This document shows positions 1-64,000 of a stretch of DNA of 64,000 nucleotides, piece after piece (positions within the stretch are counted from its first letter, which is position 1; every line of letters begins with the position of its first letter). Position numbers and translations under genes: made by a program. This DNA is from Anaerolineae bacterium. GTDB taxonomy: Bacteria; Chloroflexota; Anaerolineae; Caldilineales; Caldilineaceae. The DNA lies in assembly GCA_030432295.1 (NCBI GenBank), contig JAUIHI010000002.1, positions 62,001 through 126,000 on the forward strand, given 5' to 3'. Below the pieces are notes generated by a model. It saw only the letters and a list, made by a program, of their open reading frames with translations, was not told where the DNA came from and searched no databases.

Positions 1-312
1 TTCCACGATGCCGTTTTGCACCACCACCAGTTCCCCGTCCGGGCTGCTGTGGGGGTGGGCATTGCGCTGGGAGGGTGGGCCGTGGGTGGCCCAACGGGTG
101 TGACCGATGCCCAGATGGCCGCTGACCGGTGAATCGACCAGCAACTTTTCCAGCCCGGCCAGTTTGCCCTCTTCCCGCCGAACATTCAGGCTGCCCGCGT
201 CCCACACGGCCAGACCTGCCGAGTCGTAGCCGCGATACTCCAGACGGCGCAGGCTGTCCACAATCACACCAGCCGCATCCCGCGGCCCGATATAGCCAAC
301 AATTCCACACAT
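1..312 (-). CDS. glmS: Glucosamine-fructose-6-phosphate aminotransferase, N-terminal part (cut by window edge)
   Basis: Translating the minus strand from the ATG at 312 gives 104 codons beginning MCGIVGYIG, followed by [10 protein letters not shown] and GHTRWATHG. This is the class II glutamine amidotransferase domain of GlmS, with Cys2 as the N-terminal nucleophile after Met removal. The enzyme makes glucosamine-6-phosphate from fructose-6-phosphate and glutamine for cell-wall and glycan synthesis. The frame is open to base 1, so the rest of the glutaminase domain and the two SIS isomerase domains lie outside the window. A probable glmS ribozyme lies upstream on the same strand. The identification rests on near-invariant motifs. 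Confidence 0.95.
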
Positions 313-599
313 TTTGGGATTCTCCTTTGGTGACAAGCAAAAGATAGTGAACAGTGACCTGTGCTCAGTGGGTATTGACACCCAACTGAGGACTGATAAC
401 CGTTTACTGATAGCTGCCAACGCTTGCCGCTTCTGTCCCGGCGCTTGCGCGTCGGTTTTGTACGGCTGCTTTTGCTTGTCAAAGGAGGGAATACAACCGA
501 ACCGCCGTGGCATTCAGAAGAATAGGACGCAGATTCCGCAAATTTACGCAGATGCTATCCGCGTTTATCAGTGTTCATCAGTGGCCTATTTTTTTGAAT

Positions 600-834
600 A
601 GATTTTGGCTGGCTTCGGGTCAGGCCATTGGTCTGGCCTGGGGGCATCCGCTGATCTCTCGATTTTCCCGGAGTGGCTCCGGTTAGTCCGGCGTCGCCGC
701 CGGAAACCCCTTCCTCGTCACCCGGTAGTTAGGAGACTGGGGAACAGGAACTGGGGATTGGGGACGGGATACACCCGCTAACAATTCACCGTTCGCTATT
801 CACCATTCACTATTTCCTGCCGGGCCTTGCGCTC
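600..834 (-). ncRNA. Probable glmS ribozyme (metabolite-activated self-cleaving RNA)
   Basis: On the minus strand, about 290 nt upstream of the glmS start, core pieces of the glmS ribozyme appear in order. A 5' AGCGCAAGG cleavage-site-like segment lies at 833-825. A short helix pairs GGCCCGG (826-820) with CCGGGT (725-720). GTGACGAGGAAGGGGTTT follows at 721-704, and ATCGAGAGATCAGCGGATGCC at 663-643. The known consensus has GCGCC-GGACU, then GACGAGG-GGGGUUU, then AUCGAGA-UUCGGCGGAUG-CUCC. The deviations are GCGCA for GCGCC and AGCGGAUG for GGCGGAUG. About 90 nt of dispersed-repeat-like sequence (727-818) fills the loop of the first helix, and an extra GC hairpin (about 664-703) follows GGGGTTT. 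Ribozyme ends are approximate. Activity cannot be judged from sequence alone. Confidence 0.7.
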
Positions 835-949
835 TTCCCTCTGCATTTTGGTTACTGAATAGGCGTGTACCTCCGCATAAAATTGAACTGCACAACAGGG
901 ACAGTCTAGCCCAGCCAGGACGCTTTCTGCAAACCGGAAGGTCTATCGC

Positions 950-2731
950 TCAGCCCCGCAACGCGTGCCAGAACAGCCCCGGCAGCCGCCACGCCTTCTG
1001 GTCAGCCGTGAAGTAGAAAAGCTGGCGAGCTATCGCTGTGCCCTGGCGGTTGGTGACAAACCAGGGCGGTTTGGGCAGAATGTGCCGCTCGCCGTGGAGG
1101 AGATAGCGGGGGTGCAGATTGTGGGGAAAGGGGGTGAAGTCGCCGTAGACGACACTCTTTTGCGCCCGGTCAAAGAGAAAGGTATTGTGGACCAGCCCGA
1201 TGCCGCTGCCCGCGTCGTCCAGTGTGTGGCCGGGGAAACCGCCCCAAGTGGTCTGGGAGAGCATAAAACCGGACGCAGCCCAGATATTGACGTTGATACT
1301 GCCGTAGCGCAGATCGGCCAATGCCTGCTCAAAGGCGTGGCGATATTCGCGCAGGGTAGCCGGGTGGATGATGAGATTGACGGCCAGTGTGCCCCACAGC
1401 CGTTCGTTGCAGAAGACGACCGCCCGACGCAGGAAGTCCGCGGGATCGTTGCCGGGGAGAAGGGTCTCGGCCAAGGCTGTGCAGAAGAACTCCTCCCGGA
1501 AGGCGGCTTCGTCCGCGGATGGGTCCAGACCGGGAATAAGCACCGGATCGCCGGGACGGTCGCCCAACCGTTCGGCGCGGGGATGGCTGGCCGCCTGCTC
1601 CTTGCGTTCCTCCGCTCCGGGATAGTAGGGGTGGCGGCTGGGCAGTCCACGCAGCACAGCCCGCAGGTGATAGAGCAGTTTGTCGCTCTGCGCCCACTTC
1701 CCAGGCATCACCAGCACTTGGCTGCCCACACAGTTGAAGCCGCAGTTGTTTAGTTTGGATGTGGCAATGTTCTCCGCCTGAAAGCGCAGATCGTCCTCGG
1801 TCCACGGGCCGGGGACAACAATTGTGGGTGTCACATTGCCCAGTTCGCTGCTGATGGGCTTATCCAGCAATGGCTGGTTGGCGGCTTTGCGGGCTGCGCC
1901 TTCTTCGCCAGCGCCGAAGACAATCGCGTCGTGGGTGTGGATGCTGCCGGTCATGTGGATGGCGTCGATGCCCGGATGCTGGACCAGATATTTGCCCACA
2001 TCCGGCCCGCCGTAGACAAAGTCCACAAAGCCGTAGGCGCGCAGGGGCGCGAAAATCTCTTCCAAAATCGGGCCGATGCCGTCGTTGACCGGGTTCATCT
2101 TCATCAGACAGACCGACCCTTCGGCCAGCAATTTGTGGAGCATATCCATCGGCGCGATGCTGCTCACATTGCCCGCGGCCAGCACCAGCGACACTTTGCC
2201 CTGGGGCTGTTTCTGTCGGTAAAAGCCGGCGACAGAATCGGCCAGGGACTGCTGGGTGACGCCCGGCTCCATCCAGACTTCGGCCCGCACACCGCTGATC
2301 AGTAGGTGGTCGTGGGGGTGCAGGGGGAAAACGTTGACGGCCAGTTGTCCACTGCTGGTGATACGGCTGCCTTTGGTCAGGGCGAGTGGGTCTGTGCCCG
2401 CGGCCAGGGCGGTGAGAGTCTCCCGGTAGCGGTCGATGCCCCAGAGCAACGCCCAGGGACCGCCCATCCACAGTTCGCCCAGCCAGGGAGAGTCCAGGGG
2501 CAGGCCCGCCATTTTTGCGCTTGTCTCCATCCACTTCTCGGCCAGCCGCACCACCGCCTCCCGCATCTGGTCCAGGTGGTGGACCTTTTCGCTGATGGGC
2601 AGAAGCGCCCAGTCGTGCTTGCGTTCTTGCAGGCGGCGGATGGCGATGTCGATGACCGCGGGTTCGATGCGCCCCCAGGCAGCGGTTGAGCCGATAACGC
2701 CGTTCTGGATTCCCATGCGGGTGGCTTCCAT
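950..2731 (-). CDS. Aldehyde dehydrogenase superfamily protein, unusually long
   Basis: About 593 residues. A catalytic-Glu-like motif SSELGNVTP and a catalytic-Cys segment NNCGFNCVGSQ occur in the order expected for NAD(P)-dependent aldehyde dehydrogenases. Before them comes a cofactor-fold region with AAGNVSSIAPMDML and a TGS motif in IHMTGSIHTHD. The ATG at 2731 was preferred over upstream in-frame starts because AGGA in GAGGAAAAC sits just before it and the upstream residues look non-coding. The protein is about 100 residues longer than typical ALDHs, and its C-terminus (HALRG) has no obvious extra domain. It is divergent from the polyamine transporter operon, so oxidation of an aminoaldehyde from polyamine breakdown is plausible, but the substrate is not evident. 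Confidence 0.85.
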   Translation of the reverse strand: MEATRMGIQNGVIGSTAAWGRIEPAVIDIAIRRLQERKHDWALLPISEKVHHLDQMREAVVRLAEKWMETSAKMAGLPLDSPWLGELWMGGPWALLWGIDRYRETLTALAAGTDPLALTKGSRITSSGQLAVNVFPLHPHDHLLISGVRAEVWMEPGVTQQSLADSVAGFYRQKQPQGKVSLVLAAGNVSSIAPMDMLHKLLAEGSVCLMKMNPVNDGIGPILEEIFAPLRAYGFVDFVYGGPDVGKYLVQHPGIDAIHMTGSIHTHDAIVFGAGEEGAARKAANQPLLDKPISSELGNVTPTIVVPGPWTEDDLRFQAENIATSKLNNCGFNCVGSQVLVMPGKWAQSDKLLYHLRAVLRGLPSRHPYYPGAEERKEQAASHPRAERLGDRPGDPVLIPGLDPSADEAAFREEFFCTALAETLLPGNDPADFLRRAVVFCNERLWGTLAVNLIIHPATLREYRHAFEQALADLRYGSINVNIWAASGFMLSQTTWGGFPGHTLDDAGSGIGLVHNTFLFDRAQKSVVYGDFTPFPHNLHPRYLLHGERHILPKPPWFVTNRQGTAIARQLFYFTADQKAWRLPGLFWHALRG

Positions 2732-3075
2732 TGTTTTCCTCGGTGGCAGATTGCGAATTGTGGGTTCCCGGTCGTATTCTCCTGCCAGTTTACACAGGCT
2801 AATTGTGGGGGGGTTTCGCGGGGATTGTTTCAATCATACCCGGACGCCCTCAATTGGCAAAGTAGCATTTGGAATCACCACAAATTGCCTGCCAGCATAA
2901 ATGGCAGTACAATTTTCTCGATCCTACAATCCGGCTATCCTCTTGCGTTGTGTGTTCCATCTCCGTGCAGACGCCACCGCAACCCGCCGTAGCAGTTCAG
3001 TCGCCCCCGCCATTACCATCCCGCGGGCAAGCTGTTCTTCATCAATTCTATCCCTATTGCTTCAGGAGTCGCTGA

Positions 3076-4167
3076 ATGGCTGCTACTTTTGATGTTGAAT
3101 TGCGCACAGTCACCAAACACTTTGGCAGCTTTACCGCAGTCAAAGATGTCTCGCTGGGCATCCGTCAGGGGGAATTCTTCTCACTGCTCGGTCCCAGCGG
3201 CTGTGGCAAGACGACAAATCTGCGAATGATCGCAGGCTTTGAGCTGCCCACATCCGGCTCGATTCTGTTGGGCGGCAAAGACGTGAGCCAGCTTCCCCCT
3301 TTCAAGCGCAATGTCAACACAGTTTTTCAAAACTACGCGCTCTTCCCCCACCTCTCCGTCAGCGACAATGTGGCCTTTGGGCTGGAAATGAAGGGCATCG
3401 ACAAAGCGGAGATTGCCAAGCGGGTCAAAGAAACGTTGGAAATGGTGCGTCTGCCCGATTCGGGCAAAAAGAAGCCCAACCAGCTTTCCGGCGGCCAGCG
3501 CCAGCGTATCGCCCTGGCCCGGGCGATTGTCAACCGTCCACAGGTGCTGCTGCTGGACGAACCCCTGGGCGCGCTGGATTTGAAGTTGCGCAAGGCGATG
3601 CAGTTGGAGTTGAAGGAGTTGCAGCGCCAGTTGGCGATCACTTTCGTATTTGTCACCCACGACCAGGAAGAGGCGCTGGTGATGAGCGACCGCATCGGCG
3701 TGATGGATCACGGGGTGCTGCGCCAGGTGGGCACGCCTGCGGCGATATACGACCGGCCCGCGGACCGCTTTGTGGCCGACTTTATCGGCGACACCAACTT
3801 TCTGCCCTGCCGGGTGGTGGATCACCGCAACGGCACGGCCCACGTCCAAGTGGCGGGGCTGACAATGAGCGCGTCCAGCGACCAGACACTGACCGACAAC
3901 AGCAGCGCCTATCTGGCCATCCGCCCGGAAAAGGTGCAGTTATACGGGCCGGATACACCCCACAATCCAAACGAAGAACGCTTTGCCGGGGTGATTGTGG
4001 AGACAGTCTTTATGGGCACAGACACCCGCTATGTGGTGGAACTGGCGGAAGATATACAAATCGTCGTGCGCCAGCAGAATAGGAACATCGCCTCCACCCG
4101 CTTCGCCCTGGGCCAGACGGTGGATGTGGGCTGGGAGACGGTCTTTGCACGGGTGCTGGTTTCGTAA
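3076..4167 (+). CDS. potA: Spermidine/putrescine ABC transporter ATP-binding protein
   Basis: 363 residues. Walker A GPSGCGKT is at residues 39-46, followed by a Q-loop (NTVFQNYALFPHLSV), the ABC signature LSGGQRQR, Walker B LLLDEPLGALD and the H-loop VTHDQEEAL. A C-terminal TOBE-type region is typical of PotA and related CUT1/PotA ATPases. It powers inward transport of polyamines through PotB/PotC. It is the first gene of a four-gene operon, and the gap to potB holds a palindromic repeat. The start follows GGAGTCGCTG. Confidence 0.95.
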   Translation: MAATFDVELRTVTKHFGSFTAVKDVSLGIRQGEFFSLLGPSGCGKTTNLRMIAGFELPTSGSILLGGKDVSQLPPFKRNVNTVFQNYALFPHLSVSDNVAFGLEMKGIDKAEIAKRVKETLEMVRLPDSGKKKPNQLSGGQRQRIALARAIVNRPQVLLLDEPLGALDLKLRKAMQLELKELQRQLAITFVFVTHDQEEALVMSDRIGVMDHGVLRQVGTPAAIYDRPADRFVADFIGDTNFLPCRVVDHRNGTAHVQVAGLTMSASSDQTLTDNSSAYLAIRPEKVQLYGPDTPHNPNEERFAGVIVETVFMGTDTRYVVELAEDIQIVVRQQNRNIASTRFALGQTVDVGWETVFARVLVS

Positions 4168-4173
4168 AAACTG

Positions 4174-4238
4174 AACCACGAAGACACGAAGGCTCAAAGA
4201 TTAGCAGAATTTCCTTCGTGTCTTTGTGCCTTCGTGGT
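4174..4238. repeat. Dispersed palindromic repeat between potA and potB
   Basis: Imperfect inverted repeat: AACCACGAAGACACGAAGG on the left pairs with CCTTCGTG...CCTTCGTGGTT on the right around a short AT-rich loop. It fills most of the gap between potA and potB and could form an mRNA hairpin inside the operon. A short related piece (accacaaaggcacgaag) is seen near 20411. Confidence 0.7.
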
Positions 4239-4261
4239 TTTCTCTTTTGGGAGTACTGCCG

Positions 4262-5131
4262 ATGACACAACGCCGTAAAGCACTGCTCGCCTTTTTGTTG
4301 GGACCGGGCGCGGGCTGGCTGCTGCTCTTCTTTCTACTGCCCGGCGCACTGGTAATTGTCTATAGCATCCTCACCCGCAAGGACGGGGGCGGGGTGGAAT
4401 GGATTGTGGATTTCTCTTCCTATGTGAAGCTGTTCAGCCCCACCGACGGCGCGGTCATCAACGACTTTATGGTCATCTTCGCCCGCTCCCTCTGGTGGGC
4501 CGCGCTGACGTCGTTTGTCTGCCTGCTGATCGGCTACCCGCTGGCCTATTTTATCGCCCTGCAACCAGCCCACGTGCGCAGTACCTATCTCTTTCTGGTC
4601 CTCATCCCCTTCTGGACCAACTTTCTGGTGCGCACCTACGCCTGGAAGTTTATCCTCAACAACAACGGCCTGCTCAACACACTTTTGCAGGATTGGGGTT
4701 TTGAGCGGATCGCGATTATCAACACACCCACGGCGGTGCTGATCGGGCTGGTCTACGGCTCACTCCCCTTTATGGTGCTGCCCCTCTACGCCTCGATTGA
4801 AAAGCTGGATTTTGACCTGGTGGAGGCGGCCCAGGATTTGGGGGCCAACTATCTCAGCGTCTTTCGTCGCATTATTCTGCCCCTTACTGCGCCGGGGATC
4901 GGGGCGGGGATAGTGCTGGTCTTCATCCCCGTCACCGGCCAGTATATTGTGCCCACGATTCTGGGTGGCGGCAAAGTGGCCATGCTGGGCAATTTGCTGG
5001 CCCAGCAATTTGGCCCGGCCCTCAACTGGCCCTTTGGTTCCGCCATTTCGGTGATCTTTATGGTGCTGCTGATGGCGGCGGTGGTCTTCTATCTACGCAG
5101 CGAAAACCGAGACGGGGAGGCGGGTCTATGA
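4262..5131 (+). CDS. potB: Spermidine/putrescine ABC transporter permease
   Basis: About 289 residues with six or so hydrophobic segments. The binding-protein-dependent permease EAA loop is visible as LVEAAQDLGANYLSVFRRIILPLTAPGI, here cited only by its core EAAQDLGAN. The start at 4262 (MTQRRKALLAF) is chosen because the protein then begins with a short basic segment before the first membrane helix. The 12 residues upstream come from the repeat. The stop overlaps the potC start (ATGA), which implies translational coupling. Confidence 0.93.
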   Translation: MTQRRKALLAFLLGPGAGWLLLFFLLPGALVIVYSILTRKDGGGVEWIVDFSSYVKLFSPTDGAVINDFMVIFARSLWWAALTSFVCLLIGYPLAYFIALQPAHVRSTYLFLVLIPFWTNFLVRTYAWKFILNNNGLLNTLLQDWGFERIAIINTPTAVLIGLVYGSLPFMVLPLYASIEKLDFDLVEAAQDLGANYLSVFRRIILPLTAPGIGAGIVLVFIPVTGQYIVPTILGGGKVAMLGNLLAQQFGPALNWPFGSAISVIFMVLLMAAVVFYLRSENRDGEAGL

Positions 5132-6009
5132 ACGAGCGACAACCAGCAGGCAGCGATTTTCTGCGCTGGGGTAAGCGGCTGCTCTGGGCAAATATGATTT
5201 TCTCGTTTCTCTTTCTCTATTTGCCGATTGTGATTCTGGTCGCCTTCTCCTTCAACGATTCCAAGCTGGGCGCGCGTTGGGTCGGCTTCACCACCCAGTG
5301 GTACGTATCGATGGCCCAGAGCGAGGCCATTTTGACGGCGATGGAAAACAGCCTGATTGTCGCCCTCGCCAGCACAATCATCGCCACTATTCTGGGCACA
5401 ATGACGGCGATGGCAATGGAGCGCTTTCGCTTCCCCTTCCAGCGCACCTACGACGGCATCCTCTACCTGCCCGTCATCATCCCGGATATTGTGATGGCTA
5501 TCTCGCTACTCGCCTTTTTCTCTCTACTCCTGGGCGGAGTGAACAATCTGCTGGGGTTGGAAGGCAACGCGGCCCTGCGCCCCGGACTGGTCACGGTCAT
5601 CATCGCGCATGTGGCTTTCAACATCTCCTTTGTGGCGATTGTGGTGCGCACCAGTCTGGGCGAACTGGACCCGGGCCTGGAAGAGGCCGCCCAGGATTTG
5701 GGGGCCAACGAGTGGACGACCTTCCGCCGGGTGACCCTTCCCCTGATTATGCCGGGTATTCTGGGCGGCGCGCTGCTAGCATTCACACTCTCTCTGGATG
5801 ATTTCGTTATTACATTTTTCACCACCGGTCCCGGCGGCACAACCCTGCCCATCGAAGTCTTTGGCCGTATCCGGCGGGCAATCAGCCCGGAAATCAACGC
5901 CATCTCCACGGCAATGCTGCTGGTTTCTATGATTCTGGTTATCGTTTCGCAACTTGTCCAACGCCGCACGGCGGCCCTTTCTTCCAACTCTGTCCAGGAA
6001 ACACAATGA
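5128..6009 (+). CDS. potC: Spermidine/putrescine ABC transporter permease
   Basis: 293 residues, multi-spanning, with the EAA motif EEAAQDLGANEWTTFRRV in the last cytoplasmic loop and the segment FTLSLDDFVITFF that is characteristic of PotC. It forms the heterodimeric channel with PotB. It overlaps potB by four bases at the start and potD by four bases at the end, so the operon is tightly coupled. Confidence 0.94.
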   Translation: MNERQPAGSDFLRWGKRLLWANMIFSFLFLYLPIVILVAFSFNDSKLGARWVGFTTQWYVSMAQSEAILTAMENSLIVALASTIIATILGTMTAMAMERFRFPFQRTYDGILYLPVIIPDIVMAISLLAFFSLLLGGVNNLLGLEGNAALRPGLVTVIIAHVAFNISFVAIVVRTSLGELDPGLEEAAQDLGANEWTTFRRVTLPLIMPGILGGALLAFTLSLDDFVITFFTTGPGGTTLPIEVFGRIRRAISPEINAISTAMLLVSMILVIVSQLVQRRTAALSSNSVQETQ

Positions 6010-7172
6010 CAAAAACCGTTCGCTCCCCTCTCAGTTTGATGATTTTGTCCCTTTCTCTCGTTTTTATTCTGGCCGCGTGTGGTGGCACAGATAATGCACC
6101 CGCGGCATCCAACGGCGAGAGCGCGCCCGCATCGAATTCTGCGCCCGCTACCGATGTTCTGCCCGAATTCTGCGGAGACCCCAGCAAATTGTCCGCAGAA
6201 CTCCATTTCTTCAACTGGGCCGATTATATGGACGAAGATATTATGGCCCAGTTCGAGGAAGCCTGTGGTGTCAAAGTCACCCAGGACATCTATTCCAGCA
6301 ACGAAGACCTGATCGCCAAATTGCAGGCGGGCAATTCGGGCTACGATCTGGTCATCCCCTCGGACTACGCGGTGCAGATTCTCATCAACGCCGGTCTGCT
6401 GCGACCTCTGGATATGGCAAACATCCCGAATGTCGTCAACATCGATCCCAACCTGATGGGGATGTATTACGACCCGGAAAATACCTACAGCATTCCCTAC
6501 CAGTGGGGCACGACGGGCATCGCCTACAATGTGACCGCCTATCCCGACGGTGTAGATAGCTGGGCGGCCCTCTTCGATCCGGCCCAGGTCTGCGAGCAGA
6601 AGGGCTTTGCCTCGATGCTGGACGACGAACGGGAGAGCATCGGCGCCACCCTCAAATATCTGGGCTATTCCTACAACGACACCGACCCGGACCACCAGGC
6701 CCAGGCCCGGGACGTGCTGCTGGCCCAAAAAGAGTGTCTGGCCGGGTACAATTCGGACAACTACAGCCAGACCCTGGCCGGCGAAGAGGTGATGATCGCC
6801 CACGCCTGGAGCGGTGGCACAGCCCTGGCCCACGGCGAAAATGAGAATGTAAAGTTTGTCGTTCCCAAAGAGGGCAGCGCCATCTACATGGAAAATATGA
6901 CCATTCCTGCCGATGCCTCCAATGCCTATACCGCCGAAATCTTCATTAACTATCTGCTCTCCCCGGAGATTGGCGCGCAACTCTCCAATTACATCTACTA
7001 CTTCTCCCCCAATCTGGCATCCCAGCCCCTGCTGGACCCCACCTATCACGCCCTGCTGGAAAGCGGTGGAATGGTAGTGGATGACGAAATCCGCAGCCGC
7101 CTGGAATGGATCAAACGGGACGACCAGTCGATTATCTTCTCCGATACCTGGACTGCGGTGAAGGCCAGATAG
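6006..7172 (+). CDS. potD: Polyamine-binding lipoprotein (extracellular solute-binding protein)
   Basis: 388 residues. It has a lipoprotein signal peptide with lipobox LAAC and lipidated Cys25, then a Ser/Ala/Pro-rich linker. The solute-binding fold begins LHFFNWADYMDEDIMAQFEEACG, cited here by its core FNWADYMDEDI, a hallmark of PotD/PotF proteins. Further family features are YDLVIPSDYAV and PYQWGTTGIAYN. It captures putrescine/spermidine outside the membrane and delivers it to PotBC. Start and stop fit the operon overlap with potC. Confidence 0.94.
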   Translation: MTKTVRSPLSLMILSLSLVFILAACGGTDNAPAASNGESAPASNSAPATDVLPEFCGDPSKLSAELHFFNWADYMDEDIMAQFEEACGVKVTQDIYSSNEDLIAKLQAGNSGYDLVIPSDYAVQILINAGLLRPLDMANIPNVVNIDPNLMGMYYDPENTYSIPYQWGTTGIAYNVTAYPDGVDSWAALFDPAQVCEQKGFASMLDDERESIGATLKYLGYSYNDTDPDHQAQARDVLLAQKECLAGYNSDNYSQTLAGEEVMIAHAWSGGTALAHGENENVKFVVPKEGSAIYMENMTIPADASNAYTAEIFINYLLSPEIGAQLSNYIYYFSPNLASQPLLDPTYHALLESGGMVVDDEIRSRLEWIKRDDQSIIFSDTWTAVKAR

Positions 7173-7180
7173 CGAGAAAA

Positions 7181-7251
7181 GATATTGGGTATTGGCTATT
7201 TTACTGGGACATCGGCGGGACATCCCAACGAAATAGCCAATACCCAATATC
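7181..7251. repeat. Perfect 20-bp-arm inverted repeat after potD
   Basis: Left arm GATATTGGGTATTGGCTATT and right arm AATAGCCAATACCCAATATC are perfect complements separated by about 31 bases. It lies between potD and the amine oxidase and could act as an attenuator or weak terminator. There is no T-tract, so a dispersed palindromic element is equally likely. Confidence 0.75.
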
Positions 7252-7283
7252 GAATACCCACTCCTCTCCACAGGAACCCCTAT

Positions 7284-8588
7284 ATGCCCCAAAGAATTCT
7301 CATCATCGGCGCAGGGATGGCTGGCATCGCCGCCGCGCGTACCCTCCACGACGCGGGCTGCTCCGTCACTGTGCTGGAAGCTCGCGACCGCATGGGCGGG
7401 CGCACCCACACAGACAGCAGTCTGGGCGTAGACATCGATCTGGGCGCGGCCTGGATTCACGGGCCAACAGCCAACCCGCTGGTTCCTCTGGCCCGCCAGC
7501 ACGGGGTGGGCTGGGGTGAGACCGACTTTTTCAACATCCACGGCGGCGCGGTGATGGCCTTCCACGCCGACGGCACGCCCATCGACGAAGCCGCTTATAC
7601 CGAAGGCATCCAGCACTTCCCCGCGGCCTACGCCCACCTGCACAACTCACTCCTCACGGAAAAGCCGGGCGAGCACATCCGCTCCCTGGCCGATCTGCTC
7701 GACTTTGGACTCCCCGGCCAGGAAGGGCTAACCGGCGACGTCGCGGCGGGATTCTACTACACCAGTCGGGTGCGCATCCGCTACGAAGACGCCGCTGATT
7801 TGGACCGGGTGGACTGGCGCATCGGACGAGGGTACACAAAACTGCCCGGCGGCGATCTGCTGGTCTACGACGGAGGCTTTGGACGGCTGGTAGCGGGGAT
7901 GGCAGACGGGCTGGACATCCAGACCGGCGTTGTCGTCGAGCGCATCGCCTACGGCGACGTGGGCGTGAATGTCGCCACCAACCGGGGCGACTTCTCTGCG
8001 GATCGGGCAATTGTCACTGTCCCGCTGGGTGTGCTGAAAGCGGGCGTCATTGATTTTGTCCCCGCCCTGCCAAAGGAAAAACAGACCGCCATCCAGCGCA
8101 TCGGCTACGGCAATTACGAAAAGCTGGCCCTGCGCTTCCCCCGCATCTTCTGGCCCACCGGCCCCCACCGCTTCAATTACCTGAGCGACGCGTACCCGCC
8201 CCTCTATATGGCCTGGCTCAACTACGCGCACTACACGAATGAGCCAGTGTTGGTGGCTTATCACGCCGCGGGGCTGGCCCAGCACATCAACCCCTGGAGC
8301 GACGAAAAGCTGATCGCCGGTGCGTTGGAAACCCTGCGCAAAATGTTCGGCCCCGACATCCCCGACCCGGTATCGCACGTGCGCTCCGGCTGGGAAGCCG
8401 ATCCCTTTAGCCGGGGCAGCTACTCCTTCTCCCAGTTGGGAATGACCGCCGAAGACCGGGCCGCGCTGGCCGCGCCGGTGGGGGATCGGCTCTTCTTTGC
8501 AGGGGAAGCCACCCATCCCCACTACTGGGCGACGGTCCACGGCGCGTATGAGACGGGTGTGCGGGCGGGACGGGAGATTTTGGGGTAG
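7284..8588 (+). CDS. FAD-dependent amine oxidase (polyamine-oxidase-like)
   Basis: About 434 residues. The N-terminal FAD-binding motif reads IIGAGMAGIAAARTL, with LEARDRMGGRTHT just after it and the C-terminal FAD motif FFAGEATHPHYWATVHGAYETG. This is the flavin amine oxidase family, including polyamine oxidases and monoamine oxidases. GAAWIHGP also fits. The start at 7284 (MPQRILIIGAG) places the nucleotide-binding motif at the N-terminus as expected and follows CAGGAACC. Directly downstream of potABCD, it probably oxidises imported polyamines to aminoaldehydes (inference). Confidence 0.92.
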   Translation: MPQRILIIGAGMAGIAAARTLHDAGCSVTVLEARDRMGGRTHTDSSLGVDIDLGAAWIHGPTANPLVPLARQHGVGWGETDFFNIHGGAVMAFHADGTPIDEAAYTEGIQHFPAAYAHLHNSLLTEKPGEHIRSLADLLDFGLPGQEGLTGDVAAGFYYTSRVRIRYEDAADLDRVDWRIGRGYTKLPGGDLLVYDGGFGRLVAGMADGLDIQTGVVVERIAYGDVGVNVATNRGDFSADRAIVTVPLGVLKAGVIDFVPALPKEKQTAIQRIGYGNYEKLALRFPRIFWPTGPHRFNYLSDAYPPLYMAWLNYAHYTNEPVLVAYHAAGLAQHINPWSDEKLIAGALETLRKMFGPDIPDPVSHVRSGWEADPFSRGSYSFSQLGMTAEDRAALAAPVGDRLFFAGEATHPHYWATVHGAYETGVRAGREILG

Positions 8589-8599
8589 CTGGTAGCTGT

Positions 8600-9770
8600 T
8601 GAGAATGGTTCGCCCTCACCGCCCCCTAGCGGCTGAGGGGAAGGTCGGCTGTTGGCGGGACGCCCCCTCCTCTCCCAAAAAGGGCGATAGTTTGTTGGTG
8701 GGGTTTGGTGCGCTGGGAGAGGCGGGGGGTGGGGACAATTGGTGTGCTTCGTCATCGACCCGTCTGCGCCGGGCAATGCATCCAACCCCATCGACAGACT
8801 CCCCTCTCCCGGCCCGGCCAACACACCCCGCCCCGCCAACGCCTCGGCCGGGAGAGGGGGCGGGGGTGAGGGAAGACTTCGGGACGCCCCCGCCTCTCCC
8901 AGCGAGGGCGATAGCTCGTCGGTGGCGTTTGGTGCGCTGGGAGAGGCGGGGGGGGTGGGAACAATTGGTGTGCTTCGTCATCGACCCGTCTGCGTCGGGC
9001 AATGCATCCAACGCCAGCGACAGACTCCCCTCTCCCGGCCCGGCCAACACACCCCGCCCCGCCAACGCCTCGGCCGGGAGAGGGGGCGGGGGTGAGGGCG
9101 GTAGACGCCCTCACCGCCCCCTAGCTGTTGGCGGGAAGGTCGGTTACCCAGGGACGCCCCCTCCTCTCCCAGGGATGGCGCTGGTCTGTCCGTGTTGTCC
9201 TCTGCGCTGGGAGAGGAGGGGGGCAGTGACGAACGGTGCATTTCGTCATCGGCACTCAATCACCCATCAGCCCAGCCAATCGCCATCGACAGACTCCCCT
9301 CTCCCAGTCCGACCAATAACACCCACCCGCCAATGCCCTGGCTGGGAGAGGGGCCGGGGGTGAGGGCGAACGACAACATTCATCCGAAGACCCGCTCCTG
9401 GGTTTCGACAGGCTCAACCGGCGTCGCTAATCTATCGCACTTTCATTCCCACGCGGAGCGATGGGAACGAGGCGCCGGTTGAGTAGGCGTCGCATAAGAA
9501 GGCGGGTGCTTTTCCCCACCGTATCGAAACCGAGCGGGTAGACGAAGAATTGATTCGTTGACCCGTTCGCTCTGGTTTCGATACGCCTCGCAGACGCAGA
9601 ATCCTTCGGATTCTGTCTGCTACTCAACCAGCGCTCACTGGTCTTCATCGACCCCACCGCACCCCAACGCCGACCCAACGCCATCGACAAACTCCCCTCT
9701 CCCAACTCGACCAATAAACTCCGCCCTGCCAACGCCGCGGCTGGGAGAGGGGCCGGGGGTGAGGGCCACC
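8600..9770. repeat. Intergenic array of GC-rich hairpin repeats
   Basis: This stretch without a credible gene holds about four copies of a 85-105 bp unit at roughly 8770-8874, 8995-9098, 9285-9365 and 9680-9767. Each has CTCCCCTCTCCC on the left and GGGAGAGGGG(C/G)CGGGGGTGAGG on the right, so each can fold into a strong hairpin. Copies 1 and 2 are almost identical; copies 3 and 4 diverge. Between them are partial units with CCCCTCCTCTCCCA and GCGCTGGGAGAGG, and one family-A element. Open frames here are low-complexity products of the repeats. Confidence 0.75.
9471..9643. repeat. Family-A dispersed element, copy 1
   Basis: An element of about 170 bp with complementary ends: GCGCCGGTTGAGTAGG at the left and CTACTCAACCAGCGC near the right. 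Inner complementary blocks are CCGTATCGAAACC and GGTTTCGATACGCC, and there is an ATCCTTCGGATTCTG hairpin. Other copies lie at 14193, 15466, 20438 and 21315. It has no open reading frame of its own and looks like a non-autonomous palindromic element. Confidence 0.8.
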
Positions 9771-9774
9771 ACCC

Positions 9775-12700
9775 CTACCCCGCCAAAATCTCCAACACCC
9801 GCCCCACCAACTGCGCGCTGTTGCCGTCGATGCCCGCGGTCAGCGCCTCCCCATCCCGCTCGCCCGCCCAGATGCGCGCCACCGGCCCGCTGAGCCGCCA
9901 GCCCTTCTCCTCCAGCGTCGGCAGCAACTCCTCGATCTCCTGGCGGGGGCCGTCGTCGCCCATTGCCACCGCAGCAATCTTCTGCAGGATTGGCTCAAAC
10001 GCCTCCCTGCGCCCTTGCGCCTCTGCGTCTCTGCGTTGAATTTCTTCCTGTACCAACCCCCACACCGCGGCGATGGCCCCGTCCCCATCCGCGGCCCGGC
10101 GGGGCAGACGGCCAAAGAGCCAGCCAAAGCGCACCCCCTCGACGGCCTCAACCGCAGCCACCACCGCGGCAAAGGGGGGCGGGGTCAAACTCAAATTCAT
10201 TGACTGCAAATGGCGGACGCTGACAGGCAATTGCCCGGATTGGGTCTGATAGAAAATCACCGCCGTTGCAAGTCGATGGGCTAATACCAAACCCGCATCT
10301 GCGCCGGAGCGCTCCAGGTAATTTGCGATATTTCCGTGAGAAAAGGCGCAATCCTCCGGCGCGCCCGCCTGGTATTTGTAGCGCAGGGCCGTACCCTCGA
10401 AGGCCACGGCCCCGGCCTGGTCGCCGGTACTGTCGGCCAGATCGGCCAGGGCGGAGTAGACTGCGCCCAACTCTTTCACGGCCCGCTCCGCCTCGAAGAC
10501 CCGGCGGCAGGCCGTGAGCAGGGCACGGGCCTCGTCGAAACGCTGTAAGGCTAGGAGGGGGCCGTAATCGTTGAAGGCTTTCTGGGCCAACTTCAGGTCG
10601 CCAGCCCCAATGGAACGCAGCAATTCCAAAATATCCCGGTTGAGTTCCAGAGCCATCTGCCAGCGCTCGGTGCGTATGGCCGCGAAGCAACCGGTGTCCA
10701 GCAGCCCCTCCCGCACATTCCAGAGATTGACCATCTCCTCCCCTGTGTGACCCGCCGCGCCGGGCAGGGGCAGGGCGGCCATACGCGGGCGGGCTTCCTC
10801 CACCGCGGCCAGCACTTCGTCGTAGCGGCCCAGGGCGTTCAGCACTTGCAGACGCATGCCTTCGACCGCCAATTGGGTCCACGGCCCCAGCCCGGCCTGG
10901 CGGTTGTAGCCCGCCATCTCCTCGGCCAGGGCCAGGGCATCCTCCAGGCGACCGGCCGCGCGCAGGAGGTTGAGCAGGCTTCCGGCGGCGGAAGAGGCCA
11001 ACTTGTAATTGCCCTGGGCCACACAGCGCCGGATGCGATCCCGCTCCATCTGCTCCGCCTCGTCCACCCGCCCCGCGGCCATCAGGCCGCGGGCCAGGAC
11101 ACCGGCGTCGATCAGTTCCCGCTCTGTGCCGACGGTGGCTTCGGCAATGCGGCGCAGGAGGGGCAGGGCAAAGCTGGTGGTGGCTGGGCTACCGTCGCGG
11201 TGCAGCAGCCGTTCCAGCAGGGCGGTCGCCTCCTCCCAGCGCTGGCCCCGCATCAGATAGGGCGCGCCCCGCCGCGCGGCCTCGGCCACTGTGCCGCTGC
11301 CCCCCTGCATTTCGTTCTGCATGGCCCGCCGGGACACCGCTACGAAATAATCGCCCAACTCTTTGTCCACCGCGGCCAGGTGGGCCGGGTCGGCGGCAGC
11401 GCGCACGCTTTCGGCTACGCCGGGATGGATATGGAATGCGGAATTCGGAATGGAGAATGGGGAATTGGGTTCAGGGGCATCCGTAGCCTGGGATTGGAGC
11501 GCGGCGAGTAGGGCGGCGGGATCGGCCAGGAGGGATTGGAGCGCGGCGGTCTGGGCCGGGTCAGCGTCCGCGGGGAGGGCGGCAATGAGGGATTGGAGTT
11601 GGGCGATCACTTGCGCGGTCTGCGCTTCGCCGTCTGCCGTCTGTTCTCCGCCCTCCGCGGTCGCCTCCCCATCGTTCGTCTGCCGTCCGCGGTCTGCGGT
11701 CCGCTCTTCCACCAGCCCCACCGCGGCCAACTCAACCAGCGCGCTTTCCAGGCTGTCGGCGGGGAGGGGGGAGGCGATGCGCTTGAGAAAGTCGCCCCAG
11801 TTGGCCTGCACAATTGCACTCTGCCGGTCGGCCTCTTCCAGCCCGCAGAGGAAGGGCAGGAGCAGCCCCGCAGCCGGGGAGAGACGGGCGGCCACGCCTC
11901 CGGTCCAGCCGCGCAGGGCGACCACAAAATCGGCCTCGTCCTGGCGGCTCTCCCCCAGGGCCACGCCTTCGGGCACGCCGCCGGCGGGGGCAAAGAAGAT
12001 GTCCAGTTGGCTGGCCCGCCCGCCTGTCCCCGCCTCTGCCTCCCGCTCGGCGGCCCGCTCGGCGACCGCCACCTGGCCGGCCAGGGCGGACGCATCGGCG
12101 GCCAGACCGTCGGCCAGTTCCAGCAATTTGGGATGGCCCTGGACAATGCGCAGGGTGCGCTGCAGGAGGCGGCGGCGGGGTTCGCTGGCAAAGAGTGCGG
12201 CCAGGTTGGGCAGTTCCTGGGCCAGGAGCACACTCTCGGCAAAGCTGAGGGCGTGGATGGCCTCCCGCTGCAATGCCGGGTGTTCGGCCAGGGCTGCGGG
12301 CAGGCGGCGGCTGGTCAAAATCACCCGGCTGCCCCCCCGCTGGGCCAGAAATGTGGCCAGGGTATCGCCCCACAGGGGGTCCCGCCAGCCGTCGCTGGCC
12401 GTGAGCAGATTCTCCAGATTGTCCAGCACCAGCAGCAGCGCGTTCTGTTCCAGCACTGTGCGCAGCCGGGGCAATGTGCGCTGGCGGAAGGTGGCCGGGT
12501 CGTCCAGATTGGCGGTCAGGGCCAGTTGGGGTGCGTCCAGTTGGCGCTCCATCTCAAAGAGAAAGTCGAAGAGCGCCCGGCTCACGTCCATGCCTATCTC
12601 CGGCCCTTTGAACCAGACATAGCCCACAAAACGCCCCTCCCCGTGGCTACCCCCGTGGCGGTGGGCCAGCTCCAGGGCACAGGCCGTCTTGCCCGCGCCG

Positions 12701-14127
12701 GGCATGCCATAGAAGAGGACGCCCCGCTGGGGGTTGGCCGGGGCCAGGGCCTGGCTGGCCCGGCGCATGGGTCCCAGGCGGCCCACAAAGCGCTCCGGCT
12801 CCGGGGGGAAGGCGATGCCCAGGCCGGTGCTGGGCAGCTCGTCCAGGCGGAAGGGACGGGCGGGCAGGGAGAGGTGCAGCTCCTGGGCGGCCCGGCCCAG
12901 CAGAATCGGCGTGGCCGGGGAGAGGGGGGGATAGGCGCTGGCCTGCGCGGCCAGGATTTCGGCCAGGGCCAGATGGAGCGCGCCGGGCAGGGCGCGGCCT
13001 TTGTCCAGCAGTTTGTCATAGAGGCTGCCCATCAGGTCGGCGGCAAAGGTGTCGACCACGGGGTAGCGCATGGCCAGGGCCGCACAGCCCAGGCGCTCGG
13101 CCAGTTGCTGGCCCAGGCTGGGCAGCACTGTGACCCGCACCTGCTCGCTGGCATCTTCCCGGGCCGGGGCGCTCTCTGGCCCGTCTGTCTCTGCCTGGCG
13201 GGTGGCGGGTTCGTCCAGACCGATGCGGGCACGCGCGGCTTGGTGGCTGGCCGCGCCGCTGTAGCAGGCGTTGAGGATGAGCAGACGCAGCCGCTCCTGG
13301 CCCAGTTCCAGCAGGTCGGCCAGTTCGCCGGCGCCGATGCGGTCCACACCGCCGCTGTCGTCCTCCAACACCAGCTCCCCTTGCAGGCCGTGGCCGGAAA
13401 TCTGCACCACATCCCAGCCCGGCGCTTCTTCCAGGGCGGCGCGCAGGCTTTGGCGGGTCGCCCCATATTGGAGCACCCGCAGGCTGATGGCTTTGCCCTG
13501 GCTCTGGGCCACCCGCACCAGTTTTTGCAGGTTGTGGCGTCCCCGGCGCAGGTTGAGGGGATTGGTTTCGTCGGGCAGGGTGAAGATGGCGAGGAGGCGG
13601 AGTTCGTCGGGAACCCCCTCCCGGCTGACCCCCACCCGGCCTCCCCCGCTGCGGGGGAGGGGCTGATGTCTCGTCTGCCCGCGATCGGCTCCTCCCCCAG
13701 TATGGGGGAGGTTGGGAGGGGGTGCGCTGTACACAAAGCGGATACCGGCGGCGGCGAAGCTGCGTCCGTCGGGCAGGCGGGCCAGTTCTAGGGGGCGCAG
13801 GAGAAGTCCGCTGGCCTCCGGGGGGACGGTGACGGTCACCGCTGTGGCGGGGGGGCGGCAGACCTGGGCCAGACGGGTACGCAGGTCGCCGAAGACGTGC
13901 AGGCCGATCCACGCGCCCAGTTCGTCCAGTTGCGCCGCGGGCAGGCGGATGGGGCTGTAGAAGTCGAGATAGTCGGCCAGGTCCACAAAGCCCCGGTACT
14001 CGAGGCTGCTGCGGTCCAGCCCCACTTCGTGGTCGGCCAGAAAGCGGTCGTTGGCGTCGTGGAGCGCCCAGCGCCAGTGGGCGTCGTCCCGGTAGTCGGT
14101 CAGGTGCAGAATCAGCGGTGCAGCCAT
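9775..14127 (-). CDS. CHAT-domain caspase-like protease fused to STAND NTPase and helical repeats
   Basis: 1450 residues. The CHAT (caspase-like) domain fills roughly residues 170-430, with catalytic-dyad candidates His in QISGHG and Cys in LNACYSGA. An NTPase follows, with Walker A GMPGAGKT and Walker B LLLVLDNLEN, then a long Ala/Leu-rich helical region of TPR character to the C-terminus. The ATG at 14127 has GGAG about 10 bases upstream. CHAT-STAND proteins are known or proposed signalling or cell-death proteases in multicellular and antiphage contexts; the trigger here is unknown. Three low-complexity, repeat-derived segments are inserted in frame (near residues 139-163, 808-834 and about 886-900). 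No partner gene is adjacent. Confidence 0.85.
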   Translation of the reverse strand: MAAPLILHLTDYRDDAHWRWALHDANDRFLADHEVGLDRSSLEYRGFVDLADYLDFYSPIRLPAAQLDELGAWIGLHVFGDLRTRLAQVCRPPATAVTVTVPPEASGLLLRPLELARLPDGRSFAAAGIRFVYSAPPPNLPHTGGGADRGQTRHQPLPRSGGGRVGVSREGVPDELRLLAIFTLPDETNPLNLRRGRHNLQKLVRVAQSQGKAISLRVLQYGATRQSLRAALEEAPGWDVVQISGHGLQGELVLEDDSGGVDRIGAGELADLLELGQERLRLLILNACYSGAASHQAARARIGLDEPATRQAETDGPESAPAREDASEQVRVTVLPSLGQQLAERLGCAALAMRYPVVDTFAADLMGSLYDKLLDKGRALPGALHLALAEILAAQASAYPPLSPATPILLGRAAQELHLSLPARPFRLDELPSTGLGIAFPPEPERFVGRLGPMRRASQALAPANPQRGVLFYGMPGAGKTACALELAHRHGGSHGEGRFVGYVWFKGPEIGMDVSRALFDFLFEMERQLDAPQLALTANLDDPATFRQRTLPRLRTVLEQNALLLVLDNLENLLTASDGWRDPLWGDTLATFLAQRGGSRVILTSRRLPAALAEHPALQREAIHALSFAESVLLAQELPNLAALFASEPRRRLLQRTLRIVQGHPKLLELADGLAADASALAGQVAVAERAAEREAEAGTGGRASQLDIFFAPAGGVPEGVALGESRQDEADFVVALRGWTGGVAARLSPAAGLLLPFLCGLEEADRQSAIVQANWGDFLKRIASPLPADSLESALVELAAVGLVEERTADRGRQTNDGEATAEGGEQTADGEAQTAQVIAQLQSLIAALPADADPAQTAALQSLLADPAALLAALQSQATDAPEPNSPFSIPNSAFHIHPGVAESVRAAADPAHLAAVDKELGDYFVAVSRRAMQNEMQGGSGTVAEAARRGAPYLMRGQRWEEATALLERLLHRDGSPATTSFALPLLRRIAEATVGTERELIDAGVLARGLMAAGRVDEAEQMERDRIRRCVAQGNYKLASSAAGSLLNLLRAAGRLEDALALAEEMAGYNRQAGLGPWTQLAVEGMRLQVLNALGRYDEVLAAVEEARPRMAALPLPGAAGHTGEEMVNLWNVREGLLDTGCFAAIRTERWQMALELNRDILELLRSIGAGDLKLAQKAFNDYGPLLALQRFDEARALLTACRRVFEAERAVKELGAVYSALADLADSTGDQAGAVAFEGTALRYKYQAGAPEDCAFSHGNIANYLERSGADAGLVLAHRLATAVIFYQTQSGQLPVSVRHLQSMNLSLTPPPFAAVVAAVEAVEGVRFGWLFGRLPRRAADGDGAIAAVWGLVQEEIQRRDAEAQGRREAFEPILQKIAAVAMGDDGPRQEIEELLPTLEEKGWRLSGPVARIWAGERDGEALTAGIDGNSAQLVGRVLEILAG
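11627..11706. repeat. Dispersed GACGGCGGACGG-type repeat inside the CHAT gene
   Basis: GTCTGCCGTCTG and TCGTCTGCCGTCCGCGGTC motifs inside the reading frame match the intergenic repeats near 16978-17065 and 19162-19290. It encodes a charged low-complexity stretch (DGEATAEGGEQTADGEAQ) that interrupts the helical repeat region without breaking the frame. Confidence 0.65.
13640..13711. repeat. Twin hairpin repeat inserted in frame in the CHAT domain
   Basis: Two near-identical palindromes, CCTCCCCCGCTGCGGGGGAGG-like and CCTCCCCCAGTATGGGGGAGG-like, lie 30 bases apart. They are translated as a Pro/Gly-rich loop (NLPHTGGGAD...LPRSGGG) just before the protease core strand. The palindromes make insertion of a mobile repeat more likely than natural loop evolution. 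Confidence 0.75.
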
Positions 14128-14192
14128 AGGTTTCTTCTCCGGTGGGCAGAGAGAATCGAATTTTTTTGGGAACTTAGGGGGTCACTCCAGAT

Positions 14193-14250
14193 CAGCGCTG
14201 ATTGAGTAGGCTGGTGCTGTTTCCAGCCGTATCGAAATCAAGCGGGTTGC
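14193..14250. repeat. Family-A dispersed element, partial copy
   Basis: Carries the left half of family A: CAGCGCTGATTGAGTAGG, then CCGTATCGAAATCAAGCGGG. The right half is missing. It lies upstream of the minus-strand CHAT gene, in the divergent region with aguB. Apart from this and the hairpin at 14475, nothing recognisable is seen in 14128-14563. Confidence 0.65.
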
Positions 14251-14474
14251 CCCAAAATTCTGGTTGATCCAAGAAAAGAAAATGCTCCCCCGGCTCGGGG
14301 CAGTGGCGGGTTCGATGGGGCCGGGGCGGGCGGGTGTAAGAACGACGGTAGGATAGCACAGGCGGGGGGAAAGGGCAAAGGGTATTGCCGTGACAGACCA
14401 GACAATTGTGTTGCGCCCCCATTGGATTCCGCTTCCCTCCCGTGCTATCATATCCCCAACAAATCCGTTGCCAC

Positions 14475-14538
14475 GATTCCGGGAATCGACCACAGGATCA
14501 CTCGCATTTCCCTGTATGTCTGGTCGATTCCCGGAATC
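14475..14538. repeat. Family-B palindrome upstream of aguB
   Basis: Left arm GATTCCGGGAATCGACCA and right arm TGGTCGATTCCCGGAATC are perfect 18-base complements separated by 28 bases. Relatives lie at 23804, 35529, 48049 and, inside the LanM gene, 60986. It ends 25 bases before the aguB start and may lie in its leader. Confidence 0.85.
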
Positions 14539-14563
14539 AGATCAGCCACCGAAGGAAACCCCA

Positions 14564-15406
14564 ATGCAACCTCTACGCGTCGCCCTGGCCCAAACCCACT
14601 GGCCGGGCAGCCGGGAAGAAATCTGTCCCGTCTATCGGGAGCTAGCCGCCGAGGCCGCGGGCCGGGGTGCGGGTCTGCTCTGTTTGCAGGAGTTCACCCT
14701 CTCGCCCTACTTCGCCAGCGTCATCGACGAAGCCAACTACGCCTGGGCCGAACCATTGACCGGCGGCGAGTCGGATTGCTTCTTCGGCGAACTGGCGCGC
14801 ACAAATGGGCTGTTTGTGGTGGGCAGCATCTTCGAGCGAGCCGACGACGGACGCTATTGGGACACTGCCGTTCTCTACGATCCCGCGGGCATGCAGGTGG
14901 GCCACACCCGCAAAGTCCACATTCCCCAGGGCGAGGGCTATCACGAGGACCATTACTTCGCCGGCTTCGACCAGTTCCCCGCCCACGACATCGCCGGCGT
15001 CGCCACGTCCCTGCCCACCTGCTACGACCAGTGGTTCCCGGAGATGTCCCGCATCTGCGCGCTCAACGGCGCGGAGTTTCTCTTCTACCCCACGGCCATC
15101 GGCTCGGAACCCGACGCTCCGGAGATCGACACCGTCGACGCCTGGCGTACGGTCATGCGGGGCCAAGCCATCGCCAACGGTGTCTTTGTCGCGGCGGCCA
15201 ACCGCACGGGTGCAGAGGGTGTCACCTTCTACGGCAGCAGCTTTATCTGCGATCCGATGGGCCACGTCCTGGCCCAGGCCAGCCGAGACAGAACGGAAGT
15301 GATTGTCGCTGATCTGGACCCGACGGTCTTTGCGCTCTGGCGCAAGTTATTCCCCCTGCTCAAGCAGCGCAGACCGGGGGTGTATGGTAGACTGACAGAC
15401 GGATAG
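14564..15406 (+). CDS. aguB: N-carbamoylputrescine amidase (nitrilase superfamily)
   Basis: 280 residues. The Glu-Lys-Cys triad of carbon-nitrogen hydrolases is visible: Glu43 in LCLQEF, Lys in HTRKVHIPQG and Cys in LPTCYDQWFPE. KVHIPQGEGYHEDHYF is typical of N-carbamoylputrescine amidases, which hydrolyse N-carbamoylputrescine to putrescine, CO2 and ammonia. The start at 14564 (MQPLRVALAQ) follows GAAGGAAACC. Longer in-frame starts run into the upstream palindrome. With aguA downstream it completes agmatine-to-putrescine conversion. Confidence 0.93.
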   Translation: MQPLRVALAQTHWPGSREEICPVYRELAAEAAGRGAGLLCLQEFTLSPYFASVIDEANYAWAEPLTGGESDCFFGELARTNGLFVVGSIFERADDGRYWDTAVLYDPAGMQVGHTRKVHIPQGEGYHEDHYFAGFDQFPAHDIAGVATSLPTCYDQWFPEMSRICALNGAEFLFYPTAIGSEPDAPEIDTVDAWRTVMRGQAIANGVFVAAANRTGAEGVTFYGSSFICDPMGHVLAQASRDRTEVIVADLDPTVFALWRKLFPLLKQRRPGVYGRLTDG

Positions 15407-15465
15407 CGAGTTGCGAGTTGCGAATCGCGTACATAGTGGCGAAGTCGCGCTGTACGAGCACCAGA

Positions 15466-15606
15466 TTAGTGAGCGCTGATTGAGTAGCCCGGAGTCTGCG
15501 GAGGGCGTATCGAAATCAAGCGAACGGCTCTACGGGTAGTTGTGAGTACACCCGCTTGGTTTCGATACGGCGGGAAAAAACCCCCGCCTACTCAACCGGC
15601 GCTAGT
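15466..15606. repeat. Family-A dispersed element, copy 3
   Basis: Left end TTAGTGAGCGCTGATTGAG and right end CTACTCAACCGGCGCTAG are complementary, with inner GTATCGAAATCAAGCG and CGCTTGGTTTCGATAC. It fills most of the gap between aguB and the aminotransferase. Confidence 0.8.
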
Positions 15607-15676
15607 CCAGTCGCAACTCGCAATTCGCAACCCGAACGCCCAACCCATTCCCACCTGACCAACCGGGAGCCACCCA

Positions 15677-16978
15677 ATGAATACTCAGGAAATCCTCGAA
15701 AAGCAGCGCAAGCACCTCTGGCCCAACCACCTGCTCTACTACACCGACCCCCTGCCCCTGGAGCGGGGCGAGGGGCTGTACGTCTGGGACGTGGAGGGCA
15801 ACAAATATCTCGACTTTTTCGCAGGGATTCTGACGACAAGCGTCGGCCACAACAATCCCCACGTCAACAAACGGGTCCACGAGCAGGTGGACAAACTGCT
15901 GCACACCTCCACCCTCTACCCCAACGCTGTCCACGCCGAGCTGGCCGAGAAGCTGTCCGAGATCACCCCCGGCAATCTGGACACTTTCTACTTTGGCGCG
16001 ACGGGCACGGACGCGGACGAGACGGCCGTGCAGATCGCCAAGCAGGCCATGGGCCACACGGAAGTCATCGCCCTGCGCCACGGCTACAGCGGCAAGTCCC
16101 CAATGGGCATGGCCCTGACCGGGCAGGCCCCCTGGCGCATCGGCGGCACACAGATTGCGGGCATTAAACACGCGCTCAACCCCTATTGCTACCGTTGCCC
16201 GCTGAAGATGACCTACCCGGAATGTGGCGTGGCCTGCGCCGAGGATGTGGAGGATGTGATCCGCACGACGACCTCCGGCAAAATCGCCGCCTTTCTGGCC
16301 GAGCCGATTCAGGGGGTGGGCGGCTTTGTCACCGCGCCGCCGGAATACTTTACAATCGTCGAGGAGATCACCCACCGCTACGGCGGCCTGCTGATCATCG
16401 ACGAAGTGCAGACCGGCTTTGGGCGTACAGGCGAGCATTGGTTTGCAATCGAGCGTTCCAGCGTCGTGCCCGATGTGCTGACAATGGCCAAGGGCATCGC
16501 CAACGGCCTGCCCCTGGCCGCGGTCGCCACCACCCCGGAGATCGCAGAGGCCACTGTGGGCGGGGGGCTGACTATCAGCACCTTTGGGGGCAACCCCGTC
16601 TCCTGTGCGGCCGCGCTGGGAACCCTGGAAGCTATGCACGAAGACGCGCCCCCGGCCCGCACTGCGGATGTGGGCGGCCATCTGCGCGCCGGTCTGGAAC
16701 GCTTGCAGGAGAAATACCCGCTGATCGGCGACGTGCGGGGGATGGGTCTGATGCAGGGCGTGGAGATGGTCCGGGATCGACAGACGAAAGAGCCAGCGGT
16801 CAAAGAAGTAGCAGCGCTCTTTGAAGTGACAAAGAAGCTCGGCCTGCTCATCGGCAAAGGCGGCCTCTACAGCAATACCCTGCGCATCGCCCCGCCCCTC
16901 ACCGCCACAAAGGAACACGTGGACGAGGCGCTGGAGAAGTTGGATTATGCGTTCGCCCAGGTGCAGGAAAGTGCCTGA
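15677..16978 (+). CDS. Class III PLP-dependent aminotransferase
   Basis: 433 residues. The PLP-binding Asp is in LLIIDEVQTGFGRTG, and the Schiff-base Lys is Lys272 in TMAKGIANG. GATGTDADETAVQIAK and GNPVSCAAALGTLEAM also fit class III (ornithine/4-aminobutyrate/alanine-glyoxylate type 2) enzymes. Set among agmatine and polyamine genes, it may transaminate putrescine, 4-aminobutyrate or beta-alanine; the sequence does not decide. The ATG follows CGGGAGCCACCCA. Confidence 0.92.
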   Translation: MNTQEILEKQRKHLWPNHLLYYTDPLPLERGEGLYVWDVEGNKYLDFFAGILTTSVGHNNPHVNKRVHEQVDKLLHTSTLYPNAVHAELAEKLSEITPGNLDTFYFGATGTDADETAVQIAKQAMGHTEVIALRHGYSGKSPMGMALTGQAPWRIGGTQIAGIKHALNPYCYRCPLKMTYPECGVACAEDVEDVIRTTTSGKIAAFLAEPIQGVGGFVTAPPEYFTIVEEITHRYGGLLIIDEVQTGFGRTGEHWFAIERSSVVPDVLTMAKGIANGLPLAAVATTPEIAEATVGGGLTISTFGGNPVSCAAALGTLEAMHEDAPPARTADVGGHLRAGLERLQEKYPLIGDVRGMGLMQGVEMVRDRQTKEPAVKEVAALFEVTKKLGLLIGKGGLYSNTLRIAPPLTATKEHVDEALEKLDYAFAQVQESA

Positions 16979-17100
16979 CGACGGACGATAGACGGAGGAC
17001 GAACTGTCGTGGAAAAACCCGGGTGCTACCCGTTCGTTCGTCTTCCGTCCGCCGTCCGCCGTCATTTTTCCACCCCAACAAGACTGCCAGGTGACTCTCA

Positions 17101-17739
17101 ATGGACACCCTCCGCTTCGTCAATCTGCTGCCCGAACACGCCGCGCAACTGGCCGAATTGCAGAAGATTTGCTATCCCCACACACCGTTGGAAGCGCTCT
17201 ACAAAGAGCACGAATTTGTCGCGCACGCGGCGGTCTTCCCCGAAGGCACATTTGTGGTGTTGGACAGCGCCCCGTCCAACGACGGGGAGCGGGTGGTAGG
17301 CGTGGGCGCGGGCATCTTTCTCGACTTCGATCTGGAGCACCCGGAGCACGACCTGGACGAACTGACCGGAACCCGTTACGAGAACCACAACCCGGACGGC
17401 GAATGGTACTACGGCACGGAGATCGGCGTCCATCCCGACTACCGGGGACGGGGCATCGCCCGCCGTCTCTACGACCTGCGCAAGGGGCTAGTGGTGCGCT
17501 ATCACAAACGGGGCTTTGTGGCCGGGGGCGTCCTGCCCGGCTATGCCCGCTACCGTCAGCAGATGAGCGCACAGGAATATGTGGAGCGGGTGGTGGCCGG
17601 GGAGTTCTTCGATCCGACGCTGACCGTCCAGTTGCACAACGGCTTCTCGGTCCACGGCGTGCTGGCAGACTATTTCCCCGACGACCAGACCGGCGGCTGG
17701 GCTTCGCTGATTGTGTGGGAGAACCCGGAGTTTGCTTGA
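17101..17739 (+). CDS. GNAT-family N-acetyltransferase
   Basis: 212 residues. The acetyl-CoA pyrophosphate-binding motif is in GVHPDYRGRGIARRLYDLRK. It is closely related to the GNAT at 20636: both share DGEWYYGTEIGVHPDYRG-like and VAGGVLP(G/D)Y segments and end in (S/T)LIVWENPE(F/Y). Homologous domains occur fused to nitrilase-family amidases in other bacteria, and here aguB is two genes upstream, so an acyl-amine substrate of the polyamine pathway is plausible. Confidence 0.87.
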   Translation: MDTLRFVNLLPEHAAQLAELQKICYPHTPLEALYKEHEFVAHAAVFPEGTFVVLDSAPSNDGERVVGVGAGIFLDFDLEHPEHDLDELTGTRYENHNPDGEWYYGTEIGVHPDYRGRGIARRLYDLRKGLVVRYHKRGFVAGGVLPGYARYRQQMSAQEYVERVVAGEFFDPTLTVQLHNGFSVHGVLADYFPDDQTGGWASLIVWENPEFA

Positions 17740-17897
17740 CAAGATGACCGGGTGACAAGTGAAAAATCTCGCTTTGTATCCATATGCGTGTAAAGAACAA
17801 TCGAGCTTTTTGTAGGTGCAGTTTCTAACCGCACATTGGCGGTCATCCCTCAATCGTGCGGTTAGTTGGACATTAAAATATTGATCGGGTAATGACA

Positions 17898-17952
17898 TAG
17901 GGGCGCTGCTTGCTGCGCCCGCAGGTGTCGGGCGCAGCAAGCAGCGCCCCTA
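17898..17952. repeat. 23-bp-arm perfect palindrome
   Basis: TAGGGGCGCTGCTTGCTGCG at 17898 continues to a 23-base arm that is perfectly complementary to 17930-17952, with a 9-base loop. A second inverted pair, CTAACCGCAC / GTGCGGTTAG, lies at about 17826-17866. The rest of the 17740-18024 gap shows nothing else recognisable. Confidence 0.85.
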
Positions 17953-18024
17953 CAGTTGCCCGGTTATTTTCTTAATTCACAAGAAACCACACCTACAAAT
18001 TGGAAGACCAGCCAAAGGACACGG

Positions 18025-19161
18025 ATGACACAGATGGTAGGGGTGGCCACGGATAAAATCGTAAATCCTGCGGCGGATGGCTACCGGATGCCCGCCGAGT
18101 GGGAGGCGCACAGCCGCACGTGGATGCTCTGGCCCTTCCGGCCCGATGTGTGGCGGGAGCAGGCTAGGCCCGCGCAGGCTGCCTTTGCTGCGGTCGCCGC
18201 AGCCATCGCCCGCTTCGAGCCGGTGACAGTTGGCGTTCTTCCCCGTCTGGCAAAAGAGACCCGCGCTGTATTGCCGCCGGAGGTCGAAGTCTTTCCGGTA
18301 GAGTATAACGACGCCTGGGTGCGGGACAGCGGCCCAACTTTTCTGGTGAATAGCTCTTCGCCGGGGCTTCGACACGCTCAACCGACCAGCGAAGGGCGTC
18401 TGGCCGGGGTAGACTGGCGCTTCAACGCCTGGGGCGGCCACTACGCAGATTTTGCTGCGGACGACGCGCTGCCCCAGACGATTTTGCAGAGGGCCGACGC
18501 AAAACCCTATCGGGCGGATCTGATAATGGAAGGCGGCGCGCTGCATACCGACGGCGAGGGAACGCTGCTGGTAGTCGAGGAGTGTCTGCTCCATCCCAGC
18601 CGCAACCCCCATCTGAGCAAAGCCGAAATCGAAGAGCGATTGAAGCGCTACCTGAATGTGCAGACGGTGCTCTGGCTGCCCTATGGCGTGGAAAAGGACG
18701 AGACCGCAGGCCACGTGGACAATCTGGCGTGTTTTGTGCGGCCCGGCGTCGTCGCCCTCACCTGGACCGACGACGAGCGCGATCCCCAATACGCCCGCTC
18801 CCTGGCCTCGGAGCAGATGCTTCTCGCCAGCCGGGATGCCGCGGGGCGACGGCTGGAAGTCCACCGCATCCACCAGCCCGGCCCGCTGTATATAACCGAC
18901 GCGGAAGCGGCCACCATTCAGCCCGCAGATGGCAGCCGTCCCCGGCCCGGCGGCGACCGACTGGCTGCCTCCTACATCAACCACTACATTGTCAACCGCG
19001 GGGTGATCGTCCCCGTCTTCAACGACCCCCAAGACGCGCCTGCGCTGGCAAAGCTGGCCGCACTCTACCCGGAGCGGGAGATCGTCCCCGTGCCCGGCCG
19101 GGAGATTCTGCTGGGCGGGGGGAATGTGCATTGTATCACCCAGCAACAGCCGCGAGTTTGA
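18025..19161 (+). CDS. aguA: Agmatine deiminase (porphyromonas-type peptidyl-arginine deiminase family)
   Basis: 378 residues. Family motifs are MPAEWEAHSRTWMLWP, NDAWVRDSGPTF, the Glu/His segment EGGALHTDGEGT, DETAGHVDNL and the C-terminal catalytic Cys in LLGGGNVHCITQQ. It converts agmatine to N-carbamoylputrescine, which AguB then hydrolyses. The start at 18025 follows AAAGGAC. A later Met (MPAEW) is also possible because the first 20 residues may come from a dispersed repeat. Residues about 109-127 (SSPGLRHAQPTSEG) look like an in-frame repeat-derived insertion. Confidence 0.93.
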   Translation: MTQMVGVATDKIVNPAADGYRMPAEWEAHSRTWMLWPFRPDVWREQARPAQAAFAAVAAAIARFEPVTVGVLPRLAKETRAVLPPEVEVFPVEYNDAWVRDSGPTFLVNSSSPGLRHAQPTSEGRLAGVDWRFNAWGGHYADFAADDALPQTILQRADAKPYRADLIMEGGALHTDGEGTLLVVEECLLHPSRNPHLSKAEIEERLKRYLNVQTVLWLPYGVEKDETAGHVDNLACFVRPGVVALTWTDDERDPQYARSLASEQMLLASRDAAGRRLEVHRIHQPGPLYITDAEAATIQPADGSRPRPGGDRLAASYINHYIVNRGVIVPVFNDPQDAPALAKLAALYPEREIVPVPGREILLGGGNVHCITQQQPRV

Positions 19162-19313
19162 CGGCGGACGGCAGACGGCAGAGGAACGTAGGGTGTAATG
19201 AATCGGCTTTTGCCATTTGTCCCACGCCAGAATAGTCTGCTCTGCACCCAATCACCACTACCAGCGGTCTGCGGTCCGCCGTCCGCCGTCTACAACCAGG
19301 AGAACCCAAACCC

Positions 19314-20405
19314 ATGCAGAAAAAACTTCGCCTTCTCGAACTCTCCGGCAGCCCCTACGCGATGGGCTATGCCCACGGACTGGTCTACCGGGACGACATC
19401 CGCCGCTATACCCTGGACCGGGTGGCGCTGGCGGGCAGTCCCGGCTGGACCGGTGGCCTGGGGATGGACAGGGCCGGGGTGATGGCGCTGGCCGAGGCGT
19501 GTGTGGCTGAGCACGAAGCCTACGCGCCGGATCTGATGGAAGAGGTGCGGGGGACTGCCGACGCCACCGGACTGAGTGTGGCCGAATTGGTGATTACGAA
19601 TGGCTTCACCGACTTTATTGATCTGGTCTACGCCGAGGCCCGACAGCGGGAAGCCACACCCCAGGCAGCGGACGATTGCACAGCCTTTATCGTGCCCAAC
19701 AGTCGCAGCGCCGACGGCCACGGCTTCTTCGGCCAGACCTGGGATATGCACGACGACTCGACGGAGTTTGTGATTCTGATGCGGGGCAAACCGGACGACG
19801 GGCCGGGCTATCTGGCCTTTTCCATCACCGGCTGCGTGGGGATGATCGGGATGAACGACGCGGGCATCGCCATCGGCATCAACAATCTGCTGGGCGGGGA
19901 CGGACAGGTGGGGGTGACCTGGCCCTTCGTCGTACGCAAGGCGTTGCAGCAGACCGACATCAACGCGGCCTTGGCCTGCATCACCGAAGCCAAACTTTCC
20001 GGCGCGCACAACTATCTGCTCTTTGATGGGAAGGGCAACGGCTACAATGTGGAGGCGATGTCCACCCACTGCGCGGTCACCCCTTTGAACGGCGAGCCAC
20101 TGCTCCACACCAACCACTGCCTACTGCCGGAAGCCATTGCCCGCTCCCGCCCGCGCACGGCTGCGTCCCAGGCGGCCAGCGAGGCCCGGCTGGCCGAAGC
20201 CCAGGCCTATCTGAGCGACGGCGCTGTGTCCGCCGACGACCTGATGGAACTGACCCGGCGCAGTCCGGTCTGCGTGCGCTCGGTGCCCCCCCTGCACATC
20301 GAAAGCTGTGGCGCGGCCATTATGCGTCCCGCCACCGGTGACTTTTGGGCCGTCTGGGGTCCGCCCGCGGATGGGGAATACGAACACTTTCAGATCGGGC
20401 GTTAG
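19314..20405 (+). CDS. C45-family autoproteolytic acyltransferase/hydrolase
   Basis: 363 residues. The segment ADDCTAFIV carries the candidate N-terminal nucleophile Cys122 of the isopenicillin-N acyltransferase-like (peptidase C45) family, which self-cleaves before that Cys. The N-terminus (ELSGSPYAMGYAHG) and the later GQTWDMH and GMNDAGIAIGINNL segments also match the family. Acyl-amide hydrolysis or transfer is expected. Its place between agmatine deiminase and a GNAT suggests an acyl-polyamine or related substrate (inference). RBS AGGAGAA precedes the ATG. Confidence 0.87.
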   Translation: MQKKLRLLELSGSPYAMGYAHGLVYRDDIRRYTLDRVALAGSPGWTGGLGMDRAGVMALAEACVAEHEAYAPDLMEEVRGTADATGLSVAELVITNGFTDFIDLVYAEARQREATPQAADDCTAFIVPNSRSADGHGFFGQTWDMHDDSTEFVILMRGKPDDGPGYLAFSITGCVGMIGMNDAGIAIGINNLLGGDGQVGVTWPFVVRKALQQTDINAALACITEAKLSGAHNYLLFDGKGNGYNVEAMSTHCAVTPLNGEPLLHTNHCLLPEAIARSRPRTAASQAASEARLAEAQAYLSDGAVSADDLMELTRRSPVCVRSVPPLHIESCGAAIMRPATGDFWAVWGPPADGEYEHFQIGR

Positions 20406-20437
20406 CGATTTAACCACAAAGGCACGAAGAATTAGGA

Positions 20438-20608
20438 CTAGCGCCGGTTGAGTAGGAGTCGCTTCAGAAAGCGGGTGCTTTTTCCCGCCGTATCGAAACC
20501 AAGCGGGTCGGCTGCACAACTTGCGTACCCGTTCGCTTGATTTCGATACGCCTCGAAGACGCAGAATCCTTCGGATTCTGACGGCTACTCAATCAGCGTT
20601 CACTGGTC
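20438..20608. repeat. Family-A dispersed element, copy 4
   Basis: ACTAGCGCCGGTTGAGTAGG at the left and CTACTCAATCAGCG at the right are near-complementary. The inner blocks (CCGTATCGAAACCAAGCGGG, ATTTCGATACGCCTCG) and the ATCCTTCGGATTCTG hairpin match copies 1 and 5. It ends just before the leader of the next GNAT gene. Confidence 0.85.
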
Positions 20609-20635
20609 CACATTTGCTGAACCGGAGAGATTCCT

Positions 20636-21262
20636 ATGACCGTTTCTATTGTCACTGTCCGCCCGGAACACGCGGCCGGGCTGGAAGAGTTGCAGCGTAT
20701 CTGCTTCCCCACCCTGGGCGAACAGGAACTGATGAGCGCCGCCCACTTTCTGCGCCATTGGGAACTCTACCCGGAAGGGGAATTTGTGGCGCTGGCGGAG
20801 GGGAAGATTGTCGGGCTTGGCTCCGGCTTTCTGCTGGATTTTCACTTCGTCGACCCCGGCCACACTTTCAACGAAATTATCGATGGCGGCTGGTACAGCC
20901 ACCACAACCCGCACGGCGAATGGTACTACGGCACGGACATCAGCGTCCACCCGGACTACCGGGGGCTGGGGATAGGCAAACAACTCTACCAGGCGCGCAA
21001 AGAACTGGTGGTGCGCACCAACCGGCGGGGGATTGTGGCCGGGGGGGTGCTGCCGGACTACCCCCCGCAGCGGGCGCGGATGAGCGTCCACGAATATGTG
21101 GAAAAGGTTGTGGCTGGGGAGTTGTGGGACAGCACCCTCAGTTTTCAGTTGAAAAATGGATTTGTGGTGCGGGGAATGTTGGAGAATTATATCGAAGACA
21201 GCGCGTCGGATAACTGGGCGACGCTGATTGTGTGGGAGAATCCGGAGTATCGGGGGGAATGA
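20636..21262 (+). CDS. GNAT-family N-acetyltransferase, paralogue of the 17101 gene
   Basis: 208 residues. The acetyl-CoA motif is in SVHPDYRGLGIGKQLYQARK. It shares HPHGEWYYGTDI, VAGGVLPDY and LIVWENPEY with the gene at 17101 and is probably an old duplicate. RBS CCGGAGAG precedes the ATG. Family-A elements flank it on both sides. Confidence 0.87.
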   Translation: MTVSIVTVRPEHAAGLEELQRICFPTLGEQELMSAAHFLRHWELYPEGEFVALAEGKIVGLGSGFLLDFHFVDPGHTFNEIIDGGWYSHHNPHGEWYYGTDISVHPDYRGLGIGKQLYQARKELVVRTNRRGIVAGGVLPDYPPQRARMSVHEYVEKVVAGELWDSTLSFQLKNGFVVRGMLENYIEDSASDNWATLIVWENPEYRGE

Positions 21263-21314
21263 AGAAATTTGGACGCTGATTTACGCAGATGAACGCGGAT
21301 TGGATCTGTGCAAG

Positions 21315-21472
21315 ACTAGCGCCGGTTGAGTAGGCTGGTGCTGTTTCCAGCCGTATCGAAACCAAGCGGGTAGAATCGAAATTGCTGGTCGACCCGTTCG
21401 CTTGATTTCGATACGCCTCGAAGACGCAGAATCCGTCAGATTCTGATGGCACTCAATCAGCGCTCACTAGTC
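21315..21472. repeat. Family-A dispersed element, copy 5
   Basis: ACTAGCGCCGGTTGAGTAGG at the left and CAATCAGCGCTCACTAGTC at the right, with the same inner complementary blocks as copies 1 and 4. The ends carry ACTAG/CTAGT, possibly a target duplication or terminal inverted repeat. Confidence 0.85.
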
Positions 21473-21574
21473 TGGTTGCTGATATTGCAGAAAACTTATT
21501 TTACGAAGTACTTATTGATGTGAATCCGGCTGTTTGCCGATTTGCCCTGGGCACTTTATGATTGTGTAGACACA

Positions 21575-21709
21575 TCACACAGCCAGCAACTCACGCACAG
21601 AATCCAACTCACTTTCCAGATAGTCGAAGCGAAAATAATCCTCGAAGGCTTCGGCTTCGTGAAAGCGTCCCTCTTCAATCGCACTCTCCAATTGCTCGAC
21701 CGTTTGCAT
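21575..21709 (-). CDS. Small acidic protein of unknown function
   Basis: A 44-residue frame starting MQTVEQLESAIEEGRF and ending ESELDSVRELLAV. It is rich in Glu/Asp with an amphipathic-helix pattern and no Cys. The composition is protein-like, unlike the alternative 79-residue frame on this strand. A CTGAGG lies just upstream of the ATG. It might be a tail of a decayed gene. No family recognised. Confidence 0.4.
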   Translation of the reverse strand: MQTVEQLESAIEEGRFHEAEAFEDYFRFDYLESELDSVRELLAV

Positions 21710-21806
21710 GCCTCAGCAGAGGACGCAGATAGCATCCGTGCGAATCTGTTGTACCCGTGTAAATCCGTGTCCTTCTTTTCAAAATATTGTTCCAAGGAGA
21801 ACCCGC

Positions 21807-23753
21807 ATGGCCCGTATCAGCACACTCGCCGACGTGGAAGCAATCGAAGCCGTCCCTTTGGCCGAACAGGGACTGGCCCCCAATACCTACGAGGCCATCC
21901 GCCGCACGGCCCAGCAATACCCGGACCAGGCTGCGCTGATCTTCTTTCTGCAGGCCAAAGCCTATGAGAAGGCGGTGACGTGGACCTATCAGACGCTGCT
22001 GGCGAAGTTGCACCAGACAGCCAACTTCTTCCACGAACTGGGCGTGGGACCCACCGATACGGTCAGTTACATTCTGCCCAACCTGCCCCAGACCTATCTG
22101 GCACTCTACGGCGGGGAGGCAGCGGGCATCGCCTGTCCCATCAACCCCCTGCTGGAAGCCGACACCCTGGCCGAGATTCTCAACGCGGCCGAGACGAAAG
22201 TGCTGGTCACAATCGGGCCTTTCCCCAAAACGGATGTGTGGGAGAAGGTGGCATCGGTGGTGGACCGGGTTCCCACCCTGCAAACGATTGTCCAGGTGGA
22301 CATCGCCAACTATCTGAGCGGCCCGCTGAAACTGCTGATCAAAGCCAGCCGGATGCTCAAAAAAGGGCCAGCCGTGCGGGCGAAAATTGTCGATTTTGAC
22401 AGCGCCATTGCCCGCCAGCCCAGCGACCGGCTGGTGAGCGGGCGGGTGATTGGGCCCCAGGAGATCGCCTCCTATTTCCACACCGGCGGCACAACTGGCA
22501 TCCCCAAACTGGCCCGCCACACACACTTCAACGAAGTCTTCGACGCCTGGGCCGCGGCAATCGTGGCGGTGGATTCCCAGCCCGGCGACCTCAACTATCT
22601 GGGGCTGCCTCTTTTCCACAACTACGGCGCCATCGCCATCGGCCTGGGCGCGTGGAGCGGCGGCTGCGGTGTCGTCATCGGCACACCCCAGGGCTTCCGG
22701 GGCGAAGGGGTCATCGACAATCTCTGGAAGATTCTGGACCACTACCGCTGCACAATTTTCAGCGGCGTGCCCACACTCTACAAAGCCCTGCTCAATGTGC
22801 CCGTGGGCGATGCGGACCTGAGCCGGGTGCAGTTGACCACCTCCGGCGCGGCCCCCCTGCCCGTGGAGCTGGCCCGCCAGTTCAGCGAGCAGACGGGCAT
22901 CCCCATTCTGGAAGGCTATGGGCTGACCGAAGGCACGTCGGTCGGTTCGGTCAATCCCCGCTATGGGGAGATTCGGCTGGGCGCGGTGGGGCTGCGCCTG
23001 GTCTATCAGCGCTGGGCTACGGCTGTTTTGGACGACACAACTTTCGTGCGTTTCTGCGAACCGGGCGAGGTGGGGGTGTTGCTGCTGAACGGGCCAAACG
23101 TCTTCGCTGGCTACCGGGACGATTTCCACAACCGGGGCGCGTTCGTGGAGATCGACGGGGAGCGCTGGCTCAACACCGGCGACCTGGGCCGACTGGACGC
23201 GGACGGCTATCTCTGGCTGACCGGGCGGCAGAAGGAGCTGATTATCCGGGGCGGCCACAACATCGACCCGCAAATGATCGAAGAGCCGCTGATGCGCCAC
23301 CCGGCGGTCGCGCTGACCGCAGCGGTAGGGCGACCCGACGCGCGGGTGGGCGAAGTGCCGGTAGTCTATGTGGAGTTGAAGCCGGGGATGAAAGCGACCA
23401 GCGACGAACTGCTGGCCTTTGCCCAGAAGGAGATCGGCGAGCGGGCCGCGCTGCCCAAAGAAGTGCGCATTCTGGACGCCATCCCCCTGACCGCGGTGGG
23501 TAAAGTCTACAAACCCGCGCTCTATCACGAGCAGGTGGAAGAGGTGCTGCGCGAGGAGGTCAAGAAAGTGGCTGGGGTCATCTCCCTGCACGTACAGGCC
23601 GATGTAGACAAACGGCTGGGCACAATAGCCCAGATCGAAGTGACGACCCGTTCTGGTGTCGATCCCAAAGAGATGGCGACTGCCCTGCGCGCGGCGCTGG
23701 CGGGCTATGCCGTCCACTGCCGGTTGACGGTGAACGGGGAGGCGATGGACTGA
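21807..23753 (+). CDS. Acyl-CoA synthetase (AMP-forming, ANL superfamily)
   Basis: 648 residues. The AMP-binding P-loop is HTGGTTGIPK. LEGYGLTEGTS, the adenylate-binding region with LNTGDLGRLDADGYLWLTGR, and the C-terminal lysine segment PLTAVGKVYKPAL follow in order, as in fatty-acyl and aryl-CoA ligases. The start at 21807 is chosen for AAGGAGA seven bases upstream. It sits at the edge of the RiPP region. It could activate carboxylic acids for general metabolism or, speculatively, supply acyl-CoA to the GNATs downstream. Confidence 0.92.
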   Translation: MARISTLADVEAIEAVPLAEQGLAPNTYEAIRRTAQQYPDQAALIFFLQAKAYEKAVTWTYQTLLAKLHQTANFFHELGVGPTDTVSYILPNLPQTYLALYGGEAAGIACPINPLLEADTLAEILNAAETKVLVTIGPFPKTDVWEKVASVVDRVPTLQTIVQVDIANYLSGPLKLLIKASRMLKKGPAVRAKIVDFDSAIARQPSDRLVSGRVIGPQEIASYFHTGGTTGIPKLARHTHFNEVFDAWAAAIVAVDSQPGDLNYLGLPLFHNYGAIAIGLGAWSGGCGVVIGTPQGFRGEGVIDNLWKILDHYRCTIFSGVPTLYKALLNVPVGDADLSRVQLTTSGAAPLPVELARQFSEQTGIPILEGYGLTEGTSVGSVNPRYGEIRLGAVGLRLVYQRWATAVLDDTTFVRFCEPGEVGVLLLNGPNVFAGYRDDFHNRGAFVEIDGERWLNTGDLGRLDADGYLWLTGRQKELIIRGGHNIDPQMIEEPLMRHPAVALTAAVGRPDARVGEVPVVYVELKPGMKATSDELLAFAQKEIGERAALPKEVRILDAIPLTAVGKVYKPALYHEQVEEVLREEVKKVAGVISLHVQADVDKRLGTIAQIEVTTRSGVDPKEMATALRAALAGYAVHCRLTVNGEAMD

Positions 23754-23803
23754 TAAGCCGAGCGCGGCTAAGGATTCGCGTCCGAATCACTCTCTGATTT
23801 CGC

Positions 23804-23856
23804 CCTTCCGGGAAGCGGCCAGCACGCCCTTAATGCTGTGGCCGCTTCCCGGAAGG
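23804..23856. repeat. Family-B palindrome between convergent genes
   Basis: CCTTCCGGGAAGCGGCCA and TGGCCGCTTCCCGGAAGG are perfect complements with a 17-base loop. It lies between the convergent acyl-CoA synthetase and the minus-strand regulator and could act as a bidirectional terminator. It lacks a T-tract. Confidence 0.8.
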
Positions 23857-23882
23857 CTGCCCAACTTATTTGGTCGCCGTTC

Positions 23883-25364
23883 CTAAAGGCCCTTCTGCCA
23901 GGGGTTGCCGTAGAGATAATTACCGATTGCGTCCGGGTCGTTGGAAAAGTAAAATTCGCGCAGATAATTGGTTATCTCGTCCGCTGTCAGATACCCATTC
24001 CGATTCACATCCAGACGGCGAAAGTTGCTGAAGGCGTCCATCTCCACTCCTATTGCTACCGTCCACGCCGCATATTCCTGGACGGAATAGAGGCCGTCCT
24101 GATCCCTGTCAAAAAGCTGAAAATGAACCTGTGCGCGTTCGCTGATGACGCGCAGTGTATCCCGTCTACCCTCTGCTGTCTCCTGAGCTATCGCCTTCAT
24201 CAACTGTCCCCAGAAGGCGAGCCACCCCTCCAGAAAAATGCTGTTACATTCACAGTCAGGCACCAAACCACCTTCAATTCTGCTGTGGCTTTGAAGACTC
24301 CGCCACTGCAACTGCAGATCGCCCAATACCTGTTGGTAGAGGACGGAATGGGGCGGCAGAGAACGGAAGACGGCCCCTTTGTCCAGGTATCGTTGAAAAT
24401 CCTGCCACTCAATCCTGCCATCCCGATTGCAGTCAGTAATCTGGAACAGATAGCGCAACTTTTCGCGCTGAAGGATGCCCATGACCGCGCTCCTGAGCAG
24501 TCCAGGCGGTTCGGACAACTCGGCGGGCGGGCAGGCAAGCCGGGGAAGGAAAGGGAGTGGGCCAGAGGCCGTTGGCGCGACAGGGGTTGGTGATGTGGGC
24601 AGGGATTGACCCGCGCGAATGTGTGCCCAGAGAGTTCCCAAATCATCCCAGGAGTGGACGTTCAATTCAGGTTTCAACTGCTCTGCATACGCATAGTACT
24701 GGCGCAGGGCCGCGTCGGGTTGGCCTGTATCCATATAGAGCAATATCAACTGCTGGTGCGCCACCTCGTGGAACGGGCTGACTGAGAGTATCTTTTTCCA
24801 GCTCACAATCGCGTCCAGGGGACGTTGACGCCTGGTTTCGATTTCGCCCGTCTGCGCCAACACACCGATCAGTTGATTCCGCAAAGAATCTTCCTCCAGC
24901 GTCTGCCACATTTCAAACTCAGGACAGTCGGACAGGCTGAACCCCATCATAAAATTGTCCTGGTAAAGAGCGATCGCCTCCTGCAAATATTGGACACACG
25001 CCCCACAAGTCTCGGCCACGGTGTGATCGTGGGTGGCGGATAACGCCAGCAGTTTCTGAAAATGGCCTATATCGCAGTAGAAATCGTTTTGGATATTGAG
25101 CGAAATCTCCAGACGGTTGGTATGTAGCCAGGGTTTCAGGCTGGATCGGCGCAGAACGTAGAGTGTGCGACGCAGATTGGCCAATGCGGAGTCGCGTGTA
25201 TAGCCGGGCCAGAAAAGGCTGGCCAGGGTTTCCCGGCCATGGCCTTTCCCCGTAACAGCCAGATACACCAACAATCCTATCGCTTTTTTTTGCTTCAACA
25301 GAACAGGTTGTCCATTGACCTCGATCTGGGGATAGCCGAAAAGACGGAGTCTGAACCGTTCCAA
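23883..25364 (-). CDS. BTAD/SARP regulator fused to a calerythrin-like EF-hand domain (copy 1)
   Basis: 493 residues from a TTG start (MERFRLRLFGYPQIEVNG). Residues 1-95 look like an OmpR/SARP-type DNA-binding domain (LASLFWPGYTRDSALANLRRTLYVLR), and about 100-250 like the BTAD helical domain. After a Pro-rich linker comes an EF-hand domain: DCNRDGRIEWQD, DRDQDGLYSVQE and DVNRNGYLTADE fit the DxDxDG..E loop. The tail FYFSNDPDAIGNYLYGNPW matches the end of calerythrin-type bacterial calcium proteins. The fusion implies a cytoplasmic calcium-responsive transcription activator (inference). It is divergent from the NHL gene at 25797. RBS GGGAG lies upstream of the TTG. Confidence 0.85.
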   Translation of the reverse strand: MERFRLRLFGYPQIEVNGQPVLLKQKKAIGLLVYLAVTGKGHGRETLASLFWPGYTRDSALANLRRTLYVLRRSSLKPWLHTNRLEISLNIQNDFYCDIGHFQKLLALSATHDHTVAETCGACVQYLQEAIALYQDNFMMGFSLSDCPEFEMWQTLEEDSLRNQLIGVLAQTGEIETRRQRPLDAIVSWKKILSVSPFHEVAHQQLILLYMDTGQPDAALRQYYAYAEQLKPELNVHSWDDLGTLWAHIRAGQSLPTSPTPVAPTASGPLPFLPRLACPPAELSEPPGLLRSAVMGILQREKLRYLFQITDCNRDGRIEWQDFQRYLDKGAVFRSLPPHSVLYQQVLGDLQLQWRSLQSHSRIEGGLVPDCECNSIFLEGWLAFWGQLMKAIAQETAEGRRDTLRVISERAQVHFQLFDRDQDGLYSVQEYAAWTVAIGVEMDAFSNFRRLDVNRNGYLTADEITNYLREFYFSNDPDAIGNYLYGNPWQKGL

Positions 25365-25796
25365 AATTTTTCTCCCTTTAATCCCAATTAACTGTATTTG
25401 TTAAGACGAGGGTGGAAAAAGCTGGACGCAGATAAACGCAAAGGAACGCGGATTCTTGCCACTGAATCAGCGCCCCATTTCCTTTCCAGTATCCTACTGA
25501 CCAATACACCACTCTCAATTATCCGATCAATTGCTTCGTCCTATTATATATGTCGTACATAGCCAGCGTCCAGTGTGATTGTTTACATCGGCCCTGCGGG
25601 GAGAAAAAAAGGACGAAGAAAGGACGATTAAAAAGGAAAAAACAACGTTGTGGGGACGCAAATGGGCTAAACTGGGGTGTCTCATTGCTCAGTATTTTCA
25701 ATCCTATGGGCCAGAACATCCCACGCCTCTCTTTCCAGGGCAGGCCTGTGGATGTCTCTCGTCCTGTGCCCACCATATGGCTTCCGCGGAGAAAAT
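25365..25796. other. Divergent regulatory region, SARP-EF copy 1 / NHL copy 1
   Basis: About 430 bases without a gene. It includes an AT-rich stretch at 25540-25555 (ATTATATATGTCG), suited to a promoter, and a purine-rich stretch. Within the latter, GGACGAA (25611-25617) and GGACGAT (25622-25628) form a 7-mer direct repeat at the 11-base period used by SARP operators. A 6/7 match in a region this size is expected by chance about once in two regions, so this candidate is weak alone. A dispersed piece (GGACGCAGATAAACGC) lies near 25431. Confidence 0.4.
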
Positions 25797-28613
25797 ATGC
25801 AAATACGTACATCCACTCGTTTGACGCTGGCCTCCACGCGCGTACGCGTCCTCCTTGCCCTCGTCTGTGCCCTCCTTTTGGTCTCCGGTCTGCTTTCCCT
25901 CCCATCCTTTTGGATTGAAGAAGTTGATTCGAGCCTGGTTCACCACCCTGCCAAGACAAAGCGACAGCCAACAACCCAGAGTGCAGGATTTCTGGCTGTG
26001 CGCACTGCCCAGGCAGCCCAGTTGGAAGGCGAGATGGATTTTGTGGCCGATGGCATCTTCGGCCAGCCCGACTTCGCCACCGGAACAGCGCCCGCTGCGC
26101 CTACCGACACCAGCCTGAATCAGCCCAACGACATCTTTGTCTACGACCTGACCGGCCAGATTTTCATCGCCGACACCGCCCACAACCGGGTGCTGGGCTG
26201 GGAGAGTGTAGATTTCTACGAGAACGGCGATCCGGCTGACCTGGTGTTGGGCCAGCCCGACTTCACATCAACCGATGTGATCAGCCCACCCACCTGGGCC
26301 AGTTTGAATGGGCCTACGGGTGTCACCGTCGGCTTCGACGGTCTGGTCTACGTATCCGACACGGGCAACAACCGGGTACTCGTCTTCTTCCCCGTCAACT
26401 ATCCCGACGACGATTATTATCCCGGAGAATCTTACCCCATCTTCGAGAATGGGCAGGAGGCAGATTACGTTCTCGGTCAGCCAAATGAGACATCGGGCAC
26501 GGCCCTCCCCACTGGTCCCGCTACGCTGAACCGACCTATGGGACTCGCCACAGATGTCAACGACAATCTGGTAGTAGCGGACCACGGCAACAACCGGGTG
26601 CTGATCTACAAATGGAACGAGGCCGGTGCGATTGGCCCCTTTGCCAACTGGGTAGTCGGTCAGGGGTCAGGCGAAGAAAGCTTCTTCGCCAACGCCGCGC
26701 CGGACCCGCCCACCCAGAGTAGCCTGAACGGCCCCACGGGTATCGCCGCAGGCACCCTGGGCAATGAAATCTATGTGGCCGATACGGGCAACAACCGGAT
26801 TCTGCTCTTCACCGACGATCCCCTGGACGGCGAAGCCGATGCTCTGATCGGCCAGCCCGACTATGTGAGCAACACACCCAACAACGGCGGCGTCAGCGCC
26901 ACCAGTCTGGACAGACCCACCGGGCTAAAGATGGACGGGGGCAGCCGGCTCTTTGTCGCCGATGCGGGCAACCACCGGGTGCTGACCTTCGATCGGTCGG
27001 GCGCGCTGCGGGCCGCCGACGCGCTGGCCGACGGCGTTTTCGGCCAGCCTGACTTCATCAGCAACACACCCAACAACGGCGGCATCAGTGCCAGCAGCCT
27101 GAATACACCGGCTGGCATTGCCACCGATTCCCTCTATATGGATGTCTATATTGCCGACGCCGGTAACCACCGGGCGCTCCAATACGACCAGCCCCTGCCC
27201 AATCCCAAACCGGTCATCGCCGAACTGAACCCCGGCAGCGTGCGCGCTGGCAGGGACGACTTTACCCTGGACATCTGGGGGTCGGGCATCATCTCCGATA
27301 CAGTAATCGAGATCAACGGCGCTATCCGAGGGACCGGCAGCAATTTCCTGGGGTTGACTGAGGTGGAGATCGGTGCTTCGGAAGTCATGACCACTGGCCA
27401 ACTCACCGTCACTTTGCGCAACCCGGCCCCCGGCGGCGGTGTCTCTGCCCCATTGGTTCTGACAGTCTACACACCGACTGTTGGGGACGATCTGGCCGAC
27501 AGTGTACTCGGCCAGGAAGGTTTCACCACCGACTATGGCCCCTTTGCGCCTGTACTGGCCGACACGCTCTACGATCCGGCGGGCGCGGTAATCGATCCCG
27601 ACACCGGGCGTCTCTTCATCTCGGATCTGGGCAACGCTCGGGTGCTGAGCTGGCCCGGCAGTCAGGCATGGGGCGACGGCGCGGACGCTGATCTGGTCAT
27701 CGGCGCACCCGACTTCACCACCTATTTCTACGATAGCGAAGCGGGTCGTAACCTGATCCGGCCTGCCGGGCTGGCCCTGGACAGCGGGGGCAATCTCTAT
27801 GTGGCCGACGCCGACGCCGGTCTGGTTGCCATCTATGCCGCTCCCTTCAGCAACGGGATGCCCGCGAGTCTGCTCATCCAGGGGCTTTTCAATCCCCTGG
27901 CCCTGCATCTGGACAGCCAGGACAATCTCTATGTGGCCGATACCTTCAACCATCGGGTGCTCTTCTATGCGACACCCCTGACCAGCAAAGAGACCACGCC
28001 CGATCGGGTCTTTGGCCAGCCCGATATGGACGGCACAGATCCCAACGCTGGGGGCAGCATCAGCGCCGATACCCTCCACTACCCCAGTGGGCTGACGCTG
28101 GACGAGGACGACAATCTTTATGTCTCCGACAGCCAGAACCACCGGGTGCTGGTCTATCTGAACCCGGCCAACGGCGACACGACCGCGGATGTGGTCTTTG
28201 GCCAGCAGGGCGATTTTACCACTGGCGAAGCCAACCGTGGCGGCCTCAGCGCCGAGAGCCTGAACTATCCCTACGGGCTGGCAGTGGACGTCCAGGGCAG
28301 CCTGTGGGTGGCCGACAGCGACAACCACCGGGTGCTGCGCTACGACGCTCCCCTCAGCAGCGCTCTGGCCGCCGACCTGGTGATCGGCCAGAGCGGCTCC
28401 TTCACCCGCAGCCAACCCAATCAGGGAGAGCGCAGTACATCGGGCGCGGCCGCACGCAACCAGTCTACCCTACGCCAGCCCCTGGACGTCAGCCTGACCG
28501 CGGACGGCGATCTCTTTATCGTTGACGAGGGCAACAACCGGGTGCTGGGCTTCCAGAGCGTCCAGGCAGTGGATGTGGAGAAGAAGATATACTTGCCTGC
28601 TGTCGTCCGATAG
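25797..28613 (+). CDS. Secreted NHL-repeat beta-propeller protein with central IPT/TIG domain (cassette A)
   Basis: 938 residues. The N-terminal basic region and hydrophobic helix (LLALVCALLLVSGLL) serve as a signal or anchor. Twelve NHL-type repeats are marked by (D/G)(N/H)xRVL, six before and six after an Ig-like IPT/TIG region at about residues 465-560 (PVIAELNPGS...LRNPAPGGGVSAP). The C-terminus is IYLPAVVR. The start at 25797 follows CGGAGAAAAT and places the hydrophobic segment properly; the longer frame upstream is not supported. Two six-bladed propellers outside the cell would fit. It is divergent from SARP-EF and upstream of the precursors, with no evident catalytic residues. Confidence 0.88.
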   Translation: MQIRTSTRLTLASTRVRVLLALVCALLLVSGLLSLPSFWIEEVDSSLVHHPAKTKRQPTTQSAGFLAVRTAQAAQLEGEMDFVADGIFGQPDFATGTAPAAPTDTSLNQPNDIFVYDLTGQIFIADTAHNRVLGWESVDFYENGDPADLVLGQPDFTSTDVISPPTWASLNGPTGVTVGFDGLVYVSDTGNNRVLVFFPVNYPDDDYYPGESYPIFENGQEADYVLGQPNETSGTALPTGPATLNRPMGLATDVNDNLVVADHGNNRVLIYKWNEAGAIGPFANWVVGQGSGEESFFANAAPDPPTQSSLNGPTGIAAGTLGNEIYVADTGNNRILLFTDDPLDGEADALIGQPDYVSNTPNNGGVSATSLDRPTGLKMDGGSRLFVADAGNHRVLTFDRSGALRAADALADGVFGQPDFISNTPNNGGISASSLNTPAGIATDSLYMDVYIADAGNHRALQYDQPLPNPKPVIAELNPGSVRAGRDDFTLDIWGSGIISDTVIEINGAIRGTGSNFLGLTEVEIGASEVMTTGQLTVTLRNPAPGGGVSAPLVLTVYTPTVGDDLADSVLGQEGFTTDYGPFAPVLADTLYDPAGAVIDPDTGRLFISDLGNARVLSWPGSQAWGDGADADLVIGAPDFTTYFYDSEAGRNLIRPAGLALDSGGNLYVADADAGLVAIYAAPFSNGMPASLLIQGLFNPLALHLDSQDNLYVADTFNHRVLFYATPLTSKETTPDRVFGQPDMDGTDPNAGGSISADTLHYPSGLTLDEDDNLYVSDSQNHRVLVYLNPANGDTTADVVFGQQGDFTTGEANRGGLSAESLNYPYGLAVDVQGSLWVADSDNHRVLRYDAPLSSALAADLVIGQSGSFTRSQPNQGERSTSGAAARNQSTLRQPLDVSLTADGDLFIVDEGNNRVLGFQSVQAVDVEKKIYLPAVVR

Positions 28614-28645
28614 AGCGAGAGAGCAGGCTGTGCCAAAGAAATAGG

Positions 28646-28717
28646 TATCCACAGATGGCACAGATTTGCACAGATAGCATAGAGGATATCTGTGTTCATC
28701 TGTGCAAATCCGTGGAT
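28646..28717. repeat. Palindromic repeat between NHL 1 and precursor 1
   Basis: TATCCACAGATGGCACAGAT...ATCTGTGCAAATCCGTGGATA is an imperfect inverted repeat of a kind found dispersed elsewhere in the window. It lies between the NHL stop and the first precursor, so it may shape the leader of the precursor mRNA. Confidence 0.65.
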
Positions 28718-28809
28718 AAATAGAAGTCTCGAATCGCCCTAGAGATTATGAGATTGACGGCTCACAAGCAGCCTCCCGATCTCTCCTAACCAAAGGAGCA
28801 TTCTCTACA

Positions 28810-29124
28810 ATGAACCGACAAGCGATCGAAACCCGGGTGATGGAGAAGGCCAGCGCTGACCCGACCTTCCGCCGTCGCCTACTGGACGACCCCAAAGCTG
28901 CGTTGGCCGACTTCCTGGGCGTGTCCCTGCCCGAGGCCGTCACCATTGCGGTCCTCGAAGAGCAGCCGGGTGAGCACTATCTGGTGTTGCCCCCGGCTCC
29001 GCCGGACCTGGACGATCTGGAGCTGGCCCTGGTCGGCGGCGGACGCACGTTGCGGCCGAGTGCTTCGAAAAAAAATATCAAGATCGAAGGAGGTACACCC
29101 AGGTTCCGTCTCGGCGGTTGCTGA
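28810..29124 (+). CDS. NHLP-type RiPP precursor peptide 1 (cassette A)
   Basis: 104 residues. The leader resembles the nitrile-hydratase alpha-subunit-like (NHLP/proteusin) family: DPTFRRRLLDDPKAALADFL, then VLEEQPGEHYLVLPPAPP, ending LELALVGGG. The core after GGG begins RTLRP, is Lys/Arg-rich and ends GGC. It has one Cys (the last residue) and several Ser/Thr, as needed for one thioether ring. It is expected to be a LanM substrate with leader removal at the double Gly by a C39 peptidase. RBS AAAGGAG lies 12 bases upstream. No nitrile hydratase metal site is present. Confidence 0.88.
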   Translation: MNRQAIETRVMEKASADPTFRRRLLDDPKAALADFLGVSLPEAVTIAVLEEQPGEHYLVLPPAPPDLDDLELALVGGGRTLRPSASKKNIKIEGGTPRFRLGGC

Positions 29125-29171
29125 CAGGCGTCACTTGAATTCATAACCGCTTAGCCAAGGACAATCATACG

Positions 29172-29519
29172 ATGACAAAACTGATCAAATCTTCACAAGA
29201 GATGGAAGCCCGTATCATCGAAGCGGCTAACCAAAATCCGTCATTCCGCCGTCGCCTGCTGGACGACCCCAAAACCGCGTTGGCAGACTTCCTGGGCGTG
29301 TCCCTGCCCGAGGCCGTCACCATCACTGTGCTGGAAGAGCAGCCGGGCCAGCACTATCTGGTGTTGCCCCCGTCCCCGCCCAGCCTGGACGCCCTGCCCC
29401 TGGACGACCTGGAACTGGCTCTGGTCGGCGGTGGACGCACCTTACGCCCTGGTGTAGTGAATTGTAAGTGTTGTGAGTCATCTAACCCACGACGAAATGT
29501 AAGCCGAAGCTCCTGCTGA
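29172..29519 (+). CDS. NHLP-type RiPP precursor peptide 2 (cassette A)
   Basis: 115 residues. The leader is nearly identical to precursor 3 (SSQEMEARIIEAANQNP, RRRLLDDPKTALADFLGV) and ends LALVGGG. The core begins RTLRPG, contains a CKCC cluster plus a terminal SSC, and has several Ser residues: four Cys, so up to four thioethers. The core is Arg-rich. It follows precursor 1 by 47 bases with a CAAGGAC leader. Confidence 0.88.
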   Translation: MTKLIKSSQEMEARIIEAANQNPSFRRRLLDDPKTALADFLGVSLPEAVTITVLEEQPGQHYLVLPPSPPSLDALPLDDLELALVGGGRTLRPGVVNCKCCESSNPRRNVSRSSC

Positions 29520-29574
29520 GCGATTGCACCCTACCCGATACTGACGACCGTTGGACGGCAAGGACAAAGATACT

Positions 29575-29934
29575 ATGACACTATTCGTTAAATCTTCGCA
29601 AGAGATGAAAGCCCGCATCATCAAAGCGGCGAACCAAAATCCGACCTTCCGCCATCGGCTTTTGGACGACCCCAAAGGGGCTCTGGCCGATGTTCTGGGC
29701 GTGTCCCTGCCCGCGGCCGTCACCATCACCGTGCTGGAGGAGCAACCGGGCCAGCACTATCTGGTGTTGCCCCCGGCCCCGCCAAACCTGGACGCCCTGC
29801 CCCTGGCCGATCTGGAACTGGCCTTGGTCGGCGGCGGTCGCACCCTACGGCCGGGCAGCGCTTCACCGGGGGGTGGGGTGAATCCTAGACGGCGGGATTT
29901 GCCATCTACGTCTGCACGCCAAAGTGCCTGTTGA
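29575..29934 (+). CDS. NHLP-type RiPP precursor peptide 3 (cassette A)
   Basis: 119 residues. The start at 29575 (MTLFVKSSQEMKARI) aligns with precursor 2; an in-frame upstream start at 29551 is less likely. The leader ends LALVGGG and the core begins RTLRPG, then SASPGGG, with an Arg-rich middle and terminal QSAC, a single Cys. It lies 19 bases before the GNAT gene. Confidence 0.88.
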   Translation: MTLFVKSSQEMKARIIKAANQNPTFRHRLLDDPKGALADVLGVSLPAAVTITVLEEQPGQHYLVLPPAPPNLDALPLADLELALVGGGRTLRPGSASPGGGVNPRRRDLPSTSARQSAC

Positions 29935-29953
29935 TGCGATTGTACCCAACCCT

Positions 29954-30849
29954 ATGCTGACCATCCAGCGGCTGGACGCCCAATCCCTACGCCCCTTTGT
30001 CCTGCTGGTGCAGCCAGGTCTACGCCGGTCGATCCTGGAAGGACAAGGGGACCCGGATCAGATTGTGCTGGGCGCGCTCTTTTTGGGTCAGCCGGTGGGC
30101 GTGGCCGTACTTCACCTGAACCAACCAACTGTCGGGCTGACCGACCTCTACGTGCTGCCCGACTACCGCAGGACAGGTATCGGCTCTACGCTGCTGGCTG
30201 CCGCGGAAGAAGAAGCCCGGCGATCAGGCGTCGGCACACTGCATACCCTCTACCGGGCCACCGAGCATACCCCTCCCTTTGAGCGTCTGCTGGCCACACA
30301 GGGCTGGGAGACCCCGCGCCTCCAGTCAAAAGTCTACTGGACCACTTGCAGCGCGGGCTATGACGGTTGGGCACAGCGCTACCGCTTCCGCCGGCCCTAC
30401 GAGCCGGTCCTGTGGGCAGAAATAACCGAGGCCGAGCGCCAGGCCATTGCCCGGCGAGGCGAAAACGGCTGGTATCCGCCTACGCTTGATCCCTTCCAGC
30501 GACCCGACGACGATTGGGACCCGGAGACCAGCCTGGGTTTGCGCTACAAAGGCGAGGTGGTGGGCTGGCTGCTCACCCTGCGCGAGGCCCCGGACCAGAT
30601 TCGGGTGGAAATCATGTTCGTGGATCCGCCTCTTCAGCGACTGGGCCGGGGCATTCTGCTCATCTGCGAGATGATCCGCCGCTATTGCAACGACGGCGAC
30701 TACGCGGGGGCTGCAACGAGCACTGCTACTGGCGGGTCAGCCCAGAAAACGAGGGGATGATCCGCTGGTCCCAACGCTCCTTTCCGGGCCGCTTCACAGA
30801 TGAGTACGAGGAGTGGTACAGCGAAAAAGCACTTTGCCCCAAGCCATAG
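29954..30849 (+). CDS. Tandem-GNAT acyltransferase, cassette A, with a one-base frameshift
   Basis: The start at 29954 (MLTIQRLDAQS) matches the paralogue at 36435. The first GNAT half carries an acyl-CoA motif in LPDYRRTGIGSTLLAAAEEEA, and the second is around DPPLQRLGRGILLICEMIRR. The uninterrupted frame stops at 30760. Compared with the paralogue, one G is missing from the G-run at 30706-30710; adding it restores NEHCYWRV...EEWYSEK to 30849. This is either a true frameshift or a homopolymer sequencing error. Its role is probably modification of precursor-derived peptides, as for GNATs in known RiPP clusters (family knowledge). It is convergent with SARP-EF copy 2. Confidence 0.8.
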
Positions 30850-30855
30850 GGACGG

Positions 30856-32328
30856 CTATCTCTCCTTCGACCAGGGGTTGCCATAGAGATAGTTGCCCAC
30901 CGCGTCCGGGTCGTTGGAGAAGTGAAATTGGCGCAGATAGCCGCGTATCTCATCCAGTGTCAGATAGCCGTCTCGATCTCTGTCCAGACGGCGGAAGTTG
31001 CTGAGGGCGTCCATTTCGCCCCCCCACGCTGTCATCCATTTGGCATATTCCTGGGCCGACAAGAGGCCGTCCCGATCCCCATCAAAGAGTTGAAAGTGGA
31101 TACGCACGCTATCGTCCAGACTCTGGATGGCGGCGCGCTCGCTCCCAATCGTCTGTTGGGCCGTCGTCTGCATTACTTCGCTCCAGAAAGCCAACCAGCC
31201 GTCCAGCGTAACCGATAGTTCCCCCACATTGTTCTGTGCTCTCTCCCCCGCACTTTTGATCCCTGCCCACCAATTCTGAATATCGACCAGTGCTTGACGA
31301 TAGATAGACGATTCGACGGAAACCGGGCCGATGGCCGCGGCCCGGTCCAGATAGCGCTGAAAATCGCTCCACTGAATCTTCCCATCCCCATCCTGATCGA
31401 TGATGCAAAAAAAGTGACACTGTTTCTGACGTTGCAGCAGCCCCAGGGCACTAATCGCCGCTGGCCCGGTTGCTTCCCCAGAGAACGGCGGCGGGTCTGG
31501 CAATGGCGGGGCGCTGACCGGAATGACTGGGCCAGTTGGATGTCCATTCTCCGGCGGCGCGGCGGGGGAGTGGCCGGTTTGGATGCCTTCAAAGAAGCGA
31601 ATCATCTGGCGGGAAGGCAGGGCCGCCAGTTCCTCGTGCAAATCGGCCACGTAGTCCTGGTAGCGGCGCAGGGCCAGGCTGCGTTGCCCGTTGGCCACAT
31701 AGAGCGCCATCACCTGCCGAATTCCTTCCTCGTACAGTGGGTTGACCCCCAGAACACCCTTCCAGCGTTCGATGGCTGAGGCCGGGTCGCCCAGACGGCT
31801 CTCGGCCATAGCCACCTGTTCCATTGCACTCGCCCACTCCTGGCGCAGAATGTCCCCGTTCAAACTTTGCCAGAGATCAAACTCCGGGCAATCTGGCAGG
31901 GAAAAACCGGCCAAAAAATCGTTCCGGTAGAGGGCAAGGGCCGCATACTGGCGCGCCGTACAGTCGGGGCAGACGCTTTCGCTGCTGTGGGTGTGGCCTT
32001 CTGGCACAAGCAAAAGAGAGCGAAATTGGGCCACGTCACAGGCGTCCGCCTGTTCTGTCGTCAGGCTGACCTGAAAGCGATCGACCGCCAGGCCAAAATC
32101 GGCCAGGCCCGTACGCAGGGCATAGAGGGTGCGGCGCAGGTGGGCCAGGGCCGCGGCGGGCGCGTAGTCGGGCCAGAAGAGCGTGGCCAGGGCTTCCCGG
32201 CTCTGCTTCTTGCCGGAAACCGCCAGATAGGCAAGCAGTGCCAGTCCCTTGCGGCGACTGAGGGCGATAGGTTCTTTGTCAATCTCAATACGTGGATAGC
32301 CAAAGAGGAAAATGCGGTAGTGGCTCAA
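30856..32328 (-). CDS. BTAD/SARP regulator fused to a calerythrin-like EF-hand domain (copy 2)
   Basis: 490 residues from a TTG start (MSHYRIFLFGYPRIEIDKEP). It has the same layout as copy 1: winged-helix DNA-binding region with ATLFWPDYAPAAALAHLRRTLYALR, BTAD region to about residue 250, Pro-rich linker, then EF hands DQDGDGKIQWSD, DGDRDGLLSAQE and DRDRDGYLTLDE. The tail is FHFSNDPDAVGNYLYGNPW. The loops are closer to canonical than in copy 1. It is divergent from the NHL gene of cassette B. Both copies lack the NTPase and TPR parts of AfsR. Confidence 0.85.
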   Translation of the reverse strand: MSHYRIFLFGYPRIEIDKEPIALSRRKGLALLAYLAVSGKKQSREALATLFWPDYAPAAALAHLRRTLYALRTGLADFGLAVDRFQVSLTTEQADACDVAQFRSLLLVPEGHTHSSESVCPDCTARQYAALALYRNDFLAGFSLPDCPEFDLWQSLNGDILRQEWASAMEQVAMAESRLGDPASAIERWKGVLGVNPLYEEGIRQVMALYVANGQRSLALRRYQDYVADLHEELAALPSRQMIRFFEGIQTGHSPAAPPENGHPTGPVIPVSAPPLPDPPPFSGEATGPAAISALGLLQRQKQCHFFCIIDQDGDGKIQWSDFQRYLDRAAAIGPVSVESSIYRQALVDIQNWWAGIKSAGERAQNNVGELSVTLDGWLAFWSEVMQTTAQQTIGSERAAIQSLDDSVRIHFQLFDGDRDGLLSAQEYAKWMTAWGGEMDALSNFRRLDRDRDGYLTLDEIRGYLRQFHFSNDPDAVGNYLYGNPWSKER

Positions 32329-32669
32329 TAATCTCTACTTTTGAGGAAGGGGGCGAAATCGGGCCGACGCTGAAAGTATAGCACCGGGGGAGGAAGCGTC
32401 CAACTAGCCATTCTCCTGGCAACGGAACTGCCACGCCCCAGCCACGCAAAAGGTACGTGGCAACCGGCCCAAAGCGACGTTACGGCAACGGCGGCGTGGG
32501 ATACTCAAGCGATCCCATTTGTACTATCACCTACTGATATGGCTTCACTGCAAAAAAACTAAAAAACTCGGTTTTTTAGTACCGGTCCACTTTTAGGAAT
32601 CCGGGCGATCTACACGAAAAACTCGGTTTTTTGCAGTAGACCCACTCTACCAGAATCGCCGGAGAAAGT
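32329..32669. other. Divergent regulatory region, SARP-EF copy 2 / NHL copy 2
   Basis: No gene. CCACGCC (32431-32437) and CCACGCA (32442-32448) form a 7-mer direct repeat with an 11-base period, as in SARP operators, but no -10 box sits 8 bases away. Match quality is 6/7, so chance is possible. A family-C repeat occupies 32549-32637, and the NHL gene has GGAGAAAG before its ATG. Confidence 0.35.
32549..32637. repeat. Family-C repeat (AAAAACTCGGTTTTT)
   Basis: Two copies of AAAAACTCGGTTTTTT lie 54 bases apart, enclosed by complementary ACTGCAAAAAA / TTTTTTGCAGT ends. The same AAAAACTCGGTTTTT motif, with its complement at similar spacing, occurs inside the LanM reading frame at 59599-59666. 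Confidence 0.8.
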
Positions 32670-35519
32670 ATGACGACGCTAATTTCAAGGCGGGCCTTTG
32701 CCGTCCATCTACTGCGCAACGCATTTCTTGGCTTTGCCCTGCTTTTTGTTCTCTTTCTGGGCGTCCCCCACCAGTCAGCGCCTTCCCCAACCGAAAAGTC
32801 GTCGTTTGTGGGCAAGACAGGCCGTCTGGTCTTAGGCAAGCTCGCCACCCTCTCGGCAGCCCGCCAGGCCCACGCGGCTGATCTGGACGGAGAACTGGAC
32901 AATGTGGCCGATCTGGTCTACGGCCAGAACGATTTCGCGTCCAAGGGCCTGCCTGCCTCGGCCTCAGCCGTCAACCAGAACCAGGCCACGGACCTCTTCG
33001 TCTATGACACGGGCCAGCTATTTGTGGCCGACACCGAACACAACCGGGTGCTGATCTGGGACAGTGTGGATACCTATTCGATCGGCGACCCCGCGGATAT
33101 TGTGCTGGGCCAGCCGGACTTCATCACCACCGACGCACCCAGTCCACCCAGAGCCGACAGTATGAACCAGCCATCGGGCCTTACCGTCGGCTACGATGGC
33201 ATTCTCTACGTCTCCGACACAGGCAACCACCGGGTGCTGGTCTTCGTCCCCTGGAACATCTGCGACTTCTACGAATACTACGACGACATCTGGTGCATTG
33301 AGGCGGATGGCTACGAGTTTTCCGACTACTTTGTCCCTGTCTTCACCACGTGGATGAACGCGGACTACGCCCTGGGCCAGCCCGACCTGACCACAGGAAC
33401 CCTGCGCGCCGCCGCCCAGAACAGCCTCAACCACCCGATGGGCGTCGTCACCGATGTCAACGACAATCTGGTGGTGGCGGACCGGGACAACAACCGGGTG
33501 CTCATCTACGAATGGCCCCTGAGCGACGGCCAAGACGCGGTTTGGATTGTGGGCCAGACCGCCGACAACGGAAAAGTCGGCAACTTCACCTCCACCGAAG
33601 CACCCAATCCGCCGACCAGGCTCAGCCTGAATGGTCCAACTTCGGTGGCTGCGGGCACTCTGGGAAACGAACTCTATGTGGCCGACACAGGCAACAATCG
33701 GGTACTGGTCTTCACCGATGACCCCATCGATGGCTTTGCCGACGCGGTGATCGGCCAGCCGGACTATATCAGCAAGGGGGCTGGCGTAGGAGAAACCCGG
33801 CTGGACGGCCCTACCGGTCTCAAAATGGATGCGGGCAACCGGCTCTTTGTGGCCGACCGCAACAACAATCGGGTGCTCTTCTTCGATCAGGTCCAGCCTG
33901 ATGGCAATGCGGATGGAGTGATCGGCCAGCCAGATTTCGCCAGCAATGGCGCAAACAACGGCGGCATCGGCCCGGCCACCCTTTCTGCCCCCACAGGCAT
34001 CGCCACCGACGCCTATTTTATGGATGTCTACATTGCCGACCGGGGCAACAACCGGGTGTTGCAGTACAGTCAGCCCCTGCAAAACCCCAGCCCCGTCATC
34101 AGCGAACTGAATCCGGGCACTGTGCTGGCGGGCAGCGATGGCTTCACACTGGATGTCTGGGGTTCTGGCATCATTCAGGGGACAGTCGTCGAAATCAATG
34201 GCAGCGCCCGCATCACCGGCACTAAATTCCTGGGCATTTCTGAGGTGAAGATTGCCGCCAGTGAACTGGAAACCAGCGGCGAAATCACCATCACCCTGCG
34301 CAATCCTCTGCCCGGTGGCGGCGTCTCCGCACCCTACACTCTTTCTGTCTATGAGCCGGTTGTCGGCGACGATCAGGCGGACAGTGTACTGGGGCAAAAA
34401 GGCTTCACCACCGATGATGGCGCCTTTGTCCATCTGGCTGCCAACACCCTCTTTGAGCCGGGCGGTGTGGTGGTCGATCCGACCAGCGGGCGGATATTCG
34501 TCTCGGACCAGGGCAACAGCCGTATTCTCAGTTGGCCCAGCACCGCGGCCCAGGCCAACGGCAAGAACGCGGATTTGGTCATCGGCCAGCCCGATTTCCA
34601 ATCGTCGGGCGCGGGAGCGAATCCACTGCATAACATCCTGGCCCCCGCGGGGTTGGCCCTGGACAGCGCGGGCAATCTCTACGCGGCCGATGCCCAGTTG
34701 GATGTGGTGCAGGTCTACAGCCCGCCCTTCAGCAACGGTATCGCAGCCTCCGCCACTATCACTGGCTTCTCCAATCCCCTGGCAGTAGCTGTGGACAGTC
34801 TAAACAATCTTTATGTGACTGATTCCTTGAATAACCGGGTACTCTTCTACGAACAACCCCTGAGCGGCGATCTGTTGCCTGACCGGGTCTACGGCCAGGC
34901 GGACTTGAGTAGCACCGATCCGAATCGGGGTGGGGCCATCAGCGCCGACACCCTCCACTTCCCAGCGGGGCTGGCCCTGGATAGCAGCGGCAACCTCTAC
35001 ATCTCCGACGCTTCCAACCACCGGGTGCTGGTCTATCTGGCCGGCACGGACGGGGACACGGGCGCGGATGCGGGCGCGGACGTAGTCTTCGGCCAGGCGG
35101 GGGATTTTACCAGCGGCATAGCCAATAATGGCGGGGTGAGCGCCCAGAGTCTCAACTTCCCCTTTGGCCTGCTCATCGACGCCGAGGGCAGCCTCTACGT
35201 GACCGACAGCGACAACAACCGGCTGCTGCGCTACGACGCCCCCCTGACCAGCGACCGGGTGGCGGATGAAGTCTACGGCCAGGGCGGTTCCTTCACCCAG
35301 AACCCGGCCAACCGCAGCAATCTGGCCCCCACGGATGGGGCCCGCATAAATGGGGGGGGACGCAGCCAGGCCAGCCTGCGTGAGCCAAGCGCGATCGCCC
35401 TCTCCCCCGACGGCAGCCTGTATGTGGCGGATTATCGTAACAACCGGGTGCTGGCTTTCCAGACGGATCGCCGGGGTGTGGCCCGCTGGGGTATCTTCCT
35501 GCCCAGTGTGGCGCGGTGA
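32670..35519 (+). CDS. Secreted NHL-repeat beta-propeller protein with central IPT/TIG domain (cassette B)
   Basis: 949 residues. The N-terminal membrane or signal segment is FLGFALLFVLFLGVPH. As in the cassette A protein, twelve NHL-type repeats (NNRVL, NHRVL, NSRIL variants) lie in two blocks of six around an IPT/TIG region (PVISELNPGT...LRNPLPGGGVSAP). The C-terminus is WGIFLPSVAR. One blade has an extra acidic/aromatic loop near residues 190-215 (CDFYEYYDDIWC). RBS GGAGAAAG precedes the ATG. Confidence 0.88.
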   Translation: MTTLISRRAFAVHLLRNAFLGFALLFVLFLGVPHQSAPSPTEKSSFVGKTGRLVLGKLATLSAARQAHAADLDGELDNVADLVYGQNDFASKGLPASASAVNQNQATDLFVYDTGQLFVADTEHNRVLIWDSVDTYSIGDPADIVLGQPDFITTDAPSPPRADSMNQPSGLTVGYDGILYVSDTGNHRVLVFVPWNICDFYEYYDDIWCIEADGYEFSDYFVPVFTTWMNADYALGQPDLTTGTLRAAAQNSLNHPMGVVTDVNDNLVVADRDNNRVLIYEWPLSDGQDAVWIVGQTADNGKVGNFTSTEAPNPPTRLSLNGPTSVAAGTLGNELYVADTGNNRVLVFTDDPIDGFADAVIGQPDYISKGAGVGETRLDGPTGLKMDAGNRLFVADRNNNRVLFFDQVQPDGNADGVIGQPDFASNGANNGGIGPATLSAPTGIATDAYFMDVYIADRGNNRVLQYSQPLQNPSPVISELNPGTVLAGSDGFTLDVWGSGIIQGTVVEINGSARITGTKFLGISEVKIAASELETSGEITITLRNPLPGGGVSAPYTLSVYEPVVGDDQADSVLGQKGFTTDDGAFVHLAANTLFEPGGVVVDPTSGRIFVSDQGNSRILSWPSTAAQANGKNADLVIGQPDFQSSGAGANPLHNILAPAGLALDSAGNLYAADAQLDVVQVYSPPFSNGIAASATITGFSNPLAVAVDSLNNLYVTDSLNNRVLFYEQPLSGDLLPDRVYGQADLSSTDPNRGGAISADTLHFPAGLALDSSGNLYISDASNHRVLVYLAGTDGDTGADAGADVVFGQAGDFTSGIANNGGVSAQSLNFPFGLLIDAEGSLYVTDSDNNRLLRYDAPLTSDRVADEVYGQGGSFTQNPANRSNLAPTDGARINGGGRSQASLREPSAIALSPDGSLYVADYRNNRVLAFQTDRRGVARWGIFLPSVAR

Positions 35520-35528
35520 CGATCTCGA

Positions 35529-35591
35529 CCTTCCGGGAAGCGGCCAAACCTTCTTCTGCTCCCTCTGATTTTGTGGCCGCTTCCCGGAAGG
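35529..35591. repeat. Family-B palindrome between NHL 2 and precursor 4
   Basis: CCTTCCGGGAAGCGGCCA and TGGCCGCTTCCCGGAAGG are perfect complements, the same arms as at 23804, with a different loop. It lies 10 bases after the NHL stop and could attenuate read-through into the precursor genes. Confidence 0.85.
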
Positions 35592-35658
35592 CTGTTATAC
35601 GATATTTGAAACACAATTCTGCGATAAATCACAATGAACCCATAGAAGGAAGCAGCCG

Positions 35659-35994
35659 ATGAGTACCAATGCCCTTTCCAAAGCGGAGATCGAAGCCCGC
35701 CTGATCCAACAGGCCGCCCAGGACCCCAGCTTCCGCCAACGCCTGCTGGATGACCCCAAAGCCGCCATCGCCGACTTCCTGGGCGTGGCCCTGCCGCCCG
35801 CGATGACCCTCACTGTGCTGGAAGAAACGCCGGGCCAGCACTATCTGGTCCTGCCCCCGGCTGCGCCAAAGTTGGATGCCCTGCCCCTGGATGAACTGGA
35901 CCTGGCCCTGGTCGGCGGCGGGCGTACCATGCGGCCGGGCCAGAGATTAGGGACTGTAGAGGGAAGGGCGAGCATGCGTCGTAGTGCCTGTTGA
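35659..35994 (+). CDS. NHLP-type RiPP precursor peptide 4 (cassette B)
   Basis: 111 residues. The leader has DPSFRQRLLDDPKAAIADFL, LEETPGQHYLVLPPAAP and LDLALVGGG. The core begins RTMRPG, is short (about 23 residues), and ends RRSAC with one Cys at the end. RBS AGAAGGAAG is well placed. Confidence 0.88.
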   Translation: MSTNALSKAEIEARLIQQAAQDPSFRQRLLDDPKAAIADFLGVALPPAMTLTVLEETPGQHYLVLPPAAPKLDALPLDELDLALVGGGRTMRPGQRLGTVEGRASMRRSAC

Positions 35995-36058
35995 CCCAGG
36001 CAGGAGTCCGATTAGATCGTAGATTGATGCCAATCACAGTTTGGAGATCCACCAAGCA

Positions 36059-36415
36059 ATGAGCATTCATACACAAACAAAACAAGAGATCGAGAGCCGC
36101 GTTCTGCGACGAGCTGCCCAAGACCCCACCTTCCGCCAGCGCCTGCTGGATGACCCCAAAGGGGTGGTTTCCACATTCCTGGGCGTGGCCCTGCCGCCGG
36201 GGATGACCCTCACTGTCCTGGAAGAAACGCCGGGGCAGCACTATCTGGTGCTACCTCCGGCCATGCCCGATCTGGACGCCCTGCCTTTGGGCGATCTGGA
36301 CTTAGCCCTGGTCGGCGGCGGGCGCACCATGCGGCCCCTTAGTAACACCTGTACAATTGGTATTGATTGTCCCGTGAATTCTGATACCCGGGTTGCTGGT
36401 CGCGGTGCGTGCTGA
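36059..36415 (+). CDS. NHLP-type RiPP precursor peptide 5 (cassette B)
   Basis: 118 residues from the ATG at 36059 (MSIHTQTKQEIESR); the longer frame would use TTG. The leader has DPTFRQRLLDDPKGVVSTFL and ends LDLALVGGG. The core begins RTMRPLS, contains TCTIGIDC and ends GRGAC, giving three Cys and several Thr/Ser: up to three rings. It is followed after 19 bases by the cassette B GNAT. Confidence 0.88.
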   Translation: MSIHTQTKQEIESRVLRRAAQDPTFRQRLLDDPKGVVSTFLGVALPPGMTLTVLEETPGQHYLVLPPAMPDLDALPLGDLDLALVGGGRTMRPLSNTCTIGIDCPVNSDTRVAGRGAC

Positions 36416-36434
36416 AGCCAAAAGAGCGGGAAGT

Positions 36435-37325
36435 ATGCTGACAATTCAAATTCTGGATAAGGTGTCCGTACTGCCCTACCTTCTGATGTTGGCCCCCGGC
36501 CTGCGCCATCCTTTGCTGGGGGGCGAAGACGATGCGGCGCAGATCGTCCTGGGCGCAACCTTCTGGGGACAGCCGGCCGGTGTGGCCATCGCCTATCGGG
36601 GCGCAGACTCTGCCCGGCTGCTGGATATCTACGTCCTGCCCAGCTACCGCCAGGCGGGCATCGGCCGCGCCCTGCTGGCGGCAGTGGAGGAGGCGTGCCG
36701 TCTAGCGGGTAAATCCCGGGTCCAGGCCCTTTATTGCCCGAATGAGCAGACACCCGCCTTCGAGGCACTTCTGGTCAAAGAGGGGTGGGCCGCGCCTCTT
36801 GTGCGCTCCCGGGTCTATTGGACCAGTTGCAGCGCGGGCTACGACGGGTGGGCCCAGCGCTACCGCTTCCGTGCGCCCTACGAGCCGGTTCTGTGGGCAG
36901 AAATAAGCGAGGCCGAGCGCCAGGTCATCGCCCGGCGGGGCGAAGGCGGCTGGTATCCTCCCCATCTCGATCCATTGACCCGTCCAACCGGCGATTGGGA
37001 CCCGAAGACCAGCCTGGGGTTGCGCTATAAAGGGGAGGTGGTGGGCTGGCTGCTCACTTTGCGCGAGGCCCCGGACCAGATTCGGGTGGAAATCATGTTC
37101 GTCGATCCCCCGCTGCAACGACTGGGCCGGGGGATTTTGTTGATCTGCGAGATGATCCGACGCTATTGCAACGACGGCGAGTATGCCGGAGGCTGCAACG
37201 AGCACTGCTACTGGCGGGTGGACGCAGCCAATGAGGGGATGATCCGCTGGTCCCAGCGCTCCTTTCCGGGCCGCTTCACAGATGAGTACGAGGAGTGGTA
37301 CACTGAGAAGATTCTCGACCCGTAA
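36435..37325 (+). CDS. Tandem-GNAT acyltransferase, cassette B (intact)
   Basis: 296 residues. The first half has an acyl-CoA motif in LPSYRQAGIGRALLAAVEEA. The second half shows SLGLRYKGEVVGWLLTLRE and DPPLQRLGRGILLICE. The tail, NEHCYWRV, RWSQRSFPGRF and EEWYTEKILDP, defines the intact C-terminus missing from cassette A's frame. RBS GCGGGAAG precedes the ATG; an earlier in-frame start would overlap precursor 5. GNATs in RiPP clusters can attach acyl groups to the peptide; the substrate here is not known. Confidence 0.88.
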   Translation: MLTIQILDKVSVLPYLLMLAPGLRHPLLGGEDDAAQIVLGATFWGQPAGVAIAYRGADSARLLDIYVLPSYRQAGIGRALLAAVEEACRLAGKSRVQALYCPNEQTPAFEALLVKEGWAAPLVRSRVYWTSCSAGYDGWAQRYRFRAPYEPVLWAEISEAERQVIARRGEGGWYPPHLDPLTRPTGDWDPKTSLGLRYKGEVVGWLLTLREAPDQIRVEIMFVDPPLQRLGRGILLICEMIRRYCNDGEYAGGCNEHCYWRVDAANEGMIRWSQRSFPGRFTDEYEEWYTEKILDP

Positions 37326-37371
37326 AAAATCCAATATTGAAAATTGCCTTCAGTGTAAAAAGGAAATCGCA

Positions 37372-37902
37372 ATGAGTGATAAGCAACTGTTGCAGATGGG
37401 CGCGTGGTGCGCATTTGGGCTGGCCGCCGCGCTGGTAATCAACGGCATCGCCACTTTCATCGGGCCATCTGTATTCTGGCTGGTTTCGCGTATTGGTATT
37501 GTACTTTTTCTCTTCGGCCTGCTTCCCGCTCTGCGCGCAAAGCTCCTGCCCACCCATTCAGGCTGGGTCGAATGGCTGACCAATCTGGCCTATCTCGGCG
37601 CAGGCGCAGAAGCGCTGCAAATTCTGGGCAACCTGGAATTTGACTCCTTTTATCTCTTCTTCGGTGGGCTGGGCCTCTGGATCATCGGGATCAACCTTCT
37701 GGCCATGCGCCATCATTTGTGGCCCAGTGTTTTGGCGTGGATCGGCTGCGCCAGCGGCGTGCTGCTGCTGGGAGAAATCTTGTCGGATCTGATCCCAGCC
37801 CTGGCATTCATGGACCTATACTCAGCCGCGCTGGGTGCTGTGGTGCTCTATCCCGTTTGGTTGGTCTGGCAGGGCGTACGAATGCGGGCGGAGGCTGGCT
37901 AA
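37372..37902 (+). CDS. Small integral membrane protein, unknown function
   Basis: 176 residues with about five hydrophobic helices (for example AFGLAAALVINGIATFI, IGIVLFLFGLLPAL, SAALGAVVLYPVWLVW). It starts MSDKQLLQMG after AAAGGAAATCGC. It resembles small multi-pass proteins of the DUF4386 type only loosely, so no family is claimed. Its stop overlaps the convergent minus-strand regulator by four bases. Being downstream of a precursor/GNAT cassette, it might give immunity, but nothing in the sequence shows this. Confidence 0.75.
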   Translation: MSDKQLLQMGAWCAFGLAAALVINGIATFIGPSVFWLVSRIGIVLFLFGLLPALRAKLLPTHSGWVEWLTNLAYLGAGAEALQILGNLEFDSFYLFFGGLGLWIIGINLLAMRHHLWPSVLAWIGCASGVLLLGEILSDLIPALAFMDLYSAALGAVVLYPVWLVWQGVRMRAEAG

Positions 37903-40900
37903 CCTCCACACTGGCTGATCCCGTCCGATCCGGGCCGTATTTGGAAGCACTCACTCCTCTGATCAGACCCGGCCAACAATTCCGCCACCATTCGATCCAC
38001 CGAACCTGTCCCCACTGATTCCATAGGACGGGGGCCGGAGCCGAAGATCGACAAATACTCCTTGGCAGGGGCCAGGCTGGACAGCAGGGCCGCGGCCCGC
38101 TGGCGGAAGATGGATTGGAGGGGCAGTTCCTGCAAGACCAGAACGAGCAGGTCCACCGCCTGTTTGGCCAGGGACGCCTTCTCCATCAAAGCCGAAATCC
38201 CCATACTCTCTGCCGCCAACAGGTGGGCCAGATAGACCAATACCTCCGCCTGGAGGGGACGCAGGCCAGTCTCCACAGCCAGGGCCAAACTCTCGCGCAG
38301 CCAGGCCCGGGCCTGGTCCAGTCGCCCCGTCTCCCAGCAGATGTGGGCCAGCCCGTTGAGACAGGTGACGATCCCCCGGCTGAAATCCACCCGACGGGCC
38401 AGGGCCAGCCCCTCTTCCAAAACCGGCTGGGCCTGGGCAAAATCCGCACAGTCGATGTGTACCAGGCCCAGGACACTCAGCGTCGCCGCGATATGGATGG
38501 GGTGCCCCACCCGGCGCGCACGCACAAGACTCGCATCCAATTGTGCCCGCGCCACGGCCAGACAGTCGCCTCCCCGCGCCCAGGCCACCGCGCCCAGCCC
38601 AGTCGAAGCCAGGGCCATCCCAAGTTCATTCCCCACTTCGCAAAAGAGGCCCAGACTCTCCGTATACGCATCTTCGGCACCGGCAAGGTTGCCCAGCAGC
38701 AGATCGCAATAGGCCAACTGATCCAGGGCATAGCCCAGCCCGTCCTGGCTGTTGGCCCGGCGGCTGATGGCGACACAGCGCTGCAGGATGGCCCGGGCTT
38801 CTTCAAAATCGCCAATGGAGTGGGTCAGCTCCCCCAGACGGTAGAGAGCGAACCCTTCACCGGCCCGATTCCCCGCCTGCCGGTTGAGCAGAATACTCTC
38901 GTCCAACATTCGGCGTGCGTCACCAAATTGGCCCCGCCACCCCTCGAACTCCCCCAGAAAGGTAAGACAGAAGGCGGTATCGCCTGGTCTCCCCTGGCTG
39001 CGGGCAATCTCCAGGGCAGCGCGCAGCATCCCCATGCCCGGCTCCATCTCGCCGCTGCTCACTGTAAAGAAGCCTTGCCGGGCCAAGGCCCGACCCAGCA
39101 CAGACTCCCATTCCTGGGCCGCTTCATCTCCCCTGTCCACAGCTTTTTGGATGGCTTGGGCCAGACGCGCAAAGCAATCCCGCCCCTCCGCGTAGCGTCC
39201 TCGGTTGAGGCAGAAGGCAAAGAGACTGGCCTGGGCCTGATCCATCCGGGCAAAGCGCTGGTGATCTGCGGCCCAAGCCCAGGCCGAAAGCACATTGGCA
39301 AATTCCCGATCAACCGCGGCCAGAGAATCTTTCTGCACGGCACTGAAGAAATCCTCCCGGTGGCGGGCCATAAAATTGAGAAAATAGTCGCTGTGTTGGC
39401 CCAGAGCCGCGGCCCGGACCTGGGGTCGGCGGGCGAGCTGCTTCTCGGCAAAGCGGCGCACCAGCGCGTGCATCTGGTAGTGTTCATCCCCGGTCAAATG
39501 GAGAAGCGTCTTCTCCACCAGCCGTCCGAGCAGAGGAAGATCGGCATCCGCCACGCATTGGGCGGCCTCGGCGTGAAAGCTGCCACCGCAGAGGGCAAGA
39601 CGGGCCAGTGCGTCCCGTTCTGCCGGGGAGAGCAGATCCCACGTCTTGCCCAGCACAGCCTGAATGCTGCGATGGCGATCGGGGATAGTCCTGGCCGAAG
39701 TAGCCAGGAAGCCCAGGTCTGCCTCGATCTGGTCAGCGATCTGGCGACAGGAGAGCCGGGAGAGCCAGGACGCCGCCAGTTCGATGGCCAGGGGCAGCCC
39801 ACCAACCAACCGGCAGATGCGCACCACACTGGCCGGGTCCGCCTCTAGTCGAAAGTCCGGGCTGCGTTGGCGGGCATTGCGCACAAAGAGGGCGACCGCA
39901 GGCGAAGCGGCCAGAGCTTTCGGATCGGTGACGTCTGGCAACGGGACGGGCAAGCCCTGGAGGGGGAAGAGCCACTCCTCCCACAGGTGGAGAGGCGTCT
40001 GGGATGTGACCAACAGTTTAAGCTTTTCAGCCCTGGCCAGGAACTGCTCCACCCACCCGGCCAGACCCGGCAGATGTTCGCAGTTGTCCAAAATCAGCAG
40101 CAACTGGCGGGGGCGCAGATGGGCAATCACCTGCTCATCCAGCCTGCGATCGCCGTAGAGGGCCAGGCCCAGGGATTGGGCCACCACACCCATTGCGCCT
40201 TCGGCGGTTTCGGCTTGCAGCAGAGAGGCAAACCAAATCCCGTCCGGAAAGGCATCTCCATAGAGCGGGTTGCCGGATAGCTCCTGGGCCACGGCGTGGG
40301 CCAAATGGGTCTTGCCCACGCCGCCCAGCCCGGTCAATGTCAGAAGCCGACAGTGGGGGTCCGTGAGCCGGGAGAGAAGTTGGGTCAGTTGGCTCTGGCG
40401 ACCCACCAGTGGCGGTTGTTGCTGGTGGAAAGGCAGGCCCGATGTAACAGGCGGCAGAGAAGGCGACGTGACAAGCGGCGGGGAAGGCGATGGGCTGGCG
40501 ATGACGGCCATCGGGTCCGGCTGTCCCAGTGAGCCGTCGCGAATCCGCTCATACAGTTGCATAGTCTCCGCGGCCAGCGGCAGACCCAATTCCTCCTGCA
40601 AAATTTCTTGGCAGCGGGCATAGTGGGCCAGGGCTGCGCTGCGCTGGCCCTGCATGGCCAGGGCCAACAGCAGGGCACGGTGGGCCTCTTCCCGCCAGGG
40701 ATCGTGGGCCAATTGCTGGTTGGCATAGTGCTGGGCAGCCAGATAGTCTCCCCGCGCCGTAGCCTGGTCGGTCGACCGGGTCCAGGCGGCCATGGCCTGC
40801 TGGTGTAGATGCTGCCGGGTGATCTGTGCCCACTCTTCAAAGGCCGGACTGTCATCGACTGCCAAGCCGTCGAGAAATGGCCCCCGGTAGAGTTCCACCG

Positions 40901-41255
40901 CCTGCTCTGGGGATCCCTGCTGCACATGGGCCAGAAATGCGGCCACATCCAGCCAATGGGGGCCTGCCCGAAGGAACTGTACATCCAGACGGGAGACGAG
41001 CAGAACCTGGTTGCTTGGATTGTCCAGAGTTTTGTTGAGTTGGAAGAGGGCCTGGCGCAGGCTGCGGTTGGCGTCTGCCTGGGGAAAATCGGGCCAGAGC
41101 AGTCCTGTCAGTTTGGCCCGGGAATGGGGCTGGGTAGATTCCACGGCCAGATAGGCGAGGAGGGCCTGAGTCTTTGCGGAATAGAATCGGGGGATTGGTT
41201 CTTCGCCGAGCCGCGCCCGGAATGTACCGAGCAGAGAGAGGGATAGGGTCTGCAT
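37899..41255 (-). CDS. AfsR-like transcriptional regulator: BTAD/SARP + STAND NTPase + TPR
   Basis: 1118 residues. The N-terminal DNA-binding domain (LTGLLWPDFPQADANRSLRQALFQL) is followed by a BTAD domain to about residue 250. An NB-ARC-type NTPase has Walker A GLGGVGKT and Walker B LLLILDNCEHL. A long TPR-like helical region (GDFEEARAILQRCVAIS and similar) follows. AfsR-type proteins activate secondary-metabolite genes. It is divergent from the beta-helix gene at 41562, and a perfect 11-period repeat lies between them. Confidence 0.9.
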   Translation of the reverse strand: MQTLSLSLLGTFRARLGEEPIPRFYSAKTQALLAYLAVESTQPHSRAKLTGLLWPDFPQADANRSLRQALFQLNKTLDNPSNQVLLVSRLDVQFLRAGPHWLDVAAFLAHVQQGSPEQAVELYRGPFLDGLAVDDSPAFEEWAQITRQHLHQQAMAAWTRSTDQATARGDYLAAQHYANQQLAHDPWREEAHRALLLALAMQGQRSAALAHYARCQEILQEELGLPLAAETMQLYERIRDGSLGQPDPMAVIASPSPSPPLVTSPSLPPVTSGLPFHQQQPPLVGRQSQLTQLLSRLTDPHCRLLTLTGLGGVGKTHLAHAVAQELSGNPLYGDAFPDGIWFASLLQAETAEGAMGVVAQSLGLALYGDRRLDEQVIAHLRPRQLLLILDNCEHLPGLAGWVEQFLARAEKLKLLVTSQTPLHLWEEWLFPLQGLPVPLPDVTDPKALAASPAVALFVRNARQRSPDFRLEADPASVVRICRLVGGLPLAIELAASWLSRLSCRQIADQIEADLGFLATSARTIPDRHRSIQAVLGKTWDLLSPAERDALARLALCGGSFHAEAAQCVADADLPLLGRLVEKTLLHLTGDEHYQMHALVRRFAEKQLARRPQVRAAALGQHSDYFLNFMARHREDFFSAVQKDSLAAVDREFANVLSAWAWAADHQRFARMDQAQASLFAFCLNRGRYAEGRDCFARLAQAIQKAVDRGDEAAQEWESVLGRALARQGFFTVSSGEMEPGMGMLRAALEIARSQGRPGDTAFCLTFLGEFEGWRGQFGDARRMLDESILLNRQAGNRAGEGFALYRLGELTHSIGDFEEARAILQRCVAISRRANSQDGLGYALDQLAYCDLLLGNLAGAEDAYTESLGLFCEVGNELGMALASTGLGAVAWARGGDCLAVARAQLDASLVRARRVGHPIHIAATLSVLGLVHIDCADFAQAQPVLEEGLALARRVDFSRGIVTCLNGLAHICWETGRLDQARAWLRESLALAVETGLRPLQAEVLVYLAHLLAAESMGISALMEKASLAKQAVDLLVLVLQELPLQSIFRQRAAALLSSLAPAKEYLSIFGSGPRPMESVGTGSVDRMVAELLAGSDQRSECFQIRPGSDGISQCGG

Positions 41256-41369
41256 AGGGCTGAATCGCCAAATAGGGTTTCGAAAGCAGAAGCAAAACGC
41301 TTGTCAACCCGGATAGAAAAGAGTACCAATATAACTATATAACGGTTTATGACGCTGGGATAATTTTCA

Positions 41370-41387
41370 CATAACGCATCCATAACG
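41370..41387. promoter_or_regulatory. Candidate SARP operator: exact 7-mer direct repeat with 11-base period
   Basis: CATAACGCATCCATAACG: heptamer CATAACG, 4-base spacer, identical heptamer. SARP/BTAD activators of Streptomyces bind heptameric direct repeats with this period (established knowledge). An exact match at this spacing has roughly a 2 percent chance in a region this size. A -10-like box at the preferred 8 bases is not evident on either strand. It lies between the AfsR-like gene and the beta-helix gene. Confidence 0.45.
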
Positions 41388-41416
41388 GTCTGTTGCGAAG
41401 ATACCGTTTTGAGCCG

Positions 41417-41543
41417 AAATGGCGACCCGGCAGACCTGATACTGGGCCAACTCGACTTTGCGAGAAGCGACGCGCTGGACCCGCCTACCAGGGCAGGCAT
41501 CAGTGTGCCATGCAGAACGAAGCGGCGAATTTATTCGAACAGA
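41417..41543 (+). pseudogene. Remnant of an NHL-repeat gene
   Basis: The plus-strand frame from 41417 reads NGDPADLILGQLDF, then DPPTRAG, to a stop at 41543. This matches the second blade of the three NHL proteins (ENGDPADLVLGQPDF in cassette A) and has no start of its own. It shows that an NHL gene once stood divergent from the AfsR-like regulator, where the beta-helix gene now begins. Confidence 0.75.
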
Positions 41544-41561
41544 GAAAAGTGAGCAAATCTA

Positions 41562-44500
41562 ATGAGAGAAAATCTAATGAAACAAGGCAGAAACGAAAAA
41601 CGAACAAGAGTGGGGTGCCAGAAGAAGACCGAACCGGAGACAATCTTCCCGCCAGGCAGGACGCTGTTCGGTGTTGGAGGGAGGCTCAGACTACGGGGCG
41701 CGACGGTCACCCTTGCCGTCGGTCTGGCCTTTTTTGTGCTGTTTGGGCTGTCGATGGTCAGTAGCGCAGCCCTGGCCACGCCGGTCCCTGCCTATCAACA
41801 GCCGGAGATACCTCCGCCCCCCACAGAGGACGGCGTTGTTCTCTCCGCGTCGGCGGATGGGTTTGCGCCTGATTCAACTGACGCTGAGTATCCCGAAAAG
41901 GGAAGGGACAGAGCGTCTCTGCAGATTGCCCTGCCGTCGGTTATGCCGTCCCTGCATGGCGATGCTGCCCGCCATACGAGAGCTGCGTTCAATGCCATCA
42001 GTGGGACGGTCCTGCTCTCAGAAACCTTCGCCACGGCCAGCGGCAGCACGCCCCCAGCCGGGTGGGTGAATAATTTGCTCGATGGCGAAGCGGGTGTGGA
42101 TACATGGCGCTTTGACAACCCAGGCAGTCGGGCGGTTGATGCCCCCTTTACCGAGCCGGTCGCCATCTTTGATAGCGATGCTATTTCAAATAACGACAAG
42201 CGGGAAGAGGTCTCTCTAGACTCGCCAACCTTTGATGCGAGTGCGTATGGCTACGTAGGGCTACGCTTTGATCATTATTTCCGCAATCAGTCGGGACGCA
42301 TCACGGTGGATGTCTATGATGGCAATGAGTGGCACATTGTCTATTCCACCACGGATGAGACCCCAGCCCCAGAACAGAAATTGATTGACGTAAGCGAACA
42401 TCTAGCTGGCGTGGCCAATGCCCAGATCGATTTTCGCTTCGCCGGGAACTGGGATTATTACTGGATGGTAGATAACGTGGAGGTCTTTGGTCTAGCACAG
42501 GCCCCGCTGGATCTGGTCCTGAGCAGCAGTGCGCCTAGCTCCGTATCGGAAGGCGTCGTCTTTACCCTCCACCACACCGTTACAAATAGCAGTAATGATG
42601 TGGCTCCGTCTGTCGTGCTCACCAGTACCCTGCCTGAGGGCGGAACGTATCTGTCGGGCTCGCCATCGTGTAACGCGCCTGACGCTCAGGGCCGAGTGCT
42701 TTGTGAGTTGGGAGCGCTATCCGAGCAAGCCAGTCAAGGCATCACCATTTCTGTGCAGGCTCCGAATTTCTCTACCAACGTGGAAAACAGTGCCGAAGTG
42801 GGGACAAGCGCTTCTGATATAGATATCTCTAACAACAAGACTAGCAATCAAATTGTTGTGCTCCCCACAAGCCCAGCCGATCGCTATGTGACGACAACCG
42901 GTGCCGACGCCACCAACTGTGCTGATTCGAATGCCCCTTGCCGCACGGTTAGCTTTGCCGCTCTAAATGCCTATCCGGGAGATACGGTCTATGTGGCGGC
43001 TGGCGTCTATACCGAAACAGTTCAAGTGGCTCGTTCGTTGGTGATTCGAGGTGAAGGCTCAAATCAGACCATTCTTGACGGAGAGAAGAATCGCCAAGTG
43101 ATCCGAGCCTCGGCACCGCTACAGCTAGTCGGATTGAGCGTGATCAACGGTAAGACCAGCGACAAAGGGGGCGGCATCATTTCTAGCCAGCCCCTTACCT
43201 TAACCAGGGTGCAGATCGCCTACAACGAGTCGGGTGACCAGGGCGGAGGCCTTTTTTCTGTCAATAGCGTCTCTATCAGCAATACTCAGTTTATTAGCAA
43301 CGTCTCGGTCGACCGGGGCGGTGCCGCCTACATTCTGGGGGAACTGACCATGGCTGAAAGTCTGGTCCAGGAGAATCGCTGCCTGGGAAAGATTGCTAGC
43401 ATTTTCATCATCCAGCAGTGTCATGGCGGGGGTCTCTTTGTCTATAACAATGTGACCATAATCGACTCCCGCTTTATCAGTAATACTTCATTGATACATG
43501 CTGGCGGCGGGGTCTTTGGTCAGACCTATGAGCATACGATCACCCTGCGCAACGTGGAATTTATTGGCAATAAGGCGGGGAACAATGGCGGCGGAGCCTA
43601 CTTCCACGGTAACCTTGTGGCTGATAATGTGCGCTTTGAGCAGAATCGGGCCGGGGTGTGTGGCGGAGCTTTCTTTAGCAATAGCTCGGTGACCATAAGC
43701 AATAGTCAACTGATTCAGAACGAATCTGAAAGTCTTGGCGGTGGTGGCTATGTTGGCAGCAAGTGGGCGCGGAGCGAAGTTCGGTTGGCGAATGTCCTGG
43801 TTGAAGGGAATCGGTCCAATTCGAGTGGCGGAGGCGTCTTTGTGGCACCGGAAGTGATCTCAGTTGAGATAGCGCAGTCGCGCTTCTATGAGAACCAGGC
43901 AGACACGCGAGGCGGTGCAATCTCGGTCAATCCGTCCATTCCTGTCACCATCACGGATTCCCAACTACACGGAAATCGAACCATCTATGGCCAGGGAGGT
44001 GCTGCCTTTTTGCAGACAGGCCCGAACGTGCTCTCTGGTCTCTCAGTGATGAGCAACACGACCACCAGTACCTGGACGAGTTATTCCCTGGGTGGGGGCA
44101 TCTATCTCAATGGGAATCTGATTATGAAGGACAGCGTCTTTGCCCATAATAGTGCCGATCGCGGGGGCGGTCTCTATCTGGCAGGCATAGAGGGAGACGA
44201 TCAAGCCAGCTTGACCAATCTCTTGCTAAACGACAACCTGGCTAGGGAGCAGGGTGCTGGGATCTATATCTCGGATAAGGATTACGTTCAGATCGCCCAC
44301 ACCACCATCGCCGCAGCAAAACAGATGACTACAACCGCCATCTACGTGGCCGAGCAGAACGTGGGCACCATCGGCATCACAAATACCATTGTTGCCAACC
44401 ATGCTGTGGGCATTCAGCGCAGCGGCGGCACAGTCCACGAAGACTACAACCTCCTCTTTGGCAACGGTACCGACCGCATGGGTGAAATGGACGGAGGCGT

Positions 44501-44726
44501 CCACAGCATCCAGGCCGACCCGCTCTTTATCAACCCTATCGGGGGAGATTACCGCTTGGGCGCAGGCAGCCCAGCCCAGGACGCAGGCATGGACATGGGT
44601 ATTGCCCACGACCTGGATAGGGTGGCCCGCCCTCAGGGGGATGGGGTCGACATCGGGGCCTATGAATCCCAGCATCAACCAGCGGTGGCCCAGCACGACA
44701 TCTACCTCCCCCTAGTGGAGCAGTAA
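41562..44726 (+). CDS. Large secreted protein: jelly-roll-like region, DUF11-like domain, right-handed beta-helix
   Basis: 1054 residues. A signal segment (VTLAVGLAFFVLFGLSMVSS) lies at about residues 47-66. Next is a beta-sandwich-like region with GWVNNLLDG and DNVEVFG, then a DUF11-type Ig-like repeat (TNSSNDVAPSVVLTSTLPEG). Many beta-helix rungs rich in GGG and N follow (DKGGGIISSQPLTL, RGGGLYLAG), closing with a choice-of-anchor-like segment (GSPAQDAGMD...DIGAYES). The C-terminus IYLPLVEQ is shared with the other secreted proteins. Surface adhesion or a polysaccharide-binding role is plausible. The start may be 41562 or the Met at 41577. Confidence 0.85.
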   Translation: MRENLMKQGRNEKRTRVGCQKKTEPETIFPPGRTLFGVGGRLRLRGATVTLAVGLAFFVLFGLSMVSSAALATPVPAYQQPEIPPPPTEDGVVLSASADGFAPDSTDAEYPEKGRDRASLQIALPSVMPSLHGDAARHTRAAFNAISGTVLLSETFATASGSTPPAGWVNNLLDGEAGVDTWRFDNPGSRAVDAPFTEPVAIFDSDAISNNDKREEVSLDSPTFDASAYGYVGLRFDHYFRNQSGRITVDVYDGNEWHIVYSTTDETPAPEQKLIDVSEHLAGVANAQIDFRFAGNWDYYWMVDNVEVFGLAQAPLDLVLSSSAPSSVSEGVVFTLHHTVTNSSNDVAPSVVLTSTLPEGGTYLSGSPSCNAPDAQGRVLCELGALSEQASQGITISVQAPNFSTNVENSAEVGTSASDIDISNNKTSNQIVVLPTSPADRYVTTTGADATNCADSNAPCRTVSFAALNAYPGDTVYVAAGVYTETVQVARSLVIRGEGSNQTILDGEKNRQVIRASAPLQLVGLSVINGKTSDKGGGIISSQPLTLTRVQIAYNESGDQGGGLFSVNSVSISNTQFISNVSVDRGGAAYILGELTMAESLVQENRCLGKIASIFIIQQCHGGGLFVYNNVTIIDSRFISNTSLIHAGGGVFGQTYEHTITLRNVEFIGNKAGNNGGGAYFHGNLVADNVRFEQNRAGVCGGAFFSNSSVTISNSQLIQNESESLGGGGYVGSKWARSEVRLANVLVEGNRSNSSGGGVFVAPEVISVEIAQSRFYENQADTRGGAISVNPSIPVTITDSQLHGNRTIYGQGGAAFLQTGPNVLSGLSVMSNTTTSTWTSYSLGGGIYLNGNLIMKDSVFAHNSADRGGGLYLAGIEGDDQASLTNLLLNDNLAREQGAGIYISDKDYVQIAHTTIAAAKQMTTTAIYVAEQNVGTIGITNTIVANHAVGIQRSGGTVHEDYNLLFGNGTDRMGEMDGGVHSIQADPLFINPIGGDYRLGAGSPAQDAGMDMGIAHDLDRVARPQGDGVDIGAYESQHQPAVAQHDIYLPLVEQ

Positions 44727-44735
44727 GTGAACGAA

Positions 44736-44766
44736 CCTGCTGGGAAGCGTCGAGCTTCCCAGCAGG
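44736..44766 (+). terminator. Stem-loop after the beta-helix gene
   Basis: CCTGCTGGGAAG / CTTCCCAGCAGG form a perfect 12-bp stem with a 7-base loop, ten bases after the stop codon. There is no U-tract, so intrinsic termination is possible but not certain. Confidence 0.55.
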
Positions 44767-44896
44767 TGAAACTATTCTGATTTCCAATCCTTAGGAACGG
44801 AGATCTAATAAAGCAGGAAAATTCTTTGCTCGAATTGGCTTCAAGTTTCAGATTTTATTTATTTCCCGTTCCTTATCATAAACAGAAAGGCAAATA

Positions 44897-47800
44897 ATGT
44901 ATACTGCACAAAAATCAATTCGGAAACGAGGCATCCTATGGTCGTTGACTCTTATGCTTAGCTGCACCCTGGCCCTGCTTTCTTTGACAGCAGAGTCGGC
45001 GTCCCAGCCGTCACTGGAGGCTTCAGCCAGTGCTGAACGATGTTTTTTCGAAGTAGAAAGTCCATTTGTCGGTCTTTTATCGAGCACTGCGGCTTGGGCC
45101 GACTACGATGGGGATCAGGATATGGATGTGCTGATTGCTGGCAGTGATGGCAATGATGGCCCAGTCACCCGTCTCTATCGAAACGATGGCGGTAGCTTTG
45201 TCGAAATCGATAAGGGTTTTGCGAATCTAGGGGCCACCAGCGCCACCTGGGCAGACTTCGACGGTGATGGAGATCCAGATCTGCTCCTCACCGGTCGGGA
45301 TAGCAATTTTGATAGTCAGTCAAAACTATATCGGAACGACAGTGGTACCTTTGTTGAGATTGAAACACCGTTTGTAGGGGTCCGAGACGGTGCGGCTGCC
45401 TGGGCGGATTACGATCAGGATAGCGATTTAGATGTAGTGATTACCGGCACTGCAAATGGCGGTTCAAGGGCGTCAGTACTCTATCGCAACGATAACGGCA
45501 CATTTGTGGATAGCGGGGTCAATCTGATTGGTGTGAATGCGAGTAGCGTGGCCTGGGCTGACTACGACAAGGATGGCGATCCGGATCTGCTGCTGATGGG
45601 TCAATACGATTATGGATTGGGGCAGGGCTATGATTCGGCGCGAACGACACGTCTCTATCGTAATGACAATGGTGTATTTGCAGACAGCGAAATGGGTTTA
45701 GTGGGCCTTGAAAATGGCAGCGCAGCCTGGGGAGACTACGATCAAGATGGTGATATGGACCTCGCGGTCATGGGTATTAGTTTGCGTACCTATTCACCCA
45801 CCACTCAGCAGATCACCTATCGACCGGGCACTGTAATCTACAGTAACGACAACGGCACATTGACGGCAAACTCGTCAGATGTCACAGCTTTGGGCGATGG
45901 CGACGTGAGTTGGTCTGATTACGACCGCGATGGCGATCTCGATTTTTTTATTATGGGCACTCGGGGCGGCATCGATACCTCAGACACCTTTGCGCCGGTA
46001 TCGATCCTCTATCAAAACAACGGTGGATCGCCTGGTGAGTTCTCAGCGCGCACGGGTGCTGGTTACTCTTTTGTTAACGTGCGCAGTGGTAGTGCTACCT
46101 GGGCAGATTATAACAATGACGGGTATCCAGACCTCCTATTGATCGGTTCGTCTAACGGCGGTGCCCTCACCGCTCAACTTTACCGCAACGGGCCGTGCGA
46201 ATCATCTTCTAACGTGATCAATGTGGCGGATGGGGATGTGGATGGGTTGATTGCCGCTATCCGAGCCGCGAACCAAACCGGAACAGCAGATTCGTTACGA
46301 CGGCCTAGCGCATCAGCCGTGATCAATCTGGCCACCAAGGGCAGCTACACCCTAACTGTGCCAGAAAACAGCTTTGCCGGCGGCAATGGCCTGCCCGTCA
46401 TCACTGGCACCGTGGTGATCAGCGGCAACGGCTCGACCATTGCCCGCAGCAGCGCCCCCGGCACCCCAGACTTCCGCATTCTCGCCAACAGTGGCACCCT
46501 GACCCTGGATAGTGTAATCGTCAGCAACGGTTTTCTTCAGGAAAGTATCTCTCCGGACCAAATTGGCGGTGCCATCCTCAACACTGGCGTCCTCTCCATC
46601 ACCAACAGCACGGTGCAGAGCAGCACCAACCGATATGGCGGGGGCGTGGGCAATCGAGGCGGCACTGTCTACATTGGTGATACCCTCATCGAGAACAACG
46701 GGCCCGTTGGCAGCAATGGTGGTGGCGTCTTTAATAGCAACGAAGGGCGCATGACGATTGAACGAAGTGTGATCCGCAACAACCAGGCAAGCAACGATGG
46801 CGGCGGTGTGGCCAACCAGCAGGAGGGCATCCTCATCCTGCGAGATATGCTCGTCACCAGCAATCGTGCGCTGAGTGGGGATGGTGGCGGAGTCTACAAC
46901 CGCAGCGTAGCACCATCCGTTGTAATCTCTAGCACCATCAGCCAGAACTCGGCTGACTCTACGAATAGCACTGGCGGCGGCATCGCCAACCACGCGTCAG
47001 ATCGAGACTCAGCCTTAACCATCCAGTACAGCCACATCCTGACCAATACGTCTGGTAGCATTGGTGGCGGAATCGCCAGCCTTGTGAACAGCGATTTTAA
47101 GGCCGATCTTGTCGTGAGTCATAGTGAGATCACTGGGAATCGGGCCGTCGGTTCGCCCGATCTGCCGGGCACGGGCCTTGGTGGAGGCGTAGCCAATCTG
47201 AACTTTCTGGGTGCTGGCAACAGCACTGGGCTGATGACCATCACCCATAGCACCATTCGCCACAATGAGGCGGTGAACGGCGGCGGCGTGGGCAATGCCG
47301 TAACGGGGGCAACTGGACCTGTCACGATCAAGACGGCAGTCGACAGCAGCGCCATCTACAGCAACACGGCCACAGGCACGGGCGACCAACGGGGTAACGG
47401 TGGCGGCATCGCCAATGTGGACGCCACACTGGATATGATCAACAGTACTCTCAGCAACAACCTGGCGGTAAGTGATGGCACCAGTCAGAGTAGCGGCCTG
47501 GGCGGCGGGATTTTCAACGCCAGCCCTGAGGAGTCGGCCCGACTCACGTTCCTCAACAGCACCCTGGCTGAGAATCAGGCTGTCGCCGGTGGCGGGCTAA
47601 CCAACGTCAAGCTAAATGCAAACGCCAGCGCGATCGCCACCTTCCAGAATAGCATCGTGGCCAACAACACGGACCTGAGCGGCCTTGGCCCCAACTGCCT
47701 GAACTCGAACTTGGGTGCAGGGGCAGCGACCCTGACTTCTCAGGGTTTCAACCTGGACAGCGGCACCACCTGCGGCTTCACCGAAAGCAGCGACCTGTCC

Positions 47801-48028
47801 AACACAGACCCCCTGCTCGGTCCACTGACCGACAATGGCGGAACGACTTGGACCCACGCTTTGCTCACCAACAGCCCGGCCATCGACGCCGCCAATAGCG
47901 ATGCCTGTCCCGCCACAGATCAGCGGGACGTGGCCCGTCCGGTTGGCAACGGCTGTGACATCGGTGCGTATGAGGGCGGCACCCGCACAGCCGAAAACCG
48001 CATCTACTTGCCTATGACCCAAAGGTAG
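44897..48028 (+). CDS. Large secreted protein: seven FG-GAP/VCBS-like repeats plus beta-helix
   Basis: 1043 residues. A signal peptide (SLTLMLSCTLALLSLTAES) is followed by seven FG-GAP-like repeats with the calcium-binding pattern W(A/G/S)D(Y/F)(D/N)xDxDxD, for example WADFDGDGDPDLLLTG, within about residues 50-430. A right-handed beta-helix follows (GGGVFNSNEGRMTIERSVI and similar), ending in the choice-of-anchor segment SPAIDAANSDAC...CDIGAYEGG. The C-terminus is IYLPMTQR. RBS AGAAAGG precedes the ATG. The FG-GAP loops suggest that it binds calcium outside the cell. Confidence 0.87.
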   Translation: MYTAQKSIRKRGILWSLTLMLSCTLALLSLTAESASQPSLEASASAERCFFEVESPFVGLLSSTAAWADYDGDQDMDVLIAGSDGNDGPVTRLYRNDGGSFVEIDKGFANLGATSATWADFDGDGDPDLLLTGRDSNFDSQSKLYRNDSGTFVEIETPFVGVRDGAAAWADYDQDSDLDVVITGTANGGSRASVLYRNDNGTFVDSGVNLIGVNASSVAWADYDKDGDPDLLLMGQYDYGLGQGYDSARTTRLYRNDNGVFADSEMGLVGLENGSAAWGDYDQDGDMDLAVMGISLRTYSPTTQQITYRPGTVIYSNDNGTLTANSSDVTALGDGDVSWSDYDRDGDLDFFIMGTRGGIDTSDTFAPVSILYQNNGGSPGEFSARTGAGYSFVNVRSGSATWADYNNDGYPDLLLIGSSNGGALTAQLYRNGPCESSSNVINVADGDVDGLIAAIRAANQTGTADSLRRPSASAVINLATKGSYTLTVPENSFAGGNGLPVITGTVVISGNGSTIARSSAPGTPDFRILANSGTLTLDSVIVSNGFLQESISPDQIGGAILNTGVLSITNSTVQSSTNRYGGGVGNRGGTVYIGDTLIENNGPVGSNGGGVFNSNEGRMTIERSVIRNNQASNDGGGVANQQEGILILRDMLVTSNRALSGDGGGVYNRSVAPSVVISSTISQNSADSTNSTGGGIANHASDRDSALTIQYSHILTNTSGSIGGGIASLVNSDFKADLVVSHSEITGNRAVGSPDLPGTGLGGGVANLNFLGAGNSTGLMTITHSTIRHNEAVNGGGVGNAVTGATGPVTIKTAVDSSAIYSNTATGTGDQRGNGGGIANVDATLDMINSTLSNNLAVSDGTSQSSGLGGGIFNASPEESARLTFLNSTLAENQAVAGGGLTNVKLNANASAIATFQNSIVANNTDLSGLGPNCLNSNLGAGAATLTSQGFNLDSGTTCGFTESSDLSNTDPLLGPLTDNGGTTWTHALLTNSPAIDAANSDACPATDQRDVARPVGNGCDIGAYEGGTRTAENRIYLPMTQR

Positions 48029-48048
48029 ACACCAGAGGAATAGCCAGA

Positions 48049-48110
48049 ATTCTGGGAATCGGCCACACACGCAGAGGAGTTCCCTACCCGTGTGGTCGAT
48101 TCCCGGAAGC
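48049..48110. repeat. Family-B palindrome, diverged copy
   Basis: ATTCTGGGAATCGGCCACAC pairs with GTGTGGTCGATTCCCGGAA with a few mismatches. It lies between the FG-GAP gene stop and the GNAT remnant, and may mark the rearrangement that removed the rest of a cassette. Confidence 0.75.
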
Positions 48111-48132
48111 AGAACACTTTTGGCAGGTTGGG

Positions 48133-48250
48133 ATGGCGGATATGTATTGGCGGGTCAGTACCGACAACGAGCCGATGCTGCGATGGTCGGCCAGAGCCTT
48201 CGCGGGCGAGGGGCTGGTCGATCAGTACGGCGAGTGATACAGCGAGAAAA
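48133..48250 (+). pseudogene. C-terminal remnant of a tandem-GNAT acyltransferase
   Basis: The frame at 48133 reads MADMYWRVSTDNEPMLRW, then SARAFAGEGLVDQYGE, a stop at 48235, and YSEK beyond it. This matches the C-terminus of the intact GNATs (YWRASPDNEPMVRWSRRAF...EWTSEK). The rest of the gene is absent. The EGLVDQY variant is shared with the remnant at 56909 but not with the three longer GNATs, so both come from one lost lineage. Confidence 0.8.
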
Positions 48251-48262
48251 GTTTGGGGGCAT

Positions 48263-51200
48263 TCACTTCTGGATGATGCCCTGGAATCCCCGCTCCGCCG
48301 CAGCCGCCAGCAGGGCGCGGTGGCTGGGAACTGCGTGCATGAAGGCCTGGCGGGCTAGTTCGTCGTCGTCCAGGGCCAGGATCTCCCTGTTCAAATGGGA
48401 GATGGCCTTCTCCAGCACGACAGTTGCTCGGTCGTCCCCGATGGCCGAGAGTATATGATAAGAGGTCAAATAGACGGGCATTGGCTCTTCCCCCTGTACC
48501 TGCCCGGCCAGGATAGCCGGCCAGCAGCGTTCCACAAAGAGCAGGGCTTCGTGCAACTCTCCTCGCCGCCAGGCCACCTCCGCCAGCCCAGCCCATCCCT
48601 GATTGAGCAAATGGGCGTGGCCCAGTCTCTGGCGCGCCCCGATCATGGCCCGGTAGTGGGTGGCCGCGTTGGAAAGCAACCCCTGAGCCACGGCCCTGTG
48701 GCCCAAATAGAGATGGGCATAGGCCCCCCCATCCAAATCCTCTATCTCTGTATAGATGCGCAGGGCGGCTCCTAAGTGAAGTTCAGCCAGTCGAAACCGA
48801 TTTTGGGTCAGGGCCACATACCCCAACCCCTCCAGAGTCATCGCCAAATCTTGTCGTCTCTGCAAGGTGCGCCAAGACGCCAGATTTTGCTGATGCAGGC
48901 GGCGCGCCCGATCATATTGCCCCAGATGGGTGAGCGAGAGGGCCAAATTGTGGCGAACGTTGTTGCGTAGCACCGGCCTGTTTAAGGCTTCGTACCAGTT
49001 CATCGCCCGTTGATAGTACTCTATGCTGGCAACGAACAGCCCTTCCTCGGTATCGATATTGCCCAATCCCAAATAGATCAACGCTGCTTGGCCCCAATCT
49101 TGCTCCATCTCGGCTAAGGCCAGCCCCTTTCGCAAAAAGTCTCGTCCTTCCTCGAACTGTCCCACCCGCCTCAACGCTACGCCACATTCCGTATAAGCCT
49201 GGCTCAAGAGTCTCCGGTCGGAGAGATCCCGGGCCAGTTCGATGGCTTCGGCCATGGCTTCGGGAACCAAGGCACAGTTGACCTGTAGATTGCGCAGACT
49301 TGCTTGTTCTATCAGTAGATGGGCGAGGGCACGTTGGCGTAGTGGTGTGGCTGGCAGTTGGCGCAGATGGCGAATCGTCTGCCCCAGCAGGCGAATCCCT
49401 TCTGACAAGAGACCCATCCCGGCATAGAACCAGGACAACGGCCCCACTGTGGCGATAATCTCGGCCAGCCACTCTTCCCCGACAGCCCAGTTCCACGCCT
49501 GCTCCATATCCGCGTGACGCAAGTGCAGATCCGCAAAGAGATCGCTGGATGGGTTCTCTTCCAGCAGATCCCGCTGGCTCTGCAAGTAGTGGAGATGCTC
49601 CTGGATATAGGCCCGGCGTGCCTGCTGGTGCAGGTTGGGTTGGGCGATGAGCTGTTCCCGGGCAAAATGGCGGAGCAGTTCGTGGAAGTGGTAGCGGCCA
49701 TCATCCCCACGGCGCAGCCAGAAGTGGGCCACCACCAGGGCCAAGTGGAGGCGGGAGGCCCCGGCCACGGCATAGGCCCGGTTTGGACCGAAAGGCTGAC
49801 GAAACAAAGATAACTGGGCCAGCATCCGCTGTTGATCCCCGGTGAGCTTTTGCCAGGATTGGGCCAAGATATGCCGCATATCCCGCTGGCGCGCGGGCAT
49901 ATCCGCGTGGGCGCTGGTCAACAGATCCAGCCCTTCCTCCACACCCTCGGCCACTTCGGCCAGCGTTAGGCCCTGCAACCAAGACGCTGCCATCTCCAAC
50001 GCCAGGGGATGGCCGTCCACCGCGTCACAGATGCGCCGGATCAGGGGTGCGGTCTTCTCGTCCCACTGAAAACGGGGCTTGGCCCTGCGGGCACTCTGGA
50101 CAAATAGGCGCCCAGCCTGGGATGGCCCTTTCTGGATTGGGTCTGCCTGGGATAAGCCGGTGTCCAGCCCTCCGACCCGGAAGAGCGTCTCTGCATATAG
50201 TCCAAGAGGCTCTCTGGAAGTGGTGACGATATGTAGGTAGGGCATCTCCATCAACCACGTGCTGAGCAAGCTGGCCGCAGATTTCAGGTGTTCCCAGTTG
50301 TCCAGCAGGAGCAAGACAGGATCGTCGCCCCAGCGTTCAGCCAGAAGGGTGCGGATAGAAGCCGTGGGAGAGGGGTGAATGCCCAGAGTTGTGAGCAGAT
50401 GGGCCGTAATCCGTTCGGGCAGGTGGCCCTCCCCATTCGCTTCGAGTTCGGCCAGGGAGACGAAGTAGATGTGGGTGAAGGGGACCTGGGGCGGGTTGTG
50501 CACAGCGGCCCAACCCAAAGCCACCATGAGCTTGGTTTTGCCGATGCCGCCGGGTCCCACCAGGGTGATCAGCCGGTTGTTGGTATTGGTATCGGTGTCG
50601 GCGTAAGCATCGGGATCGGTGTCGGCGAGGAGGCGTTGCAGGGTTGACAGTTCCTGCTCGCGGCCAACCAGAGGAGTCAACTGGGCAGGCAGGTTATGAG
50701 TGAGAGGGTCGAGAGGTGCAAGACGGCCGTCTCGAATCTGCTCGTAGAGCGCTGTGGTCTCGGTGGCCGGGGCGATCCCCATCTCGTCGGCCAGGATGGT
50801 GATGCATCTCTGGTATTGGGACAACGCCTCGGCCGGCTGCCTCTGGGCAGCCCACCAGCGCATGAGCGTACGATGGCCTTCCTCCGCCCACGGCTCCAGG
50901 ACCAGGAGGCGGCGGGCAACGTCCGCGGCCCGGGCGGGATCCCGTTTTTCCAACTGGCGGGCGAGTTGGGTGCAGGCATAGACCGCCAGTTGGTGCAGAT
51001 GCTCCCGGGTGATCAACTGCCATTCCCCCATCTCCTGGGCGTCTGTGGGGTAGAAGGTGGCGAGAAACTCCCCGGCATAGAGATTCAGGCCAGCCGCCCA
51101 CGCCCCTTCGCTCACCCGCTGCTCAAACAGATTGGCGTCGAGGGTGTAGGGCGAGTCGGAACGGAACTGGACCGTCTCCCAGGTGACAGTGAGATAGCGG

Positions 51201-51466
51201 TCGGCCATCTCCCGGTTGCCAAAAATCCGGCGAATTTGGTAGAGGGCCTGGCGAAAGTTCTCCCGGGTTTTGTCCAGGCTCTCTTCGGGCCAGAGCAGGG
51301 TGGCCAGTAGTTCCCGCCCGTGGGCAACATCCCCGTGGCGCATGAGATAGACGAGGAGCGCCCCGGCCTTGCTCATCTTCAGGGTAACAGGACGTCCGCC
51401 AAATCGAATCTGGAGGCTGCCGAGGCTTTGAACAGAGAGCAGCGCCATATCTTCGTCTGTATTCAT
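48263..51466 (-). CDS. AfsR-like transcriptional regulator: BTAD/SARP + STAND NTPase + TPR (second copy)
   Basis: 1067 residues. The DNA-binding region (LATLLWPEESLDKTRENFRQALYQIRR) comes first, then BTAD to about residue 240. The NTPase has Walker A GPGGIGKT and Walker B LLLLDNWEHL. TPR-like helices follow (LGLGNIDTEEGLFVASIEYYQRAM). It is divergent from a small protein and the cassette C NHL gene, with strong SARP-type operators in between, so it is the likely controller of cassette C and the modification genes (inference). Confidence 0.9.
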   Translation of the reverse strand: MNTDEDMALLSVQSLGSLQIRFGGRPVTLKMSKAGALLVYLMRHGDVAHGRELLATLLWPEESLDKTRENFRQALYQIRRIFGNREMADRYLTVTWETVQFRSDSPYTLDANLFEQRVSEGAWAAGLNLYAGEFLATFYPTDAQEMGEWQLITREHLHQLAVYACTQLARQLEKRDPARAADVARRLLVLEPWAEEGHRTLMRWWAAQRQPAEALSQYQRCITILADEMGIAPATETTALYEQIRDGRLAPLDPLTHNLPAQLTPLVGREQELSTLQRLLADTDPDAYADTDTNTNNRLITLVGPGGIGKTKLMVALGWAAVHNPPQVPFTHIYFVSLAELEANGEGHLPERITAHLLTTLGIHPSPTASIRTLLAERWGDDPVLLLLDNWEHLKSAASLLSTWLMEMPYLHIVTTSREPLGLYAETLFRVGGLDTGLSQADPIQKGPSQAGRLFVQSARRAKPRFQWDEKTAPLIRRICDAVDGHPLALEMAASWLQGLTLAEVAEGVEEGLDLLTSAHADMPARQRDMRHILAQSWQKLTGDQQRMLAQLSLFRQPFGPNRAYAVAGASRLHLALVVAHFWLRRGDDGRYHFHELLRHFAREQLIAQPNLHQQARRAYIQEHLHYLQSQRDLLEENPSSDLFADLHLRHADMEQAWNWAVGEEWLAEIIATVGPLSWFYAGMGLLSEGIRLLGQTIRHLRQLPATPLRQRALAHLLIEQASLRNLQVNCALVPEAMAEAIELARDLSDRRLLSQAYTECGVALRRVGQFEEGRDFLRKGLALAEMEQDWGQAALIYLGLGNIDTEEGLFVASIEYYQRAMNWYEALNRPVLRNNVRHNLALSLTHLGQYDRARRLHQQNLASWRTLQRRQDLAMTLEGLGYVALTQNRFRLAELHLGAALRIYTEIEDLDGGAYAHLYLGHRAVAQGLLSNAATHYRAMIGARQRLGHAHLLNQGWAGLAEVAWRRGELHEALLFVERCWPAILAGQVQGEEPMPVYLTSYHILSAIGDDRATVVLEKAISHLNREILALDDDELARQAFMHAVPSHRALLAAAAERGFQGIIQK

Positions 51467-51667
51467 TCTTTAATGCTGATGAAAAATGGCTTTGTATACA
51501 CGGATCAGAGGGAAGACGGATTCAATCTGCGAAAATCTGCGTTATCTGTGTTCTGATTTTCGTCTTTATCGGTGTCAGCCGGTCGTGTTGCCTGTTCAGT
51601 AATCCGTACCTGAGTCCATTGCGAGAAGGTCAATTTTACAGCAAGAGACGCAAGGAACGCAGAGAAG

Positions 51668-51699
51668 TTCACGATTAGTTCACGCCCATCGAATATCAT
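51668..51699 (+). promoter_or_regulatory. SARP-type promoter A
   Basis: TTCACGATTAGTTCACGC (51668-51685) holds heptamers TTCACGA and TTCACGC at an 11-base period. Eight bases after it comes a -10-like TATCAT (51694-51699). The same 18-mer recurs at 51937. Repeat period and 8-base distance to the -10 match the architecture known for Streptomyces SARPs. The predicted transcript would start near 51706. A 23-codon frame (MQAISQPSYTPLLPAGG...) lies at 51735-51806 but is too weak to call. Confidence 0.65.
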
Positions 51700-51936
51700 C
51701 TCCCTGTGTCCGCCATAATCTGACCCACATAACGATGCAGGCCATCTCTCAGCCAAGCTACACCCCCTTGCTACCGGCGGGTGGGAAGGAAGCAGCCAGT
51801 GCATGACGCTATTTTATACCATGAACGGGAAGGCCCCAATATGGAAAACAGCAACCTGGCAAAGCCAGATCTGCGCCAATGAACCAACGCCGGTCTCTTG
51901 CAAAGCGACCAGACACGAATGAATTCGCCCTGTCCA

Positions 51937-51968
51937 TTCACGATTAGTTCACGCACAGAGTCTACTCT
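51937..51968 (+). promoter_or_regulatory. SARP-type promoter B, probably leaderless
   Basis: An identical TTCACGATTAGTTCACGC at 51937-51954 is followed after 8 bases by TACTCT (51963-51968). The expected start of transcription, about seven bases after the -10, falls on or next to the ATG at 51975, which has no Shine-Dalgarno sequence. Flanks differ from promoter A, which argues for selection on the 18-mer and spacing. The remainder of 51467-51974 contains no other recognisable feature. Confidence 0.65.
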
Positions 51969-51974
51969 CTCTTC

Positions 51975-52181
51975 ATGTCCCATCACCATCCGTCCGACGC
52001 CACGATTCAGCCTGGCCATCAACGATACCATTCCCTCTTGCTGCGCTACTGGCGGGAAGATGAAACAGTGGTCTGGCGCTATGTGGTTCAGGACCTGGGA
52101 AACGGTGAACAGTACAGCTTTGCCAATATGGACCTGCTGATTGCTTTTCTCTATCAGCAGATGGAAAGCCAGGCCCAGTAG
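51975..52181 (+). CDS. Small protein of unknown function, cassette C
   Basis: 68 residues. The His-rich start is MSHHHPSD. The pattern RYWREDETVVWRYVVQDL...GEQYSFANMDLLIAFL looks like a compact beta-strand/helix domain of the type seen in short bacterial proteins whose WR...G..F..L pattern recurs. The family name is not known to me. No Shine-Dalgarno sequence is present, but SARP-type promoter B predicts a leaderless mRNA starting at this ATG. It lies upstream of the NHL gene of cassette C. Confidence 0.65.
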   Translation: MSHHHPSDATIQPGHQRYHSLLLRYWREDETVVWRYVVQDLGNGEQYSFANMDLLIAFLYQQMESQAQ

Positions 52182-52224
52182 ACAGGTGGATTTTATGATA
52201 GACCACAGCAGGTGTCACAGCCAC

Positions 52225-52258
52225 AACGTGCAGGCCGAAACGTGGGCCATGAAACGTG
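52225..52258. promoter_or_regulatory. Three AACGTG repeats at 14-base spacing
   Basis: AACGTG occurs at 52225, 52239 and 52253, exactly 14 bases apart, with GGCC shared between the first two intervals. It lies 62 bases before the NHL start. It may be a regulator array or chance; nothing else supports it. Confidence 0.35.
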
Positions 52259-52319
52259 AAACATCACTTTTTCAGAAGAGTGGAACTGTCCATTCCTCAA
52301 CCAAGGAGGAACCAAAAAC

Positions 52320-55133
52320 ATGAAGAAATTATTACAAAAACGCTTTGTCCGTTTGCTCCTCGTTCTTGCCCTCGGGGGGCTAATCCCCGTGGGGCTGGTG
52401 GTGCTTCCTGGCCTGTTGGACCAAGCGGAGGCTATACCAACCATCAAGAAGATGTCCACCAACGCCCACCTGGGCCAGGCCCTGGTCTCTGGCGTACGCA
52501 CGGCCGCGGCTGCCGAACTTGAGGGAGAGTTGGACCCGATTGCCGATGTCCTCTTCGGCCAGCCCGATTTCTCCACAGGCACTGCACCCGACACGCCCAC
52601 GGCCACAAACCTGAACGCTCCCGGGGATATCTTCGTCTTCGACCTGACCGGCCAGCTCTTTATGGCCGACACGGCCCACAACCGGGTACTGATCTGGGAC
52701 AGCGTTGACTTCTATTTGGACGGAGACCCGGCCAATGTGGTCTTGGGCCAGCCCGACTTTGAGACGACGGAGGTGCTGGACCCACCCAACGACGCCAGCA
52801 TGAACGCCCCCAAGGGGATCACTGTGGGCTTTGACGGACTCATTTACGTCTCGGACACAGGCAACAACCGGGTGCTGGTCTTCTTTCCCTATAACTATAT
52901 GGATGATGACTATTATCCCGGCGAATCCTATCCCATCTTCGTGAACTATCAGGATGCTGACTATGTGCTGGGCCAGCCCGACTTTGAGAGCAACGGGGCC
53001 CGGCCCACCAACAGCAACACCCTGAATCAGCCCCACGGCATCGTGACCGATGTCAAGGACAATCTGGTGCTGGCCGACCACGGCAACAACCGGGTGCTGA
53101 TCTTCGAGTGGAGCGAAGCTGGCACCATCGGCCCCTCTGCCAACTGGGTAGTGGGCCAGGGAGACACAGATGCGGGAATCTTTACACTCAACGCGGCAGC
53201 GGACCCACCCACCCAAAGCAGTCTGAACGGGCCAACCGGTGTGGCCGCAGACACCCTGGGCCGGGCCATCTACGTGGCCGACACAGGCAACAACCGCATC
53301 CTGCTCTTCACCGACGATCCCCTGGATGCCGTCGCCGATGGGGTGATCGGCCAGCCCAACTATGTGAGCAAAGCGCCCAACAACGGCGGTATCAGCGCCA
53401 CCAGCCTCAATCATCCCACGGGGCTGAAGATGGATGCGGGCAGCCGTCTGTTTGTGGCCGACAGCCACAACCACCGGGTGCTCACCTTCGACCTGACCGC
53501 CACCGAAGTCACGGCGGACGCGGTCTTCGGCCAGCCCGATTTTGCCAGCAACACAGCCAACCACAGCGGTATCAGCGCCTCCACCCTCTACACGCCCACG
53601 GGCATTGCCACCGACGCCCTCTACATGGACGTCTACATCACCGACGGGGGCAACAACCGCACCCTGCAATACTATCAGCCCCTGCAAAACCCCCAGCCCG
53701 TCATCGCCGAATTGAATCCTGGCACCGTGCCGCCAGGCTTGACCGACTTCAGCTTCCTGGACTACGGGACAGACGGGTCGTTTGAGGTCGCCATCTGGGG
53801 GTCTGGCATCATCTCGGACACGGTGATCGAGGTCAACGGCGTGGCCCGCTCCACCGGTACCGACTTTCTGGGGTTGGCCTACACCGAGATCCAGGCCAGC
53901 GAGGTGGTCACCACTGGCCAGATCACCATCACCCTGCGCAATCCTGCACCGGGCGGCGGCGTCTCCAACCCCTTCGCCCTGGATATCTACGAACCCCTGC
54001 CCGGTGACGACCTGGCCGACAGCGTCATCGGCCAGCAGAGCTTCACCAGCAACGAAGGCACCTTTGGCCGCATCTCCGCCGCCACTCTCTTCCAGCCCAG
54101 CGGCATGGTGGTGGACCCGGAGAGCGGACGCATCTTCGTGGCCGACACGGGCAACGCCCGGGTGCTGAGCTGGCCCAGCGAAGAGGCCCAGGCCAACGGC
54201 GGCGCGGCCGATCTGGTCATCGGCAAGCCCGACTTTTACACCTACTTCTACGACGCTGGGTTGGGCCTCAACCTCGGCCGCCCCGTTGGGCTCGCCCTGG
54301 ACAACGAGGGCAATCTCTACGTAACCGATGCCCAGGAAAATGTGGTCCTGGTCTACACCCGGCCCTTCACCAACGGTATGGACGCGGCTCTAATCATCCG
54401 CAATCTCTTCAACCCGCTGGATCTGGCTCTGGACAGCCAGGACAATCTCTACGTGGCCGACACCTTCAACCACCGGGTGCTCTTTTACGAGACACCCCTG
54501 GCCAGCGGCGACACTACGCCGGATCAGGTCTTCGGCCAGCCGGACATGGACGGCGGAGAGCCTAACGCAGGGGGCAGCATCAGCGCCGAGAGCCTGCACT
54601 ATCCCAGCGGTGTGGCAGTGGACGGGGCGGACAATCTCTACGTCTCCGACAGCCAGAACCATCGGGTGCTGGTCTATCTGGATCCGGCCAGCGGAGATAC
54701 CAGCGCCGATGTCGTCTTCGGCCAGATGGGCGACTTTACCACGGGCACGGCCAACAAAGGCGGGGTGAGCGCGCAGAGCCTGAACTATCCCTACGGCCTG
54801 CTGGTGGATGGGGACGGCAATCTCTATGTCTCCGACGCGGACAACAACCGGGTGCTGGGCTACGCCGCTCCCCTGGGCACAGACACGGTGGCGGATCTGG
54901 TCATCGGCCAATCCGGCTCCTTTGCCCGGGGCGCGGTCAACCAGGGGCGCCGCACGGCCCAGGGCAATGATGCCCGCAACCAGGCCACCCTGCGCGGGCC
55001 GACTTCCATCGGACTCAACGCGAACGGGGACCTCTTTGTGGCCGACAACGGCAACAACCGTATCCTCGGCTTCCGGGAGAGCAAGATCATCCAAGTGCAG
55101 TGGGACCTATTCCTGCCCAGTATGGCGCGATAG
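52320..55133 (+). CDS. Secreted NHL-repeat beta-propeller protein with central IPT/TIG domain (cassette C)
   Basis: 937 residues. The N-terminus MKKLLQKRFVRLLLVLALGG and following hydrophobic residues act as signal or anchor. Twelve NHL-type repeats with NNRVL/NHRVL marks lie six on each side of an IPT/TIG region (PVIAELNPGTVPPGL...LRNPAPGGGVSNP). The C-terminus is LFLPSMAR. RBS AAGGAGG is strong. It shares the motif (A)xLEGELDxIADVLFGQPDF after the signal region with the other two. Confidence 0.88.
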   Translation: MKKLLQKRFVRLLLVLALGGLIPVGLVVLPGLLDQAEAIPTIKKMSTNAHLGQALVSGVRTAAAAELEGELDPIADVLFGQPDFSTGTAPDTPTATNLNAPGDIFVFDLTGQLFMADTAHNRVLIWDSVDFYLDGDPANVVLGQPDFETTEVLDPPNDASMNAPKGITVGFDGLIYVSDTGNNRVLVFFPYNYMDDDYYPGESYPIFVNYQDADYVLGQPDFESNGARPTNSNTLNQPHGIVTDVKDNLVLADHGNNRVLIFEWSEAGTIGPSANWVVGQGDTDAGIFTLNAAADPPTQSSLNGPTGVAADTLGRAIYVADTGNNRILLFTDDPLDAVADGVIGQPNYVSKAPNNGGISATSLNHPTGLKMDAGSRLFVADSHNHRVLTFDLTATEVTADAVFGQPDFASNTANHSGISASTLYTPTGIATDALYMDVYITDGGNNRTLQYYQPLQNPQPVIAELNPGTVPPGLTDFSFLDYGTDGSFEVAIWGSGIISDTVIEVNGVARSTGTDFLGLAYTEIQASEVVTTGQITITLRNPAPGGGVSNPFALDIYEPLPGDDLADSVIGQQSFTSNEGTFGRISAATLFQPSGMVVDPESGRIFVADTGNARVLSWPSEEAQANGGAADLVIGKPDFYTYFYDAGLGLNLGRPVGLALDNEGNLYVTDAQENVVLVYTRPFTNGMDAALIIRNLFNPLDLALDSQDNLYVADTFNHRVLFYETPLASGDTTPDQVFGQPDMDGGEPNAGGSISAESLHYPSGVAVDGADNLYVSDSQNHRVLVYLDPASGDTSADVVFGQMGDFTTGTANKGGVSAQSLNYPYGLLVDGDGNLYVSDADNNRVLGYAAPLGTDTVADLVIGQSGSFARGAVNQGRRTAQGNDARNQATLRGPTSIGLNANGDLFVADNGNNRILGFRESKIIQVQWDLFLPSMAR

Positions 55134-55262
55134 GGGGAAGCGATTGAGAGATTGAGAGATTAGGAGATTGATGCGTGTCAATCGCCCAATCTCCAATCTC
55201 CCAATCGCTTGTCCAACAAACAAATCTCCCATTCATCCAATCTATTCGGAAGAGAATCAATC

Positions 55263-55616
55263 ATGAACCGAAACGCGACTGAAACCCAACTGATCGACAA
55301 AGCAGGCACAGACTCCGCCTTCCGGCGTCGCCTGCTGGCAGACCCCAGAGCCGCCATTGCCGAAATGCTGGGCATGCCCCTGCCGCCGGGAATGGAGATC
55401 ACCGTACTGGAAGAGCAGCCGGGGCAGCACTACCTCGTCCTGCCCCCGGCCCCGCCGAACCTGGACGCCCTGCCCCTGGACGAACTGGATATGGCCCTGG
55501 TCGGTGGCGGGCGCACCCTGCGACCATATTGGGTTAATGCATCCCCCAAGAACCAAATGGGGGGAGAACGTGCCTTCGGCAGACGAGCCAAAAGCGCATC
55601 CAACGCTTCCTGCTGA
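55263..55616 (+). CDS. NHLP-type RiPP precursor peptide 6 (cassette C)
   Basis: 117 residues from the ATG at 55263 (MNRNATETQLIDKAG). Leader: DSAFRRRLLADPRAAIAEML, VLEEQPGQHYLVLPPAPP, LDMALVGGG. The core begins RTLRPYW, is Lys/Arg/Asn/Ser-rich and ends SNASC, with one Cys. RBS GGAAGAG. The upstream in-frame Met at 55209 lies in a low-complexity repeat and is not used. Confidence 0.88.
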   Translation: MNRNATETQLIDKAGTDSAFRRRLLADPRAAIAEMLGMPLPPGMEITVLEEQPGQHYLVLPPAPPNLDALPLDELDMALVGGGRTLRPYWVNASPKNQMGGERAFGRRAKSASNASC

Positions 55617-55656
55617 CCTGCTCACCACTCTATTCATCCAAAAAGGCCTACCCATC

Positions 55657-56013
55657 ATGACAATCATTACCCCATCTCGCCAGGAAATCGACGCCCGCAT
55701 CGTTGACTGGGCCAACACAGACCCCGCCTTCCGCCAGCGCCTGCTGGACGACCCCAAAGCCGCCCTGGCCGAAATGCTGGGCATGGCCCTGCCGCTGGGA
55801 ATGGCCATCACTGTGCTGGAGGAGCAGCCGGGCCAGCACTATCTGGTCCTGCCCCCGGCCCCGCCCAGCCTGAACGCCCTGCCTCTGGACGAACTGGATC
55901 TGGCCCTGGTCGGCGGCGGGCGGACCCTGCGACCGATACTTTTCCCCTGTGGCATGCGCAATACAAGAGCCGCCAATCGTCCTGCAGGAAATACATCCCA
56001 GAGTTCCTGCTGA
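55657..56013 (+). CDS. NHLP-type RiPP precursor peptide 7 (cassette C)
   Basis: 118 residues from the ATG at 55657 (MTIITPSRQEIDARI). Leader: DPAFRQRLLDDPKAALAEML, VLEEQPGQHYLVLPPAPP, LDLALVGGG. The core begins RTLRPILFPCG and ends TSQSSC, with two Cys and several Ser/Thr. An upstream open frame overlaps precursor 6 in another phase and is spurious. It is followed by the cassette C GNAT. Confidence 0.9.
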   Translation: MTIITPSRQEIDARIVDWANTDPAFRQRLLDDPKAALAEMLGMALPLGMAITVLEEQPGQHYLVLPPAPPSLNALPLDELDLALVGGGRTLRPILFPCGMRNTRAANRPAGNTSQSSC

Positions 56014-56029
56014 GGCTGGGGAGGTATAG

Positions 56030-56908
56030 ATGATCGCCATTCACCCACTCGACGCCGGTTCTGTGCAGCCCTTTGCCCTGATGGTGCGTCCGGGCCTGCG
56101 TCAATACGTGCTCAACATCGACGCCGATCCCAATCTGCTGGCGTTGGGTGCGTCCATTTGGGGGCAGGCAGCCGGTGTGGCGGTTGTCCACACGGGCAAC
56201 GAAGCTGCCCAGTTGATGGATCTCTACGTGCTGCCCGCCTATCGCCAAGCTGGCGTTGGCACGGCCCTGCTGGCAGCGATGGAGGAAGCGGTCCAAAGCT
56301 CCGGCGTCGGCAAACTCCACACCCTCTATCGCCCGGACGAACACACTCCGGCCTTCGAGCGGGTTCTGGCCAAAGCGGGCTGGGCCGAGCCACAGCTTAC
56401 CCACCTTGTCTTTTGGACGACCCGGGGGCAGGACGCGCTCCATCTGGACTGGGTGCAGAAGTATCGCTTCCGTCCGCCCTATGAGGTGATCCCCTGGCCG
56501 GAGGTCACCGAAGCCGAGCGCGCTTGCATCGCAGCGCGTGGCGAGGCGGGCTGGTATCCGACTGGTCTGTCACCCTTCCATCGCCCCGTCGAAGCCTGGG
56601 ACCCGGAGACCAGCCTGGGCCTGCGCTATCACGGCGAGATTGTGGGCTGGGTGCTGAACGTGCGCGAAGCACCCCTGCAACTGCTCATCGAGATTCTCTT
56701 TGTGGATCCGCCCCTGCAACGGCTGGGCAAAGGCTTTATGCTCATTGGCGAAGTGACCCGGCGCTGCTGGGAGATCGGGATGGAGGATATGTACTGGCGG
56801 GCCAGCCCGGACAACGAGCCGATGGTGCGCTGGTCCCGGCGTGCCTTCCAAAACGCGCTGCTGGAGGAGTACCCGGAGTGGACCAGCGAAAAGGTGTTGT
56901 TGCGATAG
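56030..56908 (+). CDS. Tandem-GNAT acyltransferase, cassette C (intact)
   Basis: 292 residues. The first half has LPAYRQAGVGTALLAAMEEA as acyl-CoA motif; the second has SLGLRYHGEIVGWVLNVRE and DPPLQRLGKGFMLIGE. The tail is YWRASPDNEPMVRWSRRAF...EWTSEKVLLR. A strong GGGGAGGT lies six bases before the ATG. It differs from the cassette A and B enzymes in the middle (RGQDALHLDWVQKYRF replaces CSAGYDGWAQRYRF). The peptide substrate is inferred from context. Confidence 0.88.
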   Translation: MIAIHPLDAGSVQPFALMVRPGLRQYVLNIDADPNLLALGASIWGQAAGVAVVHTGNEAAQLMDLYVLPAYRQAGVGTALLAAMEEAVQSSGVGKLHTLYRPDEHTPAFERVLAKAGWAEPQLTHLVFWTTRGQDALHLDWVQKYRFRPPYEVIPWPEVTEAERACIAARGEAGWYPTGLSPFHRPVEAWDPETSLGLRYHGEIVGWVLNVREAPLQLLIEILFVDPPLQRLGKGFMLIGEVTRRCWEIGMEDMYWRASPDNEPMVRWSRRAFQNALLEEYPEWTSEKVLLR

Positions 56909-57027
56909 CTGGCGGGTCAAGTCCAGAGAACGAGGCCATGTGGCGCTGGTCCCGCAGGGCATTCTTGGGGGAGGGGCTGGTCGATCAGTACGACGAGTGG
57001 TACACTGAGAAAACCCTAATTTCTTGA
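56909..57027 (+). pseudogene. C-terminal remnant of a second GNAT
   Basis: Directly after the cassette C GNAT stop, the frame ending at 57027 reads SSPENEAMWRWSRRAFLG, then EGLVDQYDEWYTEKTLIS. This is again the GNAT C-terminus. Compared with intact genes there is an extra A near 56919 and everything upstream is missing. Its stop overlaps the TTG alternative start of the oligopeptidase, which suggests that a GNAT gene once preceded it in an operon. Confidence 0.8.
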
Positions 57028-57047
57028 GTGACACGCGTTTGTTGTCA

Positions 57048-58961
57048 ATGAACCGACCAGCCATGCCCCCCGCAATCGCCGAACAAAATCAGCGCACACA
57101 GGACTGGTTCCAGCAACCCGGCAGCGACAATCTGCGAGCATCCATCCGCGCTCGGCTGGCCCAACTGATCGACACCCCGCCGCAAGACGACCAGCCGGAA
57201 ACTGCCCGGTTCATCCCCAGCCCAGACGGACGCTGGCTGGCCTGGGCGATTACCAATCCCGCTACCGATTTGCAGACCTGGCGGGTTCGTTCCGCCAGCG
57301 ACTCGGAAGCAGTCCCGGAACAGATTGAGGGTGTTTTTCCCAGCGGCATCGCCTGGCTGCCCGACGGAACCGGTTTTTATTACGACCGCTTTCTGCCCTA
57401 TCCCGGCGGCCACGGACTCTATTTCCACGCTATCGGCACATCCCAGGCCGATGACACCTGCCACCTCTACCAGCCTGCCCACCCGGAGCGCTACTACCAG
57501 CCGAGCATCAGCCCGGATGGGCGCTGGCTGGCTGTCTCCACACTCAACGGCAGCGCGGCCAATCTGCTCGCTGTACGTCGGACAAGGGGTCCGAAGGAGA
57601 CCCACAGTCCGACGTACACAGAACTCATCTCCCACTTCACTGGCCGCGACGACATCCTCCACTGGCAGGCCGACGAACTCATCTGCCGGGCTGTGGAGCC
57701 GGACGCGCTCAGCGGCCAACTGATCGCCTTCGATCTCTCCGGTCTACCAGACAAACCACCCATCCGCCGCACGCTTCTGCCCGCGGGCGAACTGCCCCTG
57801 CTCGACGCCGTTGCACTGGGCGATGGCTGGATTGCCAGCTATCTCAACCGGGGCTGGGCCGAACTGCACCGACTCGACGGTCAGGGCCAATGGCTGGAGA
57901 ATGTGCCGTTGCCCGGTCTGGGCAAAGTGGAGTGGATGGAGACAGTTTCAGAAGTCGGGCTTTTGCCGCCGAGAAGTTGGACTTTTGACAAAAGTCCAAC
58001 TTCTGTCATCCCCCATCTGCGCTTTGCCTACACCGACTACACCCGGCCCGCTCAGGTCTATACCTGGAAGCCGGGCCAAACAAATTGTCAACCGGAAGAA
58101 GTGGTGACTTTCCTGACCTTCGACCCCGCGGATTTCGTCACCCGCGCCCACACCGTCCCCAGCGCGGACGGCACGCCCATCCCCCTTTTCCTGGCCCAGC
58201 GCCGGGATGTGACGACGACACCCTGCCCGACGATTCTTTACGCCTACGGGGGACTGGGCTATAGCCTCACTCCCCGCTTCTCCGCCGATATCCTGGCCTG
58301 GCTGGAGATGGGCGGCATTTTCGCCTCGGTCTGTGCGCGGGGTGGCGGCGAATTGGGGGAGCGCTGGCATCAGGCCGCGGTCGGCCCGACGAAACAGCGC
58401 ACCTTCGACGACGTGCTGACCGCGGCCCGTTGGCTGATAGGCGAGGGGATCACAACGCCTTCCCAATTGGGTTTGTGGGGCACGAGCAACGGCGGCCTGA
58501 CCGCGGGGGCCTGCCTGAGCCAACAGCCCAAACTTTTCGGAGCGGCTGTGATAGAATCGGGGCTGCTGGATATGCTGGACTATCCCCGTCTGGGCCGGGG
58601 CGCGGACTGGCTGACCGAATACGGCGACCCGGACGAGCCAGCCCAGCGGGAAGTATTGGCGGCCTATTCGCCCCTCCACAACATCCGGCCAGGGACCACC
58701 TACCCGCCGACACTCGTCACTACCAGCGACAACGACCCGCGGGTGGGGGAAGCCCACAGCCTGCGCTTTGCAGAAATGCTTCAAACTGCCCAGGCGGGCA
58801 ACGCCCCTATTCTTCTGCGGGTCCATCCCGGCGGCGGTCACGGCGATCAGCCCAGCCAGGATCAATGGCTGGATCGGGCCGCGGATCGGCTGGCCTTTTT
58901 CGCCGTCCATTTGGGACTTGTAACGCGGACTGTTAGTCCGCCCAGAGCAGAGAAGCAATGA
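57048..58961 (+). CDS. Prolyl oligopeptidase family serine peptidase (S9)
   Basis: About 637 residues from the ATG at 57048; a TTG at 57024 is possible. An N-terminal beta-propeller-like region (RFIPSPDGRWLAWAI, PSISPDGRWLAVSTL) is followed by an alpha/beta hydrolase. Candidate catalytic residues are Ser480 in WGTSNGG, Asp in VTTSDNDPRVG and His in HPGGGHG. POP enzymes cleave short peptides after Pro, and such proteases mature some lanthipeptides (family knowledge). The stop overlaps the LanM start. Every precursor core carries RT(L/M)RP, so Pro-specific trimming is plausible. Two palindromic repeats are inserted in frame near residues 176-190 and 309-319. Confidence 0.9.
   Translation: MNRPAMPPAIAEQNQRTQDWFQQPGSDNLRASIRARLAQLIDTPPQDDQPETARFIPSPDGRWLAWAITNPATDLQTWRVRSASDSEAVPEQIEGVFPSGIAWLPDGTGFYYDRFLPYPGGHGLYFHAIGTSQADDTCHLYQPAHPERYYQPSISPDGRWLAVSTLNGSAANLLAVRRTRGPKETHSPTYTELISHFTGRDDILHWQADELICRAVEPDALSGQLIAFDLSGLPDKPPIRRTLLPAGELPLLDAVALGDGWIASYLNRGWAELHRLDGQGQWLENVPLPGLGKVEWMETVSEVGLLPPRSWTFDKSPTSVIPHLRFAYTDYTRPAQVYTWKPGQTNCQPEEVVTFLTFDPADFVTRAHTVPSADGTPIPLFLAQRRDVTTTPCPTILYAYGGLGYSLTPRFSADILAWLEMGGIFASVCARGGGELGERWHQAAVGPTKQRTFDDVLTAARWLIGEGITTPSQLGLWGTSNGGLTAGACLSQQPKLFGAAVIESGLLDMLDYPRLGRGADWLTEYGDPDEPAQREVLAAYSPLHNIRPGTTYPPTLVTTSDNDPRVGEAHSLRFAEMLQTAQAGNAPILLRVHPGGGHGDQPSQDQWLDRAADRLAFFAVHLGLVTRTVSPPRAEKQ
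57572..57618. repeat. Palindromic insert in frame in the oligopeptidase gene (1)
   Basis: TGTACGTCGGAC and GTCCGACGTACA are perfect complements with a 23-base loop, coding for VRRTRGPKETHSPTY in the propeller region. The reading frame is kept. Confidence 0.75.
57973..58003. repeat. Palindromic insert in frame in the oligopeptidase gene (2)
   Basis: GAAGTTGGACTTTTG and CAAAAGTCCAACTTC are perfect 15-base complements around one base, coding for RSWTFDKSPTS. Such a long perfect palindrome in a coding region points to insertion of a mobile repeat. Confidence 0.8.
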
Positions 58962-61807
58962 CTGAAGATGACCTGCGCAGGCTGGCCGACGACGCCACTT
59001 TTCTATACGAACGGCTGGCCGGGCACTGGATTCCCTCCAACACACCGGCCAACCGCCGGGCCGCCCAAACCCGGATGGAGCGCAGGTGTGGTGTGGCAGC
59101 GGGTGGTGACTGGCAGCGCTTCGTCCGCCGACTCGCCTGGGACGGATTGGACGCAGAGAGCGCGATCCATCTACTCTGCGACGGCCATCTGGCGGATCGG
59201 GGCGGCCTGCCAGAATGGACGAACTTTTTGGCCGAAGCGCTGACCCAACCGTTCGACGAAACGGGCACGCTGGAACTGGCAACGTTTGTCCAGCCTTTTG
59301 TGGCCGCGGCCCAGACCCGTCTGAACCGGGCAGTCGGCGACCGGCGGGGCTGGCTCTCTCCATCTGCCCAGGCCAATCTGACCCGGTTTCTGGCCGAGCG
59401 TCTGGCTGCTTTGGCTGACTCTGTTCTAACTCATCACCCCCTGCTTTTTGAGCCGCGCACACTCTGCCGGGCCTATCCTGTCCTGGCCCGGCAGCTATGC
59501 ACAGCGGCCATTCAGTGGGTCGAGAGCATTCAGGAATTCCTCGCCCGTCTGGACGATGACTGGCCCGCGCTGACTGAAATTGTCCGTGGCGCCCCCCCAA
59601 AAACCGAGTTTTTCGTGCAAGATCAGGAATTCCCAGATGCGGACGGATCTCAAAAACTCGGTTTTTGGCCTGTTCGCAATCTGGCAATCGGCCTCTCCGA
59701 TCCCCACCGGGGCGGGCGCACAGTCTGGCGGGTCGATCTGGCGGGAGCTTCTGTCGCCTATAAACCGAAAGAGATTGGGCTGGACCGGGCCTGGAACGAT
59801 CTGCTGGGCTGGTGCGAGGCGCGGGGATTGACGCCGAATCTGGCCCACCTGTGGACACTACCCCGGAGAGGTTATGGCTGGATGGAGTGGGCGGAGCGCG
59901 ACGAACCATCAGATCTGCCCCTTTTCTACCGACGGGTGGGCGTGCTGCTGGGATTGCTGCATCTGCTCCACGCCTCCGACGCACACGGCGAGAATCTCAT
60001 TTTTCAGGGCAACCACCCGCTGCTCATCGACGCCGAAATGTTGCTCTATCCCCAAGTGGCTGGACAAGAGGCGGACGACCCATTGGATGTGCTGCGCACG
60101 GGTCTGCTGCCCCGCTGGATTGTGGGGCGAGAAGGGGTTGCGGAGATTGGCGGATTGCCAGGCGAAGTTGCCGCCGTTCATAGGGAAGAGATCACTGCTG
60201 GATACGAAAGCCTCTGCCGTTTTGCGGACAGCCACTGGGACGCACTCAGCGCGGCGGATGGCCCGTTGGCTGCCTTCCGTCGCGGAGCGGTTCGTTTTGC
60301 GCCCCGGCCCACTGCCGCCTACACCCGCCTGCTGGAATATCTGCGCCATCCGGCCTTTCTGCAGCGGGGCAGCGACTTCAGCATCGAAGCCGATCGGCTG
60401 GCCCACAGCTACAGCCGCACCGAGGAGAGGACCATTTTTCGTCCTCTGCTGCCAGAAGAGCACGCAGCCATCGCGCAGGGGGATGTGCCATTTTTCACTG
60501 CCCCTGTCGGCGGGCAGGTGGTGGCCGACAGCCGCGCGAGTCTCGCCCTTCCCCTGCGCTGGCCCGCCTTTAGCCGGCCCACTTTGGCAGTGCAGGCACA
60601 GCAAGCGCAACTCATCCGCGCCAGCCTGGACCGTTCTGCTTATCTCCCGACCGAAGCGAGCGAGGAGAAATCCTTTCTGGCCTGGGCCATCCGCCTGGGC
60701 GAAGCGCTGGCTGAACGGGCGGTTCCACTGGAAGGTGGTGGCGTGGGCTGGCTGGCGGCTCAATTCCAACCCAAATCGGGTCTACACCAGCACGGACTAA
60801 TCGGCGACGATCTCTACGCGGGGCGGACGGGGATCGCGCCCTTTCTGGCCGGGTTGTATCGAACTGTCGGCGAAGAAAAGTGGCGGAATCTGGCCCTCGC
60901 CGCATTACACCCGTTGGAAGTGACAGATGACGAAGGGGGCAGGCTCTACGCGCTGGCCCTGTGCAACCACCTGCTGGAAGGTTCTGATTCCGGGAATCGG
61001 CCAGACTTACAGGGACATTCGGCCGATCTGGTGGCCGATTCCCAGAATCGTCAACACGTGTGGGGTGTGCTGGACGGGCAGGCGGGGAAGTTGCTGGGGC
61101 TGCTGGCGCTTTACGAGCAGACGGCAGACGGGGCGCTGCTGGAACGTGCGATCGCCTGCGGGGATCGGTTGCTGGCTGGGGCGGAAGAGTGGCAAAATTC
61201 GGTGACAGCCCTGGGCGGCTTCTCCCACGGCGCGGCGGGAATTGGCTATGCACTGACCCGACTCTACACCGTCAGCGGGGAGGAGCGCTTTTTGGACGGC
61301 GCAGCGCAAGGCTGGGCATTTCAACGCAGTCTTTACAACGCGGAAGCGGACAACTGGCAGGATCGCCGAGGAAGAGTCCCAGTCTATTTGGACAACTGGT
61401 GCAACGGGGCTGCCGGGATCGGGCTGGCCGCGGCTGGTTCTCTCGCGGTTTTGCCCGAACTGGCGGATGTGGCGGAACGGACCGGGGCGTTGCTGACGAC
61501 GGCGCAGCCGCCTTTTCTCGACACTCTCTGCTGCGGCGGCTTCGGCCAGATCGAATGTCTGCTGGAGATGGGCTTACGGCTGAACCGTCCGGCGTGGATC
61601 GAGCGGGCAACGGCCCAGGCGCTGGTTTCTCTCCGCCGGGCCAGCAATGTGGGCAGTTTCGCCCTCTACGACGACCTGCCCGCCCATCTCTTCAGCCAGG
61701 CCTTCTTCCGGGGCGTGGCGGGCATTGGGTATACTCTCCTGCGCCTGGCTGGGACAAATGGGGAAACAACCGCGCAATTGCCCTGCGTTTTGAATTGGTC
61801 TGCGTAG
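58958..61807 (+). CDS. lanM: Class II lanthipeptide synthetase with CCG zinc motif (ProcM-like)
   Basis: 949 residues. The N-terminal dehydratase (DUF4135) shows SDPHRGGRTVWRV, YKPKEIG (Lys269), ASDAHGENLI and LLIDAEMLLYP, the kinase-like ATP site. The C-terminal LanC-like cyclase (from about residue 610) has GFSHGAAGIGYAL, then zinc-ligand Cys815 in DNWCNGAAGIGL and Cys858-Cys859 in DTLCCGGFG. Most LanMs have Cys-His (CHG) there; CCG defines the ProcM-like group known for relaxed substrate use. It dehydrates Ser/Thr and adds Cys to form (methyl)lanthionine. ATGA overlap with the oligopeptidase gives translational coupling. Two palindromic repeats interrupt it in frame (about 214-237 and 677-698). 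Confidence 0.95.
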   Translation: MTEDDLRRLADDATFLYERLAGHWIPSNTPANRRAAQTRMERRCGVAAGGDWQRFVRRLAWDGLDAESAIHLLCDGHLADRGGLPEWTNFLAEALTQPFDETGTLELATFVQPFVAAAQTRLNRAVGDRRGWLSPSAQANLTRFLAERLAALADSVLTHHPLLFEPRTLCRAYPVLARQLCTAAIQWVESIQEFLARLDDDWPALTEIVRGAPPKTEFFVQDQEFPDADGSQKLGFWPVRNLAIGLSDPHRGGRTVWRVDLAGASVAYKPKEIGLDRAWNDLLGWCEARGLTPNLAHLWTLPRRGYGWMEWAERDEPSDLPLFYRRVGVLLGLLHLLHASDAHGENLIFQGNHPLLIDAEMLLYPQVAGQEADDPLDVLRTGLLPRWIVGREGVAEIGGLPGEVAAVHREEITAGYESLCRFADSHWDALSAADGPLAAFRRGAVRFAPRPTAAYTRLLEYLRHPAFLQRGSDFSIEADRLAHSYSRTEERTIFRPLLPEEHAAIAQGDVPFFTAPVGGQVVADSRASLALPLRWPAFSRPTLAVQAQQAQLIRASLDRSAYLPTEASEEKSFLAWAIRLGEALAERAVPLEGGGVGWLAAQFQPKSGLHQHGLIGDDLYAGRTGIAPFLAGLYRTVGEEKWRNLALAALHPLEVTDDEGGRLYALALCNHLLEGSDSGNRPDLQGHSADLVADSQNRQHVWGVLDGQAGKLLGLLALYEQTADGALLERAIACGDRLLAGAEEWQNSVTALGGFSHGAAGIGYALTRLYTVSGEERFLDGAAQGWAFQRSLYNAEADNWQDRRGRVPVYLDNWCNGAAGIGLAAAGSLAVLPELADVAERTGALLTTAQPPFLDTLCCGGFGQIECLLEMGLRLNRPAWIERATAQALVSLRRASNVGSFALYDDLPAHLFSQAFFRGVAGIGYTLLRLAGTNGETTAQLPCVLNWSA
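59599..59666. repeat. Family-C palindrome inserted in frame in lanM
   Basis: AAAAACCGAGTTTTT and AAAAACTCGGTTTTT are exact complements enclosing 38 bases. The family also occurs intergenically at 32549. It codes for a non-conserved segment (KTEFFVQDQEFPDADGSQKL) just before the conserved SDPHRGGR motif of the dehydratase. Confidence 0.85.
60986..61049. repeat. Family-B palindrome inserted in frame in lanM
   Basis: GATTCCGGGAATCGGCC and GGCCGATTCCCAGAATC are complementary with one mismatch, the same arms as the intergenic family-B copies. It codes for DSGNRPDLQGHSADLVADSQ within the LanC-like domain, between two helices. Confidence 0.85.
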
Positions 61808-61871
61808 GTTGGGTGAATGCCGTCCACGCGCCACCGAATACCCCGCCAACGTCCCAGGCATTCACCCAACC
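61807..61871. repeat. Inverted repeat between lanM and the transporter gene
   Basis: GGTTGGGTGAATGCC and GGCATTCACCCAACC are perfect 15-base complements overlapping the lanM stop. A second related pair (GGTTGGG / CCCAACC) follows at about 61902-61948. The 206-base gap otherwise shows only the RBS TGAGGTAAGA before the next gene. Confidence 0.75.
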
Positions 61872-62013
61872 GCGACGCACTGGTGTTGGATTCTCTCTGC
61901 AAATCCGGTTGGGCATTCGGCGATCCCTGGCGGCGAGAACCCAACCTACCAAAAATCCGTGCAAATCCGCCCCATCCGTCTTAATCCGTGTCCTTTTTGT
62001 TGTTGAGGTAAGA

Positions 62014-64000
62014 ATGTTCCGTTCCAAACGCGTGCCGGTAGTTTTGCAAATGAGCGCGGCCGACTGTGGCGCGGCCTGCCTGTCGATGATTCTCGGATAT
62101 TGGGGCGGGCAGGTCTCGACGGGTGGGTGTCAGGCAGCCATGGGGGGTGGACAGAACGGCGTCACAGCGTTGATGATTGTCCGGGCCGCCCGTTCCTTTG
62201 GGCTGGACGTGCAGGCATTTCGTCACACACCAGCGGGCCTGACCGACGCGCCCCTGCCCGCAATTCTGCACTGGCAGGGGGTCCACTTTGTGGTGCTGGA
62301 AGCCTACGGCGAAAAGGCAGTGAAGATCGTCGATCCCGCGCTGGGTCGCCGCACGCTGACGCCCGATGAGTTTGCCGGGGCTTACAGCGGCGTCACCCTC
62401 ACCTTCGCTCCCGGCCCGGACTTTGCTGATCTGATGGCGGCCCAGGCCCGAAACCCGCGGCCCTCCACCTGGCGAGCGTACGGGAAGCGGGTGTTGGCTG
62501 TGCCGGGCAGTGTCCGCCTGCTCGCCTGGCTCTTTGCCGCTTCCCTGCTGCTGCAACTGGCCGGGCTGATCCTCCCGCTGGTAACCTGGCTGGTGGTGGA
62601 GCGAATTCTGCCCGCGGGCGACGGCGGATCACTGGCTCTGCTGGGCGGGGGGATGGCCGTGGCTGTGCTGGCCCAGGCCGGGATTGTCTATGGCCGGGAC
62701 CGGCTGGTCATCCATCTGCAACAGCGGCTGGACCGGACACTGATCCCCGACTTCTTCCGCCATCTCCTGCGCCTGCCCTACGCCTTCTTCCAGCAGCGCA
62801 CCACCGGCGATCTGCTCTCCCGGCTGGAAGGCAACGCGGCGGTGCGGGAACTGATTACCTCTGGCGTGCTGACCGGCCTGCTGGACGGCGGGCTGTCCCT
62901 GCTCTATCTGCTGATTCTCTACGCACAGTCTCCTCTCTTCGGGCTGGTGGTGACGGCGACGGCGTTGGGTCATTTTCTGCTCCTGGCCGCTACGGGGGAA
63001 CGGGTCCACGAATACAGCCAGATGGAACTGGCGACCCAGGCCGAGGAGGAGAGCCTGGCCGTGCAGATTGTGCGGGGCATCGAATCGGTCAAGACCGCGG
63101 GGGCCGAGGAGTGGATTCTGGCTGAATGGGGCAAACGCTTTGGCGCGACGTTGCGGGCGTCCACGGCGCGGGGGCGCTATGTGGCGCGTATCAATGCCGC
63201 GCTCCAATTTCTCAGCTTTGCCACTCCCCTGCTTCTACTCTGGCTGGGCGTGGGCGCAGTCCAATCCGGCCAGTTGAGCCTGGGGCAGATGCTGGCGTTG
63301 GTGGTGCTGGCCTCCTCCAGTCTGGCCCCGTTGGGAAGTCTGGCCGCCCACATCCACCGGGCGCAGCAGATTTGGGCCTATCTGGAGCGGCTGGGCGATG
63401 TGCTGGAGGCCGAGCCAGAGGAGGAAACTATCGAGTCTGGGCGGGTCGCATTGGGCGGGGCGATGTCAGTGGACGGGCTGACCTTCCGCTATGGCGAGGA
63501 GGGCATCTTTGGGCTGCATGACATTTCTTTCGCTGTCGAGCCGGGGGAGAGCATCGCCATCGTGGGTCCGACAGGCGCGGGCAAGAGTACGCTGGCCCGT
63601 CTGCTGCTGGGGCTGTACCGGCCAGAAAGGGGCGTCATCCGCTACGACGGGCGACGGTTGGACGAACTGGGGCTGACCCGTCTGCGCCGGGAGATCGGCG
63701 TTGTGCTGCAAGAGTCGTTTCTGCTCAGCGGCACAATCCGGGAGAATATCGCCCTGCAACAGCCGGATATGCCGATGGAGCAGATTGTCGAAGCCGCCAA
63801 ACTGGCAGCCATCCACGACGAAATTGAGCGGCTACCAATGGGCTACGAAAGCCGGGTGGGGGAAGGGGGCAGCGGACTCTCCGGCGGCCAACGCCAGCGC
63901 ATCGCCCTGGCCCGTGCATTGGCGACGCGCCCGGCCGTTCTGATTCTGGATGAGGCCACCAGCCACCTGGACGCAGTGACCGAAAGTGTCATCCAGCGCA
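62014..64000 (+). CDS. C39 peptidase-containing ABC transporter (bacteriocin/RiPP exporter), cut by window end
   Basis: 662 codons are visible and open at the right edge. The C39 peptidase domain has Cys18 in QMSAADCGAAC, His91 in GVHFVVLEAYG and Asp107 in IVDPALG. A six-helix transmembrane domain follows (about residues 165-440), then the ATPase with Walker A GPTGAGKS, signature LSGGQRQR and Walker B LILDEATSHLD. Such exporters cut leaders after a double Gly and export the core. The precursors' VGGG end fits that cleavage rule. The start follows TGAGGTAAGA, and the gene is downstream of lanM. The missing end is probably short. Confidence 0.95.
   Translation, partial: MFRSKRVPVVLQMSAADCGAACLSMILGYWGGQVSTGGCQAAMGGGQNGVTALMIVRAARSFGLDVQAFRHTPAGLTDAPLPAILHWQGVHFVVLEAYGEKAVKIVDPALGRRTLTPDEFAGAYSGVTLTFAPGPDFADLMAAQARNPRPSTWRAYGKRVLAVPGSVRLLAWLFAASLLLQLAGLILPLVTWLVVERILPAGDGGSLALLGGGMAVAVLAQAGIVYGRDRLVIHLQQRLDRTLIPDFFRHLLRLPYAFFQQRTTGDLLSRLEGNAAVRELITSGVLTGLLDGGLSLLYLLILYAQSPLFGLVVTATALGHFLLLAATGERVHEYSQMELATQAEEESLAVQIVRGIESVKTAGAEEWILAEWGKRFGATLRASTARGRYVARINAALQFLSFATPLLLLWLGVGAVQSGQLSLGQMLALVVLASSSLAPLGSLAAHIHRAQQIWAYLERLGDVLEAEPEEETIESGRVALGGAMSVDGLTFRYGEEGIFGLHDISFAVEPGESIAIVGPTGAGKSTLARLLLGLYRPERGVIRYDGRRLDELGLTRLRREIGVVLQESFLLSGTIRENIALQQPDMPMEQIVEAAKLAAIHDEIERLPMGYESRVGEGGSGLSGGQRQRIALARALATRPAVLILDEATSHLDAVTESVIQR

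Follow-up and report, generated by a model that had tools for sequence, protein, structure and literature searches.

A SARP-type DNA-binding/BTAD core is joined in one polypeptide chain to a complete calerythrin-type EF-hand protein in the 64,000-nucleotide stretch of DNA analyzed here, referred to as the window. The fusion, SARP-EF1, is accompanied by a second full-length copy, SARP-EF2, and both genes are divergent from a similar cassette composed of a secreted NHL-repeat propeller, RiPP precursors with NHLP leaders and a tandem GNAT protein (Table 1). The initial annotation had proposed a direct fusion of SARP/BTAD to a calerythrin-type EF-hand domain, which the single 493-residue frame, the Pfam matches and the calexcitin match bear out, and had overlooked both SARP-EF2 and the adjoining RiPP cassettes. 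With somewhat better than even chances, the fusion would be a cluster-situated, calcium-modulated activator of the SARP type, with a complete calerythrin/SCP-type EF-hand protein where larger SARPs have an NTPase-TPR sensor.

Architecture of SARP-EF1

The SARP-EF1 frame runs uninterrupted for 493 codons on the minus strand, from a TTG start at 25364 to the stop at 23883, and a ribosome-binding-like stretch, AAAGGGAG, is located close upstream of the TTG. Pfam assigned the BTAD to residues 97-249 of SARP-EF1 (E 2.7e-12) and also recognized it in SARP-EF2 (E 5.2e-16); in both fusions it comes directly after the DNA-binding domain, as in the SARP family. Trans_reg_C gave no match at the N-terminus of either protein, so the Pfam search suggested in the initial annotation, which succeeds for BTAD and EF-hand, would have missed the DNA-binding domain. 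That domain was identified by profile and by fold. A profile of the SARP N-terminal half, built from the four SARPs of the window, aligned across both domains of EmbR from profile position 4 (E 2.5e-14, the closest solved relative by this measure) and across both domains of AfsR (E 3.4e-9 to 1.4e-7). The predicted structure of SARP-EF1 is usable for residues 1 to ~230 (pLDDT ~80), and Foldseek matched its N-terminal half to AfsR in the RNA-polymerase transcription complex (E 1.7e-10, TM by target 0.75) and also to EmbR. By profile alignment and fold match, the N-terminal half of SARP-EF1 begins with a SARP-type (OmpR-type) DNA-binding domain, followed by the BTAD as first read. The BTADs of both fusions contain an HxH...CxxC motif, near window positions 25020 and 31990. 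It was dropped as a part of the calcium story because it is general, being present in 15 of the 28 SARP loci examined in this genome and its relatives; it may represent a zinc site specific to this subfamily of SARPs.

Among PDB sequences, the C-terminal 200 residues of SARP-EF1 matched calexcitin end to end (residues 297-487, E 7.6e-13), with further matches to juvenile hormone diol kinase, obelin and calerythrin. Pfam found EF-hand_7 (E 3.9e-13) and EF-hand_1 (E 4.4e-11) in SARP-EF1 and three EF-hands in SARP-EF2. EF1, EF3 and EF4 have canonical, complete ligand sets in both fusions and EF2 is degenerate in both; the three readable loops reported earlier are these, and the two peculiarities mentioned with them, a loop ending in Asp (EF1, position 12) and a loop with Asn at position 5 (EF4), are seen in SARP-EF1. 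The side-chain calcium-ligand positions are oxygen residues in 15 of 15 cases in both copies, against 49 of the 200 positions across the EF domain, an enrichment (hypergeometric 1e-10) that is only rough since loops are expected to be acidic. Unfused family members from genomes of the same phylum mostly start with ML..LQ.RKL..LF and end in S.DP...GN...G or similar, and the fused domain aligns with these bacterial calerythrin-like proteins from their start through their tail; therefore the whole protein was captured. The tail of SARP-EF1, already read as that of calerythrin, matches the one retained by full-length unfused homologues. With no more than two sequences in its alignment, the EF half was predicted too weakly for use in both structure models (pLDDT mostly below 50).

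The likeness to calerythrin, calexcitin and sarcoplasmic calcium-binding proteins comprises the whole-length match, three usable loops, the degenerate EF2 and the same tail, but those proteins are free-standing, with ~180-200 residues, whereas the version in the window is fused behind a DNA-binding activator. Calerythrin has four EF motifs and three Ca2+ sites (PMC10574481), and the loop sequences suggest that the fused domain could likewise bind up to three Ca2+, at EF1, EF3 and EF4.

Table 1. Features of the window, with their positions, strands and the basis of each assignment
Feature	Position	Strand	Basis
SARP-EF1 (SARP DNA-binding, BTAD, Pro-rich linker, calerythrin-type EF-hand)	23883-25364	-	ORF, Pfam, PDB sequence matches
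SARP-type DNA-binding domain of SARP-EF1, residues ~1-96	25077-25364	-	Profile against EmbR/AfsR, Foldseek
BTAD of SARP-EF1, residues ~97-252	24609-25076	-	Pfam BTAD, motif count
Pro-rich linker of SARP-EF1, residues ~253-293	24486-24608	-	Alignment
Complete calerythrin/calexcitin-type EF-hand domain, residues ~294-493	23886-24485	-	Calexcitin match, unfused homologues
EF1 loop DCNRDGRIEWQD of SARP-EF1	24399-24434	-	Sequence, alignment
EF3 loop DRDQDGLYSVQE of SARP-EF1	24075-24110	-	Sequence, alignment
EF4 loop DVNRNGYLTADE of SARP-EF1	23976-24011	-	Sequence, alignment
Family tail SNDPDAIGNYLYGNP of SARP-EF1	23901-23945	-	Matched by tails of unfused homologues
Candidate SARP-EF1 operator AAAGGACGA-AG-AAAGGACGA, 9-bp direct repeat, 11-bp pitch	25608-25627	+	
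Secreted NHL-repeat propeller 1 (ATG 25797 is the more likely start)	25677-28613	+	Pfam NHL, E 2.7e-64
Three NHLP-leader RiPP precursors (28810-29124, 29172-29519, 29551-29934), cores GRTLRP...C	28810-29934	+	NCBIfam TIGR03793 above cut-off
Tandem GNAT 1	29924-30849	+	Pfam, sequence
SARP-EF2, second full-length fusion, 490 aa, loops DQDGDGKIQWSD, DGDRDGLLSAQE, DRDRDGYLTLDE	30856-32328	-	Own-genome search, alignment
Candidate SARP-EF2 operator GCAACGG-aact-GCCACGC-ccca-GCCACGC, 11-bp pitch	32419-32447	+	
Secreted NHL-repeat propeller 2	32670-35519	+	ORF; homologous to propeller 1 and to the G424/G419 propellers
Two NHLP-leader RiPP precursors (35659-35994, 36041-36415)	35659-36415	+	TIGR03793 above cut-off
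Tandem GNAT 2 (likely start 36435)	36393-37325	+	Pfam Acetyltransf_1, two stretches
Direct repeat at 11-bp pitch beside SARP regulator	41370-41387		
Third-cassette regulator, ordinary SARP-LAL (BTAD, NTPase, TPR)	48263-51466	-	Pfam
SARP-LAL operator GTTCACGATTAGTTCACG; second copy 51936-51953	51666-51684	+	Repeat search, G424 conservation
Third cassette: NHL propeller 52320-55133, two NHLP-like precursors 55263-56013, tandem GNAT 56030-56908	52320-61807	+	
Third cassette, continued: prolyl oligopeptidase 57024-58961, LanM lanthipeptide synthetase 58958-61807		+	

The second copy and the history of the fusion

SARP-EF2 is 44% identical to SARP-EF1, and the identity is distributed unevenly: 51% in the EF half, the most conserved part between the copies, 45% in the DNA-binding domain, 36% in the BTAD and 34% in the linker. 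The best-conserved segment outside the loops is the C-terminal tail (73%). In trees the two copies are sisters in the SARP half (29 rows, support 100/98) and in the EF half (15 rows, 100/100). Since the SARP halves pair together and the EF halves pair together, a simple history would be that of one fusion, later duplicated, diverged and kept. The E-values, together with the second full-length fusion, exclude a chance origin of the domain matches in SARP-EF1.

An assembly error joining two genes, named in the initial annotation as what could refute the fusion, would agree with the failure to find a fusion orthologue in other species. The objection is removed by the 44%-identical full-length paralogue on the same contig, both of whose halves are sister to those of SARP-EF1; assembly or frame artefacts are ruled out on these grounds. 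Moreover, GC3 is similar across the SARP/EF junction, showing no break, and no internal start is kept at the EF domain. The probability of an assembly or annotation artefact is accordingly negligible. An internal ATG start that would yield the EF half by itself is not supported either, as the Met that precedes this half in SARP-EF1 is not kept in SARP-EF2.

The distribution of the fusion was explored by searching genomes of the phylum (400), of relatives (200), of the class (396) and of the whole order (46) with a profile made from both EF halves; these overlapping sets amount to at least 745 genomes. The abundance of SARP-LAL regulators suggests that the phylum may be Chloroflexota. Among these, including all 46 of the order, no SARP-EF fusion was found outside the genome of the window. 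Unfused calerythrin-like proteins occur in nine other genomes, one of them from the same family, and the six other genomes of the genus contain neither the fusion nor an unfused calerythrin-like protein. When 84,980 species genomes were scanned twice by pattern, an approach that reaches close relatives only, no close relative of the fusion appeared; viral contigs contained no fusion orthologue, and plasmids carried SARP halves only. In line with the earlier remark that no described example is known, no description of a SARP combining BTAD and EF-hand was found in open-licence publications, nor anything relevant on bacterial EF-hand transcription factors.

Adjoining cassettes and candidate operators

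TIGR03793 scored above cut-off in all five precursors tested, and each GNAT protein contains two Acetyltransf_1 stretches. A third cassette of the window is divergent from an ordinary SARP-LAL regulator, the whole locus extending from 48263 to 61807. In G424, a genome from another genus of the same family, a regulator 77% identical to the SARP-LAL of the window adjoins the same cassette type; related cassettes are present in G424 and in G419, a genome of that same other genus, without SARP-EF, and some of the cassette copies in genus g239 lack a regulator next to them.

The seven precursors of NHLP-leader type in the window (28810-29934, 35659-36415 and 55263-56013) share the core GRT[LM]RP and a C-terminal Cys, and precursors with the same core start exist in G424 and G419. 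NHLP precursors with tandem GNATs, sometimes with LanM, are a signature of side-chain-acylated RiPPs, for instance selidamides and nostolysamides (PMC13060382). Taken with the tandem GNATs and the one LanM, the seven precursors of the three cassettes look like a family of acylated, lanthipeptide-like RiPPs, and by this likeness the product would be a side-chain-acylated RiPP. Selidamides and nostolysamides are GNAT-acylated RiPPs with NHLP or Nif11 leaders and often LanM; the NHLP precursors and tandem GNATs (PMC13060382), and LanM in the third cassette, have their counterparts there, while the GRT[LM]RP...C cores, a secreted NHL propeller per cassette and the SARP regulators set the window apart.

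Several side observations concern the same region. Relative to copy 2, tandem GNAT 1 changes frame near 30710, close to its 3' end, either through a genuine lesion or because a G run was misread in sequencing. Five large proteins, several of them evidently secreted, with C-termini at 28613, 35519, 44726, 48028 and 55133, finish in [YF]LP and four further residues (IYLPAVVR, IFLPSVAR, IYLPLVEQ, IYLPMTQR and LFLPSMAR); the propellers of G424 and G419 end alike, and this type of ending may be a sorting signal. Elsewhere in the window, positions 9775-14127 encode a 1450-residue protein in which an NTPase (NB-ARC/AAA) domain lies C-terminal to a CHAT protease-like domain.

The sites bound by SARPs consist of direct repeats with a spacing of 11 or 22 bp (PMC10936776; PMC5930380). 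Each of the four SARP regulator gaps of the window contains a direct repeat of 7-9 bp at an exact 11-bp pitch, with shuffle p of 0.023 and 0.010 for the fusion gaps and 0.013 and 0.077 for the other two; as background, 7 bp at this pitch is reached in 4% of 420-bp pieces of the window. The approach is validated for SARP-LAL, because two copies of its repeat, GTTCACGATTAGTTCACG, lie in its own gap, with no further copy in the genome at up to two mismatches, and because a near-identical site, GTTCACAATTAGTTCACG, is conserved in the G424 gap beside the 77% identical regulator. Across the 6.7-Mb genome, the candidate SARP-EF1 operator has no second exact match. The candidates of the two fusions are defined by spacing only: 11-bp repeats lie in both gaps, and neither has a clear -10 element beside it at the canonical distance of 8 bp. 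The SARP-EF1 and SARP-EF2 candidates differ, and no significant operator common to both fusions was found. That the fusions act on these local candidate operators is supported but not proven.

The weak promoter elements beside these sites, as well as the g239 cassettes that have no regulator next to them, would fit fusions that are real but exert no control on the adjacent RiPP cassettes. Against it, two fusions and one SARP-LAL are each divergent from the same cassette type, SARP-spaced repeats exist in each gap, and the SARP-LAL site is found nowhere else in the genome, so that absence of cassette control seems distinctly improbable.

A possible calcium input to the SARP core

In the favoured reading of a calcium-modulated activator, the SARP core would bind the direct repeats of 11-bp pitch between the divergent genes and recruit RNA polymerase to the cassette of NHL propeller, RiPP precursors and GNAT. 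The EF domain, carried on the Pro-rich linker, would bind Ca2+ at its three complete loops, and its folding state would alter the activity of the core. The SARP domain of AfsR is kept inhibited by the C-terminal NTPase and TPR domains until ATP binding sets it free (PMC10936776). Since those domains inhibit until their ligand binds, Ca2+ would most likely relieve an inhibition of the SARP core. Both the allosteric switching by calcium and its sign are proposed by analogy.

The main rival to calcium sensing is a structural role, in which the EF domain, permanently loaded with Ca2+ or Mg2+, would stabilize the regulator or its dimer. Members of the SCP family such as calerythrin are described as buffers, not switches, and because a review treats calerythrin itself as a buffer, its fold need not imply sensing (PMC10574481). 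EF1 ends in Asp, and the retention of the ligands in both copies is something that structural binding would also need. An Asp at position 12 of an EF loop can favour Mg2+. However, other SARPs of the genome work without such a domain, and the EF domain sits where larger SARPs carry their regulatory domains; a structural role is thus considered unlikely, though less so than the other alternatives.

EF-hand proteins often act through partner binding, and the domain might instead sense a different metal, or else a partner protein or peptide, for example a product of the cassette, calcium then being a constant cofactor. The regulators adjoin peptide precursors, and the tail is the part best kept between the copies outside the loops. 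But unfused homologues keep the tail too, which makes it a trait of the family rather than of the fusion, and no partner is indicated. Sensing of another ligand is therefore rated as rather improbable.

The fusions resemble AfsR and other SARPs in the DNA-binding plus BTAD core, by profile and fold, in the adjoining biosynthetic cassette and in the candidate direct repeats of 11-bp pitch, and differ from them in that the C-terminal sensor is an EF-hand protein. A review divides SARPs into small, medium (NTPase), large (NTPase-TPR) and SARP-LAL classes, none of which has an EF-hand architecture (PMC10972967). In EmbR of Mycobacterium tuberculosis, too, a single small sensor domain lies C-terminal to a SARP core, but its sensor is a phosphopeptide-binding (FHA) domain and not a calcium-binding one.

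Repeats of 11-bp pitch mark the SARP gaps of this genome, and scanning for them might predict the operators of many SARPs. Opinions still differ on whether calcium serves bacteria as a regulatory signal, and components that connect it to a promoter are few. The chances are even that the fusion is a one-component activator that reads cytosolic calcium directly and ties a lipidated-peptide cassette to it, in two paralogues with different operators. With a promoter-binding activator and a calcium module in one chain, the debated role of calcium becomes testable with a single purified protein and a single DNA fragment. A new sensor type would be added to the SARP family, where C-terminal domains control the best-studied large member, and calcium may be a culture signal for silent peptide clusters.

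Follow-up and report, generated by a model that had tools for sequence, protein, structure and literature searches.

The closest described systems are the selidamides (phaeornamide/kamptornamide and nostolysamide), whose loci combine a LanM, a (tandem) GNAT and a C39 exporter with cleavage at GGG or GG, and whose GNATs acylate Lys or Orn side chains (PMC9505594, PMC13060382). Phaeornamide has an NHLP leader, and NpuM carries the three-Cys zinc ligand set that is the mark of ProcM-clade enzymes (PMC13060382). In the prochlorosin (ProcM) and Synechococcus SyncM systems, one LanM of the CCG type acts on several precursors with a conserved leader and varied cores. ProcM-type LanMs accept very varied substrates. 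Several class II systems, among them cytolysin, lichenicidin and mersacidin, keep a short, constant stretch at the N-terminus once the PCAT has cut and lose it in a second step of leader removal (PMC10885120). The flavipeptin cluster encodes a prolyl oligopeptidase (POP), FlaP, which cuts after Pro in a class III lanthipeptide leader, at -12 (PMC10885120). In lipolanthines, goadvionins and other N-terminally acylated RiPPs, which are class III (or other) systems, the GNAT likely acts on the N-terminal amine.

Here we analyse a 64,000-nucleotide stretch of Caldilineaceae DNA (the window). By its genes, the locus is of a known general kind, a class II lanthipeptide system with a single LanM for all precursors and with predicted ring chemistry and product; what is unusual is the constant N-terminal handle, the POP, and a GNAT and a propeller in each cassette. 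As in the selidamides, which are recognised by a GNAT encoded with an NHLP or Nif11 precursor, the GNATs stand with NHLP precursors, a LanM with a ProcM-type three-Cys zinc site and a C39 exporter. Added to this set are the POP, the NHL propeller, two to three paralogous cassettes and an invariant RTLRP at the start of the core. A constant short segment after the exporter cut recalls the class II two-step systems, but here the segment has five residues with Pro as the last, and the candidate protease, an S9 POP that appears to be cytosolic, takes the place of an exported S8 protease. A POP in the cluster is shared with flavipeptin, and a GNAT that likely acts on an N-terminal amine is shared with the lipolanthines and goadvionins, although the synthetase here is a class II LanM.

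Three cassettes, each with an NHL propeller, two or three precursors and a tandem GNAT, occupy 25677-30849, 32670-37325 and 52320-56908. Cassette C is followed by the POP, the LanM and the C39 exporter, all on the same strand. The features are:

25677..28613, + strand: NHL-repeat secreted propeller, cassette A; probably starts at ~25797; shares 57% identity with the copy in cassette B
28810..29124, + strand: precursor A1, NHLP leader of 78 aa and core RTLRPSASKKNIKIEGGTPRFRLGGC; TIGR03793 E=3.2e-20
29172..29519, + strand: precursor A2, core RTLRPGVVNCKCCESSNPRRNVSRSSC; TIGR03793 E=2.8e-18
29575..29934, + strand: precursor A3, core RTLRPGSASPGGGVNPRRRDLPSTSARQSAC; TIGR03793 match (genome search); start inside a longer TTG ORF
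29954..30849, + strand: tandem GNAT, cassette A; PF00583 E=9e-19; frameshift near 30690, 3' part in the frame of 30514-30849
30856..32328, - strand: SARP-type (BTAD) regulator carrying EF-hands, located between two cassettes; may or may not belong to the system
32670..35519, + strand: NHL-repeat protein, cassette B; PF01436 x7; AF2 model pLDDT 72.8; Foldseek matches NHL/TRIM propellers
35659..35994, + strand: precursor B1, core RTMRPGQRLGTVEGRASMRRSAC; TIGR03793 E=1.1e-17
36059..36415, + strand: precursor B2, core RTMRPLSNTCTIGIDCPVNSDTRVAGRGAC; TIGR03793 match (genome search)
36435..37325, + strand: tandem GNAT, cassette B; PF00583 E=3e-16; P-loops in both halves
37899..41255, - strand: AfsR-type regulator; the G298 and G299 clusters (genomes defined below) encode a homologue with 58-60% identity
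48263..51466, - strand: AfsR-type regulator; the G298 cluster encodes a homologue with 77% identity
52320..55133, + strand: NHL-repeat protein, cassette C; same family as the cassette A and B copies
55263..55616, + strand: precursor C1, core RTLRPYWVNASPKNQMGGERAFGRRAKSASNASC; TIGR03793 E=2e-17
55657..56013, + strand: precursor C2, core RTLRPILFPCGMRNTRAANRPAGNTSQSSC; TIGR03793 match (genome search)
56030..56908, + strand: tandem GNAT, cassette C; PF00583 E=3e-18; AF2 pLDDT 91.5; best fold match tandem GNAT 2wpw
57024..58961, + strand: prolyl oligopeptidase (S9), POP; PF00326/PF02897; signal peptide not seen; stop codon overlapping the start of the LanM gene
58958..61807, + strand: class II lanthipeptide synthetase LanM; TIGR03897 E=3.5e-139; zinc ligands C815, C858, C859 (ProcM-type CCG)
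62017..64000, + strand: C39-peptidase ABC exporter, NHLM type; PF03412 E=2.3e-31; runs beyond the window end to about contig position 126182

The first-pass annotation had described seven cores that follow VGGG with RT(L/M)RP, end in Cys and carry up to three further Cys. Translation confirmed each of these points: after GGG and RT(L/M)RP, the cores end, from A1 to C2, in GGC, SSC, SAC, SAC, GAC, ASC and SSC, with 0-3 Cys besides the last. The insert, given there as 12-24 residues, needs a correction: RTLRP is separated from the last three residues by 15-26 residues, and Pro5 from the last Cys by 17-28. The true starts of several precursors are internal to longer mechanical ORFs. All seven precursors score over the cut-off of the NHLP leader model TIGR03793, and they are its only matches in the whole 6.7-Mb genome. 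Together with the relatives described below, all 15 leaders share a double-glycine pattern with Leu at -12, Leu or Met at -7, Val or Ile at -4 and GG at -2/-1, for a cut after GGG; a LahT150-type C39 peptidase requires hydrophobic residues at -4, -7 and -12 (PMC10885120). Since the leader end is spaced for cleavage behind the third Gly, RTLRP forms the first five core residues and not the end of the leader.

The LanM, which combines a DUF4135 dehydratase with a LanC-like cyclase, scores 465 bits against TIGR03897 (cut-off 304), and its kinase-like dehydratase residues D/H/K/N/D/E align with those of LicM2. It carries LCCG where LicM2 carries LCHG, the ProcM-type assignment being made from these zinc ligands. 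As the only DUF4135 protein of the window genome, found with precursors that all have NHLP leaders, it agrees with the earlier proposal of lanthipeptide precursors in which one synthetase serves several cores. The C39 exporter has its catalytic Cys, His and Asp and matches TIGR03796 with E=1.9e-168, yet below the equivalog cut-off. The closest solved relative of the POP is the prolyl oligopeptidase 1yr2 (E=1.5e-88), and its catalytic motifs (SNGG, the proline-pocket Trp, and the Asp and His motifs) are intact in all three genomes that carry RTLRP; the Trp and Asn are assigned after the porcine enzyme. Oligopeptidase B, which is Arg/Lys-specific, was considered and rejected as a weaker match to the S9 protein than the POPs. 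No decarboxylase for a C-terminal AviCys was seen among the scanned window genes.

RTLRP occurs in three genomes: the window genome (G000) and, in its own family, the metagenome-assembled genomes G298 (bacterium RI_153) and G299 (Caldilineaceae bacterium ACE_CHL9). A genome-contig scan and whole-genome searches found eight further intact precursors in the two relatives, for a total of 15, with seven intact cores in the window genome and six and two in the relatives. Homologues lacking RTLRP or the last Cys had been named as evidence against a conserved frame, and none was found among the close homologues: all eight new cores begin with RT(L/M)RP and end in Cys, so both features are present in 15 of 15, which is more than chance would give. 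G298 also holds decayed precursor copies at C37:5305-5682 and C48:18746-18961. Among the 46 genomes of the order that were searched, the same three are the only carriers; the family is absent from six congeners of the window genome and from 37 more genomes of the order, which marks it as an accessory system.

More distant Chloroflexota have similar loci, all without RTLRP: LanM, GNAT, NHLP precursor and C39 in G109 and G129, linked LanM, GNAT and C39 in G369 and G397, and a linked precursor, GNAT and NHL protein in G642. The distant LanM-GNAT loci have neither a POP beside the LanM nor RTLRP. In G109 and G129 a similar gene, an S41 peptidase in G129, lies just upstream of the LanM, the place held by the POP in the RTLRP genomes. 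The G109 and G129 precursors (L089, L090), beside LanM and GNAT, contain a tandem pair of NHLP leader units, and their cores end in ICH.

The fixed core ends are held by purifying selection that acts on the protein sequence. Over all pairs of the 15 sequences, which are not independent and have pS near saturation so that the figures are relative only, pN/pS is 0.42 for the leader, 0 for GGG, 0.07 for RTLRP (pS 0.62, pN 0.046) and 0.81 for the middle (pS 0.73, pN 0.60), which upholds the first-pass idea of a conserved frame around a more variable inner sequence. The RTLRP codons differ synonymously among copies; thus, the ends are kept by purifying selection and not by recent copying, and recent gene conversion was rejected on the same ground. 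The last Cys never varies and is encoded by TGC in some copies and by TGT in others. A Cys also stands at exactly position 10 in nine of the 15 cores, and many core middles contain an N/D/G-(T/P)-R motif.

The middle is variable among paralogues and much less so among orthologues. Counted without gaps, C2, G298_c and G299_b agree in 12-15 of the 17 residues at core positions 14-30 but in only 0-2 of the 8 at positions 6-13, while G298_b and G299_a share 16 of their 17 C-terminal residues. When four orthologous pairs are pooled, identity is 7/32 at positions 6-13 versus 55/68 in the C-terminal 17, figures in which the pairs share sequences and gaps explain part of the difference. Diversification of positions 6-13 by frameshifts was also considered; in DNA alignments of orthologous cores, one pair has in-frame indels, and the gap patterns of others vary with alignment settings.

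The earlier term natural peptide library overstates these patterns: the number of cores per genome is small (7, 6 and 2), and orthologues keep the C-terminal half. A prochlorosin-like library has a conserved leader and an unconserved core, whereas the cores here have fixed ends, orthologous C-terminal halves and Cys10. Unlike the prochlorosins, this system also has an NHLP leader instead of Nif11, few precursors, a fixed N-terminal pentapeptide and terminal Cys that are conserved among orthologues, and a GNAT and a POP.

We then propose a model for the maturation of these peptides. The locus would be a multi-product class II system in which RTLRP is a constant recognition or processing element, most likely a site for a POP cut after Pro5, a reading to which we give slightly less than an even chance. 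The LanM would dehydrate Ser/Thr and couple them to Cys in all seven cores, with the last Cys, plus Cys10 where present, as constant thioether donors. The C39 exporter would remove the NHLP leader after VGGG, and in a second protease step the co-encoded POP would cut after Pro5, leaving as mature product the variable part ending in a ringed Cys. The tandem GNATs, one per cassette, would probably acylate an amine of this product. The rings, the cleavage by the POP, the acylation and the sequence of these steps are all inferred. A processing site had been the secondary option of the first-pass annotation and is now the preferred one: the POP, LanM and C39 exporter form a same-strand run with intact key motifs, the POP adjoins the LanM in all three RTLRP genomes, and all five RTLRP residues are under purifying selection. 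However, all three genomes with both the POP and RTLRP are related members of one family, which counts as roughly a single evolutionary event. With a POP that looks cytosolic and a C39 peptidase that acts during export, the order of steps is awkward, and the Pro at -13 of the leader in 14 of 15 precursors could be a competing POP site. POPs in general favour short peptides, and this one might clear leader fragments or serve self-protection. A POP that generated the N-terminus inside the cell would be the class II equivalent of FlaP.

The acceptor of the putative acyl group can be narrowed from the cores. Peptide arginases belong to pfam12640 (PMC12703449); PF12640 is absent in the window genome and matches sub-threshold only in G298 and G299. 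Because Lys is missing from nine of the 15 cores and no PF12640 arginase is over the cut-off, the alpha-amine is the only amine common to the cores, and the Lys/Orn route of the selidamides was rejected as a general rule for most cores. The same alpha-amine argument has been made for the GNAT PflB (PMC12636437). As the N-terminal alpha-amine is the only amine in most cores, acylation after proteolysis would fit.

Alternatively, RTLRP may be kept in the product as a docking or modification site for the GNAT, with acylation at or near residue 1, as at Lys1 of nostolysamide; we regard this as possible but rather unlikely. NpuN, a tandem GNAT, acylates core residue 1 and has a clear P-loop motif in its N-terminal half only (PMC13060382); in most copies here, P-loop motifs are present in both halves, and nearly every cassette has a tandem GNAT. 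Residue 1 of these cores is an invariant Arg, but Arg is not known as a GNAT acceptor, no peptide arginase was found that would make Orn, and the GNAT relatives in G109, G129 and G642 are paired with cores without RTLRP. Whether as a POP or a GNAT handle, RTLRP would offer a traceless or an acylation tag for class II lanthipeptides with a freely chosen inner sequence.

It is tempting to extend the POP reading to a modular platform, in which the POP removes RTLRP in the cell, the cassette-specific GNAT acylates the freed alpha-amine, each product pairs with its own NHL propeller, the cassettes duplicate as units, and one LanM and exporter serve all; as a whole, this is unlikely. In the NHL proteins, a hydrophobic helix at the N-terminus is joined to two NHL propellers, which a beta-sandwich segment separates (model confidence moderate). 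They may act as carrier, partner or immunity protein, or may be surface proteins with no such role. All nine copies of the family across the three genomes, four of them in G298 and two in G299, lie in RTLRP clusters, and no member was found outside these clusters in G000, G298 or G299 at E<=1e-30. An NHL protein also stands beside the GNAT and NHLP genes in G642. Our search found no literature linking RiPP, lanthipeptide and NHL repeat together; as far as this search showed, the strict link between the propeller and the precursors is undescribed, and it makes a dedicated protein partner testable.

RTLRP might instead be needed only by the exporter or its C39 peptidase, through recognition of the P' side, or for binding of the cassette's NHL propeller, which we consider quite unlikely. 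C39 domains usually recognise the leader side. In mersacidin, residues past the first cut are needed for MrsT activity (PMC10885120), a precedent for the exporter variant, and the confinement of the NHL family to the neighbourhood of these precursors in all three genomes agrees with the propeller variant.

The first-pass annotation had put first one large methyllanthionine ring joining Thr2 and the last Cys around the variable insert, and we now hold this macrocycle to be improbable. Thr2 and the last Cys are the sole Ser/Thr/Cys positions present in all 15 cores, and in six cores the terminal Cys is the only one. However, R1, L/M3, R4 and P5 are equally conserved though the ring needs none of them, every core has at least two other Ser/Thr, Cys10 is a nearer partner for Thr2 in nine of 15, and the ring size would range from 22 to 33 residues. 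Given the equal conservation of R1, R4 and P5, a recognition element is needed with or without a large ring.

That the GNAT and POP give self-protection by acylating or degrading product left in the cell, with RTLRP part of the active peptide, is very improbable: PamZ, a tandem GNAT and antibiotic self-resistance enzyme, is among the GNAT fold matches and POPs break down short peptides, but one GNAT per cassette and the conserved pairing of GNAT and precursor across genomes fit maturation at least equally.

The cassettes are related by duplication. The GNAT tree supports orthology of the C-type cassettes (100/100), the leader tree is too weak, with support below 80 on 7 of its 12 inner branches, and the NHL tree is partly resolved. 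Since the cassette groupings of the NHL tree match those of the GNAT tree only in part, the trees fall short of proving that the cassettes duplicated strictly as units. Within-cassette order can vary: on C48 of G298, the precursor at 890-1348 precedes the NHL gene. The frameshift near 30690 reflects either a broken cassette-A GNAT gene or a sequencing error. Remnants of GNAT C-termini at 48157-48250 and 56920-57013, 79% identical to each other, suggest lost cassettes.

A second SARP-type BTAD regulator fused to EF-hands lies at 23883-25364 on the - strand. A few kb upstream of the cassettes are a C45/AAT-type acyltransferase-hydrolase (19314-20405) and a PRK07529 acyl-CoA synthetase (21708-23753), a possible acyl supply. 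The secreted proteins at 25677-28613, 32670-35519, 41562-44726, 44897-48028 and 52320-55133 all have a similar motif rich in (I/L)(Y/F)LP at the C-terminus, with the versions IYLPAVVR, IFLPSVAR, IYLPLVEQ, IYLPMTQR and LFLPSMAR.

Follow-up and report, generated by a model that had tools for sequence, protein, structure and literature searches.

Putative SARP-type operators of a divergent AfsR-like regulator, and a regulator-small-gene module that very probably recurs across Chloroflexota

The window, the whole 64,000-nucleotide stretch of Caldilineaceae DNA analyzed here, holds a gene for a large regulator on the minus strand and, reading the other way, a 68-residue gene and a gene for a secreted NHL-repeat β-propeller protein; two copies of the 18-mer TTCACGATTAGTTCACGC precede the small gene (Table 1). 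The sequence-only reading that drew attention to this region had claimed both copies, each with heptamers at an 11-base period and an 8-base gap to a −10-like hexamer, and all of this is borne out by the sequence. Matches to the 18-mer with up to three mismatches averaged 0.03 in 100 dinucleotide shuffles, none of which reached two. The genome scan proposed at the same time found exact copies at these two sites only, both in the window, in 6,718,307 bases; at three mismatches, three other places in the genome match, as against two for a reversed control pattern. We looked for a regulon of the exact operator spread over the genome and found none. The heptamer pair is identical in site 1 and agrees at 6/7 positions in site 2, the gap is 9 nt when counted from the heptamer in the family register, and at site 2 TACTCT is followed by six bases and then the ATG. 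Direct repeats with a period of 11 or 22 bp, one mark of a SARP promoter, are present in the window and in the family, and the other, a gap of about 8 bp between the 3′ repeat and the −10, is seen here as the 8 bp that follow the 18-mer. TACTCT is a poor −10, which counts against the SARP explanation. The nearest −35-like hexamer at site 2 is TTCACG with a 20-bp spacer (measured by hand), so the promoter looks activator-dependent.

Table 1. Features of the regulator-small-gene locus (positions are those of the window)
Feature	Position	Strand	Basis or remark
AfsR-like regulator, 1067 aa: winged-helix, BTAD, NACHT/AAA-type NTPase, TPR	48263-51466	-	Pfam, profile
Predicted recognition helix, residues 67-77, TRENFRQALYQ	51236-51268	-	AfsR alignment and covariation window
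Operator copy 1, family register, GTTCACG-atta-GTTCACG	51667-51684	+	putative, sequence
18-mer TTCACGATTAGTTCACGC, copy 1	51668-51685	+	
−10-like hexamer TATCAT, site 1	51694-51699	+	spacing as in family profile
Decayed 5′ part of the 68-aa gene	51699-51845	+	banded alignment; GTG 51706 as the former leaderless start
Operator copy 2, family register, ATTCACG-atta-GTTCACG	51936-51953	+	putative, sequence and orthologous site (L026/L090)
18-mer TTCACGATTAGTTCACGC, copy 2	51937-51954	+	
−10-like hexamer TACTCT, site 2	51963-51968	+	expected transcription start 51975 or adjoining (inferred)
68-aa small-protein gene, apparently leaderless, new family	51975-52181	+	family profile, pN/pS
Secreted NHL-repeat β-propeller protein, 937 aa	52320-55133	+	Pfam NHL, 205 bits

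The regulator matches Pfam BTAD at 61.7 bits (1.3e-16), TPR_12 at 53.8 and NACHT at 26.8 (cut-off 26.7), with Trans_reg_C at 20.0 bits, below the Pfam cut-off. A profile built from 28 of its relatives matches AfsR (8hvr, 8k60, 8jke; the AfsR match is at 2.9e-22) and EmbR (2fez), and the alignment spans both the winged helix and the BTAD of AfsR. A winged helix followed by a BTAD, with NTPase and TPR parts toward the C terminus, is the plan of a large AfsR-type SARP; the score against the NCBIfam AfsR equivalog NF053617 is 36.7 bits for a cut-off of 1430, and we therefore call the protein AfsR-like, not AfsR. In the alignment, with residues counted by hand, Q73 of the regulator falls at AfsR T88 and Q77 at AfsR R92; E69 and Q73 occupy the specificity columns 63 and 67 discussed below. 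The BTAD domain, the AfsR/EmbR profile match and the covariation between recognition helix and operator all favor the earlier proposal that this protein binds the two sites. BTAD matches are few in the 6.7-Mb genome, 27 in all, and a divergent site of this type stands at 9/27 of these genes, as against 0-1 in shuffles, so the promoter type is not confined to small-gene modules; that no more than nine carry one counts against the SARP explanation. Three more BTAD regulators lie in the window, at about 24618-25076, 31582-32040 and 40539-40907, all on the minus strand.

The 68-residue reading frame has no Shine-Dalgarno-like sequence directly upstream, just as had been claimed. Because its ATG stands 6 nt after the −10, transcription would begin at or beside the A of the ATG, and the leaderless reading gains support from an orthologue in another genus (L026/L090), which has the arrangement TTCACAATTAGTTCACGC-8-TAGCAT-6-ATG: 17/18 operator bases, the spacing and the leaderless start are kept, and the recognition helix of its regulator, RENFRQALYQIRR, is identical. 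Leaderless genes have been predicted in 4/12 Chloroflexi genomes and amount to about 4.7% of genes (PMC3160421, available portion). In the small-protein family leaderless starts are a minority: in 5/107 operators the ATG follows the −10 by exactly 6 nt, which looks like an excess over chance; any in-frame start at 4-9 nt occurs in 7/107, about the chance expectation (by hand), and a leaderless start as a family-wide rule was rejected on that count. The nearest orthologue of the protein is 73% identical, and the comparison gives pN 0.14 and pS 0.49, which places the frame under purifying selection. No Pfam or NCBIfam model matches the protein. AlphaFold2 predicts three strands and one helix (mean pLDDT 81.1, pTM 0.60); Foldseek returned no match to this model at E 0.001 or better and the best VIA-align Z was 4.8, no convincing structural relative, so we assign no fold. 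The family profile reached only E 0.26 against the PDB, PHROGs gave nothing useful, and there was no match among the phages or plasmids searched. A resemblance to the plant AP2 domain came to mind and was supported by no search. The frequent place of the small gene beside the regulator suggests that its product may be a feedback or adaptor protein.

Site 1 calls for a different account. The two sites had been described as duplicated operators with different flanks. The upstream flanks are indeed unlike, but the DNA 3′ of site 1 aligns with the DNA 3′ of site 2: a banded, anchored alignment scores 28.5, whereas 250 shuffles reach at most 17.0 and 250 random segments of the window at most 19.0; the margin is thin in an unbanded comparison (31 versus 30.5 for the best of 2,952 random segments). 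The decayed copy has 109 matches and 26 mismatches to the gene in aligned columns, with many gaps, and its GTG is as far from the −10 as the ATG of site 2, in a frame that stops after five codons. This decayed copy makes the pair of sites a partly decayed tandem duplication. Both operators are present, then, but site 1 is most likely the promoter of the decayed tandem copy, a remnant of the duplication; as an independent second target, or as one half of an independent double operator, it was rejected because the decayed copy follows it. Whether this remnant has lost all function is a closer question. A leftover of tandem duplication, now functionless, would not conflict with the main account of site 2 and would fit both the decayed copy directly 3′ and the single exact site in the orthologous genome, but all 18/18 operator bases and the spacing to the −10 have been kept despite the broken gene copy, and we lean slightly against loss of function. 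The intact operator hints at continued use; it could serve as an additional promoter upstream or provide more sites for binding.

Searches with the 68-aa protein alone (E 0.01) found matches in 19/46 genomes of the same family, and a 27-row profile (E 0.001) raised this to 24/46; the same profile matches 93/150 genomes across the class, and a 65-row profile (E 1e-6) matches 17/201 in a phylum-wide draw, 7 of the 17 outside the class. The named loci are mostly MAGs of Anaerolineae, Caldilineaceae and Thermoflexales, with the isolate Ornatilinea apprima P3M-1, whose family member is L265. Two modules (L274, L291) lie on MAG contigs labelled Latescibacterota and Rubrobacter, through horizontal transfer or mis-binning. 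In set 1 (100 fetched regions and the window) a divergent BTAD regulator stands within 1 kb upstream of 70/109 members, for eight further members the distance is up to 2.5 kb, and 20 members lack one anywhere in the locus. The corresponding counts are 41/59 in set 2 (60 regions) and 58/83 in set 3 (80 loci, collected separately), where 18 of the 58 duplicate earlier sets; among members for which 1.5 kb or more of upstream sequence is available they become 67/97, 35/50 and 52/70, the third of these sets overlapping the first two.

In 105/140 cases where a next gene on the same strand was found, it begins no earlier than 60 nt before the stop of the small gene and no later than 150 nt beyond it, and 84/140 downstream proteins start like a signal peptide when judged by a crude rule. 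Nineteen downstream proteins, chosen from 60 complete ones, were scanned, and 17 have a Pfam hit at 1e-6; the domains include trypsin, clostripain, β-lactamase-fold hydrolases, β-helix, propeller and Ig/cadherin-like types. At one locus (L095), the ORF downstream of the small gene seems, by its first residues, to resemble a contractile tail sheath. An NHL-repeat protein is also found downstream in the orthologous module L090, and the one in the window is probably cargo of the same unit as the 68-aa gene. Beyond it lies an NHLP-leader RiPP precursor at 55209-55616 (TIGR03793, 62.3 bits; cut-off 50.9), and after it a second, apparently similar reading frame falls within 55357-56013.

The SARP promoter layout that the sequence-only reading had proposed for this locus is supported by what stands at relatives of the 68-aa gene beside such regulators, namely heptamer repeats at an 11-bp period before a −10. 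Exact repeats of this kind occur in 40/68 non-redundant divergent intergenic regions of set 1 (41/69 when one masked run is counted). Most other periods give 1-6, period 22 gives 10 and shuffles give 1-4, and the result was replicated at 21/41 in set 2 and 27/40 in set 3. One locus with a masked N run (L153), one redundant intergenic region of set 1 and the 18 duplicates of set 3 were dropped. Modules lacking an exact repeat (28/68, 20/41 and 13/40) count against the SARP explanation. When 27 sequences are aligned on the −10, identity at lag 11 is 0.89-1.00 in exactly seven columns and at most 0.6 outside them. Among the 69 members without a divergent BTAD regulator within 1 kb, 21 have an exact period-11 repeat upstream, as against 2-6 repeats at other periods from 8 to 15. 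The heptamers themselves vary by module (TATCACG, TGTGACG, CCCCACG, GGAAACG and CAAATGA are examples), and in the five genomes searched exact operators stand only in front of these modules: besides the two copies in the window's own genome there is one each in G042, G066 and G151 and two in G128, both before family members. Near-matches with one mismatch (control in brackets) number 2 (2) in G042, 0 (2) in G128, 3 (0) in G066 and 2 (0) in G151. The two G128 modules, L157 and L150 (G128:C824, G128:C859), have the exact operator TATCACGTTTTTATCACG in common, as after recent duplication.

The sites lie between two divergent genes, and binding across the −35/−10 region could block the polymerase, so one may ask whether the regulator binds them but represses, or merely autoregulates, the divergent promoter pair. 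We think this unlikely. The geometry is that of the activator AfsR (PMC10936776, available text), and the −35 region, as noted, has an activator-dependent look. A repeat with a −10 at 8-10 nt and a score of at least 10 faces the small gene in 28/68 intergenic regions and the opposite direction in 1/68 at equal score, and in all 10 shuffle sets the count was zero.

Across genomes, regulators with common helix residues tend toward common operators. After correction by regression for overall domain identity, and with only pairs of no more than 55% identity and a repeat of at least 6/7 taken, the 10-column window from column 61, the start of the recognition helix, was the best of 232 for operator similarity among 131 pooled pairs. 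In the pooled data column 63 had the largest effect size among 204 variable columns and the fourth-highest z-score, and for common residues at 63 and 67 the observed value was reached in 0/2000 permutations. The helix window also came first in set 2 alone and in set 3 alone; against it, columns 49-58 and not the recognition helix lead in set 1 alone, and column 63 is 23rd by z-score in set 2 and again in set 3. Per-base mutual information and a Mantel test on set 1 gave little (r 0.05 for the DNA-binding domain, 0.16 for the BTAD), the signal being clear only with a register-free measure of operator similarity. By alignment, numbered by hand, column 67 is AfsR T88, which contacts a base (PMC10936776, available text), and column 63 is AfsR A84, one turn earlier. 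Four residue-to-operator rules were fixed before the held-out sets 2 and 3 were fetched. H63 predicted TGAC (P1) correctly in 2/2 and 5/6 cases, 7/8 in total, and the rule for T/E63 (P2) in 1/2 in set 2, with no case in set 3; Y67 for CCAC (P3) found no case in set 2 and failed in set 3 (0/2), and N63 for AAAYG (P4) held in 8/10 cases in set 2, versus 1/31 among others, and failed in set 3 (0/3), for a total of 8/13. Given this mixed outcome, the helix-operator code, as it can be read from these sequences, is real in outline and incomplete in detail.

PhoP/PhoB-type regulators also bind 11-bp repeats, of GTTCACC type in actinomycetes, and the GTTCAC core presumably resembles the actinomycete PHO unit. 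That the repeats are PHO-box-like sites of such an OmpR-family response regulator rather than of the neighboring regulator is nonetheless highly improbable: AfsR and PhoP do bind overlapping sequences in Streptomyces (PMC10936776, available text), but the repeat sequence here varies by module and covaries with the recognition helix of the adjacent regulator, GTTCAC-N5-GTTCAC with one mismatch is only in slight excess in the genome (15 versus 9 for a control), and exact sites occur only in the window.

We favor a model that is supported by the layout, its conservation, its recurrence across the family and its covariation with the recognition helix. It is highly likely that the sites are SARP-type operators of the divergent AfsR-like regulator and switch on the 68-residue gene, and the unit of regulator, site and small gene very probably recurs across Chloroflexota with a regulator-specific site each time. 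We posit that a pair of adjacent SARP domains occupies two 11-bp half-sites (GTTCACG and 4 nt each), which end about 9 bp before the weak −10, and that they would stand in for a usable −35 and recruit RNA polymerase; the transcript from site 2 would start at the ATG of the small gene and probably run on into the gene of the NHL-repeat protein, and the NTPase and TPR parts could gate activation by some signal. The parts that we infer are the binding itself, its activating and not repressing effect, the point where transcription starts, co-transcription, the signal and what the small protein does.

SARP regulation is familiar from actinomycete antibiotic clusters, and the type of mechanism proposed here appears to be a known one, the form of the module and the small-protein family being what is new. 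The module differs from AfsR-afsS of Streptomyces coelicolor in that the small gene is divergent from the regulator, as afsS apparently is not; in that the small protein apparently forms a conserved family of its own; and in that operator sequences are particular to each module and the targets precede secreted-protein genes. The two systems have in common a large SARP with NTPase and TPR parts and two 11-bp direct repeats beside a weak −10, with a small-protein gene as target (PMC10936776, available text). The same text gives the AfsR site as direct repeats, the 3′ one 8 bp from the −10, in a 22-bp box centered at −29.5; by analogy the pair bound here would be centered at about −28.5 if +1 is 51975 (by hand). 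In the available portion of PMC5930380, PimR/PimM-type SARP-LAL regulators likewise use heptameric repeats with 4-nt spacers in the regulator's single target promoter, and in their relatives the site lies between regulator and target genes; the main PimR operator there has three heptamers and no overlap with the −35, and the small-protein family is absent from those systems. EmbR of Mycobacterium tuberculosis resembles the regulator in its winged-helix and BTAD architecture (2fez, E 2.1e-06) and differs in having an FHA domain in place of the NTPase-TPR part (PMC10936776, available text). A literature search in which subscription journals were thinly covered turned up no study that dealt with SARP operators of Chloroflexota or described this small-protein family.

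In a bacterial class whose members are poorly cultured, the SARP mechanism seems to take the form of a repeated module, joined to a new small-protein family and with a link between recognition-helix residues and operator sequence that is open to testing. If this holds, regulator-promoter pairs would be predictable from sequence alone, and the modules would supply insulated activators and a way into the control of the many secreted proteins of these bacteria. We suggest, tentatively and with more doubt than conviction, that Chloroflexota may hold a natural and growing repertoire of activator-promoter pairs insulated from one another, in which each AfsR-like STAND regulator acts on one private promoter through 4-7 variable bases set by a few helix residues; the promoter would open a cassette of a β-β-β-α protein, perhaps the regulator's feedback partner, and one secreted protein, so that several surface or secreted proteins per genome could be switched singly.
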